Shown here: positions 1-64,000 of the stretch, piece after piece
Position numbering within the stretch: the stretch's first letter is position 1
Layout of the letters: each line of letters starts with the position of its first letter
Origin: Limnomonas spitsbergensis
Taxonomy: Eukaryota; Chlorophyta; Chlorophyceae; Chlamydomonadales
NCBI GenBank assembly: GCA_037349105.1
Contig: JAYJMM010000079.1
Location: 1,426,001-1,490,000, forward strand
Direction: 5' to 3'
DNA length: 64,000 bases
Notes under the pieces: model-generated
Databases searched by the model: none
Told to the model about the DNA's origin: nothing
Seen by the model: only the letters and a program-made list of their open reading frames with translations
Made by a program: the position numbers and the translations under genes

Positions 1-594
1 TAAACTGAGATGTAGCTCGTCTCAAGGGGATAGAACGATTTAACATGAATAAAATTCGAAGGTGCAGTGGCTGCAGTGTAGCTGAAATGCGCCAGCGGAA
101 AGACGGGAAACAGTGTTGGGTATAGTGTTGGGCGGTGTGCTAACATGCCCACAAAGGCACCTTGCGGAGGGGGCCTTTGGAATGGAATTCTGGAGGGTCA
201 AGAGGCATGCGAAATGGCTGAGCATATGGAGATCATGAAACACCAGTCATGGCCAGCCGTGGCGATCATCACACTAAGATTGCAGGGGATATTTTGAAGA
301 GTTTTGAGTTCTGAACGGTCGAGAGATATGCAAGGTTGCTGATCAATTTTATGCCGTGTGCCTTAACCATCCTTGGTAGGAGGAGGGATGGAACTCTATC
401 AACCCATGCGGGACCAAGAGTGGAATACATGCCATGGGCGGTACTTGTACATTCCTTGTGGGAGCCATGTGTGGATGGGACCAAGGGTGAAGATCTGATA
501 GCCCATGCATGTGGGATCTTGGGTAAAAAGTCAGCTGTCGAGGAGGGCCCCATGCGCTCCCATTTTTTTGTGTGTGTTAGCGTCTCAGGTTTCT

Positions 595-638
595 AGGGTT
601 GGGCGGCCGGTCTCACACCTTGTAAAGTCACAGCAAAA
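595..638 (+). repeat. Short interspersed repeat (44 bp)
   Basis: A stretch containing GGGTTGGGCGGCC and CTCACAC recurs with substitutions at about 39664-39707. Both copies are intergenic and on the same strand. Confidence 0.6.
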
Positions 639-978
639 TGGGTAAAACACTGGGTGCTCTAGGCGAATCTCATGCAACCCATGGGTGGCTCATGAATATC
701 GGTGGTAGAGTCCGTGCGCCTGTTCTTCCAGTTTGTGCAGCTTGTGGCCCTTAAATGCAGGCGGATATGCTGACGCGGCAACATCAATTAGGACAGCGTT
801 AGAGGCGTGGGGGGGGGCGTTGAGCCCCCATAAAAGCATGGCAGCACGGGGCAGTTACATCGCCAAATTGACGGGACGGGAGGCGACAAGATGAGGTGTC
901 ACATGATCTACAGGAATGCATGAAGGGGCGACATATCACCCCACGGCCTGGTTACTAATGCGCACCGATATCAAATGA

Positions 979-1029
979 GCATCTAGCCTCCCCTCGCTCG
1001 CTCTCCACATGCGAGGGGAGGCTAGATGC
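979..1029. repeat. Perfect 19-bp inverted repeat (hairpin)
   Basis: Left arm 979-997 and right arm 1011-1029 are exact reverse complements, separated by 13 nt. The arms contain the core CTAGCCTCCCCTCG. No gene flanks it closely. It could be a foldback element end or a small-RNA hairpin; the sequence alone does not decide. Confidence 0.9.
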
Positions 1030-2109
1030 CGATTGGTATTCGGTGATGGACTGGCCCCCATAGTCCCAGTGCGAGCCGACATGAGGACCGCCGAAGGCAG
1101 AGGAAGATGCAGTCGTATTATGATAAACAGTCATTGATTGGTGACGCTCCTTGCCCGAACACGACAACACGTACATGCGATGAGCATCGACGAAGTTCAC
1201 AACGATCGATGCTCAGAGCTTCAGTTCAGACGGGACTTCATCCCAGGTTTCGGACAGCGGCAAGATGTGAGATCAGAGTTTACAATCGTATACCCAGGAT
1301 AAGCAAATTGTGTACTGATGCGCCCACAAGTTCATCACATTGAGCGACACTCAGCAAGAATCGTAGACATTCGGCTAATCGGTTTCCAGATGTCGAAAAC
1401 ATACAGAGCAGCACGCAGCCGATGACACACTGCATGCTGATGGCAGTAGCTGGCTGGGGACGAGCTTGTATTTACACAAGTACGCACATACGTTGATTGC
1501 TGCAAGCCTTACGTGGTTCGGCCAGGAACAGCCGGCAACCTGCACTCGTGGGGGGCCCTGTCTTTTTGCAGACATGAAAGGGATGTCCCTTCATAGACCC
1601 ATCACCCCACATACCCCGCACTTAGATACTTACCACGGAGTCAGGACTTTCACCCAAGAGGTAGATGCAGGCGGACGTGCGACTGGGCAGCACGCTCCAC
1701 ACCACGCCGACAGCGAGCAGCAGATTTTGAAGTAGCTTCATCATTCTTGAGCAATGACAGACGATGGCGCCGCTCGATTTGCACACAAACAGTTGCGACG
1801 CGAACACGCTACTGTGGACGGTCAGGTTGTGATGGTGACCTCTGGTGCTGCTGTACTAGTGCTGGCTGATGACGATTGGCGAAACCCGGAAGATTTGCGA
1901 AACCGTCAGGTTTTGGGTCGGACGGCTGTGCTGCTCAAACATCGATGCGTGCGCGAGAAAGTTTTCGGTTCTTAAAGGAAAGGAAGGAACTCCGTTTAAG
2001 GCGTGGATTTGAGGATGGCAAAGTGTACTCACAGACTACCTACAGAGGATGCATGCAACGATCGAGTGGGAAAACACCAGTAACGCGGAAAACACTACAA
2101 TCGTACACC

Positions 2110-2205
2110 GCTCCTGAGGCGGCCTTAGTGGGTCGCCTCAAACTCCATCTTCTAGCTGCTCCTGAGGCGGCCTTCATGGGTCGCCTCAAATTCCATCTTC
2201 TAGCT
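2110..2205. repeat. 48-bp direct tandem duplication
   Basis: Two near-identical 48-bp units begin at 2110 and 2158, each starting GCTCCTGAGGCGGCCTT and ending in ATCTTCTAGCT. They lie in non-coding sequence. Confidence 0.85.
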
Positions 2206-2267
2206 GCTCCATCGTGAAGTGACAGACCTTCATTTGGTATTGGATGGCATATCGGAGTTTTTTGGGG

Positions 2268-2397
2268 GCCTGTGAAATTTCTAAATTTCCCCTTTCCACG
2301 ACAGCCGTTCCCCTCTTAAAAATACCCATCATTAATTTAATACTTCACAACCTTCACACATGTCCTGTCTCTTGCCACAACTCCCAACACACAGGGG
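2268..2397 (+). repeat. Interspersed 130-bp repeat, copy 1
   Basis: About 130 bp beginning CCTGTGAAATTTCTAAATTT recurs nearly unchanged at about 7402-7530, also on the plus strand. The two copies differ at only a few positions, so the family was recently active or recently duplicated. No coding capacity is visible. Confidence 0.85.
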
Positions 2398-4452
2398 GGA
2401 TCTTCAGCGTTTCCACCTCCTCGGGCAGGAGCAGGAAATGGCCAGAAGGCTTTGGCTTGAGAGTCCTAGGACAAATGAAGCACGCAGGCAATTTTATGAA
2501 GATCCCAGCATGACTGGAGCACCAGCGTTCCTTCACAAGCGGACTGATGCCCCTGACATGAGCATACAGCAGGCGGGAAGGTATAACGATATTGACTTCC
2601 TTTCTCTCCAAGGCGAGCGCGTCTCATAGACAGGGGATTTCATGGATTTTTGTCTTCATTTTCCGGCCTTTCGTGTGTCCCTTACTTTTACCCCCTCTTA
2701 TATTTTCTCATCCATGGCCCACCCGCTTAAAACTGTTCAGTTTTCACCAACTGTTGGATGGCCACGCTATTGGATGGCCACGCTTTTGGTTGGCCACGCT
2801 AGCCTTTTTGTGCAAGACCTAGAGGTGAGGGGGGGGGCAGAAAACAAAACATGGGCCCCATCACCCCATATTCTCCAAAACTCATCCGTTTGACATGTGA
2901 GTTGCACTGAAGAACTTTTGGGAGAGTATCCTAGCTTCAAGAAGAAGAAATCGTTTTTTAAGGGCGTGCCTTCCCCCTTCTAGTTTGACATGCGTTGACC
3001 GGGTGCTTAATAACGTTGACCATGCACACGGGGACCCTGGCCCCACCCTATGCAGTGAAATCTTCATATCATGCACTTTTCTCGGGGTTGAGATGATATT
3101 TGCAAAATAAGCTTTTGTGAAATCTACGAAATCCTCATTGTTTGGCTCTCTGTACCTCAGTCACCGTTGGGCCAAAAAGCATTTTCAGACCAGATATGGA
3201 AAGCTCTCGTCAAGCTCTATAATTTTCGAGATTGGGGGATTTCCAGTTGTTTCTTGCCCCCCCCCCTTGCCTAGAGGGTCTAATTTTCTTTCCTCGTGAG
3301 GTAGCAAGCCAATGACGTGAATGCTTAGATGGCTCATTGTCATTTTTTTGCGTACTAACGGTTCAGACAATGACTACCGGTGAAAAGGGATCTCCTGTGG
3401 AAGTCAATGACATTGCACCTCTGGGACCTGAGGAAGTCATCGAAATCGCCGCTACTGTCAAGTCCATGATGTTACACCTGCTCAGAGGGCTCGGCCGCGT
3501 TTGCACCCAACTGGCTGGGTGGGACAACAGGGGACTTTAGGCGGGAGGGACAAGTAAAGAAAGGAAGGAACACAAAGGATGAGTAAAATAACCACTCAGG
3601 ACGGGAAAACGGAAAGGCATTCAAAAGATACCTCAGCCTCTCGGTCCCTCAGTCGAGCCCTTCCCCCGGTCGAGCCCTCAACAAGTCAAAAATTAAGACA
3701 GATGCGGAACTACCGTAATTGGAAAAGCCTCCCCAAAAAAGAAAAAGAAACCTGATTCCACAGGCCTTGAGAAACTTGCCGTCAACTCTATCTACCACAT
3801 TCATAAAATAAAGCCAGAGCCTCCCACCTAAGCCTCCCCCGGTACAACTAGAGAAAGTCCACGGCGCCCTCCACAGGCCTGCCCAACCCTTGAGGCTTGC
3901 AATCGTAAACTGTACCAGGGAGAGGGGGTTGGGCTGGCCCGGCCGGGATGGCAGGTCTGGGTGAATGCCTCAAGGCGGTATCTACATTGACAGGCAAGAG
4001 CATCTGGATCTAGTACCGGTATCCTTTGCCGACACAATTGAAGAAAATTAACACCACTAGTCCGACTCTGGTTCGACTTTTGGAGAGTTGTCTCCGCCTG
4101 GCACAGTTAGGGAAAATCATGATCATCGTCTAGCTGCAATTTGACCTGGCCCCCCAACCGCCTACAAGCCACAGATTTGCGGTTTATGAGATGACGAAAT
4201 TCAGAACAAGTCTGATAAAGACTGCCCAGCAGGTTCTCTTGTCAGTTGGGACAGCACATGGCAGCTTCCGCACGCACGGCCATATTCCACAGGACCTGAT
4301 AGCTCCGATGCAAACCTACGGCCCATGGGGGGCACACCGGTTGAAGAAACAATGCGACATACATGGGCTGAGGCTGCATCCACGCTCAAATGGAAGTGAC
4401 AGCTTCATGGCCGATATCCCGGTATTTTGAAACTGACAGCTTATATAACCTG

Positions 4453-5510
4453 TTAACAGTCGATATCATATACCGGCGGCGCACCCATATCTCCTCTCTG
4501 AGAAACCGGACCAGTTAGTGCCATATGTAGCATCTCCCCCAGCACCTCGTCCCTTGTTGTGGGGCTGAGACTCAACATCGCATCCGACAGGTTAGTTCTT
4601 TGCTGAGAGGCGGGCTTAGGCCGCTTCCCACCGCCGACATTGGGAGCCACCGCCGCCTTAACTGCCACGGCAGGCGAGTAGATGGCCTGCATGAGCTGCG
4701 CGAGTTGCTTGGTTGGTATCGCGCATTTGCTCCATCAGGAAAGTCATGCCGATGTCTTTGATAGTGTCAAGTTGCAGTGAAACGGCCACGTTAAGCCATT
4801 CCAGCACAGAGAGCTCCGGATGGTCTTTGTGGGCAAGTCTCAGCTCCCTATGCAGCGTGTCGCTCAGCTGGTCGAGGCAGTTCGCCAGGAGTGGGGTGAA
4901 GTCATACTTATGGATGAGGGGCACGATCATCTGCATGCCCCACAGGAAGACCCGAGATAAGTGTATATCATGTGATGGCTGCAGGATGATGGCTGGGCTG
5001 GTGGGCGACACCATGGCGATGATGTTCTCCCTGGCCGATTGGGATCCATCCACCTGCAGCTTTAACAGGAATGAAAAATCTGGATTAAGGTCTTAATGGG
5101 CATAGACGGCCATTTCATCAGAGAGGTAAAGAGAGCAGGTGGGCGCTTAAACAGATCAGGCTAGATGGCGTTGGTAGCAAGATGTCCAACCCAAGAGCCG
5201 AGACATTCGGTGGGCATAATATGGCCCATGAGACAAATGCCACAAGCGTGCCCTTTCGCATAACTCTGCTGGCAATGCTAGCAATGAGACACGGCGGTCG
5301 GAAGTCAAATAGTTCCTTCATCTTGATTGGGCCCTCAGATTGCTGCAGCGAGCTGATTGCCACGTTGAGCACGCCCGACGACAGCGACAGGATCTGGTAG
5401 ATCTGGCTATGCGCCTCAACAATGCCGTCCTCACACTCAAGGACCACGTCGCATGGGACCGAGTGCAGCGGTTCGCGATGCTTGAAATATGTGAACAGAC
5501 ACCTGGCCAT
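4453..5510 (-). CDS. BTB/POZ domain protein, probably frameshifted
   Basis: The N-terminal block, starting at 5510, reads PCDVVLECEDGIVEAHSQI followed by an LSSGVLNVAISS helix, the start of a BTB/POZ fold. BTB domains mediate dimerisation and often act as cullin-3 adaptors. A second block enters after an acceptor near 5058 (TGCAG^GTGGATGG) and runs through LIHKYDFTPLLANCLDQL to about 4713. The C-terminal block (about 4712-4453, ending PPVYDIDC then stop) is clearly coding but lies in another frame; the switch coincides with an AACC duplication at about 4709-4716. The donor after the first block (IKMK) is also not a clear GT site. This is either a decaying gene or one with sequencing or assembly errors. 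An upstream exon near 5540-5620 is possible but not shown. Confidence 0.6.
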
Positions 5511-7629
5511 GATTAGGGATGAACCTACACAAGGCGCATGAATAGATGCTACGCCGGTGAATTTCCAGGGCTTCTCCTTGCTCTCCAGCGAGCACGACTA
5601 CCTTGGGCTGCCCTGTAATCATCAGCAAGGGTTCAGATGCACAACATCGTAATGAGTTGGAGCTGTACCTGGAAAAGCAGATCGTAACCAGAATGAGGGA
5701 TGAGACGTAGGCACAGAGAAGCTAGGCCGCTGAGTCTGCTCAAACATACAAGTAGGACATTCCACTTTTTGTTCATGGGTATTCTGTATTTACTGGGTTC
5801 CTGAGGTGGGTGTGGAAGGAGGGGTGAGTGAAAGCAGGAGGCTCTACACATGAGGGGCGGGATGACCAATTGACCCTACCACAATTGCAACCTACTTACC
5901 GGAGTATACGCAGTTGAGCGGAGCCGCTTAGTCCGGTGGCGTCGGTGGTGCTGGCGGCGTCGTTGGCTTCGATCTCTACAAGAGGTCTATAGTCGCTACT
6001 CAGTAGCTACCATAAAATTGTTTTACCTCCGCGAGCGAGAAATAAATATAGTTGTTCAGTCGCTAAAGCGCGCTTCACTGGAGAACTTTTTTTGACGTCC
6101 CAAATGTGGCGTTTTCCGGATAAGTTGGGGTTTTCATATGGCGCGACGGCGATCAACAACATTAATTTCGTGCGGAGGCAAAGAGTGTCTACGGTAGATA
6201 ATATCTTCCCGATAAGAAGCAGCTGGGCGGTGCAATTTAATTCGGCGGCTTTGCTGGTGCTTATTTGGCGTCTTTCGTTGGCCTCTATCTAGCTTAGATC
6301 GAGCATGGCGTCGCAATTGACGTCACTCGTGGCAAGGCGCATTCATCTGCATTATCGGTAAGATCTATGACGGTAGCGTACCGGTATGCGTAATCCTGTG
6401 CTACGGTAGCTGCTGCCGACGCGGCGATTTTTCCACCGTCCTAGTATTTGTGATTTGTGATTCAAAGTATCAATCACCTTGATCCATTCAATTAATCCAC
6501 ATTGATTGAATAATTGCTCCTACTCTCGCTCCCTTATGAACGACTATTGCACCTTGTATCAGTTTGTAGGGTTCCACGTTCCTGTACCCTCAAATACGAA
6601 TTAAGAGGGCCACGCACTTGGCTGCGCCATGGTCCATCCTGGCATGGTAGCTGGAATTGAGCTTACCTTTCAAGCAGCCCCACTCAGCCAAGCACGAAGG
6701 AAGGTTCAGCGGGTATGCACCATCCTAACGATTTAGACCCTCTCTGGACCCCACTCTCCCCGGCCAGCCCACGCCCGATGCATGGGAAGTGAAGGTCTGA
6801 TAGTGAGCTGACCCTGGAGCTGACTATGCGATGTGTTTTTCGGGACACAATTTGGGAATGTGAATGTTAAGAGTTCGCCCAGCTGCATCACCAAGGCTGG
6901 TTATCTTTGGGTAAAAAACAAAACGCTGATGATTGTGATGAACTCTGCTGAGGTCAGAGGGCTGAGGCTTCTTCGTGGTAGGAAGGATATTTTGTTGCGA
7001 AATTTGTTTGTGCTCACAAATTTCATCTTATTCTTTAGGGAGGAAGAGGATCGTAGGACTCGGGTCTGCAAACCAATTCATGATGCAACCTAAGCACTAG
7101 TAGCCACATGTTAGTTCACTTCGGCTTTTCTCCCGTTCGTCACTAGGCAGCCATCATAAATTTAGTACACGTCCTGACCCTGGCCAAACGCACGAACCTA
7201 CCTCTACCCAGTTGATGACCACTTAGGTCATCATTGTCCGCCCAGCAATTGTCGGTATCTCGATGACCACAGCAGCCTTTAATTCCCCTGCCCCCGAAAG
7301 TAGGTGGTTGCGCGATTCATTGCTCGTCATGGAACTCCCCTTCTGATCTCCCAATCCTCAATGGCCGTTTCCCTCATCGTCACTAGGTGGTCCTCATCAG
7401 GAGCCTGTGAAATTTCTAAATTTCCCCTTTCCACGACAGCCGTTCCCCTCTTAAAAATACCAATCATTAATTTGATACTTCACAAACTTCACACATGTCC
7501 TGTCTCGTGCCACACCTCCCAACACACAGCAGCCAATCCCCTGTTGGCCACCAAGTGATCCTCATTTTACATCCTGGCATTAGCCACATGGCACTACCTA
7601 CGACAGCTGTTCCCCTCTTCCTTCATCCA
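5511..7629. other. Intergenic region between BTB gene and CEP120 3' end
   Basis: No gene is recognised. It contains a partial copy of the interspersed family ending in ...GGGTATGCACC (about 6560-6722) and the second 130-bp repeat (7402-7530). The two flanking genes are both on the minus strand, so this should hold the CEP120 3' untranslated region and possibly the BTB promoter; I could not identify either signal. Confidence 0.5.
7402..7530 (+). repeat. Interspersed 130-bp repeat, copy 2
   Basis: Near-identical partner of the repeat at 2268-2397. It ends about 100 bp from the CEP120 stop codon on the opposite strand, so it lies in or just beyond that gene's 3' untranslated region. Confidence 0.85.
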
Positions 7630-10600
7630 TTACCCCCCCCCTGCCCGCAGCTCCTCCACTCGGGCTTGGATGCGCAACAGCAGTGGATCATCGTCGTCAT
7701 ACGCACCCGTTGCCAGCAGTTCAGCCCGCCGGCTCAACAGCCGCACCACCTGCACACACACACACACACACACCCAGGCACAGGGGTCAACGTTGAGAGA
7801 TCGAAACCCGCCGCACAATCTTCTCTCTCCCCGTGTCTAGGTCGCCAGGTTCCATGTTCCTGCCCCCTCACATAGGAGGGTGGCATGGCTGCACCATGGC
7901 CCAGGATGTGCATGGTAGCTGGAATTGAGCCTAGTCATTCCCTACCAGCCCCACGTGGCCGAGCGTTCAGCAGGGCCCAGCGGGTATGCACCGTTCTAAA
8001 CACACCCAGTCACACACACAGTGACCTTCTTTTACCAGCCTTTTGACTATCCCTTGACTATCCTTTCACTTTCCCCCCTTTCTGACCCATAGTTTTTGTT
8101 TTTTCTGCCAACCGATTAGTCGGGTGCCCTCGCAGCCCAGCCTTTTGAGCAGGCCCTAGGGGTGCAACGTCATTGACACACAAAATGACAATTGTGAAAC
8201 AGTGATACCCATGGTGTGAACGCTGAAGTGTGAACACGGAGAGGAGTGTGAGGAAAGTGATGAGTGGGTGGGCTGATGGCCACAGCACCTAGATATCCAC
8301 ACAGCCTTGAACTGCTACATTTTAGTGCTCTGGCTGCAATTCAGTTCTGTCAAGGCCGGGGGCCAGGAAGCCTGGATCTGCAAGCCCTTCTGCTTGTGCC
8401 ACCGGCTTTAAGTCGGTCCATCGGCACAGAGGTTACAACTGCCCAGCGGCCAACTCAAGGTGGTCTGGTGCTCAATGAAATAGACACTCCTCTGCACCCA
8501 CCTCCACAGCCACGGCCTGAGGCAGGCCCGCCTCCCTTGCCACACTTTTTTCTCGCCAGGCTGGCGACAGCGATGACTGGTCCTGCCGTGCGGCCTGCCT
8601 CGTGTCGTCCTCATCCCCTGGCGCTGCCAGAGCATCAGTGCCCTCCTTGGCGGGCCGCAGGGGTGGAGGCGAGGAGGAGGAGGCGAGGCGTGATGGTGCG
8701 GCAGCAGAAACCAGGCGCTGCCCGCCATCCCCTGCGGGACGATGCTGCGGGGGAGAGGAGACACGGGCGGAAATCCCAGACGGAAGTATGGAGGCCTCCA
8801 CACTTCGGTCTGCAGAGGCCCTTAAGGCTACAGGAGAACCGCGTCCCTCCTCCCTGGTAATCCAGGCGGTGTTTCCCTCACGCTCCGGCTGTGCCCTCAC
8901 GCCCGATCCCCGCGCTCCATCATCAGGCTCCTGCACCGCCGATGCCCCCGCCCCCACTCTCGCCCCGCTGACGTTGCCTCTGGAGGGGGAGTTCCCTCCC
9001 GGCGGGGAGACCTGGGCGAGGGCCGCGGCCTTGAGGGCCAGCAGCTGCTGCCGCAGGTCAGCAAGCTCTCCGCCGCTGCCCCCGGCGGGGTGCTGCGTCG
9101 GCTGCTGGTCCAGCATGCGGTGGAGGCCGGGCTGCCATCCGCCGCCAACAGCCCGCTGCTGCTGCTTCTTGTACAGCTGGGCCAGCTGCTCCGCCAGCTT
9201 GGTCACCTAAATTCAAAATCATTATCATGCCGTGATGGGAGCCCAGCATTGTCAATTTCAGTGCAGGCCAGCACTGTAGGTAAATAAATAAATGATCCGC
9301 CCTGAGGCATGGATTCAGGATGCCACCATTCGGCCGGATCACTGCGTAGGCTACCATACTGCCATGATTGCATCCCAGCAGTGTTCATGGTAGTGCAGGC
9401 CAGAACACGATTTAAAGGTTGCCAGGCTACCACCCCTGGGCCCATTGGGACCAAACCTTGATTGGCCTACGGTCGTTGGCCCCAGCGGCAGGCACCTAGC
9501 TACACCAGGCCCCTTGGCCGTAGGCCGTGATATAGCGCCGTAGGCCGTGATATAGCTGACTTGTAGCCAAATCATGTAGCTGAATTGTAGCTGAATGATG
9601 GAGCTGACTTGAAGCTAAAATGTAGCGTGGTAAATGAGACGGGTAACCGGTACCCAACATCAGAGACATTCAAAGCGTGTAACACGAAAGACATGAAACA
9701 TAGTATACAGGGTGGGTCACCCATTGCTATATGAACCAATCATGCTCCCTGAGGCGTGGATTAAGGAAGCCGCCCGTTAGGCCGATGCCATGGATCAATG
9801 ACGTAACACCTCTGGGCCTCTGCTCAAAAAGGCTCGGCCGCGTGGGCGCCTTACTAATAGGGGCAGAACAATAGGATGGAAAAGGCCGTTGCTATGGGTA
9901 GGCTATATCCCCTTAGATGCGGAGCTTGACCGTGGCATGAATACATGACACACTCCATGTACGCGGACTGTGGTCATTGTGGCCATGTTCCGCATCCTCA
10001 ACATCAAGATTGTTCCTTTACATCAAGATTGCACCTCTGCATCAATATTGCAACTCAAGTCTTAGCCCTGCCATCCCACACGCCCTGCACTTATAGCCCT
10101 GACAGCCCACCTCTCCTACACTTATAGCCCTGCCATCCACCTTTCCTACACTTTCGCCCTGACAGCCCACCTTTCCTACACTTATAGCCCTGCCATCCCA
10201 CTTAACCTACACGTTTAGACCTTCCATTCCACATTTCCGCACTTTCAGACTTGCCATCCCACCTTTCCTACATTTTAGCCCTGACAGCCCACCTGTTCCA
10301 CATTAAGCCCTTCCAGCCCCCTTCTTTTGCACTCTTAGCCCTGTCAGTCCACATTTCTACACCTAAGCCCCTGTGCCTACACTTTAGCCCTGCCAACCAC
10401 CGCTGCCAACCCACTTTTGTCTGCACTTCTAGCCCTGCCAGCCCACCTGTTCTACACATTTACCCTTTGTACCGTCATTTACCGGTGCGCCTCCCACAAC
10501 AACATTCATGATTTCGTTTCTGCCCATTCAGCTCACCTGCGTGCCTATCACACTTAGTCACTCGGTCCAGCTTCGCATTCTCTGCCCTATCAGCCCACCT

Positions 10601-13600
10601 GCAATTTGTACGCCCCCTTGGCCCTGAGTGCCCGCCCGGCCCGTTCCTCGGCCCGCGAGGCTGCATCCCGCGCCTCCAGCAGCTGCCGGTGAAGAACAGC
10701 CTCATCACTCGAACGATGAGCATCCCTGTGGGCAAGAGCCGAAACACAATTAAAAATTCAAATCCAACGCTTTTTATCATGAATGCATAGCAGAGTTGAA
10801 TTCAAAATCCAAACCATCACATCCTCCTGAGCTCCCCCCCCCCTCTGAATGCCTGCTCGAGGGAGGCATGGAAGTTATTAACAAGAAACTGAATTCGAAT
10901 TCAAAACCTTCCTCACCTCTCGAGCGATGCAAACTCCTGTTCAAGCGAAGCGCAGCAGGTCTGACCAATAATCTGGTTTCGAAATTCAAAAGTCCGAACC
11001 CTCTTATCCTAGCTACTTTCCTACCTACCTAATTACCTAAAAAAAAATCAAACAATTTTACCCTAATTTCCTACCTCCTCAACCTGAAGGACGCAAGTGC
11101 CTCCTCAAGTAAAGCATAGAAAACAAATCGAAATCGAATCTGAAATTCAACTCCTCCCTCCCAACCTGGAGGACGCAAAAGCCTGCTCGAGCGAAGCGTA
11201 CCAAGTCTCAGAAAGATAGGCTTGCAAACGAATTCGAAATTCAAAATTCAAACCCTGCTCCACCCCACCTGAAGGATGCAAACGCCTGCTCCAGCGAAGC
11301 GTAGCGTGCCTCCGTCACCGCCAGGCGCTCCCCCTGGGCCTGCTTCTGTCGCATCACCTCTGCGCTCCTGTCTCTCTCGATTTCCAGCTGGTGCTCGCAT
11401 TCAACCTGCAACCGAACACATTGGACGTGAGAGGGGCACAGATACATATGGATTGGGATGGATCGGTACTTCTCTTATGCTAACTTCCTAGCTGGTGCTC
11501 AGGTGCTGACAATCAACCTGCAGCCAAATACAGCGGATCTTAACTTTGTGTCACATTGGTAATCCAGTCCCGCTTAAGTTCCCCTGGCATGGGGGGGGCG
11601 GCTCGGGAGAGGTACACCTTTCTCGCATTGGGCCTGCCCCGGGGGTTCACGAGGGGGTTACTGGTAAGACTCGACCAGACAAGCGTTGTTTCACAAAAAG
11701 GTTATAAGGAAGAATCACAGTGCACAGACATTTTACGCACAACACAAAATGCATTGTCCATATGGACACGAAAGCCTGCAGTTCCACCCTGCTGGGGAGC
11801 TCAGGCAGAACCAATTAGCTCCGAATTACAATGAAACAATGCAACTGGAAACTCGAGAGGCGGGCCCAAGGGTCAGCCCTATCATTTAGTGTACCGTACC
11901 CGTCCTATTATCAGTCCATACTCTGCAGTCGTCTAACAGGCCTTTTCCCCTCACATTTTCCTTGCTCCCCCCCCATGGAACACCCAGCAGGACTGTCCTT
12001 TACTTGCTATCTGCCTCGTTGTCCCAAAGGCAGCATCCAGCCATCCACCGACATGCCTCTGCCGCCACAAACGCAGCCACCTCCCACCTTCATTTATTTA
12101 ATCTGCCCTCTTCCTCGTACACCAGGATGGCAGCTGCCACCCACCTATAGCCTTCCTTCGCCTCATCCTGTCCTGCCACAATTGCAGGCCACCCACCAGC
12201 TGCCACAATTGCAGACCACGCACCTGTAACCTGCGGACAGCCGCCTCCATCATACGAGCAGTTACCACCCACCTGCCACCTGCGCATAGCTGCCTCAGCT
12301 TCCATCATACAAGCACCTGTTGCTTCCCAGCCACCTGCGCACAGCCGCCTCCACCTCTCAACTTCCCTATGCCTTCTGATTTGCTGCAATCCCACCACAA
12401 ATGCAGCTGCCACACACCCACCTGTTGCCTGCGCACAGCCGCCTCCGCCCCTGTCACACAGGCAGTGGCCACCAGCCTGCAGCCTGCTGACAGCCGCCTC
12501 AGGCTTTCAACTTCTTTCTCCCTTTTTTTGTGTGCTGCTATCCTTATACATACACAGTGGCCACCCACCTGTAACCTGCGCACAGCCGCCTCCGCCTCCA
12601 TCATACGGGCAGTATGATCCCGCTCCAGCTCCCGGCGGCGGCGCATCACTGACTCCTCGCCTAGAACCTGTTTAAAAAAAACGCACATTGGTGGCATTCA
12701 AAGTTCAAGATGAATGACAACGGTTGCGTCGGTTGAATTGGTCCACATTTTCCGTATTCCCCTGCCCTCTGTTTTCAACCAGAAAACCCGCCACCGGGAT
12801 GAATACCAGCGAGGCGCAGGTGAATTTGGGCCCATGATTTCGGCTCTGACATGCAGCACCGATTCCTTGCCAATAAACTGGTCGGAAATCGTGGAACAGC
12901 ACAAGGAAGTGTAGGAGGGTAGAGAAAAAATGTAGGAGGATCAAGTGTCAGCAAGTGTCAAGTGTCAGCAAAGTAAGGCAGCATGATGCACAAAGTACTT
13001 ATGTATGCAGGAATGCTCTTCTTTGTGAGCAGGGACAGTGCACAGCTATGGACGGACTGGCATTTCGGCGATGAAGCACATCAGTGGGATGAATGAAAGA
13101 CACGTTCTGGATCTGAATCGCATTGTAATGCTATCGAGTGCAAGATTTGTCAGCATAGTTTAGCGTGGGATCGCGTCATCACCGTGACATCATCACACGA
13201 AGGTGACATCACCACCTGATCACACCATCATCACACTACCATGACCCCAAACATCACTCACCAGGCGCCTCTCCCGCTCCTCCATCACCGCCAGCATTTT
13301 ACGCGCCTTGTCCTCCACCGCAGCGTACTCCACCTTCACGGCTGACACCTGGGCGCAAGGGCAAGAAAGATCCAAGATATATCTCAAAATATCTACAGGT
13401 CAGATAAATCCAAGAAGTATTCGAAATGATACAAGATAGTACCTTGATTGATCCAAGAAATATCATAAAAGTATCCAAGAAAGATCCAAGTAAGAGGACG
13501 GTCTGGGTTTGGGAGCAAGGAAAACACTCCAGTCTGCTCGATTTTTATCGCCTGCAACTGGAAGAACAAGACATACACAAGAATAAAGCCCCATGGGTGT

Positions 13601-16600
13601 TTAATTTCCGGCGTACAAAAGACTGAGACTGCTTTTACGGGCCCTGTCCTCCACTGCAGCATACTCTCCTCGTCAAGGCTACCACCTGGACTCTTGGGCA
13701 GGCATCAGCAGAGCCTCGAGGGGGGGGCACAGTGTGACCACAGAATGATGGGGGGGAGTGGATGAGGGGGGAACTAAATCAAATCAAATGAAAAGGGGGG
13801 GAGGGGTCCAACAGCTTAAAAATGGGACAATTGGAGAAAAAATGCAGGTATGCTCCACTTTCACAGCTGGCACCCGGACATATGGGCAGGTATCAACCAA
13901 GCCTGAGGGGGGGGGGGGCAACAGTGGAAGAAACTTAAGGAAAACAATTTGAGAAAACTGTAGTAGACTTACCTTCACGGCTGGTACCTGGACACATGGG
14001 AAGGCATCAACCAACTAACCCAGCCTGAAAGAGGGGTCCAGCAGTGAAAATAGCTGCTGAAACAATTGGGCTAAACAGCAAAAAATAGTCAAAAAAATGG
14101 CTAAACCGGAGGAGAACTGAACTAGACTCCAGCCTTTTGGCTGTCACCTGGACACATAAGAATGCTCGGCCAAGCTTGAGAGGGGGGGCCTACAGTGAGA
14201 AAAGGTACAGAACAAATTGAGGAGCGCTTTGGGAAACTAAAGAAGTACTGCGGAAAAAATTACCAAAGAAGCTTAGGAAGCACTTGAGAAATCCAACAGA
14301 AAACGTCAGAAGCTTTTAAGAAAAACTACAGGACAAGTGCAGAAAACTTAATTAGACTCAAACCTGACGGCTGCCACCCAGTCTTCAAGTGTGCAAGATC
14401 CGATGCCTGAGGTCAAGTGAGGTGTACTCCCAGTATACTCTCCCTTTTCAGCGTCAGGTACATGCTAGTGCAATGACCTCTGCTTCCCGCAGATTCTCCC
14501 TCCGCTGACGGCTGCCACCCGGTCCCCAAGCATGCAAGGTCCGATCCTGAGGGCTGTTCCTTCTCAGTGTCTATAACACTCTAGCACAATGACCTCCGCT
14601 TCCCGCCTCTTCTCCCGCCGCCGCCACTCAGACTCCAACCAACTAGACTTTCAGCGTCAGGTACATGGTAGTGCAATGACCTCCGCTTCCCGCAACTTCT
14701 CCCGCCGCCGCCACTCAGACTCCAACCTGACGGCTACCAACTAGACTTCAAGTGATCCTGAGGACTGCTCCCTTTTTCGAGAATGAAACACACCAGTGCA
14801 ATCACCTCTGCTACGTCTGTTCCTTTCCTTTCTCCTCTAGCCTTATGTTTCTTTTCCTCCCGCCAGACAGTTGGGCGCCCATGCGAACGAGCCTTTTCAG
14901 CATGGCCCAGCGGTGCAATGTCATGGACTCACCTCCGCTTCCCGCAACTTCTCCCGCCGCCGCCACTCAGACTCCAAAGCGGACATCCGGGCCGCCTCGC
15001 GCTCGCGCAGCTCAGCCCGCCAGCGTGCCTCCTCAGCTGCGGGGGGCAGAGGAGGAGGGTCAAAGAGAGGAAGGAACCACACACATACGGAAGGACGCTT
15101 GCGCAGCTCAGCCCGCCAGCGTGCCTCCTCAGCTGCGGGGGGCAGAGGAGGAGGGTCAAAGAGAGGAAGGAACCACACACATTCGGAAGGACGCTTGCGC
15201 AGCTCAGCCCGCCAGCGTGCCTCCTCAGCTGCGGGGGGCAGAGGAGGAGGGTCAAAGAGAGGAAGGAACCACACACATACGGAAGGACGCTTGCGCAGCT
15301 CAGCCCGCCAGCGTGCCTCCTCAGCTGCGGGGGCACACACACACATACCTGAGGAGGCCTCGACTTGTTCCGGAAGCAACGCAGCGTGAACACGGAGGTC
15401 TATCCAGAGAAGGTCCGGCACATCTCTGTCAGGCAATATCAGTCATGAAAAATTGACGCCAAGGAGCCCCCCCTACTTACTGCAGGCCCCTTTCACCCTA
15501 AGCCCTGAACCCTTTTACACATCGCCCGCACAGGACAATACAGTGAGATGAGGTTATGAGGTGCATTATGATTTGTGCTGCTGTGCGCCTGCCACTAAAA
15601 AAATAGTTGTTTCTCAGGCTTTCCAGTTGCCTGCCTCTCAAACTCAACTTCCACATATCAGAAGGAGTGTTTAGGTACCAAGATTCCGGTGGGTGTTCTG
15701 ATACTGCCCCCCCCCCCCCCCCAGCTGCACGCCAGAATGCCAAATCTCATCCCCGGGTCCCATCTGGTTTCCACACTTCGAGCTCAAAGGCAGCTCGCCT
15801 TGATTCCACACGCCAAGCTTTCTGAAAGCTCAACCCATTTCCACACTTCAAGCTCCCAGACGGCTTACCTCGTTTCCACACCTCAAGCACTCAGACAGCT
15901 CACCTCGTTTCCACACTTCAAGCTCCCAGGCAACCTGGTACTCAGGGGGCACTGAAGCGGAGGCAGCTGAGGCAGCCGCCAGCACAGCCACGCTCTCCTC
16001 CCTCCCTGTCCCACCTCCGCCCCGCCCCGCCGCAGCCCCTGCAGCCGTGCTCTCCTTCCTCCCAGCTCCTCCGCCGCCCCTCCCCGCACCACCGCCTGCT
16101 CTCCCCGCAACTCCGGCGCCCATCCTCTCGCCTCCGTCACCCCTTCCTGCCACCCCTGCAGCTGCGCCCGTACCCCACGCCGCTGATTCCATAGGCACTA
16201 CATAGCCTGGCTGGGCGGGCAGTACGGCAGTACTGGAAGGCGGCACATAGGGCTGCGGCATGTCAGCTGGGGCTGGGCTCTCTAGCGCCACTATGGCCCT
16301 CACCATACCCACCTACAACAGCAAAAGCAGCAGAAACAACAGCAATGTCAGGAGAAACAGCAGCAGTACCTGCAGCAGCATGAACATCCGCAACAACAGC
16401 TGCAACATTAGCAGCAGTAATATTCTCAACATCAGCAGCATGAAGAGCATTAAAGCAGCAGCAGCAGTATAAAAACGTCAGCAGCAGCAGCAACACCAGC
16501 AGCAGGAGCAGCAACGGCAGCAGCAACGGCAGCAGCAGCAGCTGTAGCAGCAACGACAGCGGCAGCAGCAGCAACATTATCAGCATCAGCATCAGCATCA

Positions 16601-19600
16601 GCAGCAATATTAGTTGGAACGGGAACCACAGCGTTGGCAACAGCATCAGTAGCAAAGGCTCAAGCAACGACAGCAGAAGCATTGTCAGCACGAGGAGCAG
16701 CAGAAGCAATATTAGCATGAATCTCAAGTTATCTTGTACAGAATTGTCAAAAAGCAGAACTACAAATCCCGAGGGCCGCTGCTCTTGTTGCCGTAATACC
16801 GTACCTGCTACCAGATACAATATTATAATTAGGTTGCCCCTGCTATCGTCCCCCACCAGGCAAATAAACATGGCATGCCTAGGTCCTACCACCTCCCCCA
16901 GAGAGCACCTCACCTCTTCGCCCCTAGGCCTTGCACCCTCCCCCAGTATGCATCTCACCTGCACCTGCTCCTCCCTTTGAGCCTGACCAGGGGCGCCTGG
17001 CGTCACCATCAGCGCCTACAGGACGTTTGTGCGGTACAGTCTCAAGCTACGGTGACGCAGTACAATGTTGCAGGGCAGAGTGGCAGGATATCTGTGCGGT
17101 ACAGTGTTAAGATAAAGTGTTGAAGTACAATGCTGCAGGATAGTGTTGCGGAACAGTGCTGCGGTACAGTGCTGAGATAAAGTGTTACCATAGAAGTGTT
17201 GCAGGATAGTGTTGCGGTACACTGTTTTGATAAAGTGTTGCATGATAGTGAAGCGGTATAGTGTAGCAGTACAGTGTCGCAGTAAAGTCTATATTGTTGC
17301 AGCATTTACATATCCAAAAGGAAAGCAGTATGCCTTCAGTGCACACCAGAGCACCTTGGGACATGCACGCATCTGTACCGGCACAAAATGCCTGCAACCA
17401 TATCCAACCACCCACCTGCACCAGCACGTAACTCTCCGCCCTCAAACACGTAAAAATACCCATGGCCTTACCCCAATTTTCCATTATCTTACTCACACAT
17501 ATTTATTTTTGCCACAAATGGAGTCATCAGCCACAAACCGGACTGCACTGGCATATGTCGTTGCACTACCTCATCCACCCAGAGTCATCTACACGCAACC
17601 ACAGCCGTGTGCCCACATGCACCCTATACTGAGCCACCCACCCCCCAATGCCAGCGTGTAACCGCCCCGGCAGCTGTCGTGGAGAAATTGAGCCATGCCC
17701 CCAATAGCAACCATAGCCATACACCCACCCGCACCATGGACTAGCATGCGGTCAGGGGTAGGTACTAAACATGAGGCACACATTGACTGGTGCCAATGCG
17801 TAACCATCCACCCAGCTGTCGTGGAGTAACGGAGCCATGCCCCTACATGCAATCATAACCATACATCCGCCTGCATCATTGACTGGCATGCAGTCAGGGT
17901 CAGGGATCAAACCTGAGCCACCCACCCACCTGCACTGGTGCATAACCGTCCACCCAGCTGTCGTTGAGTAACGGAGCCATGCCCCGACATGCAAGCATAA
18001 CCATGCACCTACCTGTACTGGCGTGTAATCGTCCACCCAGCAATCGTTGAGTAACGGAGCCATGCCCCTACATGCAAACATAGCCACCCACCCACCTGAA
18101 TCAAGGACTGGCGTGCGGTCAGGGTCGGGAATCAAACCTGAGCCACCCACCCACAGGTGCCAGCGCATAACCGACCACCCAGCTGTCGTGGAGCAAGGGA
18201 GTCATGCCGCCACTATCAACAAGGGCCATGCATCCATGACCATGCAGCCATGACCATGCATCCATGACCATGCAACCACCTGTACCGTAACCGTCCACCC
18301 AGCAGTCATGGAGTTACGGAGCCATGCTCGGTGCTCCCACCAGCAAGCATAACCATGCACCCACCTGTACCGGCGCGTAACCGTCCACCCAGCAGTCATG
18401 GAGTAACGGAGCCAGCGGCACCGAAGCCAGGCCCAGCAGCGTGTCGCTCCGGAACCGCTCCTTGTGCCACACCTCTAAGCTAATGTGTGGATCGTCGCCC
18501 AGCACCCTGGCCAGCTCCATGACCCCCGCGACAAACTCGAGGCTGCCGCAGCTGTGGACAAACGGGAGGGGCACACGCATGGGCTGGGCACTTGTATGGG
18601 CTAGGCACGTATGGGAATAGGCTGGGCACACGTATGGGCTGGGCTGGGCATTTCTGGGTTGGGCACGTATGGGAATAGGCTGGGCACACGCATGGGCTGG
18701 GCACTTGTATGGGCTAGGCACGTATGGGAATAGGCTGGGCACACGTATGGGCTGGGCTGGGCATTTCTGGGTTGGGCACGTATGGGAATAGGCTGGGCAC
18801 ACGCATGGGCTGGGCACTTGTATGGGCTAGGCACGTATGGGAATAGGCTGGGCACACATATGGGCTGGGCTGGGCGTTTCTGGGCTGGGCACACATATGG
18901 GCTGGGCTGGGCATTTCTGGGCTGGGCACACGTATGGGCTGGGCTGGGCATTTCTGGGCTGTTACAGGTATGGGCTGGGCACATACCGGAATGAATAAAC
19001 GGCAGGGACACATGCGTTTCTGGGCTAGACGCTTGCGGGTATGAATGGATAGGCTGGGCACCTAGGGGCATGAACGGACGGGCTGGGTACTTGCAATTCA
19101 AGGCATGGAAGTAGAGCTCGAACAAGCGGGCTGACCAAACGGGCTGGGCACATGAGGGCATGAACAGACCTTGACCGGTCTGCAGCCTGTGGCTCAAGCA
19201 ATATAACTCCCTGCACCTAGTCCTACCAGCCTTGGGCTGGGCTAGGGATGAAGGGCTGAAGCACCCTAAAAGAAACATTGAGGGGTGGTCGAGGCCGGCC
19301 TGGGAGGACATGTGACAAACCACCGCGATGTCTTGAAAGATCAAATAAGACGATGTTTCCCATTCAGATGCAGGCCGTCCCCTCGCGCTCCTCACCCATT
19401 ATAAAGCATGTCTTGCACAATGCACACACTTCTCACATAATTAACCTATTTTAGATTTATAATGAGTCGCGTCTGCCTCACACTGTTCACACTCCTGACG
19501 GGACCCTAATTGAGCTCGAAGAGTTACGCTGCGGCTTCTACACCATTGAACAGCACTTCCAAACCACACTGTTCACCCCTCACCTATTGTAATGCACGTC

Positions 19601-22600
19601 CAATTCACACTGTTCACACCCCTGACCCATATTAAAGCGCGTCCACCCCACACTGTTCACAAACCCCAAACATTGTACAGAATCTCCACCCTGCACTGTT
19701 CACACTTTCCACTCATTGTTAAGCATGCACTCTGTGCCTCAGGCGATGCATACACTCCTCACCCTTCATGAAACACGCAATGTCTTGAATACTCCCCCAT
19801 TATGAAGCACACCCACACCGGCTCCGGACGAACATGCAACTGCCTTAATCTACGCATCAGGTTGTATGATCTGTATTTCTTCACATCTCGACGCCACACA
19901 GTTCACACCTCTCACCCATTCTGCAGCATACCCTCTGCGCCCCGCGCGATATCCATCGGAGGGAATGTCCTAAGGGGCATCATGCGTGAGGGTGGGCGTC
20001 CCCCGCCTGCAATCACCAGCTCCAGAACCTCGGGAGGCAACAGGGCTTGCACGTACGTGGAGCACATGTTGAGCGGCAGCTTTATACCGGCCTGAGAAGG
20101 GGGGGGAGGAAGAAGTGTCAGGTTGAATGAGCCTCGGCAACACCTCAGCCACACCTCAGCTACACCTGAGCTATAATTCAGCTACAAATCAGCTTTGTTG
20201 CAGCTACAATACAGCTGAACTTCAGCTATATTGTGGCCTGCAACGAAGGGGGCATTGGTGCAGCGTGCCCTGTTGCTGTCGCAAGGAAGTTTCAGAAGGT
20301 TTAGAGTGAACCTATAGAATAAAAGCCGCATGGGCGGCCTTCCACCTTACGGTGGAGGGCCCTGGGCAACCTTGGGTGCGGGTCCTGTCACGTTCTCTGG
20401 TTTCTCTCCGGTTCGCTCTGCCTGGCCCTTTCGCAAGAGGCAGTGGGTGGTTGCGTCAACTTTGTAACAACAACCTTGGGCTGCGGGAGATAGTGCAACG
20501 ATCCTAATAACCTAAGAGGACATTAAGTACACCTGGATCCTTTGGTCTGAGTGGCAAGAACACTTTAGGTAGGCCGCCCAAGGCTTTCGTCTCCATCGGC
20601 CCAGCGATGGTCGCCCAGGTGACCACTGACAAGTGGTATGGTGTGCATTTAGAGGAACACCGGCATGTAGCCTCCCTTGGCAGACACCTCAGAGCTTCAG
20701 CTACAATTCAGCTACATGGCTGCCTACAGCGGCCGGGACCTGGTGCAGGCAGCCCTGCTGCTTGGGCCGCCGTCGGCTCGTCCGTCAAGGCTTCATCTCA
20801 ATTGGCCCTGTGATGGTTGTGCCCCGGGATCGCCCCCAAAAGGGGTTTGGTGCACAATAAAAAAAGGGCTTAGGCACTAAGGGCAGGCCAGGTGAAAAAG
20901 GCGGAGAAGAAATGGCGAACTGGCATACCGGATTCGTGCATATCGGAGGTAAATCTGGATATCTTTATAATTGAAGCCCACGCTGTACCGACTCTCTGAT
21001 CCTTGCATGATTCCGTGAGTCGTATCGAAGGACACGCATTCTGCTATTTACCATATTGGCAGCCCCGGAAGGGATTTTTGAGCTGCCAAGGAGCTCAAGC
21101 CCTGTCCCAAAAAGGAGAGGAGCCTGAAAACTCATGTGAGGGTCACATGCATGCATGGGCTGGGCGCTCATGTGAGGTGCACATGCATGTATGGGCTGGG
21201 CGCTCATGTGAGGGTCACATGCATGCATGGGCTGGGCGCTCATGTGAGGTGCACATGCATGCATGGGCTGGGAGCTCATGTGAGGTGCACATGCATGTAT
21301 GGGCTGGGCGCTCATGTGAGGTGCACATGCATGCATGGGCTGGGCGCTCATGTGAGGTGCACATGCATGTATGGGCTGGGCGCTCATGTGAGGTGCACAT
21401 GCATGTATGGGCTGGGCGCTCATGTGAGGTGCACATGCATGCATGGGCTGGGCGCTCATGTGAGGTGCACATGCATGTATGGGCTGGGCGCTCATGTGAG
21501 GTGCACATGCATGTATGGGCTGGGCGCTCATGTGAGGTGCACATGCATGCATGGGCTGGGCGCTCATGTGAGGTGCACATGCATGCATGGGCTGGGCGCT
21601 CATGTGAGGTGCACATGCATGCATGGGCTGGGCGCTCATGTGAGGTGCACATGCATGCATGGGCTGGGCGCTCATGTGAGGTGCACATGCATGTATGGGC
21701 TGGGCAATTCTGGGAATGAACAAATGGGGGGGACGAAGGCATGAATGTGCTGAGCACTTAAAGGCATGCATGGACAGGCTCAAGCCCTGCGCCCCTGCCC
21801 CCAAAGGAGAGGAGTCTTCACTCTGAAAACTCAAGCGACCGCATTCTGAATTACGTACCAGTACATCAAATATTGAATCCACTTATTTAAGGGGTACGCA
21901 TGGCAAATTTTGCAGCAGGCGGGTCAATGATGTTAAACCTCTGAGTCCTGTTCAAAAGGCTTGGCCACGTGGGCGCCCGACATATCGGTTGGGAGGAAAG
22001 AGACAAAAATAAGAGGTAGATGGGTGGAGAAGGCTGAGCTGTAAATTCAGGACGGCGCCACTTTCAAAACTCCTCCCGGCAAGCCCCCTGACCCATCAAA
22101 CGGGTCCCCACCTGGAAGCTCAGCCTCGGCTTTCACACTTTTTCACACCTGGGCTGACCTTGAATGAATCCCCCACAATAATGGAAAACTCTTGAGCCCA
22201 AACCTGGAAAAAAACTCGCACCTGGAAGCTCTGCCTCTATTCTCACACTTCTCACGCTTCTCACACTGCTGCCCTGAAATTAAGCGAAGAGCCCTGCCTC
22301 TGATCCATCAATCAGGTCTCCACCTGGAACATCCATCTTGGATCTCACACTTTTTCACACATACATTCCCACACACTAGAATAGGAACAGTACCCCTCAT
22401 CCATCAGGCAGGTGCACTCACCTGAAGGGTCCGTCTCAGCTCACACGTTTTCCCACATGAATTTATCCACACATTATGAGGAACAGTGTCTCTGATCCAT
22501 GAAACAGGTGCACCCTCCTGGAAACTGCGCCTTTGTTCTCACATTGTCTCACACATTCGTTTCCCCATAATAATAAGGGCAACTGCCTCTGATCCATCAA

Positions 22601-25600
22601 ACAGGTGCACGCTACTGGAAACTCCGCAGCTTAAAGAACAGCACATACGGTAAACCCTAAACCATGACCATGCACCTACTTGGAAGCCTTAAACCCTTCA
22701 ACCTAGACCCTGAACAGGTCGCCACCTGGATGCCCTAAAGCCTGAAACCCTGAACCCGCCCCTCCGTGGAAGGCCTTCGCCCTGAAAAAACTATATATAA
22801 ACCCGAAACAGGTCCCTACCTGGAAGCTTCTGAGCTCGATCGACAGCACAAAATGCCGGAAGGGCCCGTCCGCCTGCGAGGGTGCGGGCCGTGCCTGCAT
22901 GCGCTGGTACAGCTGCCGGCGGGGTGAGCCGCCGCCCTCGGCACCTGCTGCTGCCGCGTCTCGAGGCAGGCCCTGCTGCTGCTGCCCCTGCTGCTGCCGC
23001 CCCTCCTGTTCATGCCCACCCTGCTGCTGCGCCGGCCTCCCAAAGCCCAGGGCAGCATCATCATAACTGCTCCCATCCGGCGCAGCTGCAGATTCTCGAA
23101 ACTGCACGCCGGGTGCCGCTGACGGGGCGATTGTAGTTAAAGTGTGGCCAGGGACGGCGGCGGTAGCAGAGGAGGAGGAGGCAGCCGCAGCGTTCCCCGA
23201 CCCCGATCCGCCAGCACCCGATGAGCCGCCGCCTCCGCTGCCGACAAGCTGAGCCTTGGCCTGATCTGGATCTGGATCCAAGGGGCCTGCCTGCGCGTTG
23301 GTCTCGGGGCTTGCCGCCTCAAAGCCGCTGCTGTATCCGGAGCCGTGCCCTGAGCTGCCGGCGGCCTTCTGCGAGCCGCCGGTCGACCGCCGCACCTTCG
23401 GCGTTCCGGCCGGTGCCGATGCTGGGGCAGGGGCGGTGATATAATTTCAAACATAATTACGGTATGTAAAACATGGCAAAAGTGTGGAAACATAAGAAGA
23501 TGTGTGAGAGTGTTCCAGGCAATGCGGATGCCCATGCTCTAAGGTCGAGGGTGGCAGCATACCGGTAAGCTGGCAGCAGAAATGTTATCAGCTATGCCTG
23601 CTTCCAGCAACCGCTTACAAGATTGTATCCTATATTTCACAATGTCAGACTGAAAATGTACCAGGAGCAAGACCTAAGCTAAAAGCCTTATATGCGAAAG
23701 TACTGTTCTCTGATGTCTGTCTCGGTTGTCGTTTTCTAGGCTTCTTCCGGTTCGCTCTGCTTAGCTCTTTCGTAAGAGGCTGTGGGTAATTGCGTCAACA
23801 ACTGGCAAGGCATCTATGCAACCACCCACTTGCCGTTAGGGCAATTTGGTGGTGGAATAAATGCCTTGCTAACACCTGCCTGAATGGCTAGTGGTTGCTT
23901 GAATGGATGCCATGCCAGGTTCTGGGGACTATTCTCCTACCAGGAACCGCCCCCGGTTGGGGGCGGATCTTTGTTGGGCCGGCTAATGCGCTGTCCATGA
24001 TAACCGTAATCATCATTTATACGGTTATACCAGACATGTTCTGGGGACTCTTCTCCTACCTGGAACTGGCCCCGACACCTTCATAGGGCCGGCTAATGTG
24101 CTGTCCAACTGATTCATTACCGCCGCTTCAGCATCGCTGTCCTTGACCACCTCCTCCACAAGCTCATAATAAACGTGCACCTGTGTGATCAAGGGTTCAG
24201 ATTAAGGGTGTAGGAATTTGCACGTGCACAGACATGACCAGGAAGTAGAGCATAGACCCATGGCGTAGACCCTAAATAAGACTTCAGGGTTCAAGATTAG
24301 ATTAAAATAACGGTAAATAGATTTACAATAATATAATATAAAGGTTAGATACAAATATCTGACCTTGAACCCTGAAGCCTCATTTTCACCTGGCAGGCAC
24401 CACGCGTACGTAGCATTACATCTCTTTCACCGTGGGGGTATAGCGAGTGCTGATGTGGATTAAGGTCATAGCCCTAGACCCTCAAACCTCCTTTCCGTCG
24501 CAGGGGTACAAAGAGTGCTGATGTGGACAAGCCTCCATTTACCTAGGGGGGTATCATGTGTGCTGATGGGGACAAGGGCTTATAAATCAACTCACCAGTG
24601 CTGATGGGGATAAGGAAATGACCCTTTCCCATGGAGCCTCCCACTCCTAGGGAGTGTCTCGAATGCTGATGTGGATTAGGGTTTGCAAATCAATGAAACC
24701 ATCAGCCTTAAGCCTCACTCTCTCACCTGGGGAGTGTCACGGGTGCTGACGGGGCCAGTGAGCGACATCCACTCCCCTGTGCGGGTGGGTTTAGGGTGGA
24801 AGGTAGGGTGTGGCGCATTGGGGTGTAGGTGACTGGGTTTAGGGTTTAAAGTATGGAAGGGTGCAGCCGAGCAGGTATGGTCGTGCACAATGGGTTGGGT
24901 TAAGGGTTCAAGGTTTGGCGAGTTGCAGGTATGGTGGGACACCTTGGGATTGGACAACTTGGGTCCAGGGGTTCCAGCAGTCCAAATAGCATGCAGGGCT
25001 TAAAGGATGCAGGGAGGAGTGCGGCTAAGATGATGAATAAGGACATGGTTTGCATGCAAGAGTACACAGGCTATCATTGAGGGATTGCAGGAGCAGGGAG
25101 GAGTGCGGCTAAACGGATGGACGAGTCTCACACGGCCTGGTTTGAATGCAAACGTTAGCAGGTTGTTATGCAGGGCTGTTGCAGGGTTGTTGCAGGACTG
25201 TTGCAAGGCTGTTGCAAGGCTGTGCCAGGGTTGTTGCAGGGTTGTTGCAAGGCTGTAGCAGGGCTGGGGCACTGAGCAGCACATATCAACGCGTATTGCA
25301 GGGCATCGTTTGCATGCAAGAGTAAGCAGGCTAAGAGCTATGGCTGTTGCAAGGCTGCTTCAAGGTTGGGTGCCTGGGTAGCACCCAGGCTGCATCCTTG
25401 GAAGACGAGGCGTATACCCTAATAGCCCTGTTAAGGTTTTAGGGTGTATGTTAAGATCAACCCACAAACCCGTCAGGGGGTATTCCTGCCTGGGCCTGTT
25501 TGTAGGGAGCAGGATAGCTGCATACATACGGTACGGTCTTGCATACATGATCTATAACGTAGGTACTGTATGCATGGCGTTTAGGCGGAGGCAAGGCTAC

Positions 25601-27800
25601 TGACCATTACAGTCACAGCCGCTGTATTAGTAACGGGGCAGACACGGCTTCGGCCCATGCCGCACTCCTTCCTGCACTCTCACGCCCCAGTGAACGTGGT
25701 TTATTATTCCTGTCTCTGCCTGTTCGTCCCCCTACCGTCAGGGTCGCTGTATTGTGGGTTGAGCTTGGCCTTGCGAGTGTCAAGGATGAGCCAGCCAAGC
25801 TGCTTATCACTGTCCCGGTTGCGCACCACCACCTGGATGCAGATCAAGGAGGTGAACATACAGGTTGCACAACCAAGGGCAGGGCAAGAGGGTGAGAGGA
25901 TCAGCCTGTAAAATGCTTGTCCCGCTGTCCCTGCTGCATACCACTCACTGACAACAGGAGATGGCGGGAAAGCCAGTGCTCATTTGAGTGTGAACCAGCT
26001 CCTTGGGAATGCCGCAGGTCAGCAACCCCCACCTGCGAGTAGGGTGAGGACGCGAGTGCTTGTGTTTATTTCACCGCCAATGGCAGGGAAAGAGGGTCAA
26101 TGACATAACGCCTCTGGGCCAGGCTGAAAAGGCTCAGCCACATGGGTGCGTGACTGTCCGGTCGGCAGGGAAAGAAGGTGAGAGATTCAGTCAGTGAGCC
26201 GGTCACGCACCACTTCCTGCAAGCAGAGGTGGGTGGGGGGTGCCAGTATTTATTTCAGTGCGCACCGGACCACATTGGGCAACCACTATCTGCAAGCAGG
26301 GCAAGGAGGCGAGCGCCGGTGTAAACATCTACGCCTTCCCCTGGTGGTAATTTCTTATTTCACCACCAGGGCTGGGCAAACAGGTGTGAGACAGGGGTGA
26401 GAATTAGTCTGCAAGCCGGTGTGAGAATCAGTCTGTAAGCCGGTTGCGCACCATTTCCTGCAAACTGAGGCCGGAGGCCATGGTCAGCGTTTATTTCAGT
26501 GTGGACTAGACCACCTTTGGCAGGCCACTACCTGCGAGCAGGGTAAGGAGGGGAGTGCCTATGCTTGAATATCAGTGCGCACCAGACCACGTTTGGCAGG
26601 CCACTGGGCAGCCACCACCACCTGCATGGCACGCAACGAGGTCAGAGCACAGGCTCCACCACCAAGGGCAGCGCCGCGAGTGGATAAAACCAAATTATGA
26701 ATTGTGTGCACACCATGACCGTATTCAAGTCCAGCATTTAAATGTAACTTTGTTGGTGAGATACTAACGGTGCGCCGTGAATGGACATACTGATGCCATA
26801 ATTGTCCCTGTGGTATTTCCTGCAAGCCGATATCGTGCGTACGTGTGTAAACTATGAGGTCATAACCATGTTCATGGTAGGGTGGTTCAGCTACCCTTCA
26901 GCTACACAATGGATTAATAGCATACAATCGAGGTGTCACACGGGGCAGCATGCCCTGCTGCTTGGGCCTCCGGCCATTGGCCGGTCTGGGTTCAGCCCCC
27001 CATCGACCCAGTGGTACCTACACAGCAGCCTGCCAAAGTTTGGCTGGTGCGCACTAAATAACCACTGGTGAGCACAAAGCGAAGAGGGGGCTGATGCCTC
27101 ATTCCGTTGCATGGACGTGATTGTGAAGCTGGCACCTGCCACATTCCTTGCTTGTCATTTGTCTTGCACTATCTTGCAGGTACCGTACCCCATGGTCTCA
27201 AGTCCGCGAGAAGCTGAGCACCTACACATGGCTCCAGACGTTGGCACACTATTGGTCTCTCCCCATGCAAGGGCACGCCCATGCGCATGCGCAAACGAAA
27301 GCCCATGCGCATGCGCAAACACATGACCATACCGTTCCACATATTCTCTGAAAATCCGTGTGCAGCAGCAGCCAATGCAGCACATGAGCCGCAGTTTGAA
27401 ATCCTGACTGTGGCATGGATCGCCCATACAGCCATGCTAAATGGCAGCAAAAATGTCTTCCTGGCCATGGCTTGGAACCACCATGCAGCATTGCAGCCAT
27501 GGTGAGCTGTCCTGACAATGGAATGGAACCCCCATGCAGCATGGCAGCCGCTGATTGCCCCCCCCCCCTGACCTTGGCATGGCTCTGTCCATTGGCGGAC
27601 AGCCGGCGCAGCTGAGCACGCGTTACTCGCCACTGCATCGAAGATGACCATACGTGCGTGTCCTTGGCCACCGAGAAGGGCGTCTCCTTGTTCTCGCCCC
27701 CGAAGGTCACGATGCAGTGCAAGGCTTGCACCTCGAATCCGAAGCCCTTCCCCTCGACAATATCGACGCGGAGCACGAACAAGTCATCGGGCGAGGTCAT
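7630..27800 (-). CDS. CEP120: CEP120/UNI2-family centriolar protein
   Basis: CEP120 acts in centriole elongation and basal-body assembly; its Chlamydomonas relative UNI2 sits at basal bodies. Sixteen exons in agreeing phase (minus strand, 5' to 3'): 27800-27573, 25832-25736, 24776-24727, 24180-24060, 23421-22820, 20091-19916, 18551-18365, 17015-16959, 16312-15904, 15036-14933, 13348-13262, 12667-12569, 11405-11269, 10725-10599, 9206-8502, 7749-7630. Together they give 3306 nt, 1101 aa plus TAA. The N-terminal C2 domain (about 1-140) starts MTSPDDLFVLRVDIVEG. A Gly/Ser/Gln/Ala-rich linker (about 166-350) leads to FVLSIELRS and a second C2 containing LEVWHKERFRSDTLLG (about 450). Coiled coil runs from about 636 (WELEVWKR, AEEARWRAEL) to about 850. 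The C-terminal RAELLATGAYDDDDPLLLRI matches the conserved family tail. The middle C2 domain of animal CEP120 is not found. Exons 9 and 15 carry low-complexity insertions. Confidence 0.92.
7795..8010 (+). repeat. Interspersed ~210-bp repeat (B-box family), intronic copy
   Basis: Runs from the CCCGCCGCACAATCTTCTC motif to GGGTATGCACCGTTC, inside the last CEP120 intron. Related copies are at about 57055-57255 and 57655-57870 (plus), 28893-29100 (minus), and partial ones at about 6560-6722 and 29290-29440. Confidence 0.8.
8108..8180 (-). repeat. ~70-bp interspersed element, CEP120 intron 15
   Basis: A reverse-oriented copy ending TGCAACGTCATTGACAC, with the internal AGCCCAGCCTTTTGAGCAG core. See the tandem pair at 30517-30640 for the family description. 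Confidence 0.65.
9400..9640 (+). repeat. Interspersed repeat with TGTAGCTGAATTGTAGCTGAA end
   Basis: Contains a GGGACCAAACCTTGATTGGCC block, a CCTTGGCCGTAGGCCGTGATA block and a run of TGTAGCTGAA-type motifs. Related segments occur at about 20590-20880, 26880-27065, 44150-44205, 47455-47610, 59860-60190, 60675-60810 and 62630-62745, mostly in introns. No open frame is preserved among them, so it looks non-autonomous. Confidence 0.6.
9795..9862 (+). repeat. ~70-bp interspersed element, CEP120 intron 14
   Basis: Starts TCAATGACGTAACACCTCTG and ends in GGCTCGGCCGCGTGGGCGCC. It is in opposite orientation to the host gene. Family described at 30517-30640. Confidence 0.75.
10035..10605 (-). repeat. 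Tandem array of the CEP120 exon-14 donor junction
   Basis: The true donor reads TTGCAG^GTGGGCTGATAGGGC (minus strand, 10599/10598). Degenerate units of about 30 bp that keep the GGTGGGCTGNNAGGGC part of this junction follow it through the intron, roughly a dozen copies down to about 10050. Only the intronic side of the junction is well kept. Confidence 0.8.
10805..11310 (-). repeat. Tandem copies of the CEP120 exon-13 3' end and donor
   Basis: Exon 13 ends ...GCGTTTGCATCCTTCAG^GTGGGG. Shorter, decayed copies of this exon tail (on the plus strand CTGAAGGATGCAAACGCCTG and GCTCGAGCGAAGCGTA-like strings) lie at about 11148-11205, 11083-11125, 10905-10960 and 10826-10870, separated by AATTCGAAATTC-rich spacers. 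Confidence 0.8.
12190..12625 (-). repeat. Tandem copies of the CEP120 exon-12 3' end and donor
   Basis: Exon 12 ends with codons for MMEAEAAVRRLQ followed by GTGGGTGG. Five or so further copies of the segment encoding EAEAAxRR plus donor occur at about 12190-12245, 12262-12310, 12325-12365, 12415-12465 and 12475-12505. Translated, they repeat MMEAEAAMRRWQVGG-like strings, which shows their exon origin. Confidence 0.85.
13630..14760 (-). repeat. Mixed copies of exon-11 acceptor and exon-10 donor in CEP120 intron 10
   Basis: Copies of the exon-11 acceptor side (true junction CGCCCAG^GTGTCAGCCGTGAAGG at 13348) lie at about 13640-13700, 13850-13890, 13965-14000, 14120-14160, 14355-14400 and 14505-14545. 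Copies of the exon-10 donor side (true donor at 14933) lie at about 14465-14510, 14585-14640 and 14665-14740. At about 14465-14545 the two kinds are directly fused. Confidence 0.75.
14862..14930 (-). repeat. ~70-bp interspersed element abutting a CEP120 donor
   Basis: A reverse-oriented copy (GTTGGGCGCCCATGCGAACG ... GTCATGGAC) that ends within a few bases of the exon-10 donor at 14933, so intron 10 begins almost directly with the element. Family described at 30517-30640. Confidence 0.75.
14990..15340 (-). repeat. 96-bp tandem array containing the CEP120 exon-10 acceptor
   Basis: The segment CAGCTCAGCCCGCCAGCGTG starts at 15008, 15104, 15200 and 15296, an exact 96-bp period. Each unit carries a pyrimidine tract, CCCCCCGCAG acceptor (minus strand) and the exon start encoding AEEARWRAEL. 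As 96 is 32 codons and the units are open, splicing to any acceptor would stay in frame. Confidence 0.92.
15750..15935 (-). repeat. Tandem copies of the CEP120 exon-9 donor junction (~35 bp)
   Basis: The true junction encodes WELEVWKR then GTGAGCTG (15904/15903). About four further copies of TTTCCACACTTCAAGCTC (plus strand) with varying decay follow to about 15757, several keeping the CGAG^GTGAGC donor. Confidence 0.88.
16300..16720. repeat. Imperfect CAG/CTG trinucleotide-rich tract
   Basis: CEP120 intron 8 is dominated by irregular AGCAGCAAC/CAGCAGCAGC runs. In the minus-strand direction this is a CTG/TTG tract next to the exon-9 acceptor (TTGTAG at 16312). It opens long Leu-rich frames that are not genes. 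Confidence 0.8.
16880..16965 (-). repeat. Two copies of the CEP120 exon-8 donor region
   Basis: The true donor (CAG^GTGAGATGCATACTGGGG at 16959) is followed about 47 bp later by a second GAG^GTGAGGTGCTCTCTGGGG block, with matching downstream sequence. Confidence 0.75.
17020..17305. repeat. Tandem repeat of GCGGTACAGTGTT-type units
   Basis: Variants of GCGGTACAGTGTTAAGATAA and GTTGCAGGATAGTGTTGCGG alternate across CEP120 intron 7, starting immediately beside the exon-8 acceptor. The acceptor-side sequence TTTGTGCGGTACAG itself recurs at about 17090. Confidence 0.75.
17385..18425 (-). repeat. Array of CEP120 exon-7 3' end plus donor, about eight copies
   Basis: Exon 7 ends encoding HDCWVDGYAPVQ then GTGGGTGC (18365/18364). 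Copies encoding WVDDYTPVQ, WTVMHQCR, WVDGYALAPV and similar, each with a GTGGGTG-type donor, recur through the intron to about 17400 with two alternating spacers, one of which includes GGTTTGATCCCTGACCCTGA. Confidence 0.85.
18570..18990. repeat. 113-bp minisatellite in CEP120 intron 6
   Basis: GCACACGCATGGGCTGGG starts at 18571, 18684 and 18797 (113-bp period), built from TATGGGCTGGGC-type subunits. It begins about 20 bp from the exon-7 acceptor at 18551. Confidence 0.88.
19395..19925 (-). repeat. Degenerate copies of the CEP120 exon-6 donor region
   Basis: The true donor (CAGAATGG^GTGAGAGG at 19916) is followed by several blocks of CACTGTTCACACCCCTGACC or CTCCTCACCCATTATAAAGC type (plus strand), spaced 40-100 bp, most keeping the AATGGGTGAG-like core. 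Confidence 0.7.
20310..20520 (+). repeat. Interspersed repeat around CCGGTTCGCTCTGC
   Basis: TCCGGTTCGCTCTGCCTGGC, TTCGCAAGAGGCAGTGGGTG and TTGCGTCAAC recur in the same order, with substitutions, at about 23715-23805. Both copies lie in CEP120 introns. Confidence 0.65.
21131..21720. repeat. 36-bp minisatellite, about 16 copies
   Basis: CTCATGTGAGGTGCACATGC recurs every 36 bp from 21131 in CEP120 intron 5. Because 36 is a multiple of three and the unit lacks stops in several frames, long repetitive open frames appear on both strands (12-residue periods). I treat these as non-coding. Confidence 0.93.
21925..21990 (+). repeat. ~70-bp interspersed element, CEP120 intron 5
   Basis: Begins GTCAATGATGTTAAACCTCTG and ends GGCCACGTGGGCGCCC. 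Family described at 30517-30640. Confidence 0.7.
22060..22840 (-). repeat. Array of CEP120 exon-5 3' end plus donor, about nine copies
   Basis: Exon 5 ends encoding IELRSFQ followed by GTAGGGAC (22820/22819). Units on the plus strand of the form CACCTGGAAGCTCNGCCTC...TCTCACAC recur to about 22090 at intervals of 50-100 bp, with donor-like CCAG^GTG. Confidence 0.82.
23920..24125 (-). repeat. Duplicate of CEP120 exon-4 3' end and donor
   Basis: The exon tail (GGGCCGGCTAATGTGCTGTCC and GGGGACTCTTCTCCTACCTGG on the plus strand, about 24040-24115) has a second copy at about 23925-24000, including the donor region. Confidence 0.85.
24380..24790 (-). repeat. Copies of CEP120 exon-3 3' end plus donor, about five
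   Basis: The exon end (GTGTCACGGGTGCTGACGGGG at 24734-24754) is echoed by GTGTCTCGAATGCTGATGTGG, GTATCATGTGTGCTGATGGGG, GTACAAAGAGTGCTGATGTGG and GTATAGCGAGTGCTGATGTGG at about 24652, 24549, 24505 and 24438. Each has a pyrimidine/purine context like the true donor. Confidence 0.85.
25165..25270. repeat. Short GTTGCAGGGTT/GTTGCAAGGCT tandem repeat
   Basis: About eight 12-13 bp units in CEP120 intron 2. Confidence 0.75.
25930..26650 (-). repeat. Copies of CEP120 exon-2 5' end plus acceptor, about six
   Basis: The true junction (plus strand GGTTGCGCACCACCACCTGG, acceptor at 25833) recurs as GGTCACGCACCACTTCCTGC (about 26202), GGTTGCGCACCATTTCCTGC (about 26443) and weaker forms near 25940, 26275, 26520 and 26610, each followed by a CTGCNNNCAGGG-like acceptor copy. 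Confidence 0.8.
26094..26158 (+). repeat. ~70-bp interspersed element, CEP120 intron 1
   Basis: Begins GTCAATGACATAACGCCTCTG and ends GGCTCAGCCACATGGGTGCG. Family described at 30517-30640. Confidence 0.72.
27395..27595 (-). repeat. Copies of the CEP120 exon-1 donor region
   Basis: The true exon end (CAGAGCCATGCCAAG^GTCAGG) is followed by CCATGCCACAGTCAGG at about 27405 and a CCAAGCCATGGCCAGG variant at about 27465. A separate 50-bp duplication (AACCCCCATGCAGC-type) lies between them. Confidence 0.6.
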
Positions 27801-28649
27801 GAGGACACCTCAGCTGCTACTGAGGCTCTCCAGGAGAGGCTCCTCCACTGTGTTCAGTCTAGAATTTTGAAAGTCTCCAGGGAGGCCTCGAGGTTTTCTT
27901 CTTATCGCTCGCCCCTGGCGAGAGATGAATTCATTATTGGCAGGTCATGTCGCCTCCTGATTTGATTTCCGTTTCTGTGGTCGGTTCATATTTTACAAAT
28001 GTAATGCTCAACTGGCGCACCCGCTAGCACCTGGTATGTTCCTGTTGCGCGCACGCACGGGACGGTGGGGCCCTGACACGCCCGCCAGCTCGCAGTTTGA
28101 ATTTTGGGTCTTCCTAGCTTTGACCCGGGTCTGCCCTACAACGTCTTAGCATGCGGTCGGTGGCAAGCGCTCCTATACCAGGAAATCCTGTATGAGCTGT
28201 TGAGCAGATAACCACTAGCCGAATATTAGCCCGATGGAACTTTACTAGTTGCTGAAGAGGTTGCACCAGCAAACTTCCACCAGTTCCACCCTACAATGCG
28301 CCTGCTGGCTGCTGCCCTCCTGACTCTCATCTGTGGCTCTGCTGCCATGGGGGTATTGCTTGACTGATCAAAAACAGCTGAAGGTTGTGGTTCCAGAATC
28401 CACCCCATTGCAGGTGGTCATCAGCAGTGGCACTCAGCCTTCTGACAGCTGTACGCTGCCTGTGCACCCTGGCACCAGCAGGCCAGTGCTTCTTTTAGAC
28501 TATTAGAGCTCACCAGACCACTCGCTATCCACGCACCACTGAGCTACCTGGGATCTGAGCTGCAATGGCCCAAGGCCGAAGTCCCAATCAAATGAGCTTG
28601 CTGCACCAGGACGACCCCGCCGCAGGTTGTCATTGAGCCAGTGAGGGTA

Positions 28650-28830
28650 ACCCGGTACGGAAAACGGTACGGTCAAACACTACGGTACGGGTACGGTACG
28701 GTACGGACATGAAGGGATGGGCTAGTAAGAAAATGGACAATACGGTAGTTCCAAGCGGTACGGTACGGTCAAACGGTACGGGATACGGTACGGGTTTTTT
28801 GCCAATACGGCCGTACTGGGTAAGTGGGTA
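28650..28830. repeat. TACGG/GTACGGTACGG simple repeat
   Basis: Irregular runs of ACGGTACGGT alternate with unrelated 20-30 bp blocks. Confidence 0.8.
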
Positions 28831-28892
28831 ACCCTGCATGGAGCTGAATTGTAGCTGACGTGCAGTTATAATAAGCTGTGCATCCTGGAGTT

Positions 28893-29100
28893 TAGAACGG
28901 TGCAAACCCGCTGGGCCCTTCTGAACGCTCAGCCGCCGGCTGGTAGGGAAAGACTAACCTAAAATCCAGGTACCATGCACAGCCAGGACCATGGTGCAGC
29001 CATGCCCCCCTCCCATGTGAGGGGGGCAGGAACATGGAACCCGGCCAACTAGTAGACAGGGGGAGAAACAGGATCGTATGGCGGGTTCGATCCCTCAACC
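28893..29100 (-). repeat. Interspersed ~210-bp repeat with B-box-like motif
   Basis: Reverse-oriented relative of the copies at 7795-8010 and 57055-57870. On the plus strand it ends with GGTTCGATCCC at 29084-29094, which matches the RNA polymerase III B-box consensus GGTTCGANTCC closely. A convincing A box at the usual spacing is not seen, so a tRNA-derived SINE is only a possibility. Confidence 0.7.
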
Positions 29101-30516
29101 TTAGTGGACCCTGGAGTGTGCTGGGCTGTCTTCTTTACTAATTATTGAAGCTGGTTTGAGGGCTGTGAAGCTGACATGGCCCGGTGGTACAACACTAATG
29201 GCATCCATGATCAGCAGCAACTCATGGTTGGTGTCCAAGTGCCAGCCCCACTGCCCCAGTACCGGTACATAGGATAGATGTGGGCATGGCCGCACCTTGG
29301 ATGGGTTTGCTGGGTTCCATGTTCCTGTCCGCTCACTTAGGGGGGTGACATGGCTGCACTTTGGTCTAGGCTGTGCATGGTAGCTGAAATATAGGTTGCT
29401 CACTTGAGCGGCTGAGCAGGTATGCACCATCCCATCCTAAACTACTGTTACAGTGATGATATTATAATGGTAATGGCGCGGACGCGGCCCAGGCCATGCT
29501 GCGCTGTTTCCTTAACCCTCACGCCCCTGCGGAGCGCAGTTTTCCTCCTTTCTTTGATATTCTAACACCAGTTTTCGTACCTCCAATTTGGATGCGGAGC
29601 ACGGATATGTTCATGACATAACACCTCTGTGCCCTGCTTAAATAAACTCGACCTGGATGGCTCGGAGCACGGATATGATGAAATCGATGCCGTGAGTGTG
29701 AGGCTGCTTGGGAGAATTCTGTACATGCTCATAGACAAAGTTTGCCATTATGAAAGCATCTGCATGCACATGATACAAACCGATACCAATACTGCCATAC
29801 CAATAAGCCAATATTGCCATAGATTCAGTTATGAAGGTTTTCGAATCTGTTATACTGTCTATTGGGCACCAAGAAAACATTTCAGAATTCAGACTAGTAT
29901 CTACGACACACACCAGGCAGTTCAGGTTCCAACAAAACTGTTGGGAAAGGAGCCAAGCCCCATACAAATTCAGCAAGCTACCAACCACCAAGAATAGTGA
30001 TGTGAAATTAACCCAGAGACCCCCGCCCCACACACAAAGCATGGATTTGTGGAGTGTGGTACGGTAGATACACTTTGAGGTGGGGAGGTTTCAGAGGCCT
30101 CCTCTGACCGACCTTGTTTCCCAGCCCGTGTCTCTTCACTTCTGATTTCCACTTCTTCTGTTTTTCCTGACCCACTTTATTTGCAAGTCTCGATTCTCCC
30201 ATCTCCTCAGCTGAGCACCCACACGACTGGACCACTTTGAGGAGGGCCCTGAGCCCCCGAGGCGTAACGCCATTGACACATTCTTGCCTCTATGAATTAG
30301 ACCCGTATGTCTTGGTTCAATGGCAAGCAACCAAGACACTGCCTGACTAAGGCATCGTCACTCATTACTCGGGCCTTCAATATTTTTACCCCTTCTCCTA
30401 TTCTTTTTTCTGCCCCTTTTACTGAGGCGCCCACTTGGTCTTCACTGCCTTCCCGGCCTCTCCTTTTGTTCCTTTCCTCCCCTCTTCCTTTTCATGTCTT
30501 CTTTTCTCCCTTCTGA

Positions 30517-30640
30517 ACAGTTGGGCGCCCACGCGGCCGAGCTTTGAGCGGGCCCAGAGGTGTAACGTCATTGACTTAGGCGCCCACGCGGTCGAACCTT
30601 TTTTAGCAGGGCCCAGAGGTGTAATGTCATTGACTCATTA
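30517..30640 (-). repeat. ~70-bp interspersed element, tandem pair
   Basis: Two adjacent copies of GGGCGCCCACGCGGCCGAGC ... CCCAGAGGTGTAACGTCATTGA (the second with GGTCGAACC). The family occurs in either orientation at about 3463, 8108, 9795, 14862, 21925, 26094, 29608, 30240, 39213, 39790 and 56251. It is too short to code for anything and looks like a non-autonomous mobile repeat. Confidence 0.85.
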
Positions 30641-31470
30641 CTCGGGTCATATTCCAATATCATCAGGGGAGTGACAGCTCCACTAGCAGCCATCCATCCT
30701 TGCCACTACCGTAAGCGCTGGATACATAGGTAACTGCCGTACACATAACCACCGTACACATAACCACTGGTAGGGTGCCACCACCACACTTCAAGGTGTC
30801 TTGACATGCCTCCGCACAGCAATTGAAGCCCACTGGAGTACACAAACCGCCCCAAAAAACCATGAGCAAGTGGATTGTCTTTTCAAATTTCAAGAAAAAA
30901 AACCAGTGGAGCATGATCGGTTTTGGTGGATGGGACAGATGCCCGCACGAGCATCAAAATAACCGTAGATAGACAAGACTTCCCCCCCGCTGGGCTTCCT
31001 ACCAGCAAGGAAACACGCGGTGGCTTATTTATGAACCCTATCATGCAGGAGAAAAAATTGACTGGGGCACACAGGATGTTAACTGCCCACGGCCTACCAA
31101 GATAGGAATCAGATTGGGAAGGAATTTTGTGAACGCGTGATTCCTGAATAGTTGGAAAATTGGCCTCCAAACCCTCATCTGAACCAAAGGAAGTTTATGC
31201 AGACACTCTCAAGCACTAGGCGGCCAGACGTCTTCGTCAGCACCTGTCAGCGATTTCTTCACATGCACAAAATTAGCCTTCAAACCTCTCTCTGATAACC
31301 CCAAGGATCCAATGCCAACCCTCGTGCATTATGCAGCCATCCTTAAGTATACTGCCGTTGCTGTTCTTAGGAACACTACCTTGTTCACAAGAACCTCAAA
31401 ATTAAGCTCATTACCCCCCCCTCAGGTTGGAAAGACCCAGTGTCAGCCCTCAAGCACTCTGCAGGCATCT

Positions 31471-34400
31471 TTAAGCGTTGGCATTACTGTTTTTTGGGGC
31501 TTCGACGTCACTGCTGGGCGCCGAGTCTCCAGCCTCGGCTGGCTTCGGCTCAGATGATGCAGGGGTACTTTCACCCTCCTGTGCCCCAGCCTCCGCTGGC
31601 TCAGGCGCCGGGACCTCAGAGGTACCTTCACCCTCTGAAACCCCAGCCTCTGCTGGCTCCGGCGCAGGTACCGCAGCGGTACTGCCCTCAGGCTCTGCTG
31701 CATTGGCCTCATAATCCGTTTGATTCAAGGTCTCGTCGCTGGTCTGGTTGAGCGTTTGGTTCAAGGTCTGGTTGATCTGCTGGTCAAGGGCATCGTTGAA
31801 CATGGGGTTGACTTTCAAGTTGAACTGCTGCTCAACCGTCTGGTTTTGTGTTTGGTTGAATGTCTGGTTCATGAGCTGGGGCAGCGTCTGGATCAGGATC
31901 AGGTTGTGGGACTGGTTGGTAAGCGTCTGGTTCAAATTAAGGGGTTGAAAGGTTTCACCCCCCTCAGCCGGTGCCTGGCTGGTCTCCCCCTCAAGGGCGT
32001 CGCCGCTGCCGGCAGCCTCATTGCTCTCAGGAGGATTCATTTGCTGCAGGCGTCTGCCGCCATCACCACCGCCGTCGCCGCCGCTGCCACCACCACCATT
32101 GCTGTCACTGCTGCTTCCCTCGCTGCCACTGGCGCCGCCATCCCCGCTGCCGCCACTGTCACCGCCGCCGCCATTACTGCTTCCTTCGCCCCCTTTACCG
32201 CCGTCACCGCCACCATTGCTACCCTTGTCGCCGCCGCCGCCATTGCTGCCCTTATCGCCGCCGCTGTCATTGCTGCTGCCATTGCGCCCTTCGCCCCCTT
32301 TGCTGCCGTCACCGCCGCCGCCATCGCCACTGCTGCCGCCCTTGCTGCCGTCGCCACCGTCGCCTTTCGCTGGATGGCACGTCTTGTCGTCCAGCTTGGC
32401 TGTCGCGTAATCCAGGTCCTTGAGGCGAACACCGGTGCCGGGATAAGCTTTTTCAAATATGACACCCACCTGAGTGTGCGTAGCAGGGGCAGGCCCGATC
32501 AAGATTGAGCAGCAGCAGGCAGGCCCAGTCAGTACTGAGCAGCAGGAGGCAGGCCCAGACAAGACTTCAGCAGCAGGGGGCAGGCCCGATCAGGATTGAG
32601 CAGCAGGGGGCAGGCCCGATCAGGATTGAGCAGCAGCAGGCAGGCCCAGTCAGGACTCAGCAGGAGGCAGGCCCAGGCAGCACTCAAGTAGCAGGAGACA
32701 GGCCCACTCAGGACTCTACAGCAGGAGGCAGGCCCAGACAACATTCAAGCAGCGGGGGGCAGGCCCATGCAGAATTCATAAGTCACGTGCCGAGTTGGAT
32801 TGATGCACCAGCAGGGATACAAACAGTCACATACAAACCATCTTCTGAGGGGATCCCATCTGATTGGTCCGACCATCAATTTGAACTCTCTGAACATCAC
32901 CGCCCTAGCCACACCTCATCAGCGTAACGCTTGTTGTCCTCAAGGTCATCAAAGAAGAGGATGCAGGATGGGGCAGGGGGGCGGAAGTAGGCATCGATTC
33001 TCCTTAACCCATCGGTCTTGTCGTCCGCGCCCCACTGCAGCAGAGTGGACCAGGAGAGCGTCAGGGCACAGGATGAGGTGCTGCTGCTATTGTTCAATTA
33101 TCCAACTAATAGTCCAGTCGCAAAAGACTGAGACCAGATATAGCTGAAATGCGGATCGACCAAGGGGGAAAAACTGGCTACTGGCGCAAATGAGCTTGCA
33201 ATACGGACGAAAAATTGACCGTGAGGCAATCAAGAGGAGGTGCCTGCTGCCCCTGCGGGACTTGCCATGAGAGCTACCCTGACTGGGGTTAAGATCAACA
33301 GCTACCCCTGGCCATGGTGGATCTAGATCTACCCCTGGCTGGGCTTAAATCTAGAGCTGCCCTGGCTGGGCTTAAATCTAGAGCTGCCCTGGCTGGGGTT
33401 AAATCTAGAGCTGCCCTGGCTGGGGTCTGAATATACAGCGAACACGGCTGGGGTTTAAATCTAGACATACCCTGACTGCGGTATCAATTTAGAGCTACCC
33501 TGACTGGGGTTGAAATCTAGAACTGCCCTGACTGGGGTTTGAATGAAGCCTCTAATTCAAATAAATACCGAAATCAGTGATATTAGGGTGATCTTCACCA
33601 TGCACAAAAAAAATGTAGTGAGCAAATATGACTCGACCTTGCTTGGATAAATCTGGGCCGAATTGTAGCTGGAGTTCATGAAGCAACAAAAGTGGTGCAT
33701 CTTTTTCCCTTAACGGACACGCGCGCTTATTCCCGATGCTGTATGCTACCGAACTCGTACCAACTTGCAGCCTCCCTTCACACCTGGAACGCATCACTGT
33801 TGAAGAATTGGTCATTAAAGACTTCTGCATAATACCGCTGTAGGACCATGACCATCTTGTCTTTGTTGTCATTGGCACTGGAGATGGCAATGCCACATCC
33901 CAAGGCCTGTTGGAGGCAAAACGTGCGAGAATGACAGGGGGGGGGGGTCAAATTTGAAAATGTGTGAGGACAGAAGGGCGAGGTCTTCAGAATACAAAAT
34001 GTCCTGGGGGGGAGGGGGGAGGGTAATCAAAATCTTCGCGGCCAGGACAAAGGTTTTCTCACTGAAAGTGTATTTCGGTCTGTGCAGGGGTGACCAGGGG
34101 GCTGTGGGGCACCAAAAGGGACATGGACCTGTGTCCACAAATCGTGCGGGAATACTACCATCAAGGACAAAGATTGAATATTGGATTCATCACCCTTGGC
34201 CCAGACATGAAAGAGGACAACAGGACATAGATCCGGAGAGGAAGATTTCCAGGCCATGGCCATGCCGAATGGACATGTCTGGCCCAGACATAACAACAGG
34301 GCAGAGCAGTAGACAGATACCGAGAAGAACATAACCAGGGTGTGCACATTTTGAGGCCTGATGGGAGGCAAGTGTGCTATGAACTAGGGGAAGAGGTCTT

Positions 34401-37400
34401 CAAAATCCAGGCATTTTCTGTCCTAGGGGTTCCAATAGATGCGTGCATATTACATGTCTTCAGGAGCAGCAAGCAACCGTGCGGACACAAGCGTTACGAC
34501 ACGGACACAAATACACAAGGTTGGCCCCGGCAGGCAAAATAACACAATAGAAAAGGGAAAACCCCCCTCTCGGGAGGTGAAGATTCGAGGGGGCATCACA
34601 TCTGAGCCGTTCAACCATAAAAGGATTTTGGTGCATAACACACCTTGCATTTGTCTAAGACTTCACGTGCCTCCTCAGGTTCTGCATCCTGGTCCTTCCC
34701 ACGGATCACTCGTAGCGTGTTGTCGAAATCGAACGCACACACGCAGTTGCAGTCCTTGCCGCTGTCTCCCCCGCATGCGGGCGGGGATGAGCTGGGGCCT
34801 GGCTCAGTGGGTTCCTTGGCAGGGGGCGTTCCTTTAGAACCAGAAGGCGGGACTTCTTCCCCAGCAGGAGCAGAGGTCTCGTTGGAGGCCTTGATCTGCA
34901 TCAGCTGAAGGAACTCGGCAAGGAGCGTCTGGTTGAAAGGGGGGAAGCTTACGGGCCCCTGGGTCGTCTCATTGCCGCCGCCTGCCGCCCACTGTTTGTA
35001 ACAGGTGCCATTGTCCACACTCTTCACGGCGTACCCGAGGTCCTCCAAGCGAGCACCATCGTACTCTGGAACCTTCTCAAATATGACGCCCGCCTGAAGG
35101 TGGGACGCAGAAGGAGGCAGGGCCACTTAAAATTCAGCAGAGCTGTGCGCAAAATTCGATTCATGGGACTGCAGGGACGATGAGAATAGCCACCTCTTCC
35201 CTCCAAGAATCCTACCATGTCCCCCTGCATCCTAGCGAGGGGGTCCCATATGACATTTAAGTTGGTGTTACCGCATCGCATCGTCTTATGGGCTTCATCA
35301 ACTATTAAATTAGAGGCAAGGGACCTTCCCCAGTTGCCTCCACCACACACAGCATAAGACTGCGATCTGATACATCTGTGACCAAATTGATGTGCATACT
35401 CCATTGGCTCGCTTCCTAATTCCACAGCATGATGTTATGCATATTCGCTCGATCACAGGACTCCTCTAAGATTTCAACCGCCCTACCCTCAACCTCGTCA
35501 GCGATTTTAGCGATTGTCTTCCCTTAGATCATCAAAGAGCTTGCACACTGCATGACAAAATCTGCGCGCTTTCCTGAGGACGTTGGGGAATCCTGCCAGC
35601 TCGGCCTCACCTCATCAGCGTATTGCTGGTTGTCCCGTTGATCATCAAACAGCATGATACAGGATGGGGCAGGGGGGCGGAAGTAGTTGTAGATGCGCTG
35701 GAGCCCAGCGGTCCTGTCGGCCTCACCATACTGCATCAGGAAGGACCAGGGGTGTCATAAACTGTGTTTGTTTTCGATGGTACATGGCACGACTCATACC
35801 GCAGAGCCAGTTACAAGGGGGGGAAACAGTCCCCAGTAAAACACAGTGGAACATTTAAAAGAAAAACGTAACAATCCAGAGTATCAGAATCGATTTAAGT
35901 CTGCGGCAGGCTTCTACGGGGCTTCAGAACATATCAAAGTCCTGAAAACCACTGACAGAAACACTGTTCAGGATGAGAGGGTGCTGCATCTGTTGGGCTT
36001 GATTAGTGCTGGATTGCATGGCCAATATCTTGACAGGTTTAGAGCACCACATTTGGTCATATGTATAATGCTAAGAACGACCTGCTGGGGATTGGTGTGT
36101 GGAGGCTGAACCTAGAGCTACCCTAGCTGGGGGATGAACAAGACCTGCATTCATGAAGGCATTCCCAATGTGATGGTTGTAGTGCGCATTGCCAGACCAC
36201 CTTCAGTGTGCCCAAAAGGACTAGGCCATGACCGGCCTTTGATATGCGGCAAAAGCATGGGGCATCATTCTGCACTGGGACCCCTTGGCCTCAGGCCTAG
36301 TCATAGCTGCATTGTGGCAGTGATACCAAGTGATCCATCCACAACACGTTCCACATGTACCTGGAACGCATCACTCTCGAAGAATTCGTCGGTGAAGGTA
36401 TCTCCGTATAATTGCTGCAGGGTCGTGACAATCTTCTCCCTGTCTTCCGTGGCGCAGGAGATGGCAATGCCACAGCCTAAGGCCTGGTGGAGGCAAAAGG
36501 ATGAGAATGGCAGGGGAGGTTTTCAAATTAAAAATGTCTGTGGGATACCGTAAGGCACATGGGACCTGCTGTATGCCAACACAGGTCCCACACACACTTG
36601 ACATCAAGGACAAGAATAGGACAGCCTGAATGGATATGTATGCTTGGAACTCGAGAGGGGCCAAAAGGGCCATAAATCAAAGGCCCAGGTATACTTTTGA
36701 TCAGTGAATTCGCTGGGTTGGCGATTTCTTGGGCAAGAATTGATGTCGCTGGTATATTCCACAATGGTTTTGAAACAGGTCATGAAGTGATACAAACAGG
36801 CCCCCTCCTCATCGTTTTCCCCCTGAGTCACATTTTGTGTTGAATTCATGAGTTGAGGAGGGTTGAGCCTCCACACCATACGTATCATCAAGACTTCCAT
36901 ACATAATTGCTAGCAGGGTCAATCAGCTTAAAATCTGTTGCTGTGATTCGAAATGACAAGGCCGATGCTGGAACTTCGAATTTCAAATACGGTATGAGGT
37001 TGTTGCCATAATTGGATTGATGTGCACGTGATTGTTTTGATCGATCGAGTGCTGATCCATGGCATGCAAGCGCTGACCTGGCACAAGTGTCCATAAGCAC
37101 AGGTCCCTACATGCAGGTTCAAACGCAGGAAACCTGCCAGTCCCAACCAGGTGACATGCATGCAGGTACAAAACTAGTTCAAAGAACTGGAATTCTGACA
37201 ATCTGAAAATCCCAAACGATTCCACTCTGGTCACACGAACCCTTGAAGGGTCATCTACTACGACTGCACTGTTTATCAGGGGTTTTATATTTCCAATTTA
37301 GCATGCGAGAATGCACTACTAAAAATCTGAGGGAATCATTGGCATGGCAGCACAGCCTTCAGGTCATGAGGTGCAAGTGATCAAACTGCATTAAACAGCT

Positions 37401-38335
37401 CACCCACCCACCTTGCATGTCTCTATGACTGCACGTCCCTCCTCTGGCTCGGCGTCCGTGTCATTCCACCGAGCCACTCGCAGCGTGTTGTCAAAATTAA
37501 ATGCACACACGCATTCGCAGGGCGCACTGCTGTTACCTCCGCATGCGAAGGGCTGGGAGGTGTTCAAGGCTGGCGGCACAGAAGCGTTGCCAGGAGGCAG
37601 GGCTCCATTAAGCTGTGTTTCATTCCCAGCAATCGGCAGGAATCCGTTGCCTGTAGGTGGCAGGGTTTCATTCCCAGCAGGAGGCTGAATGTTTTCTCCA
37701 CCTGTGGGAAGGGTTTCATTCTCGGCAGGAGGCTTGGCTTTTCCTCCACCTGACAGCGGTTTTTTGTTGCCATTTGTAAGAAGAGGTAATTCCCCAGTAG
37801 GCAGAGATTCAGTCTCAGGAGAGAGGGGTTTTATGTTTGTGGTTGGCAGCGCTTCATTCCCGGCAGGAGGCTGCATGTTCTTACCAGCTGTAGGCAGGGT
37901 TTCATTTCCGGCAGGGGGCTGGGTTTCATTTCCAGGTGCTGCAAGATTGAGGTACCCATAAGGAGGCAGGGTTTCGTTGCCTGTTGGGGGCAGGGTTTCA
38001 TTTCCAGCTGCAGCCTGCACTGCCTCATCCGGTGCGACCATATAGTCCTGCATCTCCTCGGAGCCCTCAGTCTTCCCGGGGACATCCTGCCTGAGGTTAC
38101 GCTGAAGGATGAGCTTCCGGGGGACTGCCCCATGAGTGAGGCTTCGTGCTGTAGACGTCTCAGCAGCGGATGAGAAGCTGCCTGAAAGAACGGCCGCCAG
38201 TCTCGTCGCTGTTGCTGCGGCTTCCGATGATGCCGCGGATGTTTTAGGAGTGTCAGATAGGAGCAGGAGGAAAAGTAAGAAGAGGCTGACTGCTGGGCTC
38301 CACAGAAATGATCGTGAAGGTCCAACTGGAGGCAT
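31471..38335 (-). CDS. Secreted two-module HAD-phosphatase-like glycoprotein
   Basis: Seven exons, all phase 0: 38335-37412, 36483-36361, 35730-35611, 35093-34644, 33906-33784, 33034-32915, 32469-31471 (2859 nt, 952 aa). The N terminus has a signal peptide (hydrophobic SLFLLFLLLL). A linker of GNETLPP-type units supplies many N-glycosylation sequons. Module 1 (about 285-410): FNFDNTLRV, CGIAISCAT, FFESDAFQ, IMLFDD, AGVIFEK. Module 2 (about 515-640): FDFDNTLRV, CGIAISSAN, FFNSDAFQ, ILFFDD, VGVIFEK. These match HAD motifs I (DxDxT), II (S/T) and IV (DD), as in MDP1-like phosphatases. The C terminus has a Gly/Ser/Asp-rich block, then NQTLNQT sequon repeats and a Pro/Ala/Glu tail. Module 1 has Asn at the motif-I nucleophile and is probably inactive. 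It is probably extracellular, wall or endomembrane-luminal; substrate unknown. Confidence 0.88.
32480..32790. repeat. ~28-bp CAGCAGGNNGCAGGCCC tandem array
   Basis: About ten units of GAGCAGCAGGCAGGCCCAGTC type in intron 6 of the HAD-module gene, ending about 15 bp before the exon-7 acceptor. On the gene strand they are pyrimidine-rich. Confidence 0.85.
33275..33545. repeat. ~32-bp CTAGAGCTGCCCTGGCTGGGG tandem array
   Basis: Eight or so units of AATCTAGAGCTGCCCTGGCT / GACTGGGGTT type fill the 3' part of intron 5 of the HAD-module gene. Confidence 0.85.
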
Positions 38336-40742
38336 GGTGCATGCAAATCACTTTGCTACAGGCTGGAGAACTGAATTAAGGCTTGACAGATGAAGTTAGG
38401 CAAATTATCCAAACTCTGCTACTTATGAAGACGCGTGATTTCGAATGTTTGATTGAGAAGGCGAGAGGCGATTCACATCAATTCACCTGCTCACTCTGCT
38501 GATCGATCCTCCCCGCGCCGCGCGGAACGGTTGAATTCTAGCTGTTCATCAGCTTCTGGGAGAAGTCGTAATTCTCTGCCGTCCTTGTGGACTGATTGAC
38601 AGCATGCCGGCAATCACTCAGACTGAGTGACTCAGTGAGGCCTGTCGAGCATCGAATTTGTAGGCATCAGGCGCTCGGACAGGCATGCAAACGTCGCTGG
38701 CTGGACAGTTTCTGTTTCGAACAGAAGATGATATGTAATAAGGGGACGATCGGATGGCAAAATCCTACACTGCATAACATGAAGTAGCGCTTAACTGGCT
38801 TGAGGATGGGTAGCTTCTCATCAGCTACGTGCAGGTGATTGTGTGAAGGGCATCTTGGCTGCATGGGTGCAGGCCCGACGCCATTGCATCATGGGTAGCC
38901 CAGGTTTATCGGGCCAGGACGATTGTCACCAACATGATGGCCACCAAGATGAAGCTCGACTTCAGCCCTTGGATGCCAGCTGTTTCCTGGGACTCCCGCT
39001 GGGAAGCAGGGCAACCGTGCAGTAGGGCAGCAACAGGTCCATCACGCCAGCCAGGCAACCGTCCAACTGGTCAGCAGCTAGTCCAGCAGTTTGGTTGCTT
39101 CATGAAATGTGAGTATGAAGAAAGCTTTGTTTTACATGTGTTTGCTGGCATAAATTCAAAAAACACTGGCAGGCCCCCACGCACGTCGCTCACCGCTGTT
39201 GCTACCTGGCAGTGTTCCCTGACAAGGTCAAAGACAACACCTCTCAGACCTGGTCAAGCAAGGCTCGGCCACGCAGGTGACCAACAGACTGGTTGGGAGA
39301 AAACTGCAGGCAAAATTGAAGAACTAAAGAGAGGAAAACAAAGGAGAAGGGTCCCACTGCCGTGACGTATGCATGTTTGACAACACTGCAGATATTGGAT
39401 CTTTCGATGCAGCAAGTGAAGAGTTCCACCGCGACATAACAAAGTGCGTAACCATGGATATGACGATACATCTGTGGGCACTGCTAAAAAATGTTCAGCG
39501 GCCCGCAGAGGGCGGCGTGGGCGACCAAATTCTAGTTGGAAAGGCAAGGGAAGGCAGTAACTTATTAGCATAACCAATTAACAATGCAGGGTATGGGCCC
39601 TCAGGCGTTTCCAGCAATGCAGCAGGTGATCCTGTATTTTTGTTTTAGCGGATCAAGTTTTCAAGGGTTGGGCGGCCAGCCTCACACTTTGTGAAGTCCA
39701 AGCAAAGAAAATATCATTCATTTTAATCATGTATCACTATCGTTTACCCACTGAAGACTCTAAGATTGCATGTGGCCATAGAATTACACGTCACACATCT
39801 GGGCCCTGCTCAAAAGGCGCGGATGCTGGGCGTCCAGCTGTTGAAATGAGAGACAGAGAGGAAATGATGGATAAGTGAGATTGGAATAGAGAGATAAAAG
39901 GAATTGTACACAGTTTGGTCAAGATCCTCTTGAGCACACTTGTTCTCATTCGTCTGTTTAACAAGAGGCCGGTCTGCAAGAGATCCACACCGCGGGCAGA
40001 TCAAGATTACCCTTGCCCAGTCATTGAAAGAAGTTTGAGCCCCTGGTCCAAATTAACCGAATACGGATATGAGGCTTGACAACATGCCGTTGAGGTCGCC
40101 GACTCGCCGTCAATGCCTCAATGGCCAATGCTTTATGTCAGAACTTGATCGGTTACAGATGAATCGAGCCCGGGCACACAGTGCATTGATTCGGTCCTGA
40201 TACGTCGAGTCCGTGTTCTTAGGGCATAATGATCCAGTCCGGATGCATGCATGGAGTCTAAATGGAGTCCTGGACTCCTGGTGCATCAATCCATCGTCCA
40301 AGGTCTTTGGCAGTGAACAGAGACTGCCTCTCTGGCACTGAATAAATCTTTAGAGAAGTTGGGCAAAATACCCTTTATGCATGGGAGTGTTTGACTGTCT
40401 GATGGCGAGGTCACCTGGTCATGGTAATTGAGTGGTGGGTCGAAGCAGTAGCTTTTGCGCCAAGGTTCATGATTTCATGACGGCTTCATGTGCGGATGGA
40501 TTTATTACTAATATATATCTTTGGATCATGCGTGTCGCCGCGTTCATGGTTTTGGGATGCGGGGAGCAAACAGTGAATGCAAGATCGCTGGCGATCCGCT
40601 GGCGATCCTAGTCAGCATACTTGGGACTGCCGTATGCCAAGTCTCGATCTAGATCCAGCCTCCCTTCACTCCGACAAAGTTGCATCTACCCGCCAGAATT
40701 AATATTGCTTGAACAGCAAGAAGGTTCTACACCGTATTAGGC
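38336..40742. other. Divergent intergenic region
   Basis: It separates the start of the HAD-module gene (minus) from the start of the SET gene (plus), so both promoters should lie here. I found no clear TATA box or other motif. It contains copies of the 70-bp element (about 39213-39290 and 39790-39845) and of the 44-bp repeat (39664-39707). Short open frames show no family resemblance. Confidence 0.55.
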
Positions 40743-43700
40743 ATGACTGAATCGCTCCAGGCGTGGATCCGCGCGAGAGGCGGCTACCTACATCCCGATT
40801 TGAATCTTCTTGCCGAGCTTCCAAATGGAGACAGGTCAGAGGCCTGTCAATCACGTACATGCATTATGTTTCCAAACTGAATTATTCCGGCCTACACGTG
40901 AGCTTAGAATCTAGTGGGCGGACATGGCAAAGAGAATGTTAAATCTAGTCTGCAGCGACCCTGCAGCATCGAGATCCCAGCCAAACAGCTCTGCATGTTC
41001 ATTGCATAACAGGCAAGAGTTGCTGCCACTGCCAGTCGCATGGGAGGGAGTCTGACGCATGGAGCAACGTGTGCGGCATGGCTGTAGTGACATGACGGAT
41101 GCCTCGGATCCATCTTTCCCGCCTCATCTGATTTTTCTGCTCGAATTCATGCAGAAAGAAGGTGTGTAAGATGCCGATTCTCATTCCATGCCTGGATGGC
41201 CGCAGGGGTCTCATGGCCTCTGTTGCTATCGCTGAGAGCTCCATTCAGCTTGCACACAAATCATGTGTCCGGAACTGATTTGCCACTTCCTTTCTTCTTG
41301 GGTGGCTGCAGGGGAGTCGTGGCATCTGCTGATATCGCTGAGGGCACCAATCTGGTGGTCCTCCCTGTCACCTGTACGATGCACCTTCCCACTGCAGACC
41401 AGATCAAGAGGTGGGTGGATGCGTGAGTGTTTGGATGGATGGATGGATGGGTGGGTGGGTTGGTCCGTGAGTGGATGAATTGATAGGTGAACGGGCTCAG
41501 GGGGGACCTTGGTATGGAATCTTGCATGATGCACCTTCTCATTGTACACCAGGTCAAGAGTTGGGTGGATGTGTGAGTGGATACGTGGATGGATGAGTGG
41601 ATGGATGAATGGATGGATGAGTGGGGGGACGTATGAGTGGATATGTCGGTGGGTGGGTAGATGGTGGACCTTGGTATGGAATCCTGCATGATGCACCCTC
41701 CCACTCCATATCAGATACAGAGGTGTGTGTGTGTGTGGATGGATGTGCGAGAAACCTGCTCACATAATCATGAACGTGGTACCTTCCCACGGCATACGAG
41801 ATCAACATGTGAGTGGGTGAGAGGGATGGAGATGGGGGACAGCAAACCAGGTTAAGAGGTGGGTGGGGGAGGGTCGAGTGGGTTGGGAACTGCAGACCAG
41901 GGCATCAGGTGGATGGGTGCGCCACTCCAAGCCTGGCGAGGCAGCAAGTCAATCAGTTCAGATTTCAAGGGGGGGCCCTTTTGTGAGGATTGATGGAATG
42001 CGTAGAGGATGTATCCGCAAGCTACCTGTGCTTATATAGTAATGTCAGTGGGCACGATGACACCTTTGACAGGCCACAGGACAGCCACCACTGGGCCAAC
42101 TACTGGGCCAACCACTGGGCCAGGCAGTAGCAAATCTGATTGGCATTTGGTTATGCGGCACTGACATACCGGAGGGTGTCGCAGCATGCGTACTTGCTCC
42201 GGATCCAGTTTGAACGTGCCTACCTTCTTGAAGTTTGAATGTACGTACCTCACTTCAAATAAAATTGAATGTCTCCTGTTTTTGCATGTTTGTAGTGGTG
42301 TCAGCTGCTCCGAAGCTGCTTCATACCTGGTTACGGAGCATGCCGGCACTAGCCCCTTTCTGGCAACAGTGCTGGTCGTAATGAGCGAAATGGCCAGGTA
42401 AATGAAAAGGCAAATGCGGGCGAGTTTGGTGTCCACTTGGTTGGGTGCTGTTCTGGGCTTTCACAGACAGGGGTTGTAGGTCAGCCTGTAGGGGCAGTGG
42501 GCCTGCCTGTAAAGGCAGTATGGTTCTTGTCCTGTTGACTTTACCTGGAGGCCCTGCCACAATTCATATACCGTATCTGTGATGTAGCTCAATTGTAGCT
42601 GAAATAAAATTATACGAGTTAGAACCTCTCCCTGACCTTACCCTTAATCCTGCCTGCATGCCCAGGCTCTTGGCCTGTTCGTTCTGCCCCTACCTGGCGG
42701 CAATGCTGAAAGGAACATATGTTTGCTGTAGCTGTATTGTAGCTGAAACAATTGCTGTTATGTTGTAAGTCGTACCCTGCCCCTTAATCCCGCTTGCATG
42801 CACAGGGGTGAGGCTTCTTCGTTCTGGCCCTACCTGGCGGCACTGCCAAAAATAGCAGAGCTGTGATGTAGCTGAATAGTCTCTGAAATAATAGTTTATA
42901 AGTTCAAATAATAGTTTATAAGTTAGAGCCCCTCCCTTCATCCCGTTTGAGTACACAGGGGTGATGCTTCTTCATTCTGTGCCCCTGCCAGGCGGCACCA
43001 CTGAAGAGAACATTTCTGTGAGGTAGCTGAATTGTAGCTGAAACAAGAGCGTATTAATTGTAGGTCGTACCCTGTCCCTTAATCCTGATTGCATGCACAG
43101 GGGTGAGGCTTCTTCGTTCTGGCCCTACTTGGCGGCACTGCCGAAGGAGGATGTCAACTGCCTCCTCAGCTGGAGCGACGTGGAGAGGAAGGAGCTCAAG
43201 GGTGAGGGCGGCAGGGGAGAGGATGGCAGGGGAGAGGGAGAGGAGGGCAGGGGAGGAGGAGGAGGGCAGAGGAGAGGGAGAGGAGGGCAGGGGAGAGGGA
43301 GAGGAGGGCAGGGGAGAAGGAGGAGGGCAAGGGAGAGGGAGAGGAGGGCAGGGGAGAAGGAGGAGGGCAGGGGAGAGGGAGAGGAGGGCAGGGGAGAAGG
43401 AGGAGGAGAGGCAGGGATAGGGTGAGATGGTCCACCGCACGTCCGGCCATTCAACCCTTGCTCCCATCTGACTCTCCCTCCGCTCCTGACCCTGCTCCCC
43501 ACCATTGAGGGCTCCGGGGACGACCTCCCTTCTGTCCTGTTTGAGCTCAAGGTGGTGACCCGCATGTCTGGCCACCCGACCCTTTCTCCCATCTGGCCCT
43601 CCCTTTGCTCCTGACCCTGTTTGGCCCTGACTCTCATCTGTGCCTCACCCCGCACCTGCTGTCTTAATTCTTGCTGTCTTAATTCAGGCACCACTATTGA

Positions 43701-46700
43701 GAGCGCCGGGGACGAACCCCCTTCCGTCCTGTTTGAGCGCGAGGTAGTACCCCGCATGTCGGGCCGCCCGGACCTTTGGCCGGCGCCCTTTGCGACCCTG
43801 GAGAAGTTCCTGCGTGTGGTCGGCCTGGTGCAGAGCCGCGCCTTTCATCTGGAAGCGGAGAACTGGATCACAGGGACCAAAAAGGTGGGAGGTATGGGGC
43901 TGTTCAGCTGCCACAGCCGGACCGCCCTGCCCCACCTCGCCCCACCTCGCCAGCTGGACCGCCCTGCCCCACCTCGCCCCACCTCGCCAGCTGGACCGCT
44001 CTGCCCCACCTCGCCAACCCCACTTCGCCGCACAGCCTGATGTTGATGGGTGGTGCTTGAGGGTTTTGATATCTTCCTCATCCCGCTATTGACGCAGATA
44101 CCAGCCACCGTTGCGCCTCCCTGACCCACCTCATCAGCACACTGAGCTTGCTGCTCCCACCACACTTGGCCGCAGGCCGTGACGTAGCCGATTTGTAGCC
44201 GAAGCTTATTAAAAAAGACTGCCGCACATACTACACAGCCCCACCTCGCCAGCACACTGAGCACACACCCTGGTGTCTGTTGGGTGTTACAGGAGGGTGC
44301 CGATCTCTTCCTCATCCCCGCTATCGACATGATCAATCACAGCACAGAGGTCAGCCGCCGCTGCACCTCCCTTCACAAGATGGACACACCCATGAGCATT
44401 GAGGTGGATGGCAAGCAGCTGGAGTTCTCAACATTCTTTGCAATGAAGGCAGGCGAGTGTGTGCATGCGCCCGGCCGGGGCAGAGTAGGGTAGTAGGGCA
44501 AGCAGCTGGAGTTCTCAACATTCTTTGCGATGAAGGCAGGCGAGTGTGTGCATGTAGTGGCAAGGGCAGTAGGGCAAGCAACTAGAGTTCTCAACATTCT
44601 TTGCGATGAAGGCAGGCGAATGTGTGCATGTGGCCTGCCTTGGGGCAGTAAACCTGAAGAAAAACAGGCAGGGGCTGAGACCTAAGGGCAGTTGGTCAGC
44701 TTGATTTCTCAACATCTTGAGTGTTGACGGCATGCAAGTGCGCACTCGTCCTCGATTCATGGGCTCAGTAGGGGAGTAGGGGCAGTAGGGCAATCAGCTG
44801 GAGTTGTCAACGTTCTTAACGATGAAGGCAGGCGATCACGTCCATCACGACCTCACTGGGCATGCGAGCCAGGGGATAGGCTTGACTACAGGGGTTGGTA
44901 GGGCAAGCAAGCAGCTGGTCAACCCCATTTAGCACACCCGGTTTAGCAAATACACGTGTGCCCTGCCAGGTGGGGGCTATACTTGGCAAATGTGCATGGG
45001 CTTGGTAGTGGGGTAGGCTTGTGGGCAGTGGAGGTAGGGCAAGCAGCTGGAGATTTTGACATTTTTCATGAGGACGGCAGGCTAGTGCTGCATTTCCCTT
45101 TGTCCGTGCGCTCACAGCACCAGTGGTCTGGATAAGGCTTGAAGGCAAGGGCAGTTGGGTTGGTCGTGGCACAGGGCGATGGTACAGCCTATCAAGTGTG
45201 GGTGTGGGTCGCGATTGTCTTTACTCAGAGACCTCTAAATCCAACAAGATCCAACAAGATCTAACAAGATCCAACAAGATCTAACAAGATCCAACAAGAT
45301 CTAAAACAATGATTCAAATTGTGCAGATCGACCCCTGGTAGCTGGCCAGCAGGTGCTGCATACGTATGGGGATCTTTCAGACGCACAGGTGAGGCCTGGA
45401 AGGACATTTGTATGCAATGTGCGTATTGGGCTTGGCCTGGGTTTTTCTACGCATTTTATGCAATGCACATATGAACCCTGCGCAAATCATGCATAATGGT
45501 TGGCTGCTCTGTGTATTTCCTCATGGTGAACATCCTCTGGTGAGCGTTGTTTGGGTTAAAGGTTACTTAGGAGGGTTTGGGGTTGAAAAAAAACACATTA
45601 CCAATTGTCGTCGCTAGGTTGTATTCTGAATGTCGAGCTTGGGTAAAAACACAAGTAAAAAGCGAATTGATCCCATCTATAGTATGCATTTATGCAGAGC
45701 CTGGCATAAAATATTAAATGATTAAATAATTTATGCAGAGCCTGATTATTATTATTTATCACTACTACCGGTACCGGTGTGTCGGTATTATTTTTTGCTC
45801 TGAGGGCAGAATTACAAAAAATGTGAATTTACACCCAAGGGCAGGCAAATCAAGTCTGCAGTACACTGGCAGCTCATAGATAAGCAATTTACCATTCCAT
45901 GCGAGGATACAGGAATTTGGTCAAGAATTTTGATCCTGGCGGGGCAAAACTGGCCAGGCAGGCACAAACACTTGATGTCAAAAGATTCGAGTTGCCCATT
46001 TGGGAGGAGATGGACTTGTTAATCAATTTGAACGCTGCGGAGCATCGTCATGTAGGGGTTGCGGATGATGAGTGGCATACTGCAGATTTGCTTTGCCTGC
46101 CCGTTGTTTACTTGTTTGGGTCGAGGGATCCATGAATTCACCAATTACCGGTATCGATTGTCACCGCCAGTTGTCAGTCAAAAATTGAGAGGCTTGGTCG
46201 AATATTTGCTGTGAGGGCAGCATTAAAATAAATCGTTTTTCACATCCCAGGTAAATCTACAGTAGTGCAGGAGCATTGAGCAAGGGCATTCTCTCAAAAC
46301 AAACTTAACCTGAAACCCTTAGCATGGAGCAAGGGCATTCTCTCCTTGAGCCCAAATCACGGGTTGGCTGGACATGGCAGATCCTTGCCGGGACGCCAAC
46401 ATGCATCCCAGCTAGTTGTGCTGGAATAGCTGGCAAACGGCTGAGTTTGTTCAATTTATGGATTTGGATGCAAGTAATCCACGGTGATAATCCCCAAGCT
46501 GGGGGCACCGGCGTGAAAATGCCGCCGCTATCCCCTACGCTCCATGGATGGATTCATTATATCAATCCATCTGTGTATTACATGGTTCTGGCCCGCCCTG
46601 TGTGTCTGTGTGTGTGTCTGTGAGTGTGTGTAGCTTCAGTGCAAACCTACAGTTCCGGCCTGTCCAGTGTGTCTGTATAAGTGCGTGTGTATGTAGCTGC

Positions 46701-49700
46701 GTGGCTGCAGTGCAGACCTGTGTGTTCAGGGCCGAGGTCTGCTGCGCGCTTGTATTAACACTGCAGCCATTGCGTCCGTGTGCAGCTGCTGCAGACCTAT
46801 GTGCGAGGGGCTGTCCAATTCAGGTCTGCTGCGCGCTAGTATCAACACTGTATTCTGTGTCTTTGTGCGCAGCTGCTGCAGACGTACGGGTTTGTGGACC
46901 TGGGGGACCATGTGGAAAAGGCGGCTGCGGCTCCGGAACCCAGCCCGGCGGCTCCGGAACCCGCGGCGACCAGCAGCGGCGCCGCTGCCAAGAGGAAGGG
47001 TGGCAAGAAAGGCGCGGGCTCGGTAGCGCTGGGGCCGCAGGGCAAGTCAGAGGCTGCGAAGGCGGAGGCCGCGGTGGATGACTCTGCTGTGCCTAGCCTG
47101 ACCAACCCGAACAACTACGTGACGGTCCCCTGGCCACTCGTGGTGGCATCCTGCCGTTTCGCGCTGGACAAGGCGTGCCCTGGGGACAAATCGGTGAGCT
47201 CTCCACACATGCAACACACCGGTAAGGTAACAGACCCTTCACCCTCAACTAGGCGACAGGTCGGTGCGCTCTGAACACAAACGACACAACAGTGAGGTCT
47301 CAGGCCCTAATCCCTCATCTAGGCGAACCTTACGCTTATGTTGTACAACTCGGGCGTTGATTTCTGATCCTGGGGTGCTTATGCGGAGGGCCCAGGTGCT
47401 GTGTCGGTGTTTATATTTTAGTATGGGCCGTACCACTTTTGAAGGCCTGCCAGGTGGCCACCACTAGGCTGATGGGGGGGCAGACCTGGACCGCAGCTCA
47501 AGCCGCCGGCCGAGGCCGGTCAAGGTTTGTTCACTTCGCTGCAAGGTACCACAGATCAAGCCCCCCCTGCCGCTGTCCATGATGTAGCTGAAGTGTAGCT
47601 GAAGCACCCTTTGAGAAATAGAGTGTGCACTGTTTGAGGGTCGATTCCCTGTTGTTTAATCTATATGTTCGTTTTCCCTTCCAACTCACGCCTCCAACTC
47701 CCTCTTACTTGCTGTGTGTCACGCAGGCGTTGTCTGACTTTGATGCCTCCTTACCAGCCAAGGTCGCCCTGTTGGCCTCATCCTTAATACTGCAAGTGAG
47801 TGACGGCAGTACAAACATGAGGCGGTACACACATGAGGCAGTGCACAGTTTATGTACTGGATGGAGAAATCATTGCAAAGTGCAGCTCTGCTCGGCCATC
47901 AACAGCATCCACCTTCAGGACTTTCTATGAGGAGGATGAAAGGCATTTCGTTCAATCGGAAGTCAGCATCTGTGGCACGCCTCAAATAGTGTCACCACAA
48001 CAGTGATACACAATGCCGCCACAAAAGCAACCACTAAATCAGCAACAGATTGCAAAGAAGGCAAACAGCTAGCTCACAAAAAGGCTAAGCTAACACTAAA
48101 AATGTCCACATGGGCTGTCGCAGCGGAAATCCAAGCAGCACGAAATGCATGTATCCACCTTGGTCAGATGTTTGTTCTGCCGTTGGTCAGACACTAGGTC
48201 TGCCGGAGGTCAGACTCATGGTCTGCCTTAACCTTCACGGAAGCGAGCTCTAGGTGCAACTGTGTTCACACCACAGACACCCGTCAAAAATGTTGTCACA
48301 AGCGCCTTACGAGTGCTTGCACACACGTGAAGGACCTTGCTTTTCGATGCCAATTGTTTGACACCCCCCTAGGTCCCTAGATCCATGAGAAGCAAGTTAG
48401 CATCTGCCCCCAACACTGCTCGAGGAATCAATGTAGCAACATGCACACCTGGTGCAGGTGTACGAAGGTGCGCATGTTGCTACATTGACTTTTAGTTGTT
48501 TAGTACACCTAGAAATCAATGTAGCAACATGCACACTTTATTACATATGTTGTTTAGTACACCGCCTCGCTCTATACTGTCTGTGCCTCCTTAGGATGCG
48601 GTACATCATCCATTGCACTGTCCAGATGTACATCAGATGTACATCACATGTACATCAGTATTCCATCTCAGACCTAGTAGCTTTAGGAGCGCTACAGTAC
48701 CCCCTCCCTAGAGGAGTGTGTTGTTGACATGCATGGCGTGGTCGGCAGCAGTCAAGAGAACATTCTGTCAAGACTGACTCCGTCAAATGTTGCAGGGTGC
48801 ATGCAGCATTAAATGTTGCAGGGTGCATTAAATGTTGCACGCAGCATTAAATGTTGCATGCAGCATTAAATATTGCAGGGTGCATGCAGCATCCACTAGT
48901 TATTTCTGAAAGGGCCATGGTGTGCGAACGAGGGAAAGAATAAAAATGGCCGTGTGAAAGGACGAGACAGTGCAGCGATGTGCGGTGCGCTGAAGAAATA
49001 CTTTACAGCCCCTAGGCGATCCCTTTTTTCGATTGTCACAAATATTATTTGGTGATGTCATGCCATTGATCCATTCCTCCTTGGTGATTCGCAGACAGGG
49101 AGCCCCGAGGCCACTCAGTTCCCGGTCAGCAGGAAGCAGCCGCTGTCGGATGCTCTGCTCACGGCATTCCAGGTGATAGTCAGCCGCAGGATTTAAATGT
49201 TTCAGGGAGCGGGGGGGAATGCTTGGCTGACAAAAGACAGAGGCAGCCGCTGCCCAACACTCTGCTCAAGGCTTTCCAGGTGAGAGTAAGCCGCGGTGTT
49301 TAAATGTTTTTCAGGGAGCGGGGGGGCGCACTTGCCTGACAAGAAATAGGAGCAGCCGTTGTCTGAAGCACGGCTCAAGACCATTCAGGTGAGAGTCAGC
49401 CTTGGGAGTTGGGATCTGAATGTTTTTAAGGGAGCAGGGGGACATGCTTGTCTTACAAAATACAGGAGCACCCGCTGCCCAACGCCCTGCTCACGGCCTC
49501 CCAGGTGAGAGTCACTCGCAAGATGTAATTAATTCAGGGAGCGGGGGGGAATGCTTGGCTGACAAAAATCAAGGAGCGGCCTCTGTCCGCTGCTCTGCGT
49601 AAGACTAACTAGGTAAAAGCCAGACGCGGGATTTGAATGTTTTAGGGAAAAGGGGAATGCATGGAGAGCTTGTCTCCCCACTGAACCCAGAAGCAGCCGC

Positions 49701-52700
49701 TGTCCCACGTTCTGCTCACCGCCCATCTTAGGTAAGAGTCAGCCAATGATAGGGAATTTGTTAAAAACTGTTCAAATCCTCGGTTCAAATCAGAATTTAA
49801 AAAACGAAATATTACATTTGAATGGTTTTCAGGGTGTTGCGGAAAATGCCTGGGTGGCGAGAAACACCAAGAGCAGCCGCCATTTGACGCGCTGCTGTCA
49901 GCTTTTTAGCTTGAGGTTTGTGTCTCATTATCTCGCCGGGATAGGACATTAATTTATCATTACCTTCACGGTAGATGACCACCATTAGTTATAAGTAATT
50001 CACAATCTGCCTTCAGGTGCTCATCCTGGAACGAGAAGATGTTGAGGAGCTGCATGCGGACTACGTCAAGGAGCAAACAAAAGGTAAAGGGACGCATGAA
50101 GATGCTGGGCCGCAGCAAATGAAAAGTGAGGGGTGCCTGTCACCATCCAGTAGCTATCGGTATGCAAGAAATGGAAGGGGAGGGCTGCAGGTGCCAATAC
50201 AGATGGACCTTCCGCAAACAAACAGTTTAGGGTTTGGGGTTTAGCCCTAACCTTCTGCAAACAAACAATTCAGGGACGTGCGATGACGTCAGCAGATACC
50301 GGTGCCTGTGGCAGCACACACATGATCCTCGTACAGCGAACGGAAGGTAAAGGGATGCATGGAAAGGTAAAGGAATCCTGTACTGCCAAGCTTTGAGCGG
50401 CTTAAGCCCAGCGACAGGAGGCAGAAGCAGCAGCAGAGAATCGCTGAGGCAACCAAGCAGGCAGCTGGCAGGCTCCCTAAACCATCAGGCTAAGATCTGC
50501 CCTGCCTTGCCCTTTACTGGAGTGCCAGGATCTGGGAAAGCAAAGTCTGGGAACAAGAAGCAAAACAAGCAGCAGAGGATCGACGAGGAGGTAGCCAAGC
50601 AGGCAGCTAAGTCTGTGGAAATCGCCCCGCCGCCGCCACTCTCGCTGGGCACTGAGTTGCTGGAGGAGGACCCGGGCCTTGCTCAGGTCGTGGCTGTTGC
50701 GATGATGCAGGTGGGGTTTGAATGGGCCGTGGGCATTGAGGTTTTGGAGGAGGAGGACGACAGCTTGGCTCAGGTCGTGGCTGTTGCCATTATGCAGGGG
50801 GGGCAGGGTTTAGGGTCAAGGGTTTGCTGCTTGAATTTGTATGCAGCCCCATGTTCTGCGACCAAGGTTGAGATTGCGAGATTCTTGTCCTGATTGCTCC
50901 TGGGTGCTGCGCTTCGTGCATATTTTGATGTTTTTCATCAGGGAAGCCTGAACTTTTAGGGGCCGGCTCACAATTCATGTAAGTCTAGATTAAATGCAAC
51001 CTGGGTATCCGCAGAGCCTTGAGACTAGCTGAAACCTGCACATGTGTGCGTATCATCTGGCGAATCATCTGGCGAAATTTTGGTGGATGCACAATTGCAC
51101 ATGTGTATCCAAAATCCGCAATGGAATGGAACCTGTGCACCACCCTGTGCACACACCCACAAAACCTGTGTTCCCACAAAATCTGTGTTCCCACAGAACC
51201 TGTGTTCCCACAAAACCTGTTCACCCACAAATCTCGGAGATTGAATCAAATCAGCATGTCAACATATCCCAAAGCTCTTTCCAAACCTCGATCACGGCTG
51301 TGGGATCCTCAGAATCTAGTCTCTTGCTGTGTGTGTGCTGGGGGGTGGACTTGCTGATACAGTGAAAACTCGGCAGTGCTACCACTTCCAGGTTCCACAA
51401 GAAAAGGGGGGTCTCAACTGACCGTCTTATTTTTTATTTCGTTGTTTTTGTGTGCCTGTGCCCTGTGGTGGACTCTTTTGAAGCAGCAATACCTTAACAG
51501 CTCTGCCCCGAGACATGCCTCTCAAAGGATGCAATGTGTTCTTCTCTTTTGATTCCTTTTGTGGTTTGTTTGTTTGTGCAGATCTTTCACTCCTTGATGC
51601 AGCGATACCTCAACAGCACTCCCCAAATACCTGTTTCTCAAACGGCGCAAGTTGCTTGCCTCGTTTTTCTTTCCTCTCATGGCTTGTTTGTGCAGGTGGT
51701 GGACTCGATGATGGAGCAATACATCAACAGCACTTTCCCAAGTCCCAGTGTTTCAAACGGTGCAATTTGTGTGTTCCCTCCATCCTGGCTTATTTGTGGT
51801 GGTGGTGGTGGACTCGATGATGCAGGGATACCCAAGTAGCTCTTCCAAATCACCAGGTTTGCATATGACAAACGTTCTGGTCTTTCTTCATATCACTGTT
51901 TGTTTGTGTGGGTGGTGGACTCGATGATGCAACGATACCTCGGCTGCTCGTCCCACAGACCCGGTGTTTCATACGGCGCAACTTGTATATTTTCCCTGTC
52001 ATGGCTTGGTTGTGGTGGTGGTGGACTCGATGATGCAGGCCAGCAATACCCCAGCTTCCAAAACACCAGGTTCCTCATATGAAAATACACGTTGTCTTTC
52101 TTCGTATCACCAGGGGGTATCACTGTCTGTTTGTGTAGGTGGTGGACTCGATGATGCAGCGGTACCTCAGCAGCAGTGAAGACGATGTCGGGATTCTGTC
52201 GCGGGGGGAGGCGGCGGCGGCGGGAGCTGCGTCTGCCTGTGTGCGGCCTGACCGACTCCGCCTGGCTACCCTGGTTCGGCTAGGTGTGAAGGGTGGGGGC
52301 TGAGTGGAACAAGATCGGTAGGGACAGGCCCGGCTGGGGGATGGCCTGTCTGGCTACCTTGGTGCGGCTAGGTGTGTGGGGTGGCAGTGTTAGGCGGAAT
52401 ACGGCCCGACGGGCTCCGTCTGCCTTTGTTGGTGCGGCTAGGTGTGAAGAGTTGGAGGCTGTGTGGTGCAAGGCAGGTAGAGACAGGCCCGGCTGGGGGA
52501 TGGCCTGTCTGGCTACGTTGGTGCGGCCAGGAGTGACGGAGGGGGGGCTGAGTGGAGCATGGTGGCGTGGCGCAGATGGGGCTGAGTGGAGCGAGGTGGA
52601 GTGGTAGGGACAGGCCCGGCAGGGTGATGGCCTTCCTGGCGACGTTGGTGGCCTGGGCGTGTGGGGTGGCGATGCTTGGACGAATGCGGCCCGGCCAGCT

Positions 52701-55700
52701 CTGTCTGGCTTTCTTGGTGCGGCTAGGTGTGAAGGGTGGGATGAAGGGATGAAGGGAGCGGGCTGAGTGGACCTGCTGTGGAGTGACTGGAATAGACCCG
52801 GCAAGGTTGCATGTGGACAGGGTCGTTCTGGCTACGCAGGTTTGGCGAAGGGTTAGAGGGGGGGGCTGAGTGGGGCTTGGGGTAGGGCTTAGAGGGGCTG
52901 AGGTGGGGGGACTAGGTGGGGCTGAGTTGGGGCTGAGGTGGGGGGGCTAGGTGGGGCTGCTATGGGGGGACTAGGTGGGGCTAAGGTGGGGCTAAGGTGG
53001 GGCTGAGGTGGGGCTTGAGCGGGGCATGGCTGAGCATAGCCAGCGTGGTTGACATGAACCCCTTTCCCCATGTGCTGCCATCACGTACTGCCATCACGTA
53101 CTGCAACTGGTACTGCCATCACGCACTGCCATCACGAACTGCCAACGTGCATGGTCGTAATGAGCTTCCTTTATGTACTGCCGTTATGGTATGATGACCA
53201 TGACCCCTTTCTCACGTACTGCCTCCCTTGCTTGGGCCCTTGGCGTAGGCGAGAAGGACGTATTGAGTTTGTTGAAACGGCGGGCGCTGATGATCCTTAT
53301 GGGTATGACGGCAAAGGAGCAGGTGGGTCAGGGTCGTTTCAAATGCACCTTTCATGGGCAGGCAGGTGGGTGCAGCAAGTAGGGCAGGACAGGCCGTGCA
53401 GGTAGGTGCGGCGGTGTGGGCAGGACAGGGCGGGCAGGTGGGTGAGGTGGGGTGGGCACTGGGCAGGACAGGGGAAGGGGGGTCGGGGTTGATGCAGGAG
53501 TCTGTGAAGGGCTCAAAAAGAGAGACTTGATGATCCTCATGGGTATGACGGCAGGGTAGCAGGTGGGTTGGGGTTGTTGTTTCAATTGCAAATTTGATGG
53601 GCATGTGGGTGGGTGCGGCGGGGTGGGCAGGACAGGGGAAGGAAGGTCAGGGTTGTTGTTTCAATCGCACCTTTGATGGGCAGGTGGGTGGGTGCGGCGG
53701 GGTGGGCAGGACAGGGGAAGGAAGGTCAGGGTTGTTGCTTCAATTGCAAATTTGATGGGCAGGTGGGTGGGTGCGGCGGGGTGGGCAGGACAGGGGAAGG
53801 AAGGTCAGGGTTGTTGTTTCAATTGCAAATTTGATGGGCAGGTGGGTGGGTGCAGCGGGGTGGGCAGGACAGGGGAAGGAGGGTCAGGGTTGTTGTTTCA
53901 ATTGCACATTTGATGGGTAGGTGGGTGGGTGCGGCGGGGTGGGCAGGACAGGGGAAGGAGGGTCAGGGTTGTTGTTTCAATTGCAAATTTGATGGGCAGG
54001 TGGGTGGGTGCGGCGGGGTGGGCAGGACAGGGGAAGGAGAGTCAGGGTTGTTGTTTCAATTACACATTTGATGGGCAGGTGGGTGGGTGCAGCGGGGTGG
54101 GCAGGACAGGGGAAGGAAGGTCAGAGTTGTTGTTTCAATTGCACATTTGGTGGGTGGGTGCGGCGGGGTGGGCAGGACAGGGGAAGGAAGGTCAGGGTTG
54201 TTGTTTCAATTGCACCTTTGATGGGCAGGTGGGTGGGCGCAGCAGGCAGGTGGGCGCAGCAGGCAGGTGGGTGCAGCAGGCAGGTGGGTGCAGCAGGCAG
54301 GTGGGCGCAGCAGGCAGGTGGGTGCAGCAGGCAGGTGGGTGCAGCAGGCAGGTGGGTGCAGCAGGCAGGTGGGTGCAGCAGGCAGGTGGGTGCAGCAGGC
54401 AGGTGGGTGCAGCAGGCAGGTGGGCGCAGCAGGCAGGTGGGTGCAGCAGGCAGGTGGGTGCAGCAGGCAGGTGCAGGTGGGTGCAGCAGGCAGGTGGGTG
54501 CAGCAGGCAGGTGGGCGCAGCAGGCAGGTGGGTGCAGCAGGCAGGTGGGCGCAGCAGGCAGGTGGGTGCAGCAGGCAGGTGGGTGCAGCAGGCAGGTGGG
54601 TGCAGCAGGCAGGTGGGCGCAGCAGGCAGGTGGGTGCAGCAGGCAGGTGGGCGCAGCAGGCAGGTGGGTGCAGCAGGCAGGTGGGTGCAGCAGGCAGGTG
54701 GGTGCAGCAGACAGGTGGGTGCAGCAGGCAGGTGGGCGCAGCAGGCAGGTGGGTGCAGCAGGCTGGTGGGCGCAGCAGGCAGGTCAGGACAGGGCGTGCA
54801 TATCTGGGGACGGTGTGGCGGCCTGGCTTGGTGTGACGGCAGGCGTATCATGGGATGGCGTGAATACCTTGTCGTTTGGACCACCGGCGGTGGGCTTGTC
54901 CAGTTTTTACGATGGGCCCTGTGGGGGGTACCCAGCCGAGCCCCAAAGGTGCCTGGCTACCTGCTAAAATTGTACTTCTCAGTTCTGAGCTCTTGCGTGG
55001 ATCTGCCGCATTGTTATCTGCGTATTTCTAGGAATTCTGCAACGTTTCTAGAAATGCAACGGTGAGCAATCAGCATTTTGTGTACCTAGCATCTCTTGCC
55101 ATGGCAGTAGGAAAGGAGCAGCAGAAAAATGTGCACGGACACTTTCCTGTCATTTCTTTGCACCTGACACACTTCCTTTCACCATTTCACACACATGTGG
55201 TTCAGGAGTTTTACCCTGACTTCAAGGATCCTGAGCCATACCACGGACAATTTTCTGCCACTTTGTCTAAAACCCTTATAGGAGGCTGCAGAGGCAGGTC
55301 CCAAGGGCGCTAAGGCTGGGCTGAAGAGGCAGCGCACGGAGGCAGGCCCCAAGAGTATGGCAAAGGACGAGAAAGGGGCCCAGCAAACGGAGGAGGCGGA
55401 GGGTGAGGAGGAGGAAGAGGAAGAGGAGGAGGATGAAGAAGGGGAGTCTGATGAGGAGGAGGAGGGGGAGGAGGGAGAGGAAGAGGAGGAGGACGAGGAG
55501 CTACCTGAAGACGAGCGTGAGCTGCTGGATTCAGATGACAGCGATAAGGTATGAGCTAGGGGGGGAGCTTTATGGGCATGTGTCCTGAAACTCTTGTGAC
55601 CTGAGACCAAGTCCCTTCCCACATTCTTATAATAGTGTGAGCATCTTATCCTGGTAAATAAAGCAAACAAACGTCGGGGAAACTGTGCGTGGGTCCACCC

Positions 55701-56153
55701 ACGCCCACCCAGTGGGGCAAACGACTGAACAATGTGAGGGTTCCTCCACCCACGCGGGTGAACGCTAGGGGTACACCATCTGGTGCACACGCGTGGGTGT
55801 CGCCACGGTGGGCAGCCCCGCGTGGTGTGACCCAGAGATGTACTCATATGGGTAACTTGAAGCTGAGATTGTGACATGGGTCGAGGTATATTTTCCGCCT
55901 GGGCACAACTGCCTTATGGGACATGCAATGTATTTTGTTGAGTTAAGTACCTAGTGCCCCAACCCCTTAGCATCGCTCCCATTGCATCTTGTTCGCATTA
56001 TAACGTAGTCCTCTGAGACCCATCTCCAGCCCACACGCTCTTTCAGACCTGGCTATACCTCGCATGTTTTTCCCTCCTCAGGTGGGTTACGGTGAGGTGG
56101 ACTTCGATGATGGCCCTGGGGAGGCGCACGACAGGCTCAAGCCACACAAATAG
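40743..56153 (+). CDS. SET-domain protein lysine methyltransferase (SETD6/RKM4-like)
   Basis: Sixteen exons in matching phase: 40743-40834, 41312-41410, 42296-42397, 43101-43201, 43688-43884, 44293-44452, 45327-45388, 46873-47193, 47727-47795, 49095-49172, 50017-50083, 50529-50710, 52139-52283, 53249-53322, 55282-55548, 56082-56153 (2088 nt, 695 aa). The SET fold runs [14 protein letters not shown] (about 29-42), [22 protein letters not shown], the S-adenosylmethionine/catalytic DMINHS (about 208) and [20 protein letters not shown]. The C-terminal Rubisco-LSMT-type substrate-binding fold follows ([42 protein letters not shown]). Family members methylate lysines of ribosomal or other proteins; the substrate here is unknown. 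Exon 8 inserts an Ala/Pro/Lys-rich loop and exon 15 a long acidic Glu/Asp tract. Intron 6 uses a GC donor. Many of its junctions are repeated in the flanking introns. Confidence 0.92.
41185..41250 (+). repeat. Decayed copy of SET-gene exon-2 acceptor and start
   Basis: GGCCGCAGGGGTCTCATGGC..TGCTATCGCTGAGAGC mirrors the true acceptor and exon start GGCTGCAGGGGAGTCGTGGC..TGATATCGCTGAGGGC at about 41304-41350. Confidence 0.82.
41385..41925 (+). repeat. Array of SET-gene exon-2 3' end plus donor, six copies
   Basis: The true exon end CCAGATCAAGAG^GTGGGTGGAT (41410) is followed by copies at about 41530-41575, 41692-41735, 41778-41815, 41845-41870 and 41885-41915, each with GATGCACC.. or GCAGACCAG-like exon sequence and a GTG-rich donor. 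GGATGGATGGGTGG simple sequence lies between them. Confidence 0.88.
42655..43145 (+). repeat. Array of SET-gene exon-4 acceptor plus start, four copies
   Basis: The true junction CATGCACAG^GGGTGAGGCTTC (43101) encodes [13 protein letters not shown]. Preceding copies start at about 42658, 42798 and 42950, each reading GCTTCTTCGTTCTG..CCCTACCTGGCGGCA with increasing divergence, separated by TGTAGCTGAA motifs. Confidence 0.92.
43202..43425 (+). repeat. GGGGAGAGGGAGAGGAGG purine tract after SET-gene exon 4
   Basis: Uninterrupted purine-rich repeat starting at the exon-4 donor and filling the first half of intron 4. It creates long Arg/Gly/Glu and Pro/Leu/Ser frames that are not genes. Confidence 0.88.
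43455..43687 (+). repeat. Decayed copy of SET-gene exon 5 upstream of the true exon
   Basis: ACCATTGAGGGCTCCGGGGA..GTCCTGTTTGAGC..CGCATGTCTGGCC at about 43501-43575 parallels the start of exon 5 (ACTATTGAGAGCGCCGGGGA, from about 43692). Repeated CTCCCATCTGGCCCTCCC blocks lie around it. Confidence 0.88.
44430..45090 (+). repeat. Array of SET-gene exon-6 3' end plus GC donor, about six copies
   Basis: Exon 6 ends GCAATGAAGGCAG^GCGAGTGTG (44452). GGAGTTCTCAACATTCTTTG..GATGAAGGCAG^GCGAGTGTG recurs at about 44500-44550 and 44580-44630, then in weaker forms at about 44695-44740, 44795-44835 and 45045-45085. Every strong copy keeps the GCGAGT donor. Confidence 0.92.
45238..45306. repeat. AACAAGATCC/AACAAGATCT tandem repeat
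   Basis: Six 10-11 bp units immediately before the SET-gene exon-7 acceptor. Confidence 0.9.
46590..46890 (+). repeat. Copies of SET-gene exon-8 acceptor plus start, four
   Basis: The true junction GTGCGCAG^CTGCTGCAGACGTACGGG (46873) is preceded by GTGTGCAGCTGCTGCAGACC at about 46778 and weaker copies at about 46695-46725 and 46628-46655. Confidence 0.82.
48429..48487. repeat. 22-bp inverted repeat (hairpin) in SET-gene intron 9
   Basis: Arms 48429-48450 and 48466-48487 pair with one G-T type mismatch and a 15-nt loop; the arm contains ATGTAGCAACATGC. A third, direct copy of the left arm starts at about 48515. Confidence 0.88.
48785..48893. repeat. ATTAAATGTTGCANG tandem repeat
   Basis: Alternating AAATGTTGCAGGGTGCAT and AAATGTTGCACGCAGCAT units, four to five copies, in SET-gene intron 9. 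Confidence 0.82.
49095..49915 (+). repeat. Exon-like array: SET-gene exon 10 in about seven copies
   Basis: The first copy (49095-49172) is the phase-correct exon. Copies at about 49205-49280, 49318-49390, 49432-49505, 49540-49613, 49640-49732 and 49832-49905 each have a CAGGGAGCGGGGGG-type 5' side, a GCAGCCGCTGTC core and a CAG^GTGAGAG-like 3' side. The unit is about 110 bp. Most downstream copies have lost the reading frame. Confidence 0.9.
50395..50805 (+). repeat. Partial copies of SET-gene exon 12 on both sides
   Basis: GCAGAAGCAGCAGCAGAGAA..GAGGCAACCAAGCAGGCAGC at about 50420-50465 resembles the exon's AAGCAGCAGAGGAT..GAGGTAGCCAAGCAGGCAGC. TTGGAGGAGGAGGACGACAG..CTCAGGTCGTGGCTGTTGCC at about 50747-50790 resembles its 3' end. 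Confidence 0.85.
51565..52175 (+). repeat. Array of SET-gene exon-13 acceptor plus start, six copies
   Basis: The true junction TTTGTGTAG^GTGGTGGACTCGATGATGC (52139) is preceded by copies at about 51572, 51685, 51790, 51898 and 52008 that keep GGTGGACTCGATGATGCA or close variants, spaced roughly 105-115 bp. Confidence 0.93.
52255..52760 (+). repeat. Array of SET-gene exon-13 3' end plus donor, about six copies
   Basis: The true end CTACCCTGGTTCGGCTAG^GTGTGAAG (52283) recurs as CTACCTTGGTGCGGCTAGGTGTG (about 52353), CTTTGTTGGTGCGGCTAGGTG (about 52422), CTACGTTGGTGCGGCCAGG (about 52512), then about 52637 and 52710. Confidence 0.92.
53290..53570 (+). repeat. Duplicate of SET-gene exon-14 3' end and donor
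   Basis: ATGATCCTTATGGGTATGACG..GAGCAG^GTGGGT (to 53322) is copied as ATGATCCTCATGGGTATGACG..TAGCAG^GTGGGT at about 53529-53570. The second copy then seeds the 79-bp array. Confidence 0.9.
53570..54235. repeat. 79-bp minisatellite, about eight copies
   Basis: Units of GTGGGTGCGGCGGGGTGGGC..GGGTTGTTGTTTCAATTGC with an exact 79-bp period, starting from the duplicated exon-14 donor. Since 79 is not a multiple of three, the reading frame rotates between units. Confidence 0.95.
54225..54790. repeat. 17-bp minisatellite, about 33 copies
   Basis: GTGGGTGCAGCAGGCAG (with GTGGGCGCAG variants) is repeated head to tail within SET-gene intron 14. A 17-bp unit reads through all three frames as a 17-residue repeat on either strand, which explains the long open frames here. 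Confidence 0.95.
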
Positions 56154-56250
56154 ATCGGTGTGAATGGAAACTGTTGCATCGAATATTGCATTGTTGCCGG
56201 AGATTGTTGCAATCAAGGGAAGGGGACAATCTACTAGGTGTATACGCTGA

Positions 56251-56313
56251 GTCAATGACGTTACACCTTTGGGCCCTGCTCAATAAGGCTCGGCCATCGT
56301 GGGCGCCCCATTG
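56251..56313 (+). repeat. ~70-bp interspersed element
   Basis: TCAATGACGTTACACCTTTGG ... GGCTCGGCCATCGTGGGCGC, about 100 bp downstream of the SET-gene stop codon. Confidence 0.82.
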
Positions 56314-57054
56314 TCTCTTTGAGAGGAAATAGGGAAGTTTGCCTGGAGTTTTGTGACCTGATTGAAAGGAACCTAGCTACCGATCGCTGATCTTCCTGCC
56401 GTCCCTGATCAGTTGATGAACATAACGCCAAGTTTGTAAAAACGGAAAACTGATCCAGTCTTCATTGGGACATTTAATAGGCGGGCCCCACGAACTCTTA
56501 GTTAGGATAAAAAACAGCGAGTCAGCATCCTGGTTCTGAGAATGGCACACCTGATTGGTAGAGCACTCTCGTTTTTTGCTGAGGCATGGTCACCAGTGTT
56601 CCTTTTTTCGGCTAGGATTCCACCATGAATTCGCCTCGCGGCCGCCAAAGGCCCGATTGGAACGAAACCTGGGCTGGCCTAACACTGGTGGCCCAGGTAG
56701 AATGGCTGGCCGCAAACAAGGCCGGAGTGTAGGTGACATTTAGCTGAGTCACACAAGAAAGAAACACTGATGGTTACTAGGACAGGGAAGTGTTGTAAGC
56801 GTCCATGGGGAACAATTATTGTCGTCATTTTCTTGCGCCGTTGTCCAGTGGTTGTGTGCTGCCAGCTAGCCGTGGTCGTGTACATTTTCTGATGCTGTTG
56901 CCAGGGGGTGTTGCTGTTTATCTATCGAATGCCTTCACCGGTTGCTGGAATCTAGCCAGCTATGTCAGAGCCACTTAGCAATACACGAGCAGCTTCCCGT
57001 CCTAACGTACTAGCGCACCACGCATATTATTGGTAACGTCCATACCTGAAGGTT

Positions 57055-57255
57055 GAGTGATTGAACCCGCCAAACAATCCTCTCTCTCCCCGTGTCTAGA
57101 TCGCTGGGTCCCATTATCCTGCCCCCCCTATGTAAGGGTGTCAAGGCTGCACCATGGCACAGGCTGTGCATGGTTGCTGGAAGTGAGCTAAGTCATTCCC
57201 TATTAGCCCCATGTGGCCGAGCGTTCAGCAGGGCCCAGCAAGTATGCACTGTTTT
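57055..57255 (+). repeat. Interspersed ~210-bp repeat (B-box family)
   Basis: Contains TGAACCCGCCAAACAATCC, CTCTCTCCCCGTGTCTAGAT and CAGCAGGGCCCAGCAAGTATG, in the same order as at 7795-8010. Confidence 0.82.
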
Positions 57256-57654
57256 CAACGTATGATTGAGCCCACAGCTGGGACATGGGTGCCGACTGTC
57301 TGGCTGGGATAGAAGGAAACTATGCAGTCGATAAGTAAGCTAGGATATCTGAGTGTGTGTATGACCGTGGCAGGCCATTTCAACTCTGTGAGGGTGTTGA
57401 GGCCCTGTGTTCATTTTGAAACTGCACCAGCCCTGTGGTGACTGCCAGTACCAGGCAGTTACCATAGGGATAATGGGAATGGAGCAAACCTCGACCAGAC
57501 GGTATCTTAAGCAGCAACCACGGGATCTAATGCAGGTGGCCTGGTGCAGGTCGTTTAATGCAGGTGGTCTGGTTCAGGGGGGTCAGCTGCTAACTTCAAG
57601 TACATAACGTTGCAAGGCACTGTCTGCTGTCTAGGTTCACAAAATCATAGGCAC

Positions 57655-57870
57655 ATACCGGAAGGAGGGGGGATCGAACCCGCCGCACGATCTTCTCTCT
57701 CCCCCCCAAAAGAGAGCCGTCCATGTTTCTGCCCCCTCACATAGGAGTATCCCATGGCTTCACCATAGCCCAGGCTGTGCATGCTACCCGGAATTGAGCC
57801 TAGTCATTTCCTACCAGCCCCACGTGGCCGAGTGTTCAGCAGGGCCCAGCGGGTATGCACTGTTCTAAAC
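57655..57870 (+). repeat. Interspersed ~210-bp repeat (B-box family)
   Basis: Contains GGATCGAACCCGCCGCACGA (reverse complement carries the GGTTCGATCC B-box-like motif) and ends GGGCCCAGCGGGTATGCAC. It is a direct repeat of 57055-57255. Confidence 0.82.
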
Positions 57871-58646
57871 ATACCGGAAGGTGTGGGTTGGAGGCATACA
57901 AGACGGCGAAAGAAGAGCCAAAACGGCAAAAGGATAGCCAAGACAAAAAAAGAAGAGCCAAGATTACCATTGGCAACTGCAATTTGGATCCTGAACACTG
58001 CATGGCAACGCCGGGCAATGGAGTTGGTACGTGGCAAGGTGAGGGTGAGGCGGTGGGCTTCCCATGGCCCATGGCCCAAGCAACGGGGCTTCCTGCACCG
58101 GGTCCCCACAGTCGAAGGTGGTTGTGTTGCTAAATTATAGCTGAAGCGCATTGAAGTACACAATGGCAGCAAATGTCTGCATCCATCAGCAACGTGGGCT
58201 TGACACGGTATGTGACATGCGGGCTGTTTAGGGACATTTGGTGAGAATGAGGGACAGAGGGAGATCAGAGGCCAATCATGGTTATTGGTGTTATGAGGCC
58301 GAGGGGGGCATGGTCAGCCGGGGAACTGGCCGGGGAGGGGAGGGCCCTCGTCAACAAGGTTGGGGTCTGCAGCTCTAGATCTTTGCGTTGTTGGTGTGAA
58401 GGGTGTGGAGATCCCTTCCATTTTCATTTCCAAACCGTTCGACCCGATCGCAAACTCAAACTCACTTCTTCGTTTACGGAGACGCAGAAGCTCAAAATTC
58501 GAGCGCCAATCGTTCGCCGCTGAGGCTGGCAAACTGTCTTGTCAGACGATCTCCCTCGTTGAAACCGCTCTTCCGGGGTGCCTTTCTCTCCGTTCTCTCT
58601 TGTAGACATCATCGAGCTAAATTTGGCAACCTCGTTCGTATCAGAA

Positions 58647-61600
58647 ATGCAATCGTCTCTCTCAGCATGTCGTTCCGGCTCCCGGATGCAGGTGGGACAG
58701 AGCAACCATTGTTGCTACTACTTAATTAAACAGTCTCCAATTTTCTCTCTTCGCACGTTATAAAAGCTTACCAAACAAAGCTCGCAGCATCATGCATCGG
58801 CCTCTGAACTTCTGCTATTTTGCACGATCCGGGACAAGTGTTCGCAGCATGCCAGGCTCACCCTCTTTACCAAAATAACAATTTGGCTTGTCTCTCCGCT
58901 CCCTGCCCTGACGCTGACTGAGATCACCCGTCATTCCCCGCGCAGGGCTTGCGCAGAAGTCAAAACGCCTGTCTCGGCTTGCCCCCCGCGCGAGGGTCGG
59001 TGATCTTAGCTGCCTTCGGATCCGATGTGGCTGTCAGACCCTACACAGCTCGCAAAGGCGATAGCCTCGAGAGCATCGCACAGAAGCGGGGTGAGGGCAA
59101 TAGGGCGTTTCGGGGCCCAGGTGCTGTGGTAGGGTTGTTTGAAATGCTGGAGACAGACATGCATGATGACTCAACCAGGAGATAATGGTGCGAAAATGCA
59201 CATCTACCCCATCAAGACTGCCATCAGGCAGGTTGTGGATAACGTGACAAGGTGTCTGTCACGGGATTGAAAAGGGGTGGGTGATGTGACAGGTGAGGGT
59301 TGGGCAGCCGAATGGCTGCAGGCAGTTTTACTTGACTATTTAATGGTCATTTACCAGTGCAACCCGCCCGAACATGTCTTCCACTAGATCAGGTATAAGT
59401 GAGGAGACAGGAACATAATGGAGACAGAGTGACGAGACAGGGTAGTATGGTATGAGCTACAGGCGTGAGGATCAGAGCAGAGAATGAAAAATCTGCATGA
59501 GCCATGCATGGGTTGAACTTGATCTCTGACCGTGCCCAGATCTCGACTAGCCTAAATCCAGTGACCCAGTCAGCAGGGCTTTCTGCACCAAGCCCTGCAG
59601 GACGTAAATCAGGCTGCGAGGCTATCGCTGAATTGTAGCTCAAGCACACTTACTTAAGCAAGGGTGATGTATGCTGTCACATCTGGCTGTGCAACTGCGC
59701 TTTGCTATCTGATGCTTTGGTGGAGTAAGGGCAGGGCGGCTTGATGAAAGAATGGGCAGGGGGCCGGGCACAAGTGGGAAGGCCAAGCAAAATGTCAGAT
59801 ACCTGAGCCCTTACAAGTTATGACCTCACGTGTGCCACCTGCATCATTTTGTATTTTAGTGGGCGCTAGGCTGGGCACTTGACACCCTTTTGCAGGCTGA
59901 TGGGCAGCCGCCACCGCGCCGAATGGGACCAAATCTGGACTGGCCAGTGGCAGGATGCCCAGGCAGCAGGGCTTGCTGCGCCAGGCCCCTCATGGCTGTT
60001 ATTGGTGATACGGTGTACAGTGCTGGCTCTGACGCTGTAAATGGGACTAAGGTGTAACGTAAGATGGTGTGTTGCAGGTAAACAGGAAATGTTGAATGAA
60101 GAACCGTAAAACATGTGTGGCACCGTAAATCCGTCACTACTGTAAATCTCCCAACACTGCTGATATTGCTGAATTGTGGCTCAAATGAAGTGAAATACAA
60201 ATACACTGACCTGTGACGTCACGCAGATATGACGGTTGCGGAGGTGCTGACGTTCAACCCGGATATCTCGCCCAGCACAAAGGCTTCGGCGCTGGAGGGT
60301 AAGAGACTTAGAGCTTCACGTTTTGGACGAAATGGATTTTGGGTGGGCATGGGCGGCTGTGGAAGGATGGAGCACTTCAATGCGCTAAAACTGACCGTGT
60401 GCAAAAGCTAGCTTCTCTAATCCAGCCTTGCGCTTGAGGCGCAGACCCTTACCTCAAATTTGAATATTGAGCAATGCTTCAAGAATTCCAAGCTCGTTTG
60501 TCAAAGTTCATTAAATAATTACCACTTGTCAAAGCCCTTCGCACCACATGCAGTGAGCTGGACCACATTGCATGCAAGGGTGTACTTTTTCCAGCAGGGC
60601 TGCAGGGGGTGGGAGAAAGAGGAAGAGTATCGAACAACGTGGTGCAGCAGTCGAGAGCTCTATTTAGTTTGAAATTTTGAACCACCTTCGGAAGGCCGGT
60701 GGGCAGACACCACTGAGACGATGGGTACCAAACCTTGACTGGCTAACGGCCTGCAGCCCTTTAAACACCAGGACTTGCAACGCCTGGCCACCCTTGGCTG
60801 TGCGCCGCTATGTTACGGAATCGTTGATAGATCACCCTGAATATTTGAATTTTCCTGAGAATACCGGTAGTATATGCCTATATGGTAATATGGTTGATTG
60901 GTTTTCCCGGCAAGACCCTAGTACTGCCGGCCAACCAGTTTCGATTTGAGGCACAAATATTCTGAACAGGTGGCTGAATTGCAGCTAAAGAATGTGTGAT
61001 CTTCCACAACCGCAGGCAAGACCATCGTACTGCCGGCCAACAAGCTCTCAATTCGAGACAAGGAGATCTTGGAGGGCATCCACAAGTTCAAGGGCCAGGG
61101 CTACCGCATCTATCCTGTAAGACGGGGTTTCGTTAGGGTTAGGGTCAGGGCTACGGCTTGAGGCTGGATTTTGTCTGGGTTGGGGCTACCGCATCTATAC
61201 TGTAAGGCCAGGTTCTGTCAGGGTTAGGGTTAAGGGCTATCGCTTGAGTCAGGGTTTTGTCAGGACTAAGGCCAGGGTTAAAGCTGCTGCATCTATCATG
61301 GAAGGTCGGGTTCTGTCAGGGTTAGGGTTAGGGCCAGGGCTAGGGCTACCGCTTGAGTCAGGGTTTTGTCAGGGCTAGGGCTAGGGCTACCGCCTTTATC
61401 CTGCAAGGCCGGGTTTTGTCAGGACTAGGGTTAGGGCTATCGCTCGAGTCAGGGTTTTGTCAGGGCCAGGGTGAGGGCTACTGCATCTATTTTGTAAGGC
61501 CGGGTTCTGTCAGGACTAGGGTTAGGGCTACCGCTTGAGGCTGGATTTTGTCAGGACTAGGGCCAGGGTAAGGGCTACCGCATCTATCCTACAAGGCCGG

Positions 61601-63373
61601 GTTCTGTCAGGGTTAGGGTTTTGGCTATCGCTTGATTCAGGGTTTTGTCAGGGCTAGGACCAGGACCAGGGCTACCGCATCTATCCTGTTGAGGCAGGGT
61701 CCTGTCAGGGCTGGGGCTACCGAATGAGATCTGTTTTATTTAGGACTAGGGCTAGGGCTTTTCAGTTGGCTAGGGAAAGGTTCATGTTGAGAGAGAATGG
61801 TTCAAGAGTTCGTGCCCAGTGCACCCTTCAGTCCTTCAAAGCCCCCTTTCTCATGCTTATGAACACCCCTACACCACCTTCTGTGCATCCCAACACGACC
61901 CAAATCTATGCTTAATCAAGCTCGTTGCCCTATCCCCTGCCCCCCTCTGCGGCAGGTGTAAGGCGGCGAGACGTTGCAGGACATTATGTCCAACCCTTGC
62001 ATGTCAGAGATTCCGACCCTCGTGTCCAACTCTTGTATGTCAGAGATTCCGCCCTTTTAACCCCTTGCCTCCCCCCTCTCTTTGCTTTAAGTGCATGTCG
62101 CCAGAGATTCTGCCCCCTCCTCCTCCCCCATCTAACCCCTCTGCTGCAGGTGCGTGCTGAAAATTCATCGCAGGGCATTATGTCCTCCCTTGGCATGCCC
62201 CAGATTCTGACCCCTTCCCCCTTAGTTGTACGTGCGTGCCGTCAGAGATTCTGACCCCCTCCCCCTCAGCTGCAAGCGTGTGCCATCGGAGATTCTGCCC
62301 CCCCCCCCCTCTTCCCCTCTGCTGCAGGCGTGAGGTGGAGAGTCATTGCAGGGCATTATGTCCACCTTCTGCATGTTCCAGATTCCGCCCCCTTCCTCGT
62401 CTGCTGTACGTGCGTGCCGTCAGAGACTCTAACATCCCCCCCTCCCCCTCCTGCAGGTGCGTTCTGGAGAGTCCTTGCAGGACATCATGTCCAAGCGCGG
62501 CATCAACCGGGAGGAGATGGAAGTCCTAAACCCTGGAGTCAAGCTGGACAAGCTGTCGGGTAAGACTGAGGCTGGCGTTGTTTGAGGGGTTTCAAGTTAA
62601 CCGAATGTTGCTTCAGGTACGATTCAGCTATGCTTCAGCTACGATTCAGCTATGATTCAGCTGCGATTCAGCTACGATTGACCTACATCATGGCTTGCGG
62701 CTGGGGGCCCCAGGTGCAGTGAACCCCGATGCCTGTGGCCACCACAGCCGGGGCTGAGTGGTGAAGTCAGCTCATGTCTTATTCGGAGTTTGATATTCGG
62801 TTAACGCTACCATGCAAAATTTTACCCAGAGGCACAACCGTTGATAGATTCCCGTACGATGTTATAAAAACTACCTCTGGCCAACAGCGATAAGCTGATC
62901 GGTCAACCCATCAGCCCAGTGGTGACGTCTCGGTCACCTAAATGAAGTGGTCTGCTGCATTTTGCAATATGCTCAGGAGGGGGCTCCTAGAAACTCTGTT
63001 TGATGGATACTTTATGGAGATGGAGGTACTGGCCTCCTGGGCTACATTCGCCAGTTCTTTCATTTGCCTTTCAGCTCATCTTCTATCGACAGGCGAATCA
63101 TCGAAAGTGGAGCCCCGCTCTTACCGACTGCCTCCACAAGCAAGGAGATGTACCCTGAACCCCGTACCCTGAACCTCAAGCCCTGAACTCCATACCCTTA
63201 ACCCCGAGATGAGGCCCTCAAGTCCACCCCCTTCTTGCTGCCCACAGGCAACCAGAAGATCAAGCTTCCCAGCAACAAGTTCACAGTGCGCGAGAGAGAG
63301 ATGCTGGGCGGCGTGCTTCCGCCCGAGTTCTTTGCGGTGGCAACCAACCCGTTTGTCATCGGTATCGGGGCAT
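58647..63373 (+). CDS. Tandem LysM-domain protein (3' end beyond window)
   Basis: Six exons in agreeing phase: 58647-58691, 58946-59090, 60227-60298, 61016-61116, 62457-62559, 63248-63373, leaving phase 1 at a GTGAGT donor, so the gene continues to the right. LysM is a roughly 45-residue fold that binds N-acetylglucosamine polymers such as peptidoglycan or chitin. LysM 1 (about 46-95): YTARKGDSLESIAQKR, EVLTFNPDI, LEGKTIVLP. LysM 2 (about 117-163): YPVRSGESLQDIMSKRG, EVLNPGV, LSGNQKIKLP. Each is followed by a similar helix (KLSIRDKEILEGI; KFTVREREMLGGV), so the protein is a two-fold LysM-plus-helix repeat. The N terminus is Ser/Arg-rich and acid-poor, like a plastid transit peptide. NPFVIGIGA at the current end may start a membrane segment. 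Start chosen as the only Met in phase ahead of exon 2. Confidence 0.87.
60900..60958 (+). repeat. Decayed copy of LysM-gene exon-4 start
   Basis: GGCAAGACCCTAGTACTGCC..GGCCAACCAGTTTCGATTTGAG parallels the true exon start GCAAGACCATCGTACTGCCGG..AAGCTCTCAATTCGAGAC at 61016. Confidence 0.88.
61085..61745 (+). repeat. Array of LysM-gene exon-4 3' end plus donor, about ten copies
   Basis: The true end GGCTACCGCATCTATCCT^GTAAGA (61116) is followed by GGGCTACCGCATCTATACTGTAAGG and many variants with spacers of GGTTCTGTCAGGGTTAGGGT and TTGAGTCAGGGTTTTGTCAG. TTAGGGTTAGGG strings are part of the unit rather than telomeric DNA. Confidence 0.9.
61940..62470 (+). repeat. Array of LysM-gene exon-5 acceptor plus start, about five copies
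   Basis: The true junction CTGCAG^GTGCGTTCTGGAGAG..TTGCAGGACATCATGTCC (62457) is preceded by copies at about 61947-61995, 62140-62190 and 62322-62372 that keep TTGCAGGGCATTATGTCC, plus shorter ones with CGTGCCGTCAGAGATTCTG. Confidence 0.9.
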
Positions 63374-63614
63374 GTGAGTGCAATGTGGCAGGGAGGGCGT
63401 GTGCTTATCAATCGTGGCCCTGGACCTTTGTGATCCAGTTAAGTTTTTTTCGGGGGAGGAACTTGGCTGTGCTTTTGGTGGATGGTAGCAGCGTTATGGC
63501 TTGCCATGGTCAGTATATCGGGAGTGACGCAAGACTGAGCCCTGTCCCTCTTTCCGCTTCAAGCTTTGCTGGCTTTTGATGCTGGCTGACTCTCCTTTCT
63601 GCGGCTTAGGGAAG

Positions 63615-63990
63615 TGGGTGTTTGGGGGGCGGGAGCAAAAAAAAGCTCCCGTAGGCACCGCTCTGCATGGCTCTGCTATCGCCTATCGGTGTGCAAGCGC
63701 AGCAGAGGCATCCGATGATCCGACCTAATATATTGGAGACAGGGCTCTCTAAAGGCTATGCTTGCACCTGCTGCTGCGGAGTCTTATGTTCCACCTTATC
63801 TTTTGGGGGGCGAGGGCTGCAGTAGGCACTGCTCTGCAATTCTGCGTGGCTTTGCTATCGGTGTACAAGTGCAGCAAAGATACCCAACCCAATATCTGTG
63901 AGACGGCTCTACAAATGCTATCCTTGTATGCTTGTGCCTGCTGCTGTGGATTCCAATGTTCTACTTAAATCGCTTCTCTCTGCTGCTACT
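63615..63990. repeat. ~170-190-bp tandem duplication at right edge
   Basis: GGGGGGCG..GTAGGCACYGCTCTGCA..TGCTATCGGTGTRCAAG..CTTGCACCTGCTGCTGCGGA occurs at about 63630-63775 and again at about 63805-63960. It lies in the intron after LysM-gene exon 6; I saw no further exon before the window ends. Confidence 0.82.
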
Positions 63991-64000
63991 CTCGGTAGTG

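What the first reader, a model, noticed from the sequence alone, without database searches (positions are those of the whole stretch)
7630..63990. Splice junctions are tandemly reiterated in the adjoining introns of three genes
Seen directly: at more than 20 exon boundaries in CEP120, the SET methyltransferase and the LysM gene, the last or first 10-100 nt of the exon plus its splice site recur in the intron in 2 to more than 10 degenerate copies, oldest-looking farthest from the exon in several cases. The copies are junction-specific, so this is not one mobile family. Known background: tandem duplication of a segment containing AGGT can create a spliceable intron. Inference: introns here arise or lengthen by repeated local duplication across AG^GT sites, leaving fossil junctions. 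I know of no description of such systematic junction arrays.
Basis: partly seen in the sequence, partly recalled or inferred. Interest (0 to 1): 0.93.

Follow-up and report, generated by a model that had tools for sequence, protein, structure and literature searches.

The report
Tandem fossil splice junctions in introns
In a green alga, small stretches of DNA, often including the edge of a gene's coding part and its splice site, have been copied head to tail into the neighbouring introns, so introns grow and keep decaying copies of the exon edge; most likely this is ordinary local duplication filtered by selection, but unusually widespread and readable.

Summary
In four rebuilt genes (39 firm introns, 78 junctions), copies of the exon edge lie in the adjoining intron at 33 of 78 junctions (104 copies), against 3 of 234 for mismatched junctions. 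Exon-only edge probes hit at 28 of 78 junctions, mid-exon probes in 35 of 792 tests. It recurs in kinesin introns elsewhere in the genome: 16 of 76 edges against 23 of 659 mid-exon probes. The genome is very probably Limnomonas spitsbergensis, a PacBio assembly.

Intron lengthening by local tandem duplication is supported. Intron birth by AGGT duplication is not (0 of 39). Junction targeting is not established: random intron points are duplicated almost as often (119 of 400 against 27 of 78), and a twofold junction excess in the window is absent in kinesins (1.04, CI 0.71-1.46). The copies decay neutrally. Best reading: blind local tandem duplication, with selection preserving the exon-edge copy. 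Repeat-rich introns in green algae are published; exon-containing junction arrays I did not find described in what I saw.

The parts
7627..27800 (-). CEP120 gene, 15 exons; junction copies at 13 of 26 firm junctions
25888..26659 (-). 4 copies of the acceptor junction of CEP120 exon 2 (junction at 25832)
24422..24674 (-). 3 copies of the donor junction of CEP120 exon 3 (24727)
22098..22733 (-). 3 copies by the finder (about 8 by eye) of the donor junction of CEP120 exon 5 (22820); the exon-only probe is not significant here
19642..19831 (-). 3 copies of the donor junction of CEP120 exon 6 (19916)
17391..18324 (-). 7 copies of the donor junction of CEP120 exon 7 (18365), 50-55 nt of exon in six of them
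   Evidence: unit found only here in the genome
15761..15859 (-). 2 copies of the donor junction of CEP120 exon 8 (15904)
15096..15333 (-). 3 near-identical (98-99%) copies of the acceptor junction of CEP120 exon 9 (15036), 96-nt period: the youngest-looking array
14444..14725 (-). 3 copies of the donor junction of CEP120 exon 9 (14933)
13633..14542 (-). 4 copies by the finder (7 by eye) of the acceptor junction of CEP120 exon 10 (13348)
12216..12505 (-). 5 copies of the donor junction of CEP120 exon 11 (12569)
11502..11537 (-). 1 copy of the acceptor junction of CEP120 exon 12 (11405)
10798..11209 (-). 4 copies of the donor junction of CEP120 exon 12 (11269)
7948..8019 (-). 1 copy of the acceptor junction of CEP120 exon 15 (7749); the exon-only probe is not significant here
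41092..56153 (+). SET-type (Rubisco-LSMT-like) methyltransferase gene, 16 exons; junction copies at 15 of 30 junctions
41172..41246 (+). 1 copy of the acceptor junction of SET exon 2 (41312)
41523..41921 (+). 5 copies of the donor junction of SET exon 2 (41410)
42504..43016 (+). 4 copies of the acceptor junction of SET exon 4 (43101)
43242..43382 (+). 2 copies (G-rich, among the least certain) at the donor of SET exon 4 (43201)
43499..43553 (+). 1 copy of the first 58 nt of SET exon 5 (43688)
44021..44093 (+). 1 copy of the acceptor junction of SET exon 6 (44293)
44497..45093 (+). 5 copies of the GC-type donor junction of SET exon 6 (44452); all five keep GC
46746..46799 (+). 1 copy of the acceptor junction of SET exon 8 (46873)
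47252..47303 (+). 1 copy of the donor junction of SET exon 8 (47193); the exon-only probe is not significant here
49240..49744 (+). 5 copies of the donor junction of SET exon 10 (49172), spacing about 107-120 nt, all five with GT
   Evidence: unit found only here in the genome
50378..50449 (+). 1 copy of the acceptor side of SET exon 12 (50529), 69% identical; the exon-only probe is not significant here
50751..50803 (+). 1 copy of the donor junction of SET exon 12 (50710)
51327..52055 (+). 7 copies of the acceptor junction of SET exon 13 (52139), spacing about 107-125 nt
52350..52887 (+). 5 copies of the donor junction of SET exon 13 (52283)
53528..54229 (+). 9 copies at the donor of SET exon 14 (53322); 8 of them belong to one secondarily amplified 79-nt array
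58647..63373 (+). LysM protein gene, 6 exons in the window; junction copies at 3 of 10 junctions
60909..60953 (+). 1 copy of the first 45 nt of LysM exon 4 (61016)
61183..61716 (+). 6 copies of the donor junction of LysM exon 4 (61116), spacing about 88-106 nt
   Evidence: unit found only here in the genome
61932..62364 (+). 3 copies of the acceptor junction of LysM exon 5 (62457)
31471..38335 (-). gene C (comparison gene inside the range): 7 exons, single copies at 2 of 12 junctions (35487-35554, 32697-32745), none by the exon-only probe

Best explanation
Segments of typically about 80-140 nt (median copy spacing 107) inside genes are repeatedly duplicated head to tail, by replication slippage or unequal exchange, at places that take no notice of splice sites. 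Where the unit lies inside an intron it gives a purely intronic array. Where it straddles an exon edge it gives exon|intron-exon|intron: the outermost junction goes on serving, because the mRNA is unchanged, and every inner copy becomes neutral intron. Purifying selection holds the exon-edge copy nearly constant, so it acts as a slowly decaying reference, and part of the intron becomes a dated series of fossil junctions. The same process inside exons survives only in frame. Shown: the copies, their locality and direct orientation, no junction preference in the replication set, neutral decay, in-frame exon repeats. Inferred: the molecular step (slippage or unequal exchange) and that the outermost site is the one spliced (from reading frames only).
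For: 104 exon-containing copies at 33 of 78 junctions against 3 of 234 mismatched controls. Direct orientation: inverted control 18 of 603. Random intron points duplicated in 119 of 400 against 27 of 78 junctions, Fisher p 0.42. In 38 kinesin introns the junction/interior ratio is 1.04 (0.71-1.46). How deep the best copy reaches into the exon fits random placement of the unit: median 40.5 nt, range 8-118, expected 44.2 +- 6.1, P 0.29 (32 of 33 families usable). Splice dinucleotides keep 101/122 (donor) and 50/62 (acceptor) bases, like their flanks (0.81, 0.79); 63 of 92 are intact. Mismatches to the exon at codon positions 1/2/3 are 16.7/14.0/21.6%, so positions 1 and 2 of the copies are not protected. 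Exon-encoded tandem arrays: 8 of 8 periods divisible by 3 (periods taken by hand). Copies share changes with each other (355 of 433 doubly changed sites; 159 of 229 without SET intron 14), so arrays also grow from fossil copies. Units were found only at their own locus in 260 Mb, 3 of 3 searched. Same pattern in kinesins, 16 of 76 edges against 23 of 659 mid-exon and 19 of 574 cross probes.
Against: In the window alone junctions, and also the neutral 36-70 nt inside them, exceed copy-number-weighted intron interiors (0.434 and 0.363 against 0.215; ratios 2.01 and 1.69, both CIs above 1), and pooled with the kinesins a 1.5-fold excess remains (1.21-1.84). In CEP120 alone junctions are hit more often than random intron points even unweighted (0.500 of 26 against 0.276 of 181). 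Slower decay of the exon copy and its protection from deletion could give this, but I did not model it. Blind duplication does not explain why the five intergenic stretches of the window are poor in arrays (0.040 weighted against 0.235, 0.202 and 0.096 in the introns of CEP120, SET and LysM). Gene C introns are poor too (0.068). No RNA data were examined.
Confidence: 0.78

Rival explanations
1. Splice junctions are themselves preferred sites of duplication (for example through co-transcriptional R-loops or spliceosome-linked breaks), so introns lengthen outward from their ends.
For: Window: junction 0.434 and the neutral 36-70 nt inside 0.363 against interior 0.215, ratios 2.01 (1.56-2.58) and 1.69 (1.26-2.18); CEP120 alone 0.500 of 26 junctions against 0.276 of 181 intron points. 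Identity falls with distance from the exon in 15 of 18 arrays. Footprints are G and T rich on the coding strand (GC skew +0.18, AT skew -0.12, against +0.03 and -0.03 in the rest). PMC3887541 reports more repeats toward intron ends, especially in Chlamydomonas and Volvox.
Against: No excess in 38 kinesin introns (1.04, 0.71-1.46). 27 of 78 junctions against 119 of 400 random intron points. Array coverage does not fall with distance from the junction. Exon depth of the unit fits random placement. The identity gradient is expected of any array that grows between neighbours.
Confidence: 0.14
2. The introns were born by tandem duplication of exonic AGGT segments, and the arrays are the remains.
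For: The model is established (Hellsten case as summarised in PMC4974935), and many exons here begin with GT after AG.
Against: Donor flank against acceptor flank of the same intron: 0.265 against 0.260 for mismatched introns; 0 of 39 above the 99th percentile. Most copies carry intron as well as exon, so the intron came first. An intron older than the decay time would have lost the trace, so old births are not excluded.
Confidence: 0.03
3. The copies are functional: alternative exons or decoy splice sites kept by selection.
For: 63 of 92 copies keep the splice dinucleotide; all five copies of the GC donor of SET exon 6 keep GC.
Against: The dinucleotides are kept no better than flanking bases; codon positions 1 and 2 change at 17 and 14%; 19 of 64 copy spacings under 200 nt are multiples of three, about the third expected by chance.
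Confidence: 0.03
4. Mobile introner-like elements or dispersed repeats inserted at splice sites.
For: Dispersed repeats exist in the window, and one copy abuts the donor of CEP120 exon 9.
Against: Edge probes match other introns in only 21 of 1044 tests; three array units were found nowhere else in 260 Mb.
Confidence: 0.01
5. Assembly artefact.
For: Tandem arrays can be mis-assembled; the array at 15000-15333 is 98% identical.
Against: 94 of 104 copies are 69-90% identical. The assembly is 260 Mb in 124 contigs and fits a published PacBio assembly with reads of L50 33 kb. The pattern recurs in nine kinesin regions on eight other contigs.
Confidence: 0.01

Closest known systems
Tandem repeats concentrated in introns of Chlamydomonas reinhardtii and Volvox carteri (PMC3887541; abstract and passages read)
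   Same: Introns have the highest tandem-repeat density, CDS the next; repeats are more frequent toward intron ends.
   Different: That study looked at units of 1-50 bp; here spacing has a median of 107 nt, copies are degenerate, and the unit often contains the exon edge. The passages read do not mention exon-containing copies.
Tandem duplication across an intron-exon boundary, potato RdRp gene (PMC4974935; abstract and first of five parts read)
   Same: One duplication crosses an exon boundary and carries splice signals with it.
   Different: A single event that made a new intron through a cryptic donor; here up to 9 copies per junction, at 33 of 78 junctions, with no new intron seen.
[quoted passage not shown]
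   Same: Local tandem duplication produces spliceable copies of AG and GT.
   Different: Existing introns lengthen here; no trace of origin by AGGT duplication was found (0 of 39).
Introner elements (recalled; not looked up)
   Same: Repeated sequence that brings splice sites.
   Different: Introners are one family at many loci; the arrays tested here are unique to their own junction.

Membership tests
Intronic minisatellite / degenerate tandem array | Head-to-tail direct copies, locally confined | tested here: met
   Direct copies abundant, inverted control 18 of 603; 3 of 3 searched units local in 260 Mb
Intronic minisatellite / degenerate tandem array | Unit of 10-100 bp (bound as given in PMC3887541) | tested here: inconclusive
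   Spacing median 107, IQR 84-138, of 71 spacings in junction arrays: at and above the usual bound
Green-algal intron-rich tandem repeats (PMC3887541) | Introns richer in repeats than intergenic DNA | tested here: met
   Window only: introns of CEP120 0.42, SET 0.48, LysM 0.33, gene C 0.15 against intergenic 0.075; rotation p 0.0005 for the three genes. Genome-wide only indirect: 15 unannotated 3-kb stretches mean 0.336, median 0.257
Green-algal intron-rich tandem repeats (PMC3887541) | Excess toward intron ends | tested here: inconclusive
   Excess in the window, none in kinesins
Intron gain by AGGT tandem duplication | Donor and acceptor flanks of one intron similar in register | tested here: not met
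   0 of 39 introns
Intron gain by AGGT tandem duplication | Intron absent from relatives | not testable with these tools
   No relative genome available (G000 has no relatives here)
Introner elements | Same sequence at many intron loci | tested here: not met
   21 of 1044 cross-intron hits; three units found only at their own locus
Functional duplicated (mutually exclusive) exons | Splice sites and reading frame of copies conserved beyond their flanks | tested here: not met
   Dinucleotide retention equals flank; codon positions 1 and 2 change at 17 and 14%
Functional duplicated (mutually exclusive) exons | Copies present in transcripts | not testable with these tools
   No RNA data here; IsoSeq exists for the inferred species (PMC11228838)

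The most novel reading that the evidence does not exclude
Exon edges act as permanent seeds. Because selection never lets the functional junction be lost, it keeps re-seeding copies into the intron, so introns in this lineage ratchet longer from their ends, and a transcription- or splicing-linked duplication bias adds to it. This would make intron length a by-product of exon conservation, with each junction carrying its own dated record of growth.
Probability: 0.17. Interest if true: 0.85.

Novelty: new variant of a known kind. Interest (0 to 1): 0.55.

Why it matters
Intron lengthening is usually put down to transposons (general knowledge). Here 42% and 48% of the intron positions of CEP120 and SET, and 33% of those of LysM, lie in local tandem duplications, and many arrays contain a piece of exon that selection holds nearly constant. 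That piece is a slowly decaying reference, so the divergence of each fossil can date one lengthening event. It also gives a natural test of splice-site choice: an intron may hold up to nine decaying copies of its own donor or seven of its acceptor, yet the reading frame points to the outermost one. If confirmed genome-wide with transcripts, intron growth in this alga becomes directly measurable.

Tried and rejected
Rejected: AGGT origin, mobile elements, functional alternative exons, assembly artefact (reasons in the rivals). The strong claim of junction targeting was tested three ways: random intron points, copy-number-weighted interiors and a kinesin replication. It held only in the window. 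A preference for a fixed depth of exon in the unit was looked for: the first try (p 0.08) was flawed, because in 6 of 33 families the best alignment did not reach the exon; repeated with exon-reaching copies it shows no departure from random placement. A pure 'hub' model, in which every copy comes straight from the exon, was rejected: 45 of 82 copies have the exon as closest relative and copies share changes. Intron-intergenic contrast: strong in the window, only weakly checked elsewhere because the random stretches are not annotated.

Limits and dropped rows: CEP120 intron 4 (uncertain splice sites) everywhere; 8 of 9 copies at the SET intron 14 donor in the dinucleotide and codon counts; gene C where 'three genes' is stated. 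Edge probes used 100 shuffles, mid-exon and cross probes 30. TRF arrays were merged, and exon periods taken, by hand. Kinesins: 40 regions were planned, 28 obtained. In one search, 28 of 40 neighbouring exon pairs that passed the gap filter were modelled (pairs failing the filter were not printed), 10 were modelled and 5 skipped. Kinesin splice sites were picked by phase and by a matrix trained on the window's introns, so some may be off; one kinesin intron of 4.5 kb (L049) gave 26 of the 75 copies and may be mis-modelled.

Led nowhere: pattern scans of viral and genome collections, protein-guided scan, Rfam and tRNA. Papers: 10 searches; two lists were capped (20 of 41, 12 of 416). I saw abstracts and passages of PMC3887541 and PMC3152781, the abstract and first of five parts of PMC4974935, and the abstract, passages and part 1 of the results section of PMC11228838; all others only as listings. 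Apart from the single potato duplication, nothing in those listings and passages describes exon-containing junction copies; subscription journals are mostly absent from that library.
Full report
What is there. The window is eukaryotic and lies at C79:1426001-1490000 of a genome of 260,226,709 bases in 124 contigs. The largest contig seen is 10,736,355 bases. The published Arctic snow alga Limnomonas spitsbergensis has 260,248,090 bp in 124 contigs, largest 10.736 Mb, assembled from PacBio reads, mean intron 788 bp. I infer that this is the organism; the small size difference is unexplained. I rebuilt CEP120 (15 exons, - strand), a SET methyltransferase of the Rubisco-LSMT type (16 exons), a LysM protein (6 exons in the window) and a fourth gene, C (7 exons, - strand). 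Names rest; the Pfam SET model itself did not reach E 0.001, and gene C matched no family. Apart from CEP120 intron 4 the joined frames are open. That leaves 39 introns and 78 junctions.

A probe of only the last or first 30 nt of exon scores z>3 against the adjoining intron at 28 of 78 junctions; mid-exon probes do so in 35 of 792 tests and probes against other introns in 21 of 1044 (edge against mid-exon Fisher p 2e-15). With a second finder there are 104 copies containing at least 8 nt of exon at 33 of 78 junctions (18 donors, 15 acceptors), against 3 of 234 with mismatched junctions. By gene: SET 15 of 30, CEP120 13 of 26, LysM 3 of 10, gene C 2 of 12; the exon-only probe finds none in gene C. 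Copy number per junction is 1-9, with a single copy at 12 of the 33. Spacing has a median of 107 nt (IQR 84-138), and identity to the functional junction is 69-99%, median 80%. Two alignments are shown.

It is not a quirk of one locus. A kinesin search of the same genome gave 139 exon matches. From 28 fetched regions I modelled 38 introns in 23 regions. Edge probes score z>3 in 16 of 76 cases, mid-exon probes in 23 of 659, other introns in 19 of 574; 24 of 76 junctions have exon-containing copies. The 16 hits fall in 9 regions. Three array units from the window, searched over the 260 Mb, match only their own locus, so those copies are local and junction-specific.

It is not specific to junctions. 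Random intron points tested in the same one-sided way are duplicated in 119 of 400 cases, junctions in 27 of 78 (Fisher p 0.42); random intergenic points in 14 of 300. In CEP120 taken alone junctions are ahead (0.500 of 26 against 0.276 of 181), in SET and LysM they are level, in gene C they are behind. Array coverage does not fall with distance from the junction. Outside the junction footprints intron DNA still has dup fraction 0.248, against 0.075 in intergenic DNA and 0.689 inside the footprints. Because an array multiplies intron positions but not the junction, I also weighted each interior point by one over its copy number. In the window, junctions (0.434) and the neutral 36-70 nt inside them (0.363) then exceed interiors (0.215), ratios 2.01 (1.56-2.58) and 1.69 (1.26-2.18). 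In kinesins the ratios are 1.04 (0.71-1.46) and 1.12 (0.71-1.62); pooled, without the 4.5-kb intron, 1.5 (1.21-1.84) and 1.39 (1.08-1.75). The depth of exon in the best copy fits random placement of the unit (median 40.5 nt, expected 44.2 +- 6.1). A junction-targeted process is therefore not established. A modest excess may follow from the slower decay and non-deletability of the functional copy, which I did not model.

The copies look neutral. Splice dinucleotide bases are kept in 101 of 122 (donor) and 50 of 62 (acceptor) cases, like the 12 nt on either side (0.809, 0.792); 63 of 92 dinucleotides are intact. Mismatches to the exon are 16.7, 14.0 and 21.6% at codon positions 1, 2 and 3: positions 1 and 2 decay freely in the copies, and the extra at position 3 fits synonymous change of the functional exon. 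Identity to the exon falls with distance in 15 of 18 arrays, but copies share changes with one another (355 of 433 doubly changed sites, 196 of 204 of them in SET intron 14) and only 45 of 82 have the exon as closest relative, so arrays grow from old copies too. A change shared by all copies may also be a change of the exon, which this count does not separate. The same duplication seems to act in exons, where it survives in frame: the eight exon-encoded tandem arrays all have periods divisible by three.

I find no sign that introns are born this way here. If an intron arose from a duplicated AGGT segment, its donor and acceptor flanks would match in register; they do not (0.265 against 0.260 for mismatched introns, 0 of 39 beyond the 99th percentile). 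Most copies contain intron sequence, so the intron was there first. Very old births would have lost the trace.

Introns against intergenic DNA. In the window the contrast is sharp: CEP120, SET and LysM introns have 42, 48 and 33% of positions in local duplications, gene C introns 15%, intergenic DNA 7.5%, and rotating the track does not reach the observed difference in 2000 trials. TRF gives 48 arrays in 37.4 kb of intron and 6 in 15.6 kb of intergenic DNA. Outside the window I could only sample 15 unannotated 3-kb stretches (mean 0.336, median 0.257, two of them satellite-like) beside kinesin introns (0.469 length-weighted, median 0.221 per intron). That agrees with an intron bias but does not prove it. 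PMC3887541 reports the same ranking, intron then CDS, for tandem repeats in Chlamydomonas and Volvox, with units up to 50 bp only. Why introns and not intergenic DNA is open; dispersed repeats cover 12.0% of intergenic and 4.3% of intron DNA, so faster turnover of intergenic DNA may contribute.

Verdict. The anatomy is real, frequent and found across the genome. It is best read as blind local tandem duplication plus purifying selection, which turns exon edges into slowly decaying references and introns into partial fossil records. The ingredients are known; arrays of exon-containing junction copies at a fifth (kinesins, exon-only probe) to two fifths (window, finder) of junctions are described in none of the listings and passages I saw.

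Noticed in passing
44453 (donor of SET intron 6): A GC-AG intron (CAG|GCGAGT); all five fossil copies also carry GC.
   Followed up: partly
3404, 9795, 14904, 26097, 29610, 30551, 30610, 56252: Dispersed element with core TCAATGACNTNACACCTNTGGGCC, eight matches with up to 3 mismatches on both strands, no exact match in viral or GTDB contigs; the copy at 14904 abuts the donor of CEP120 exon 9.
   Followed up: partly
7789-8006, 28890-29102, 57049-57259, 57672-57875: A dispersed repeat of about 210 nt in both orientations, 76-86% identical.
   Followed up: no
2265-2394 and 7400-7529: A 130-nt repeat, 95% identical, 5 kb apart.
   Followed up: no
979-1029: Inverted repeat with 19-nt arms and a 13-nt loop, seen by eye.
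   Followed up: no
31471-38335: Gene C is an internal duplication: exons 1-3 resemble exons 4-6 (by eye), and the corresponding introns still align weakly (30, 24 and 21 against shuffled maxima of 18, 17 and 15). It looks secreted, with an AFDFDNTLRV motif; its first 431 aa match no Pfam family at E 0.001.
   Followed up: partly
15985-16144, 22971-23030, 31529-31683, 31741-31789, 32207-32322, 37853-37933, 55389-55500: Tandem arrays inside exons, all with periods divisible by three.
   Followed up: yes
Introns of the three genes, junction footprints: Coding strand is G and T rich in the footprints (GC skew +0.18, AT skew -0.12) but hardly in the rest of the introns.
   Followed up: no
L068, L074: Two of 15 arbitrary 3-kb stretches are almost wholly tandem (0.987), satellite-like.
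   Followed up: no
L049, kinesin intron of 4.5 kb: The finder reports 25 acceptor-side copies, its per-junction limit; either a very large array or a mis-modelled intron.
   Followed up: no
4658-5597 (- strand): Two long open frames that look BTB-like (label from recall, not tested); almost no local duplication there (0.001).
   Followed up: no
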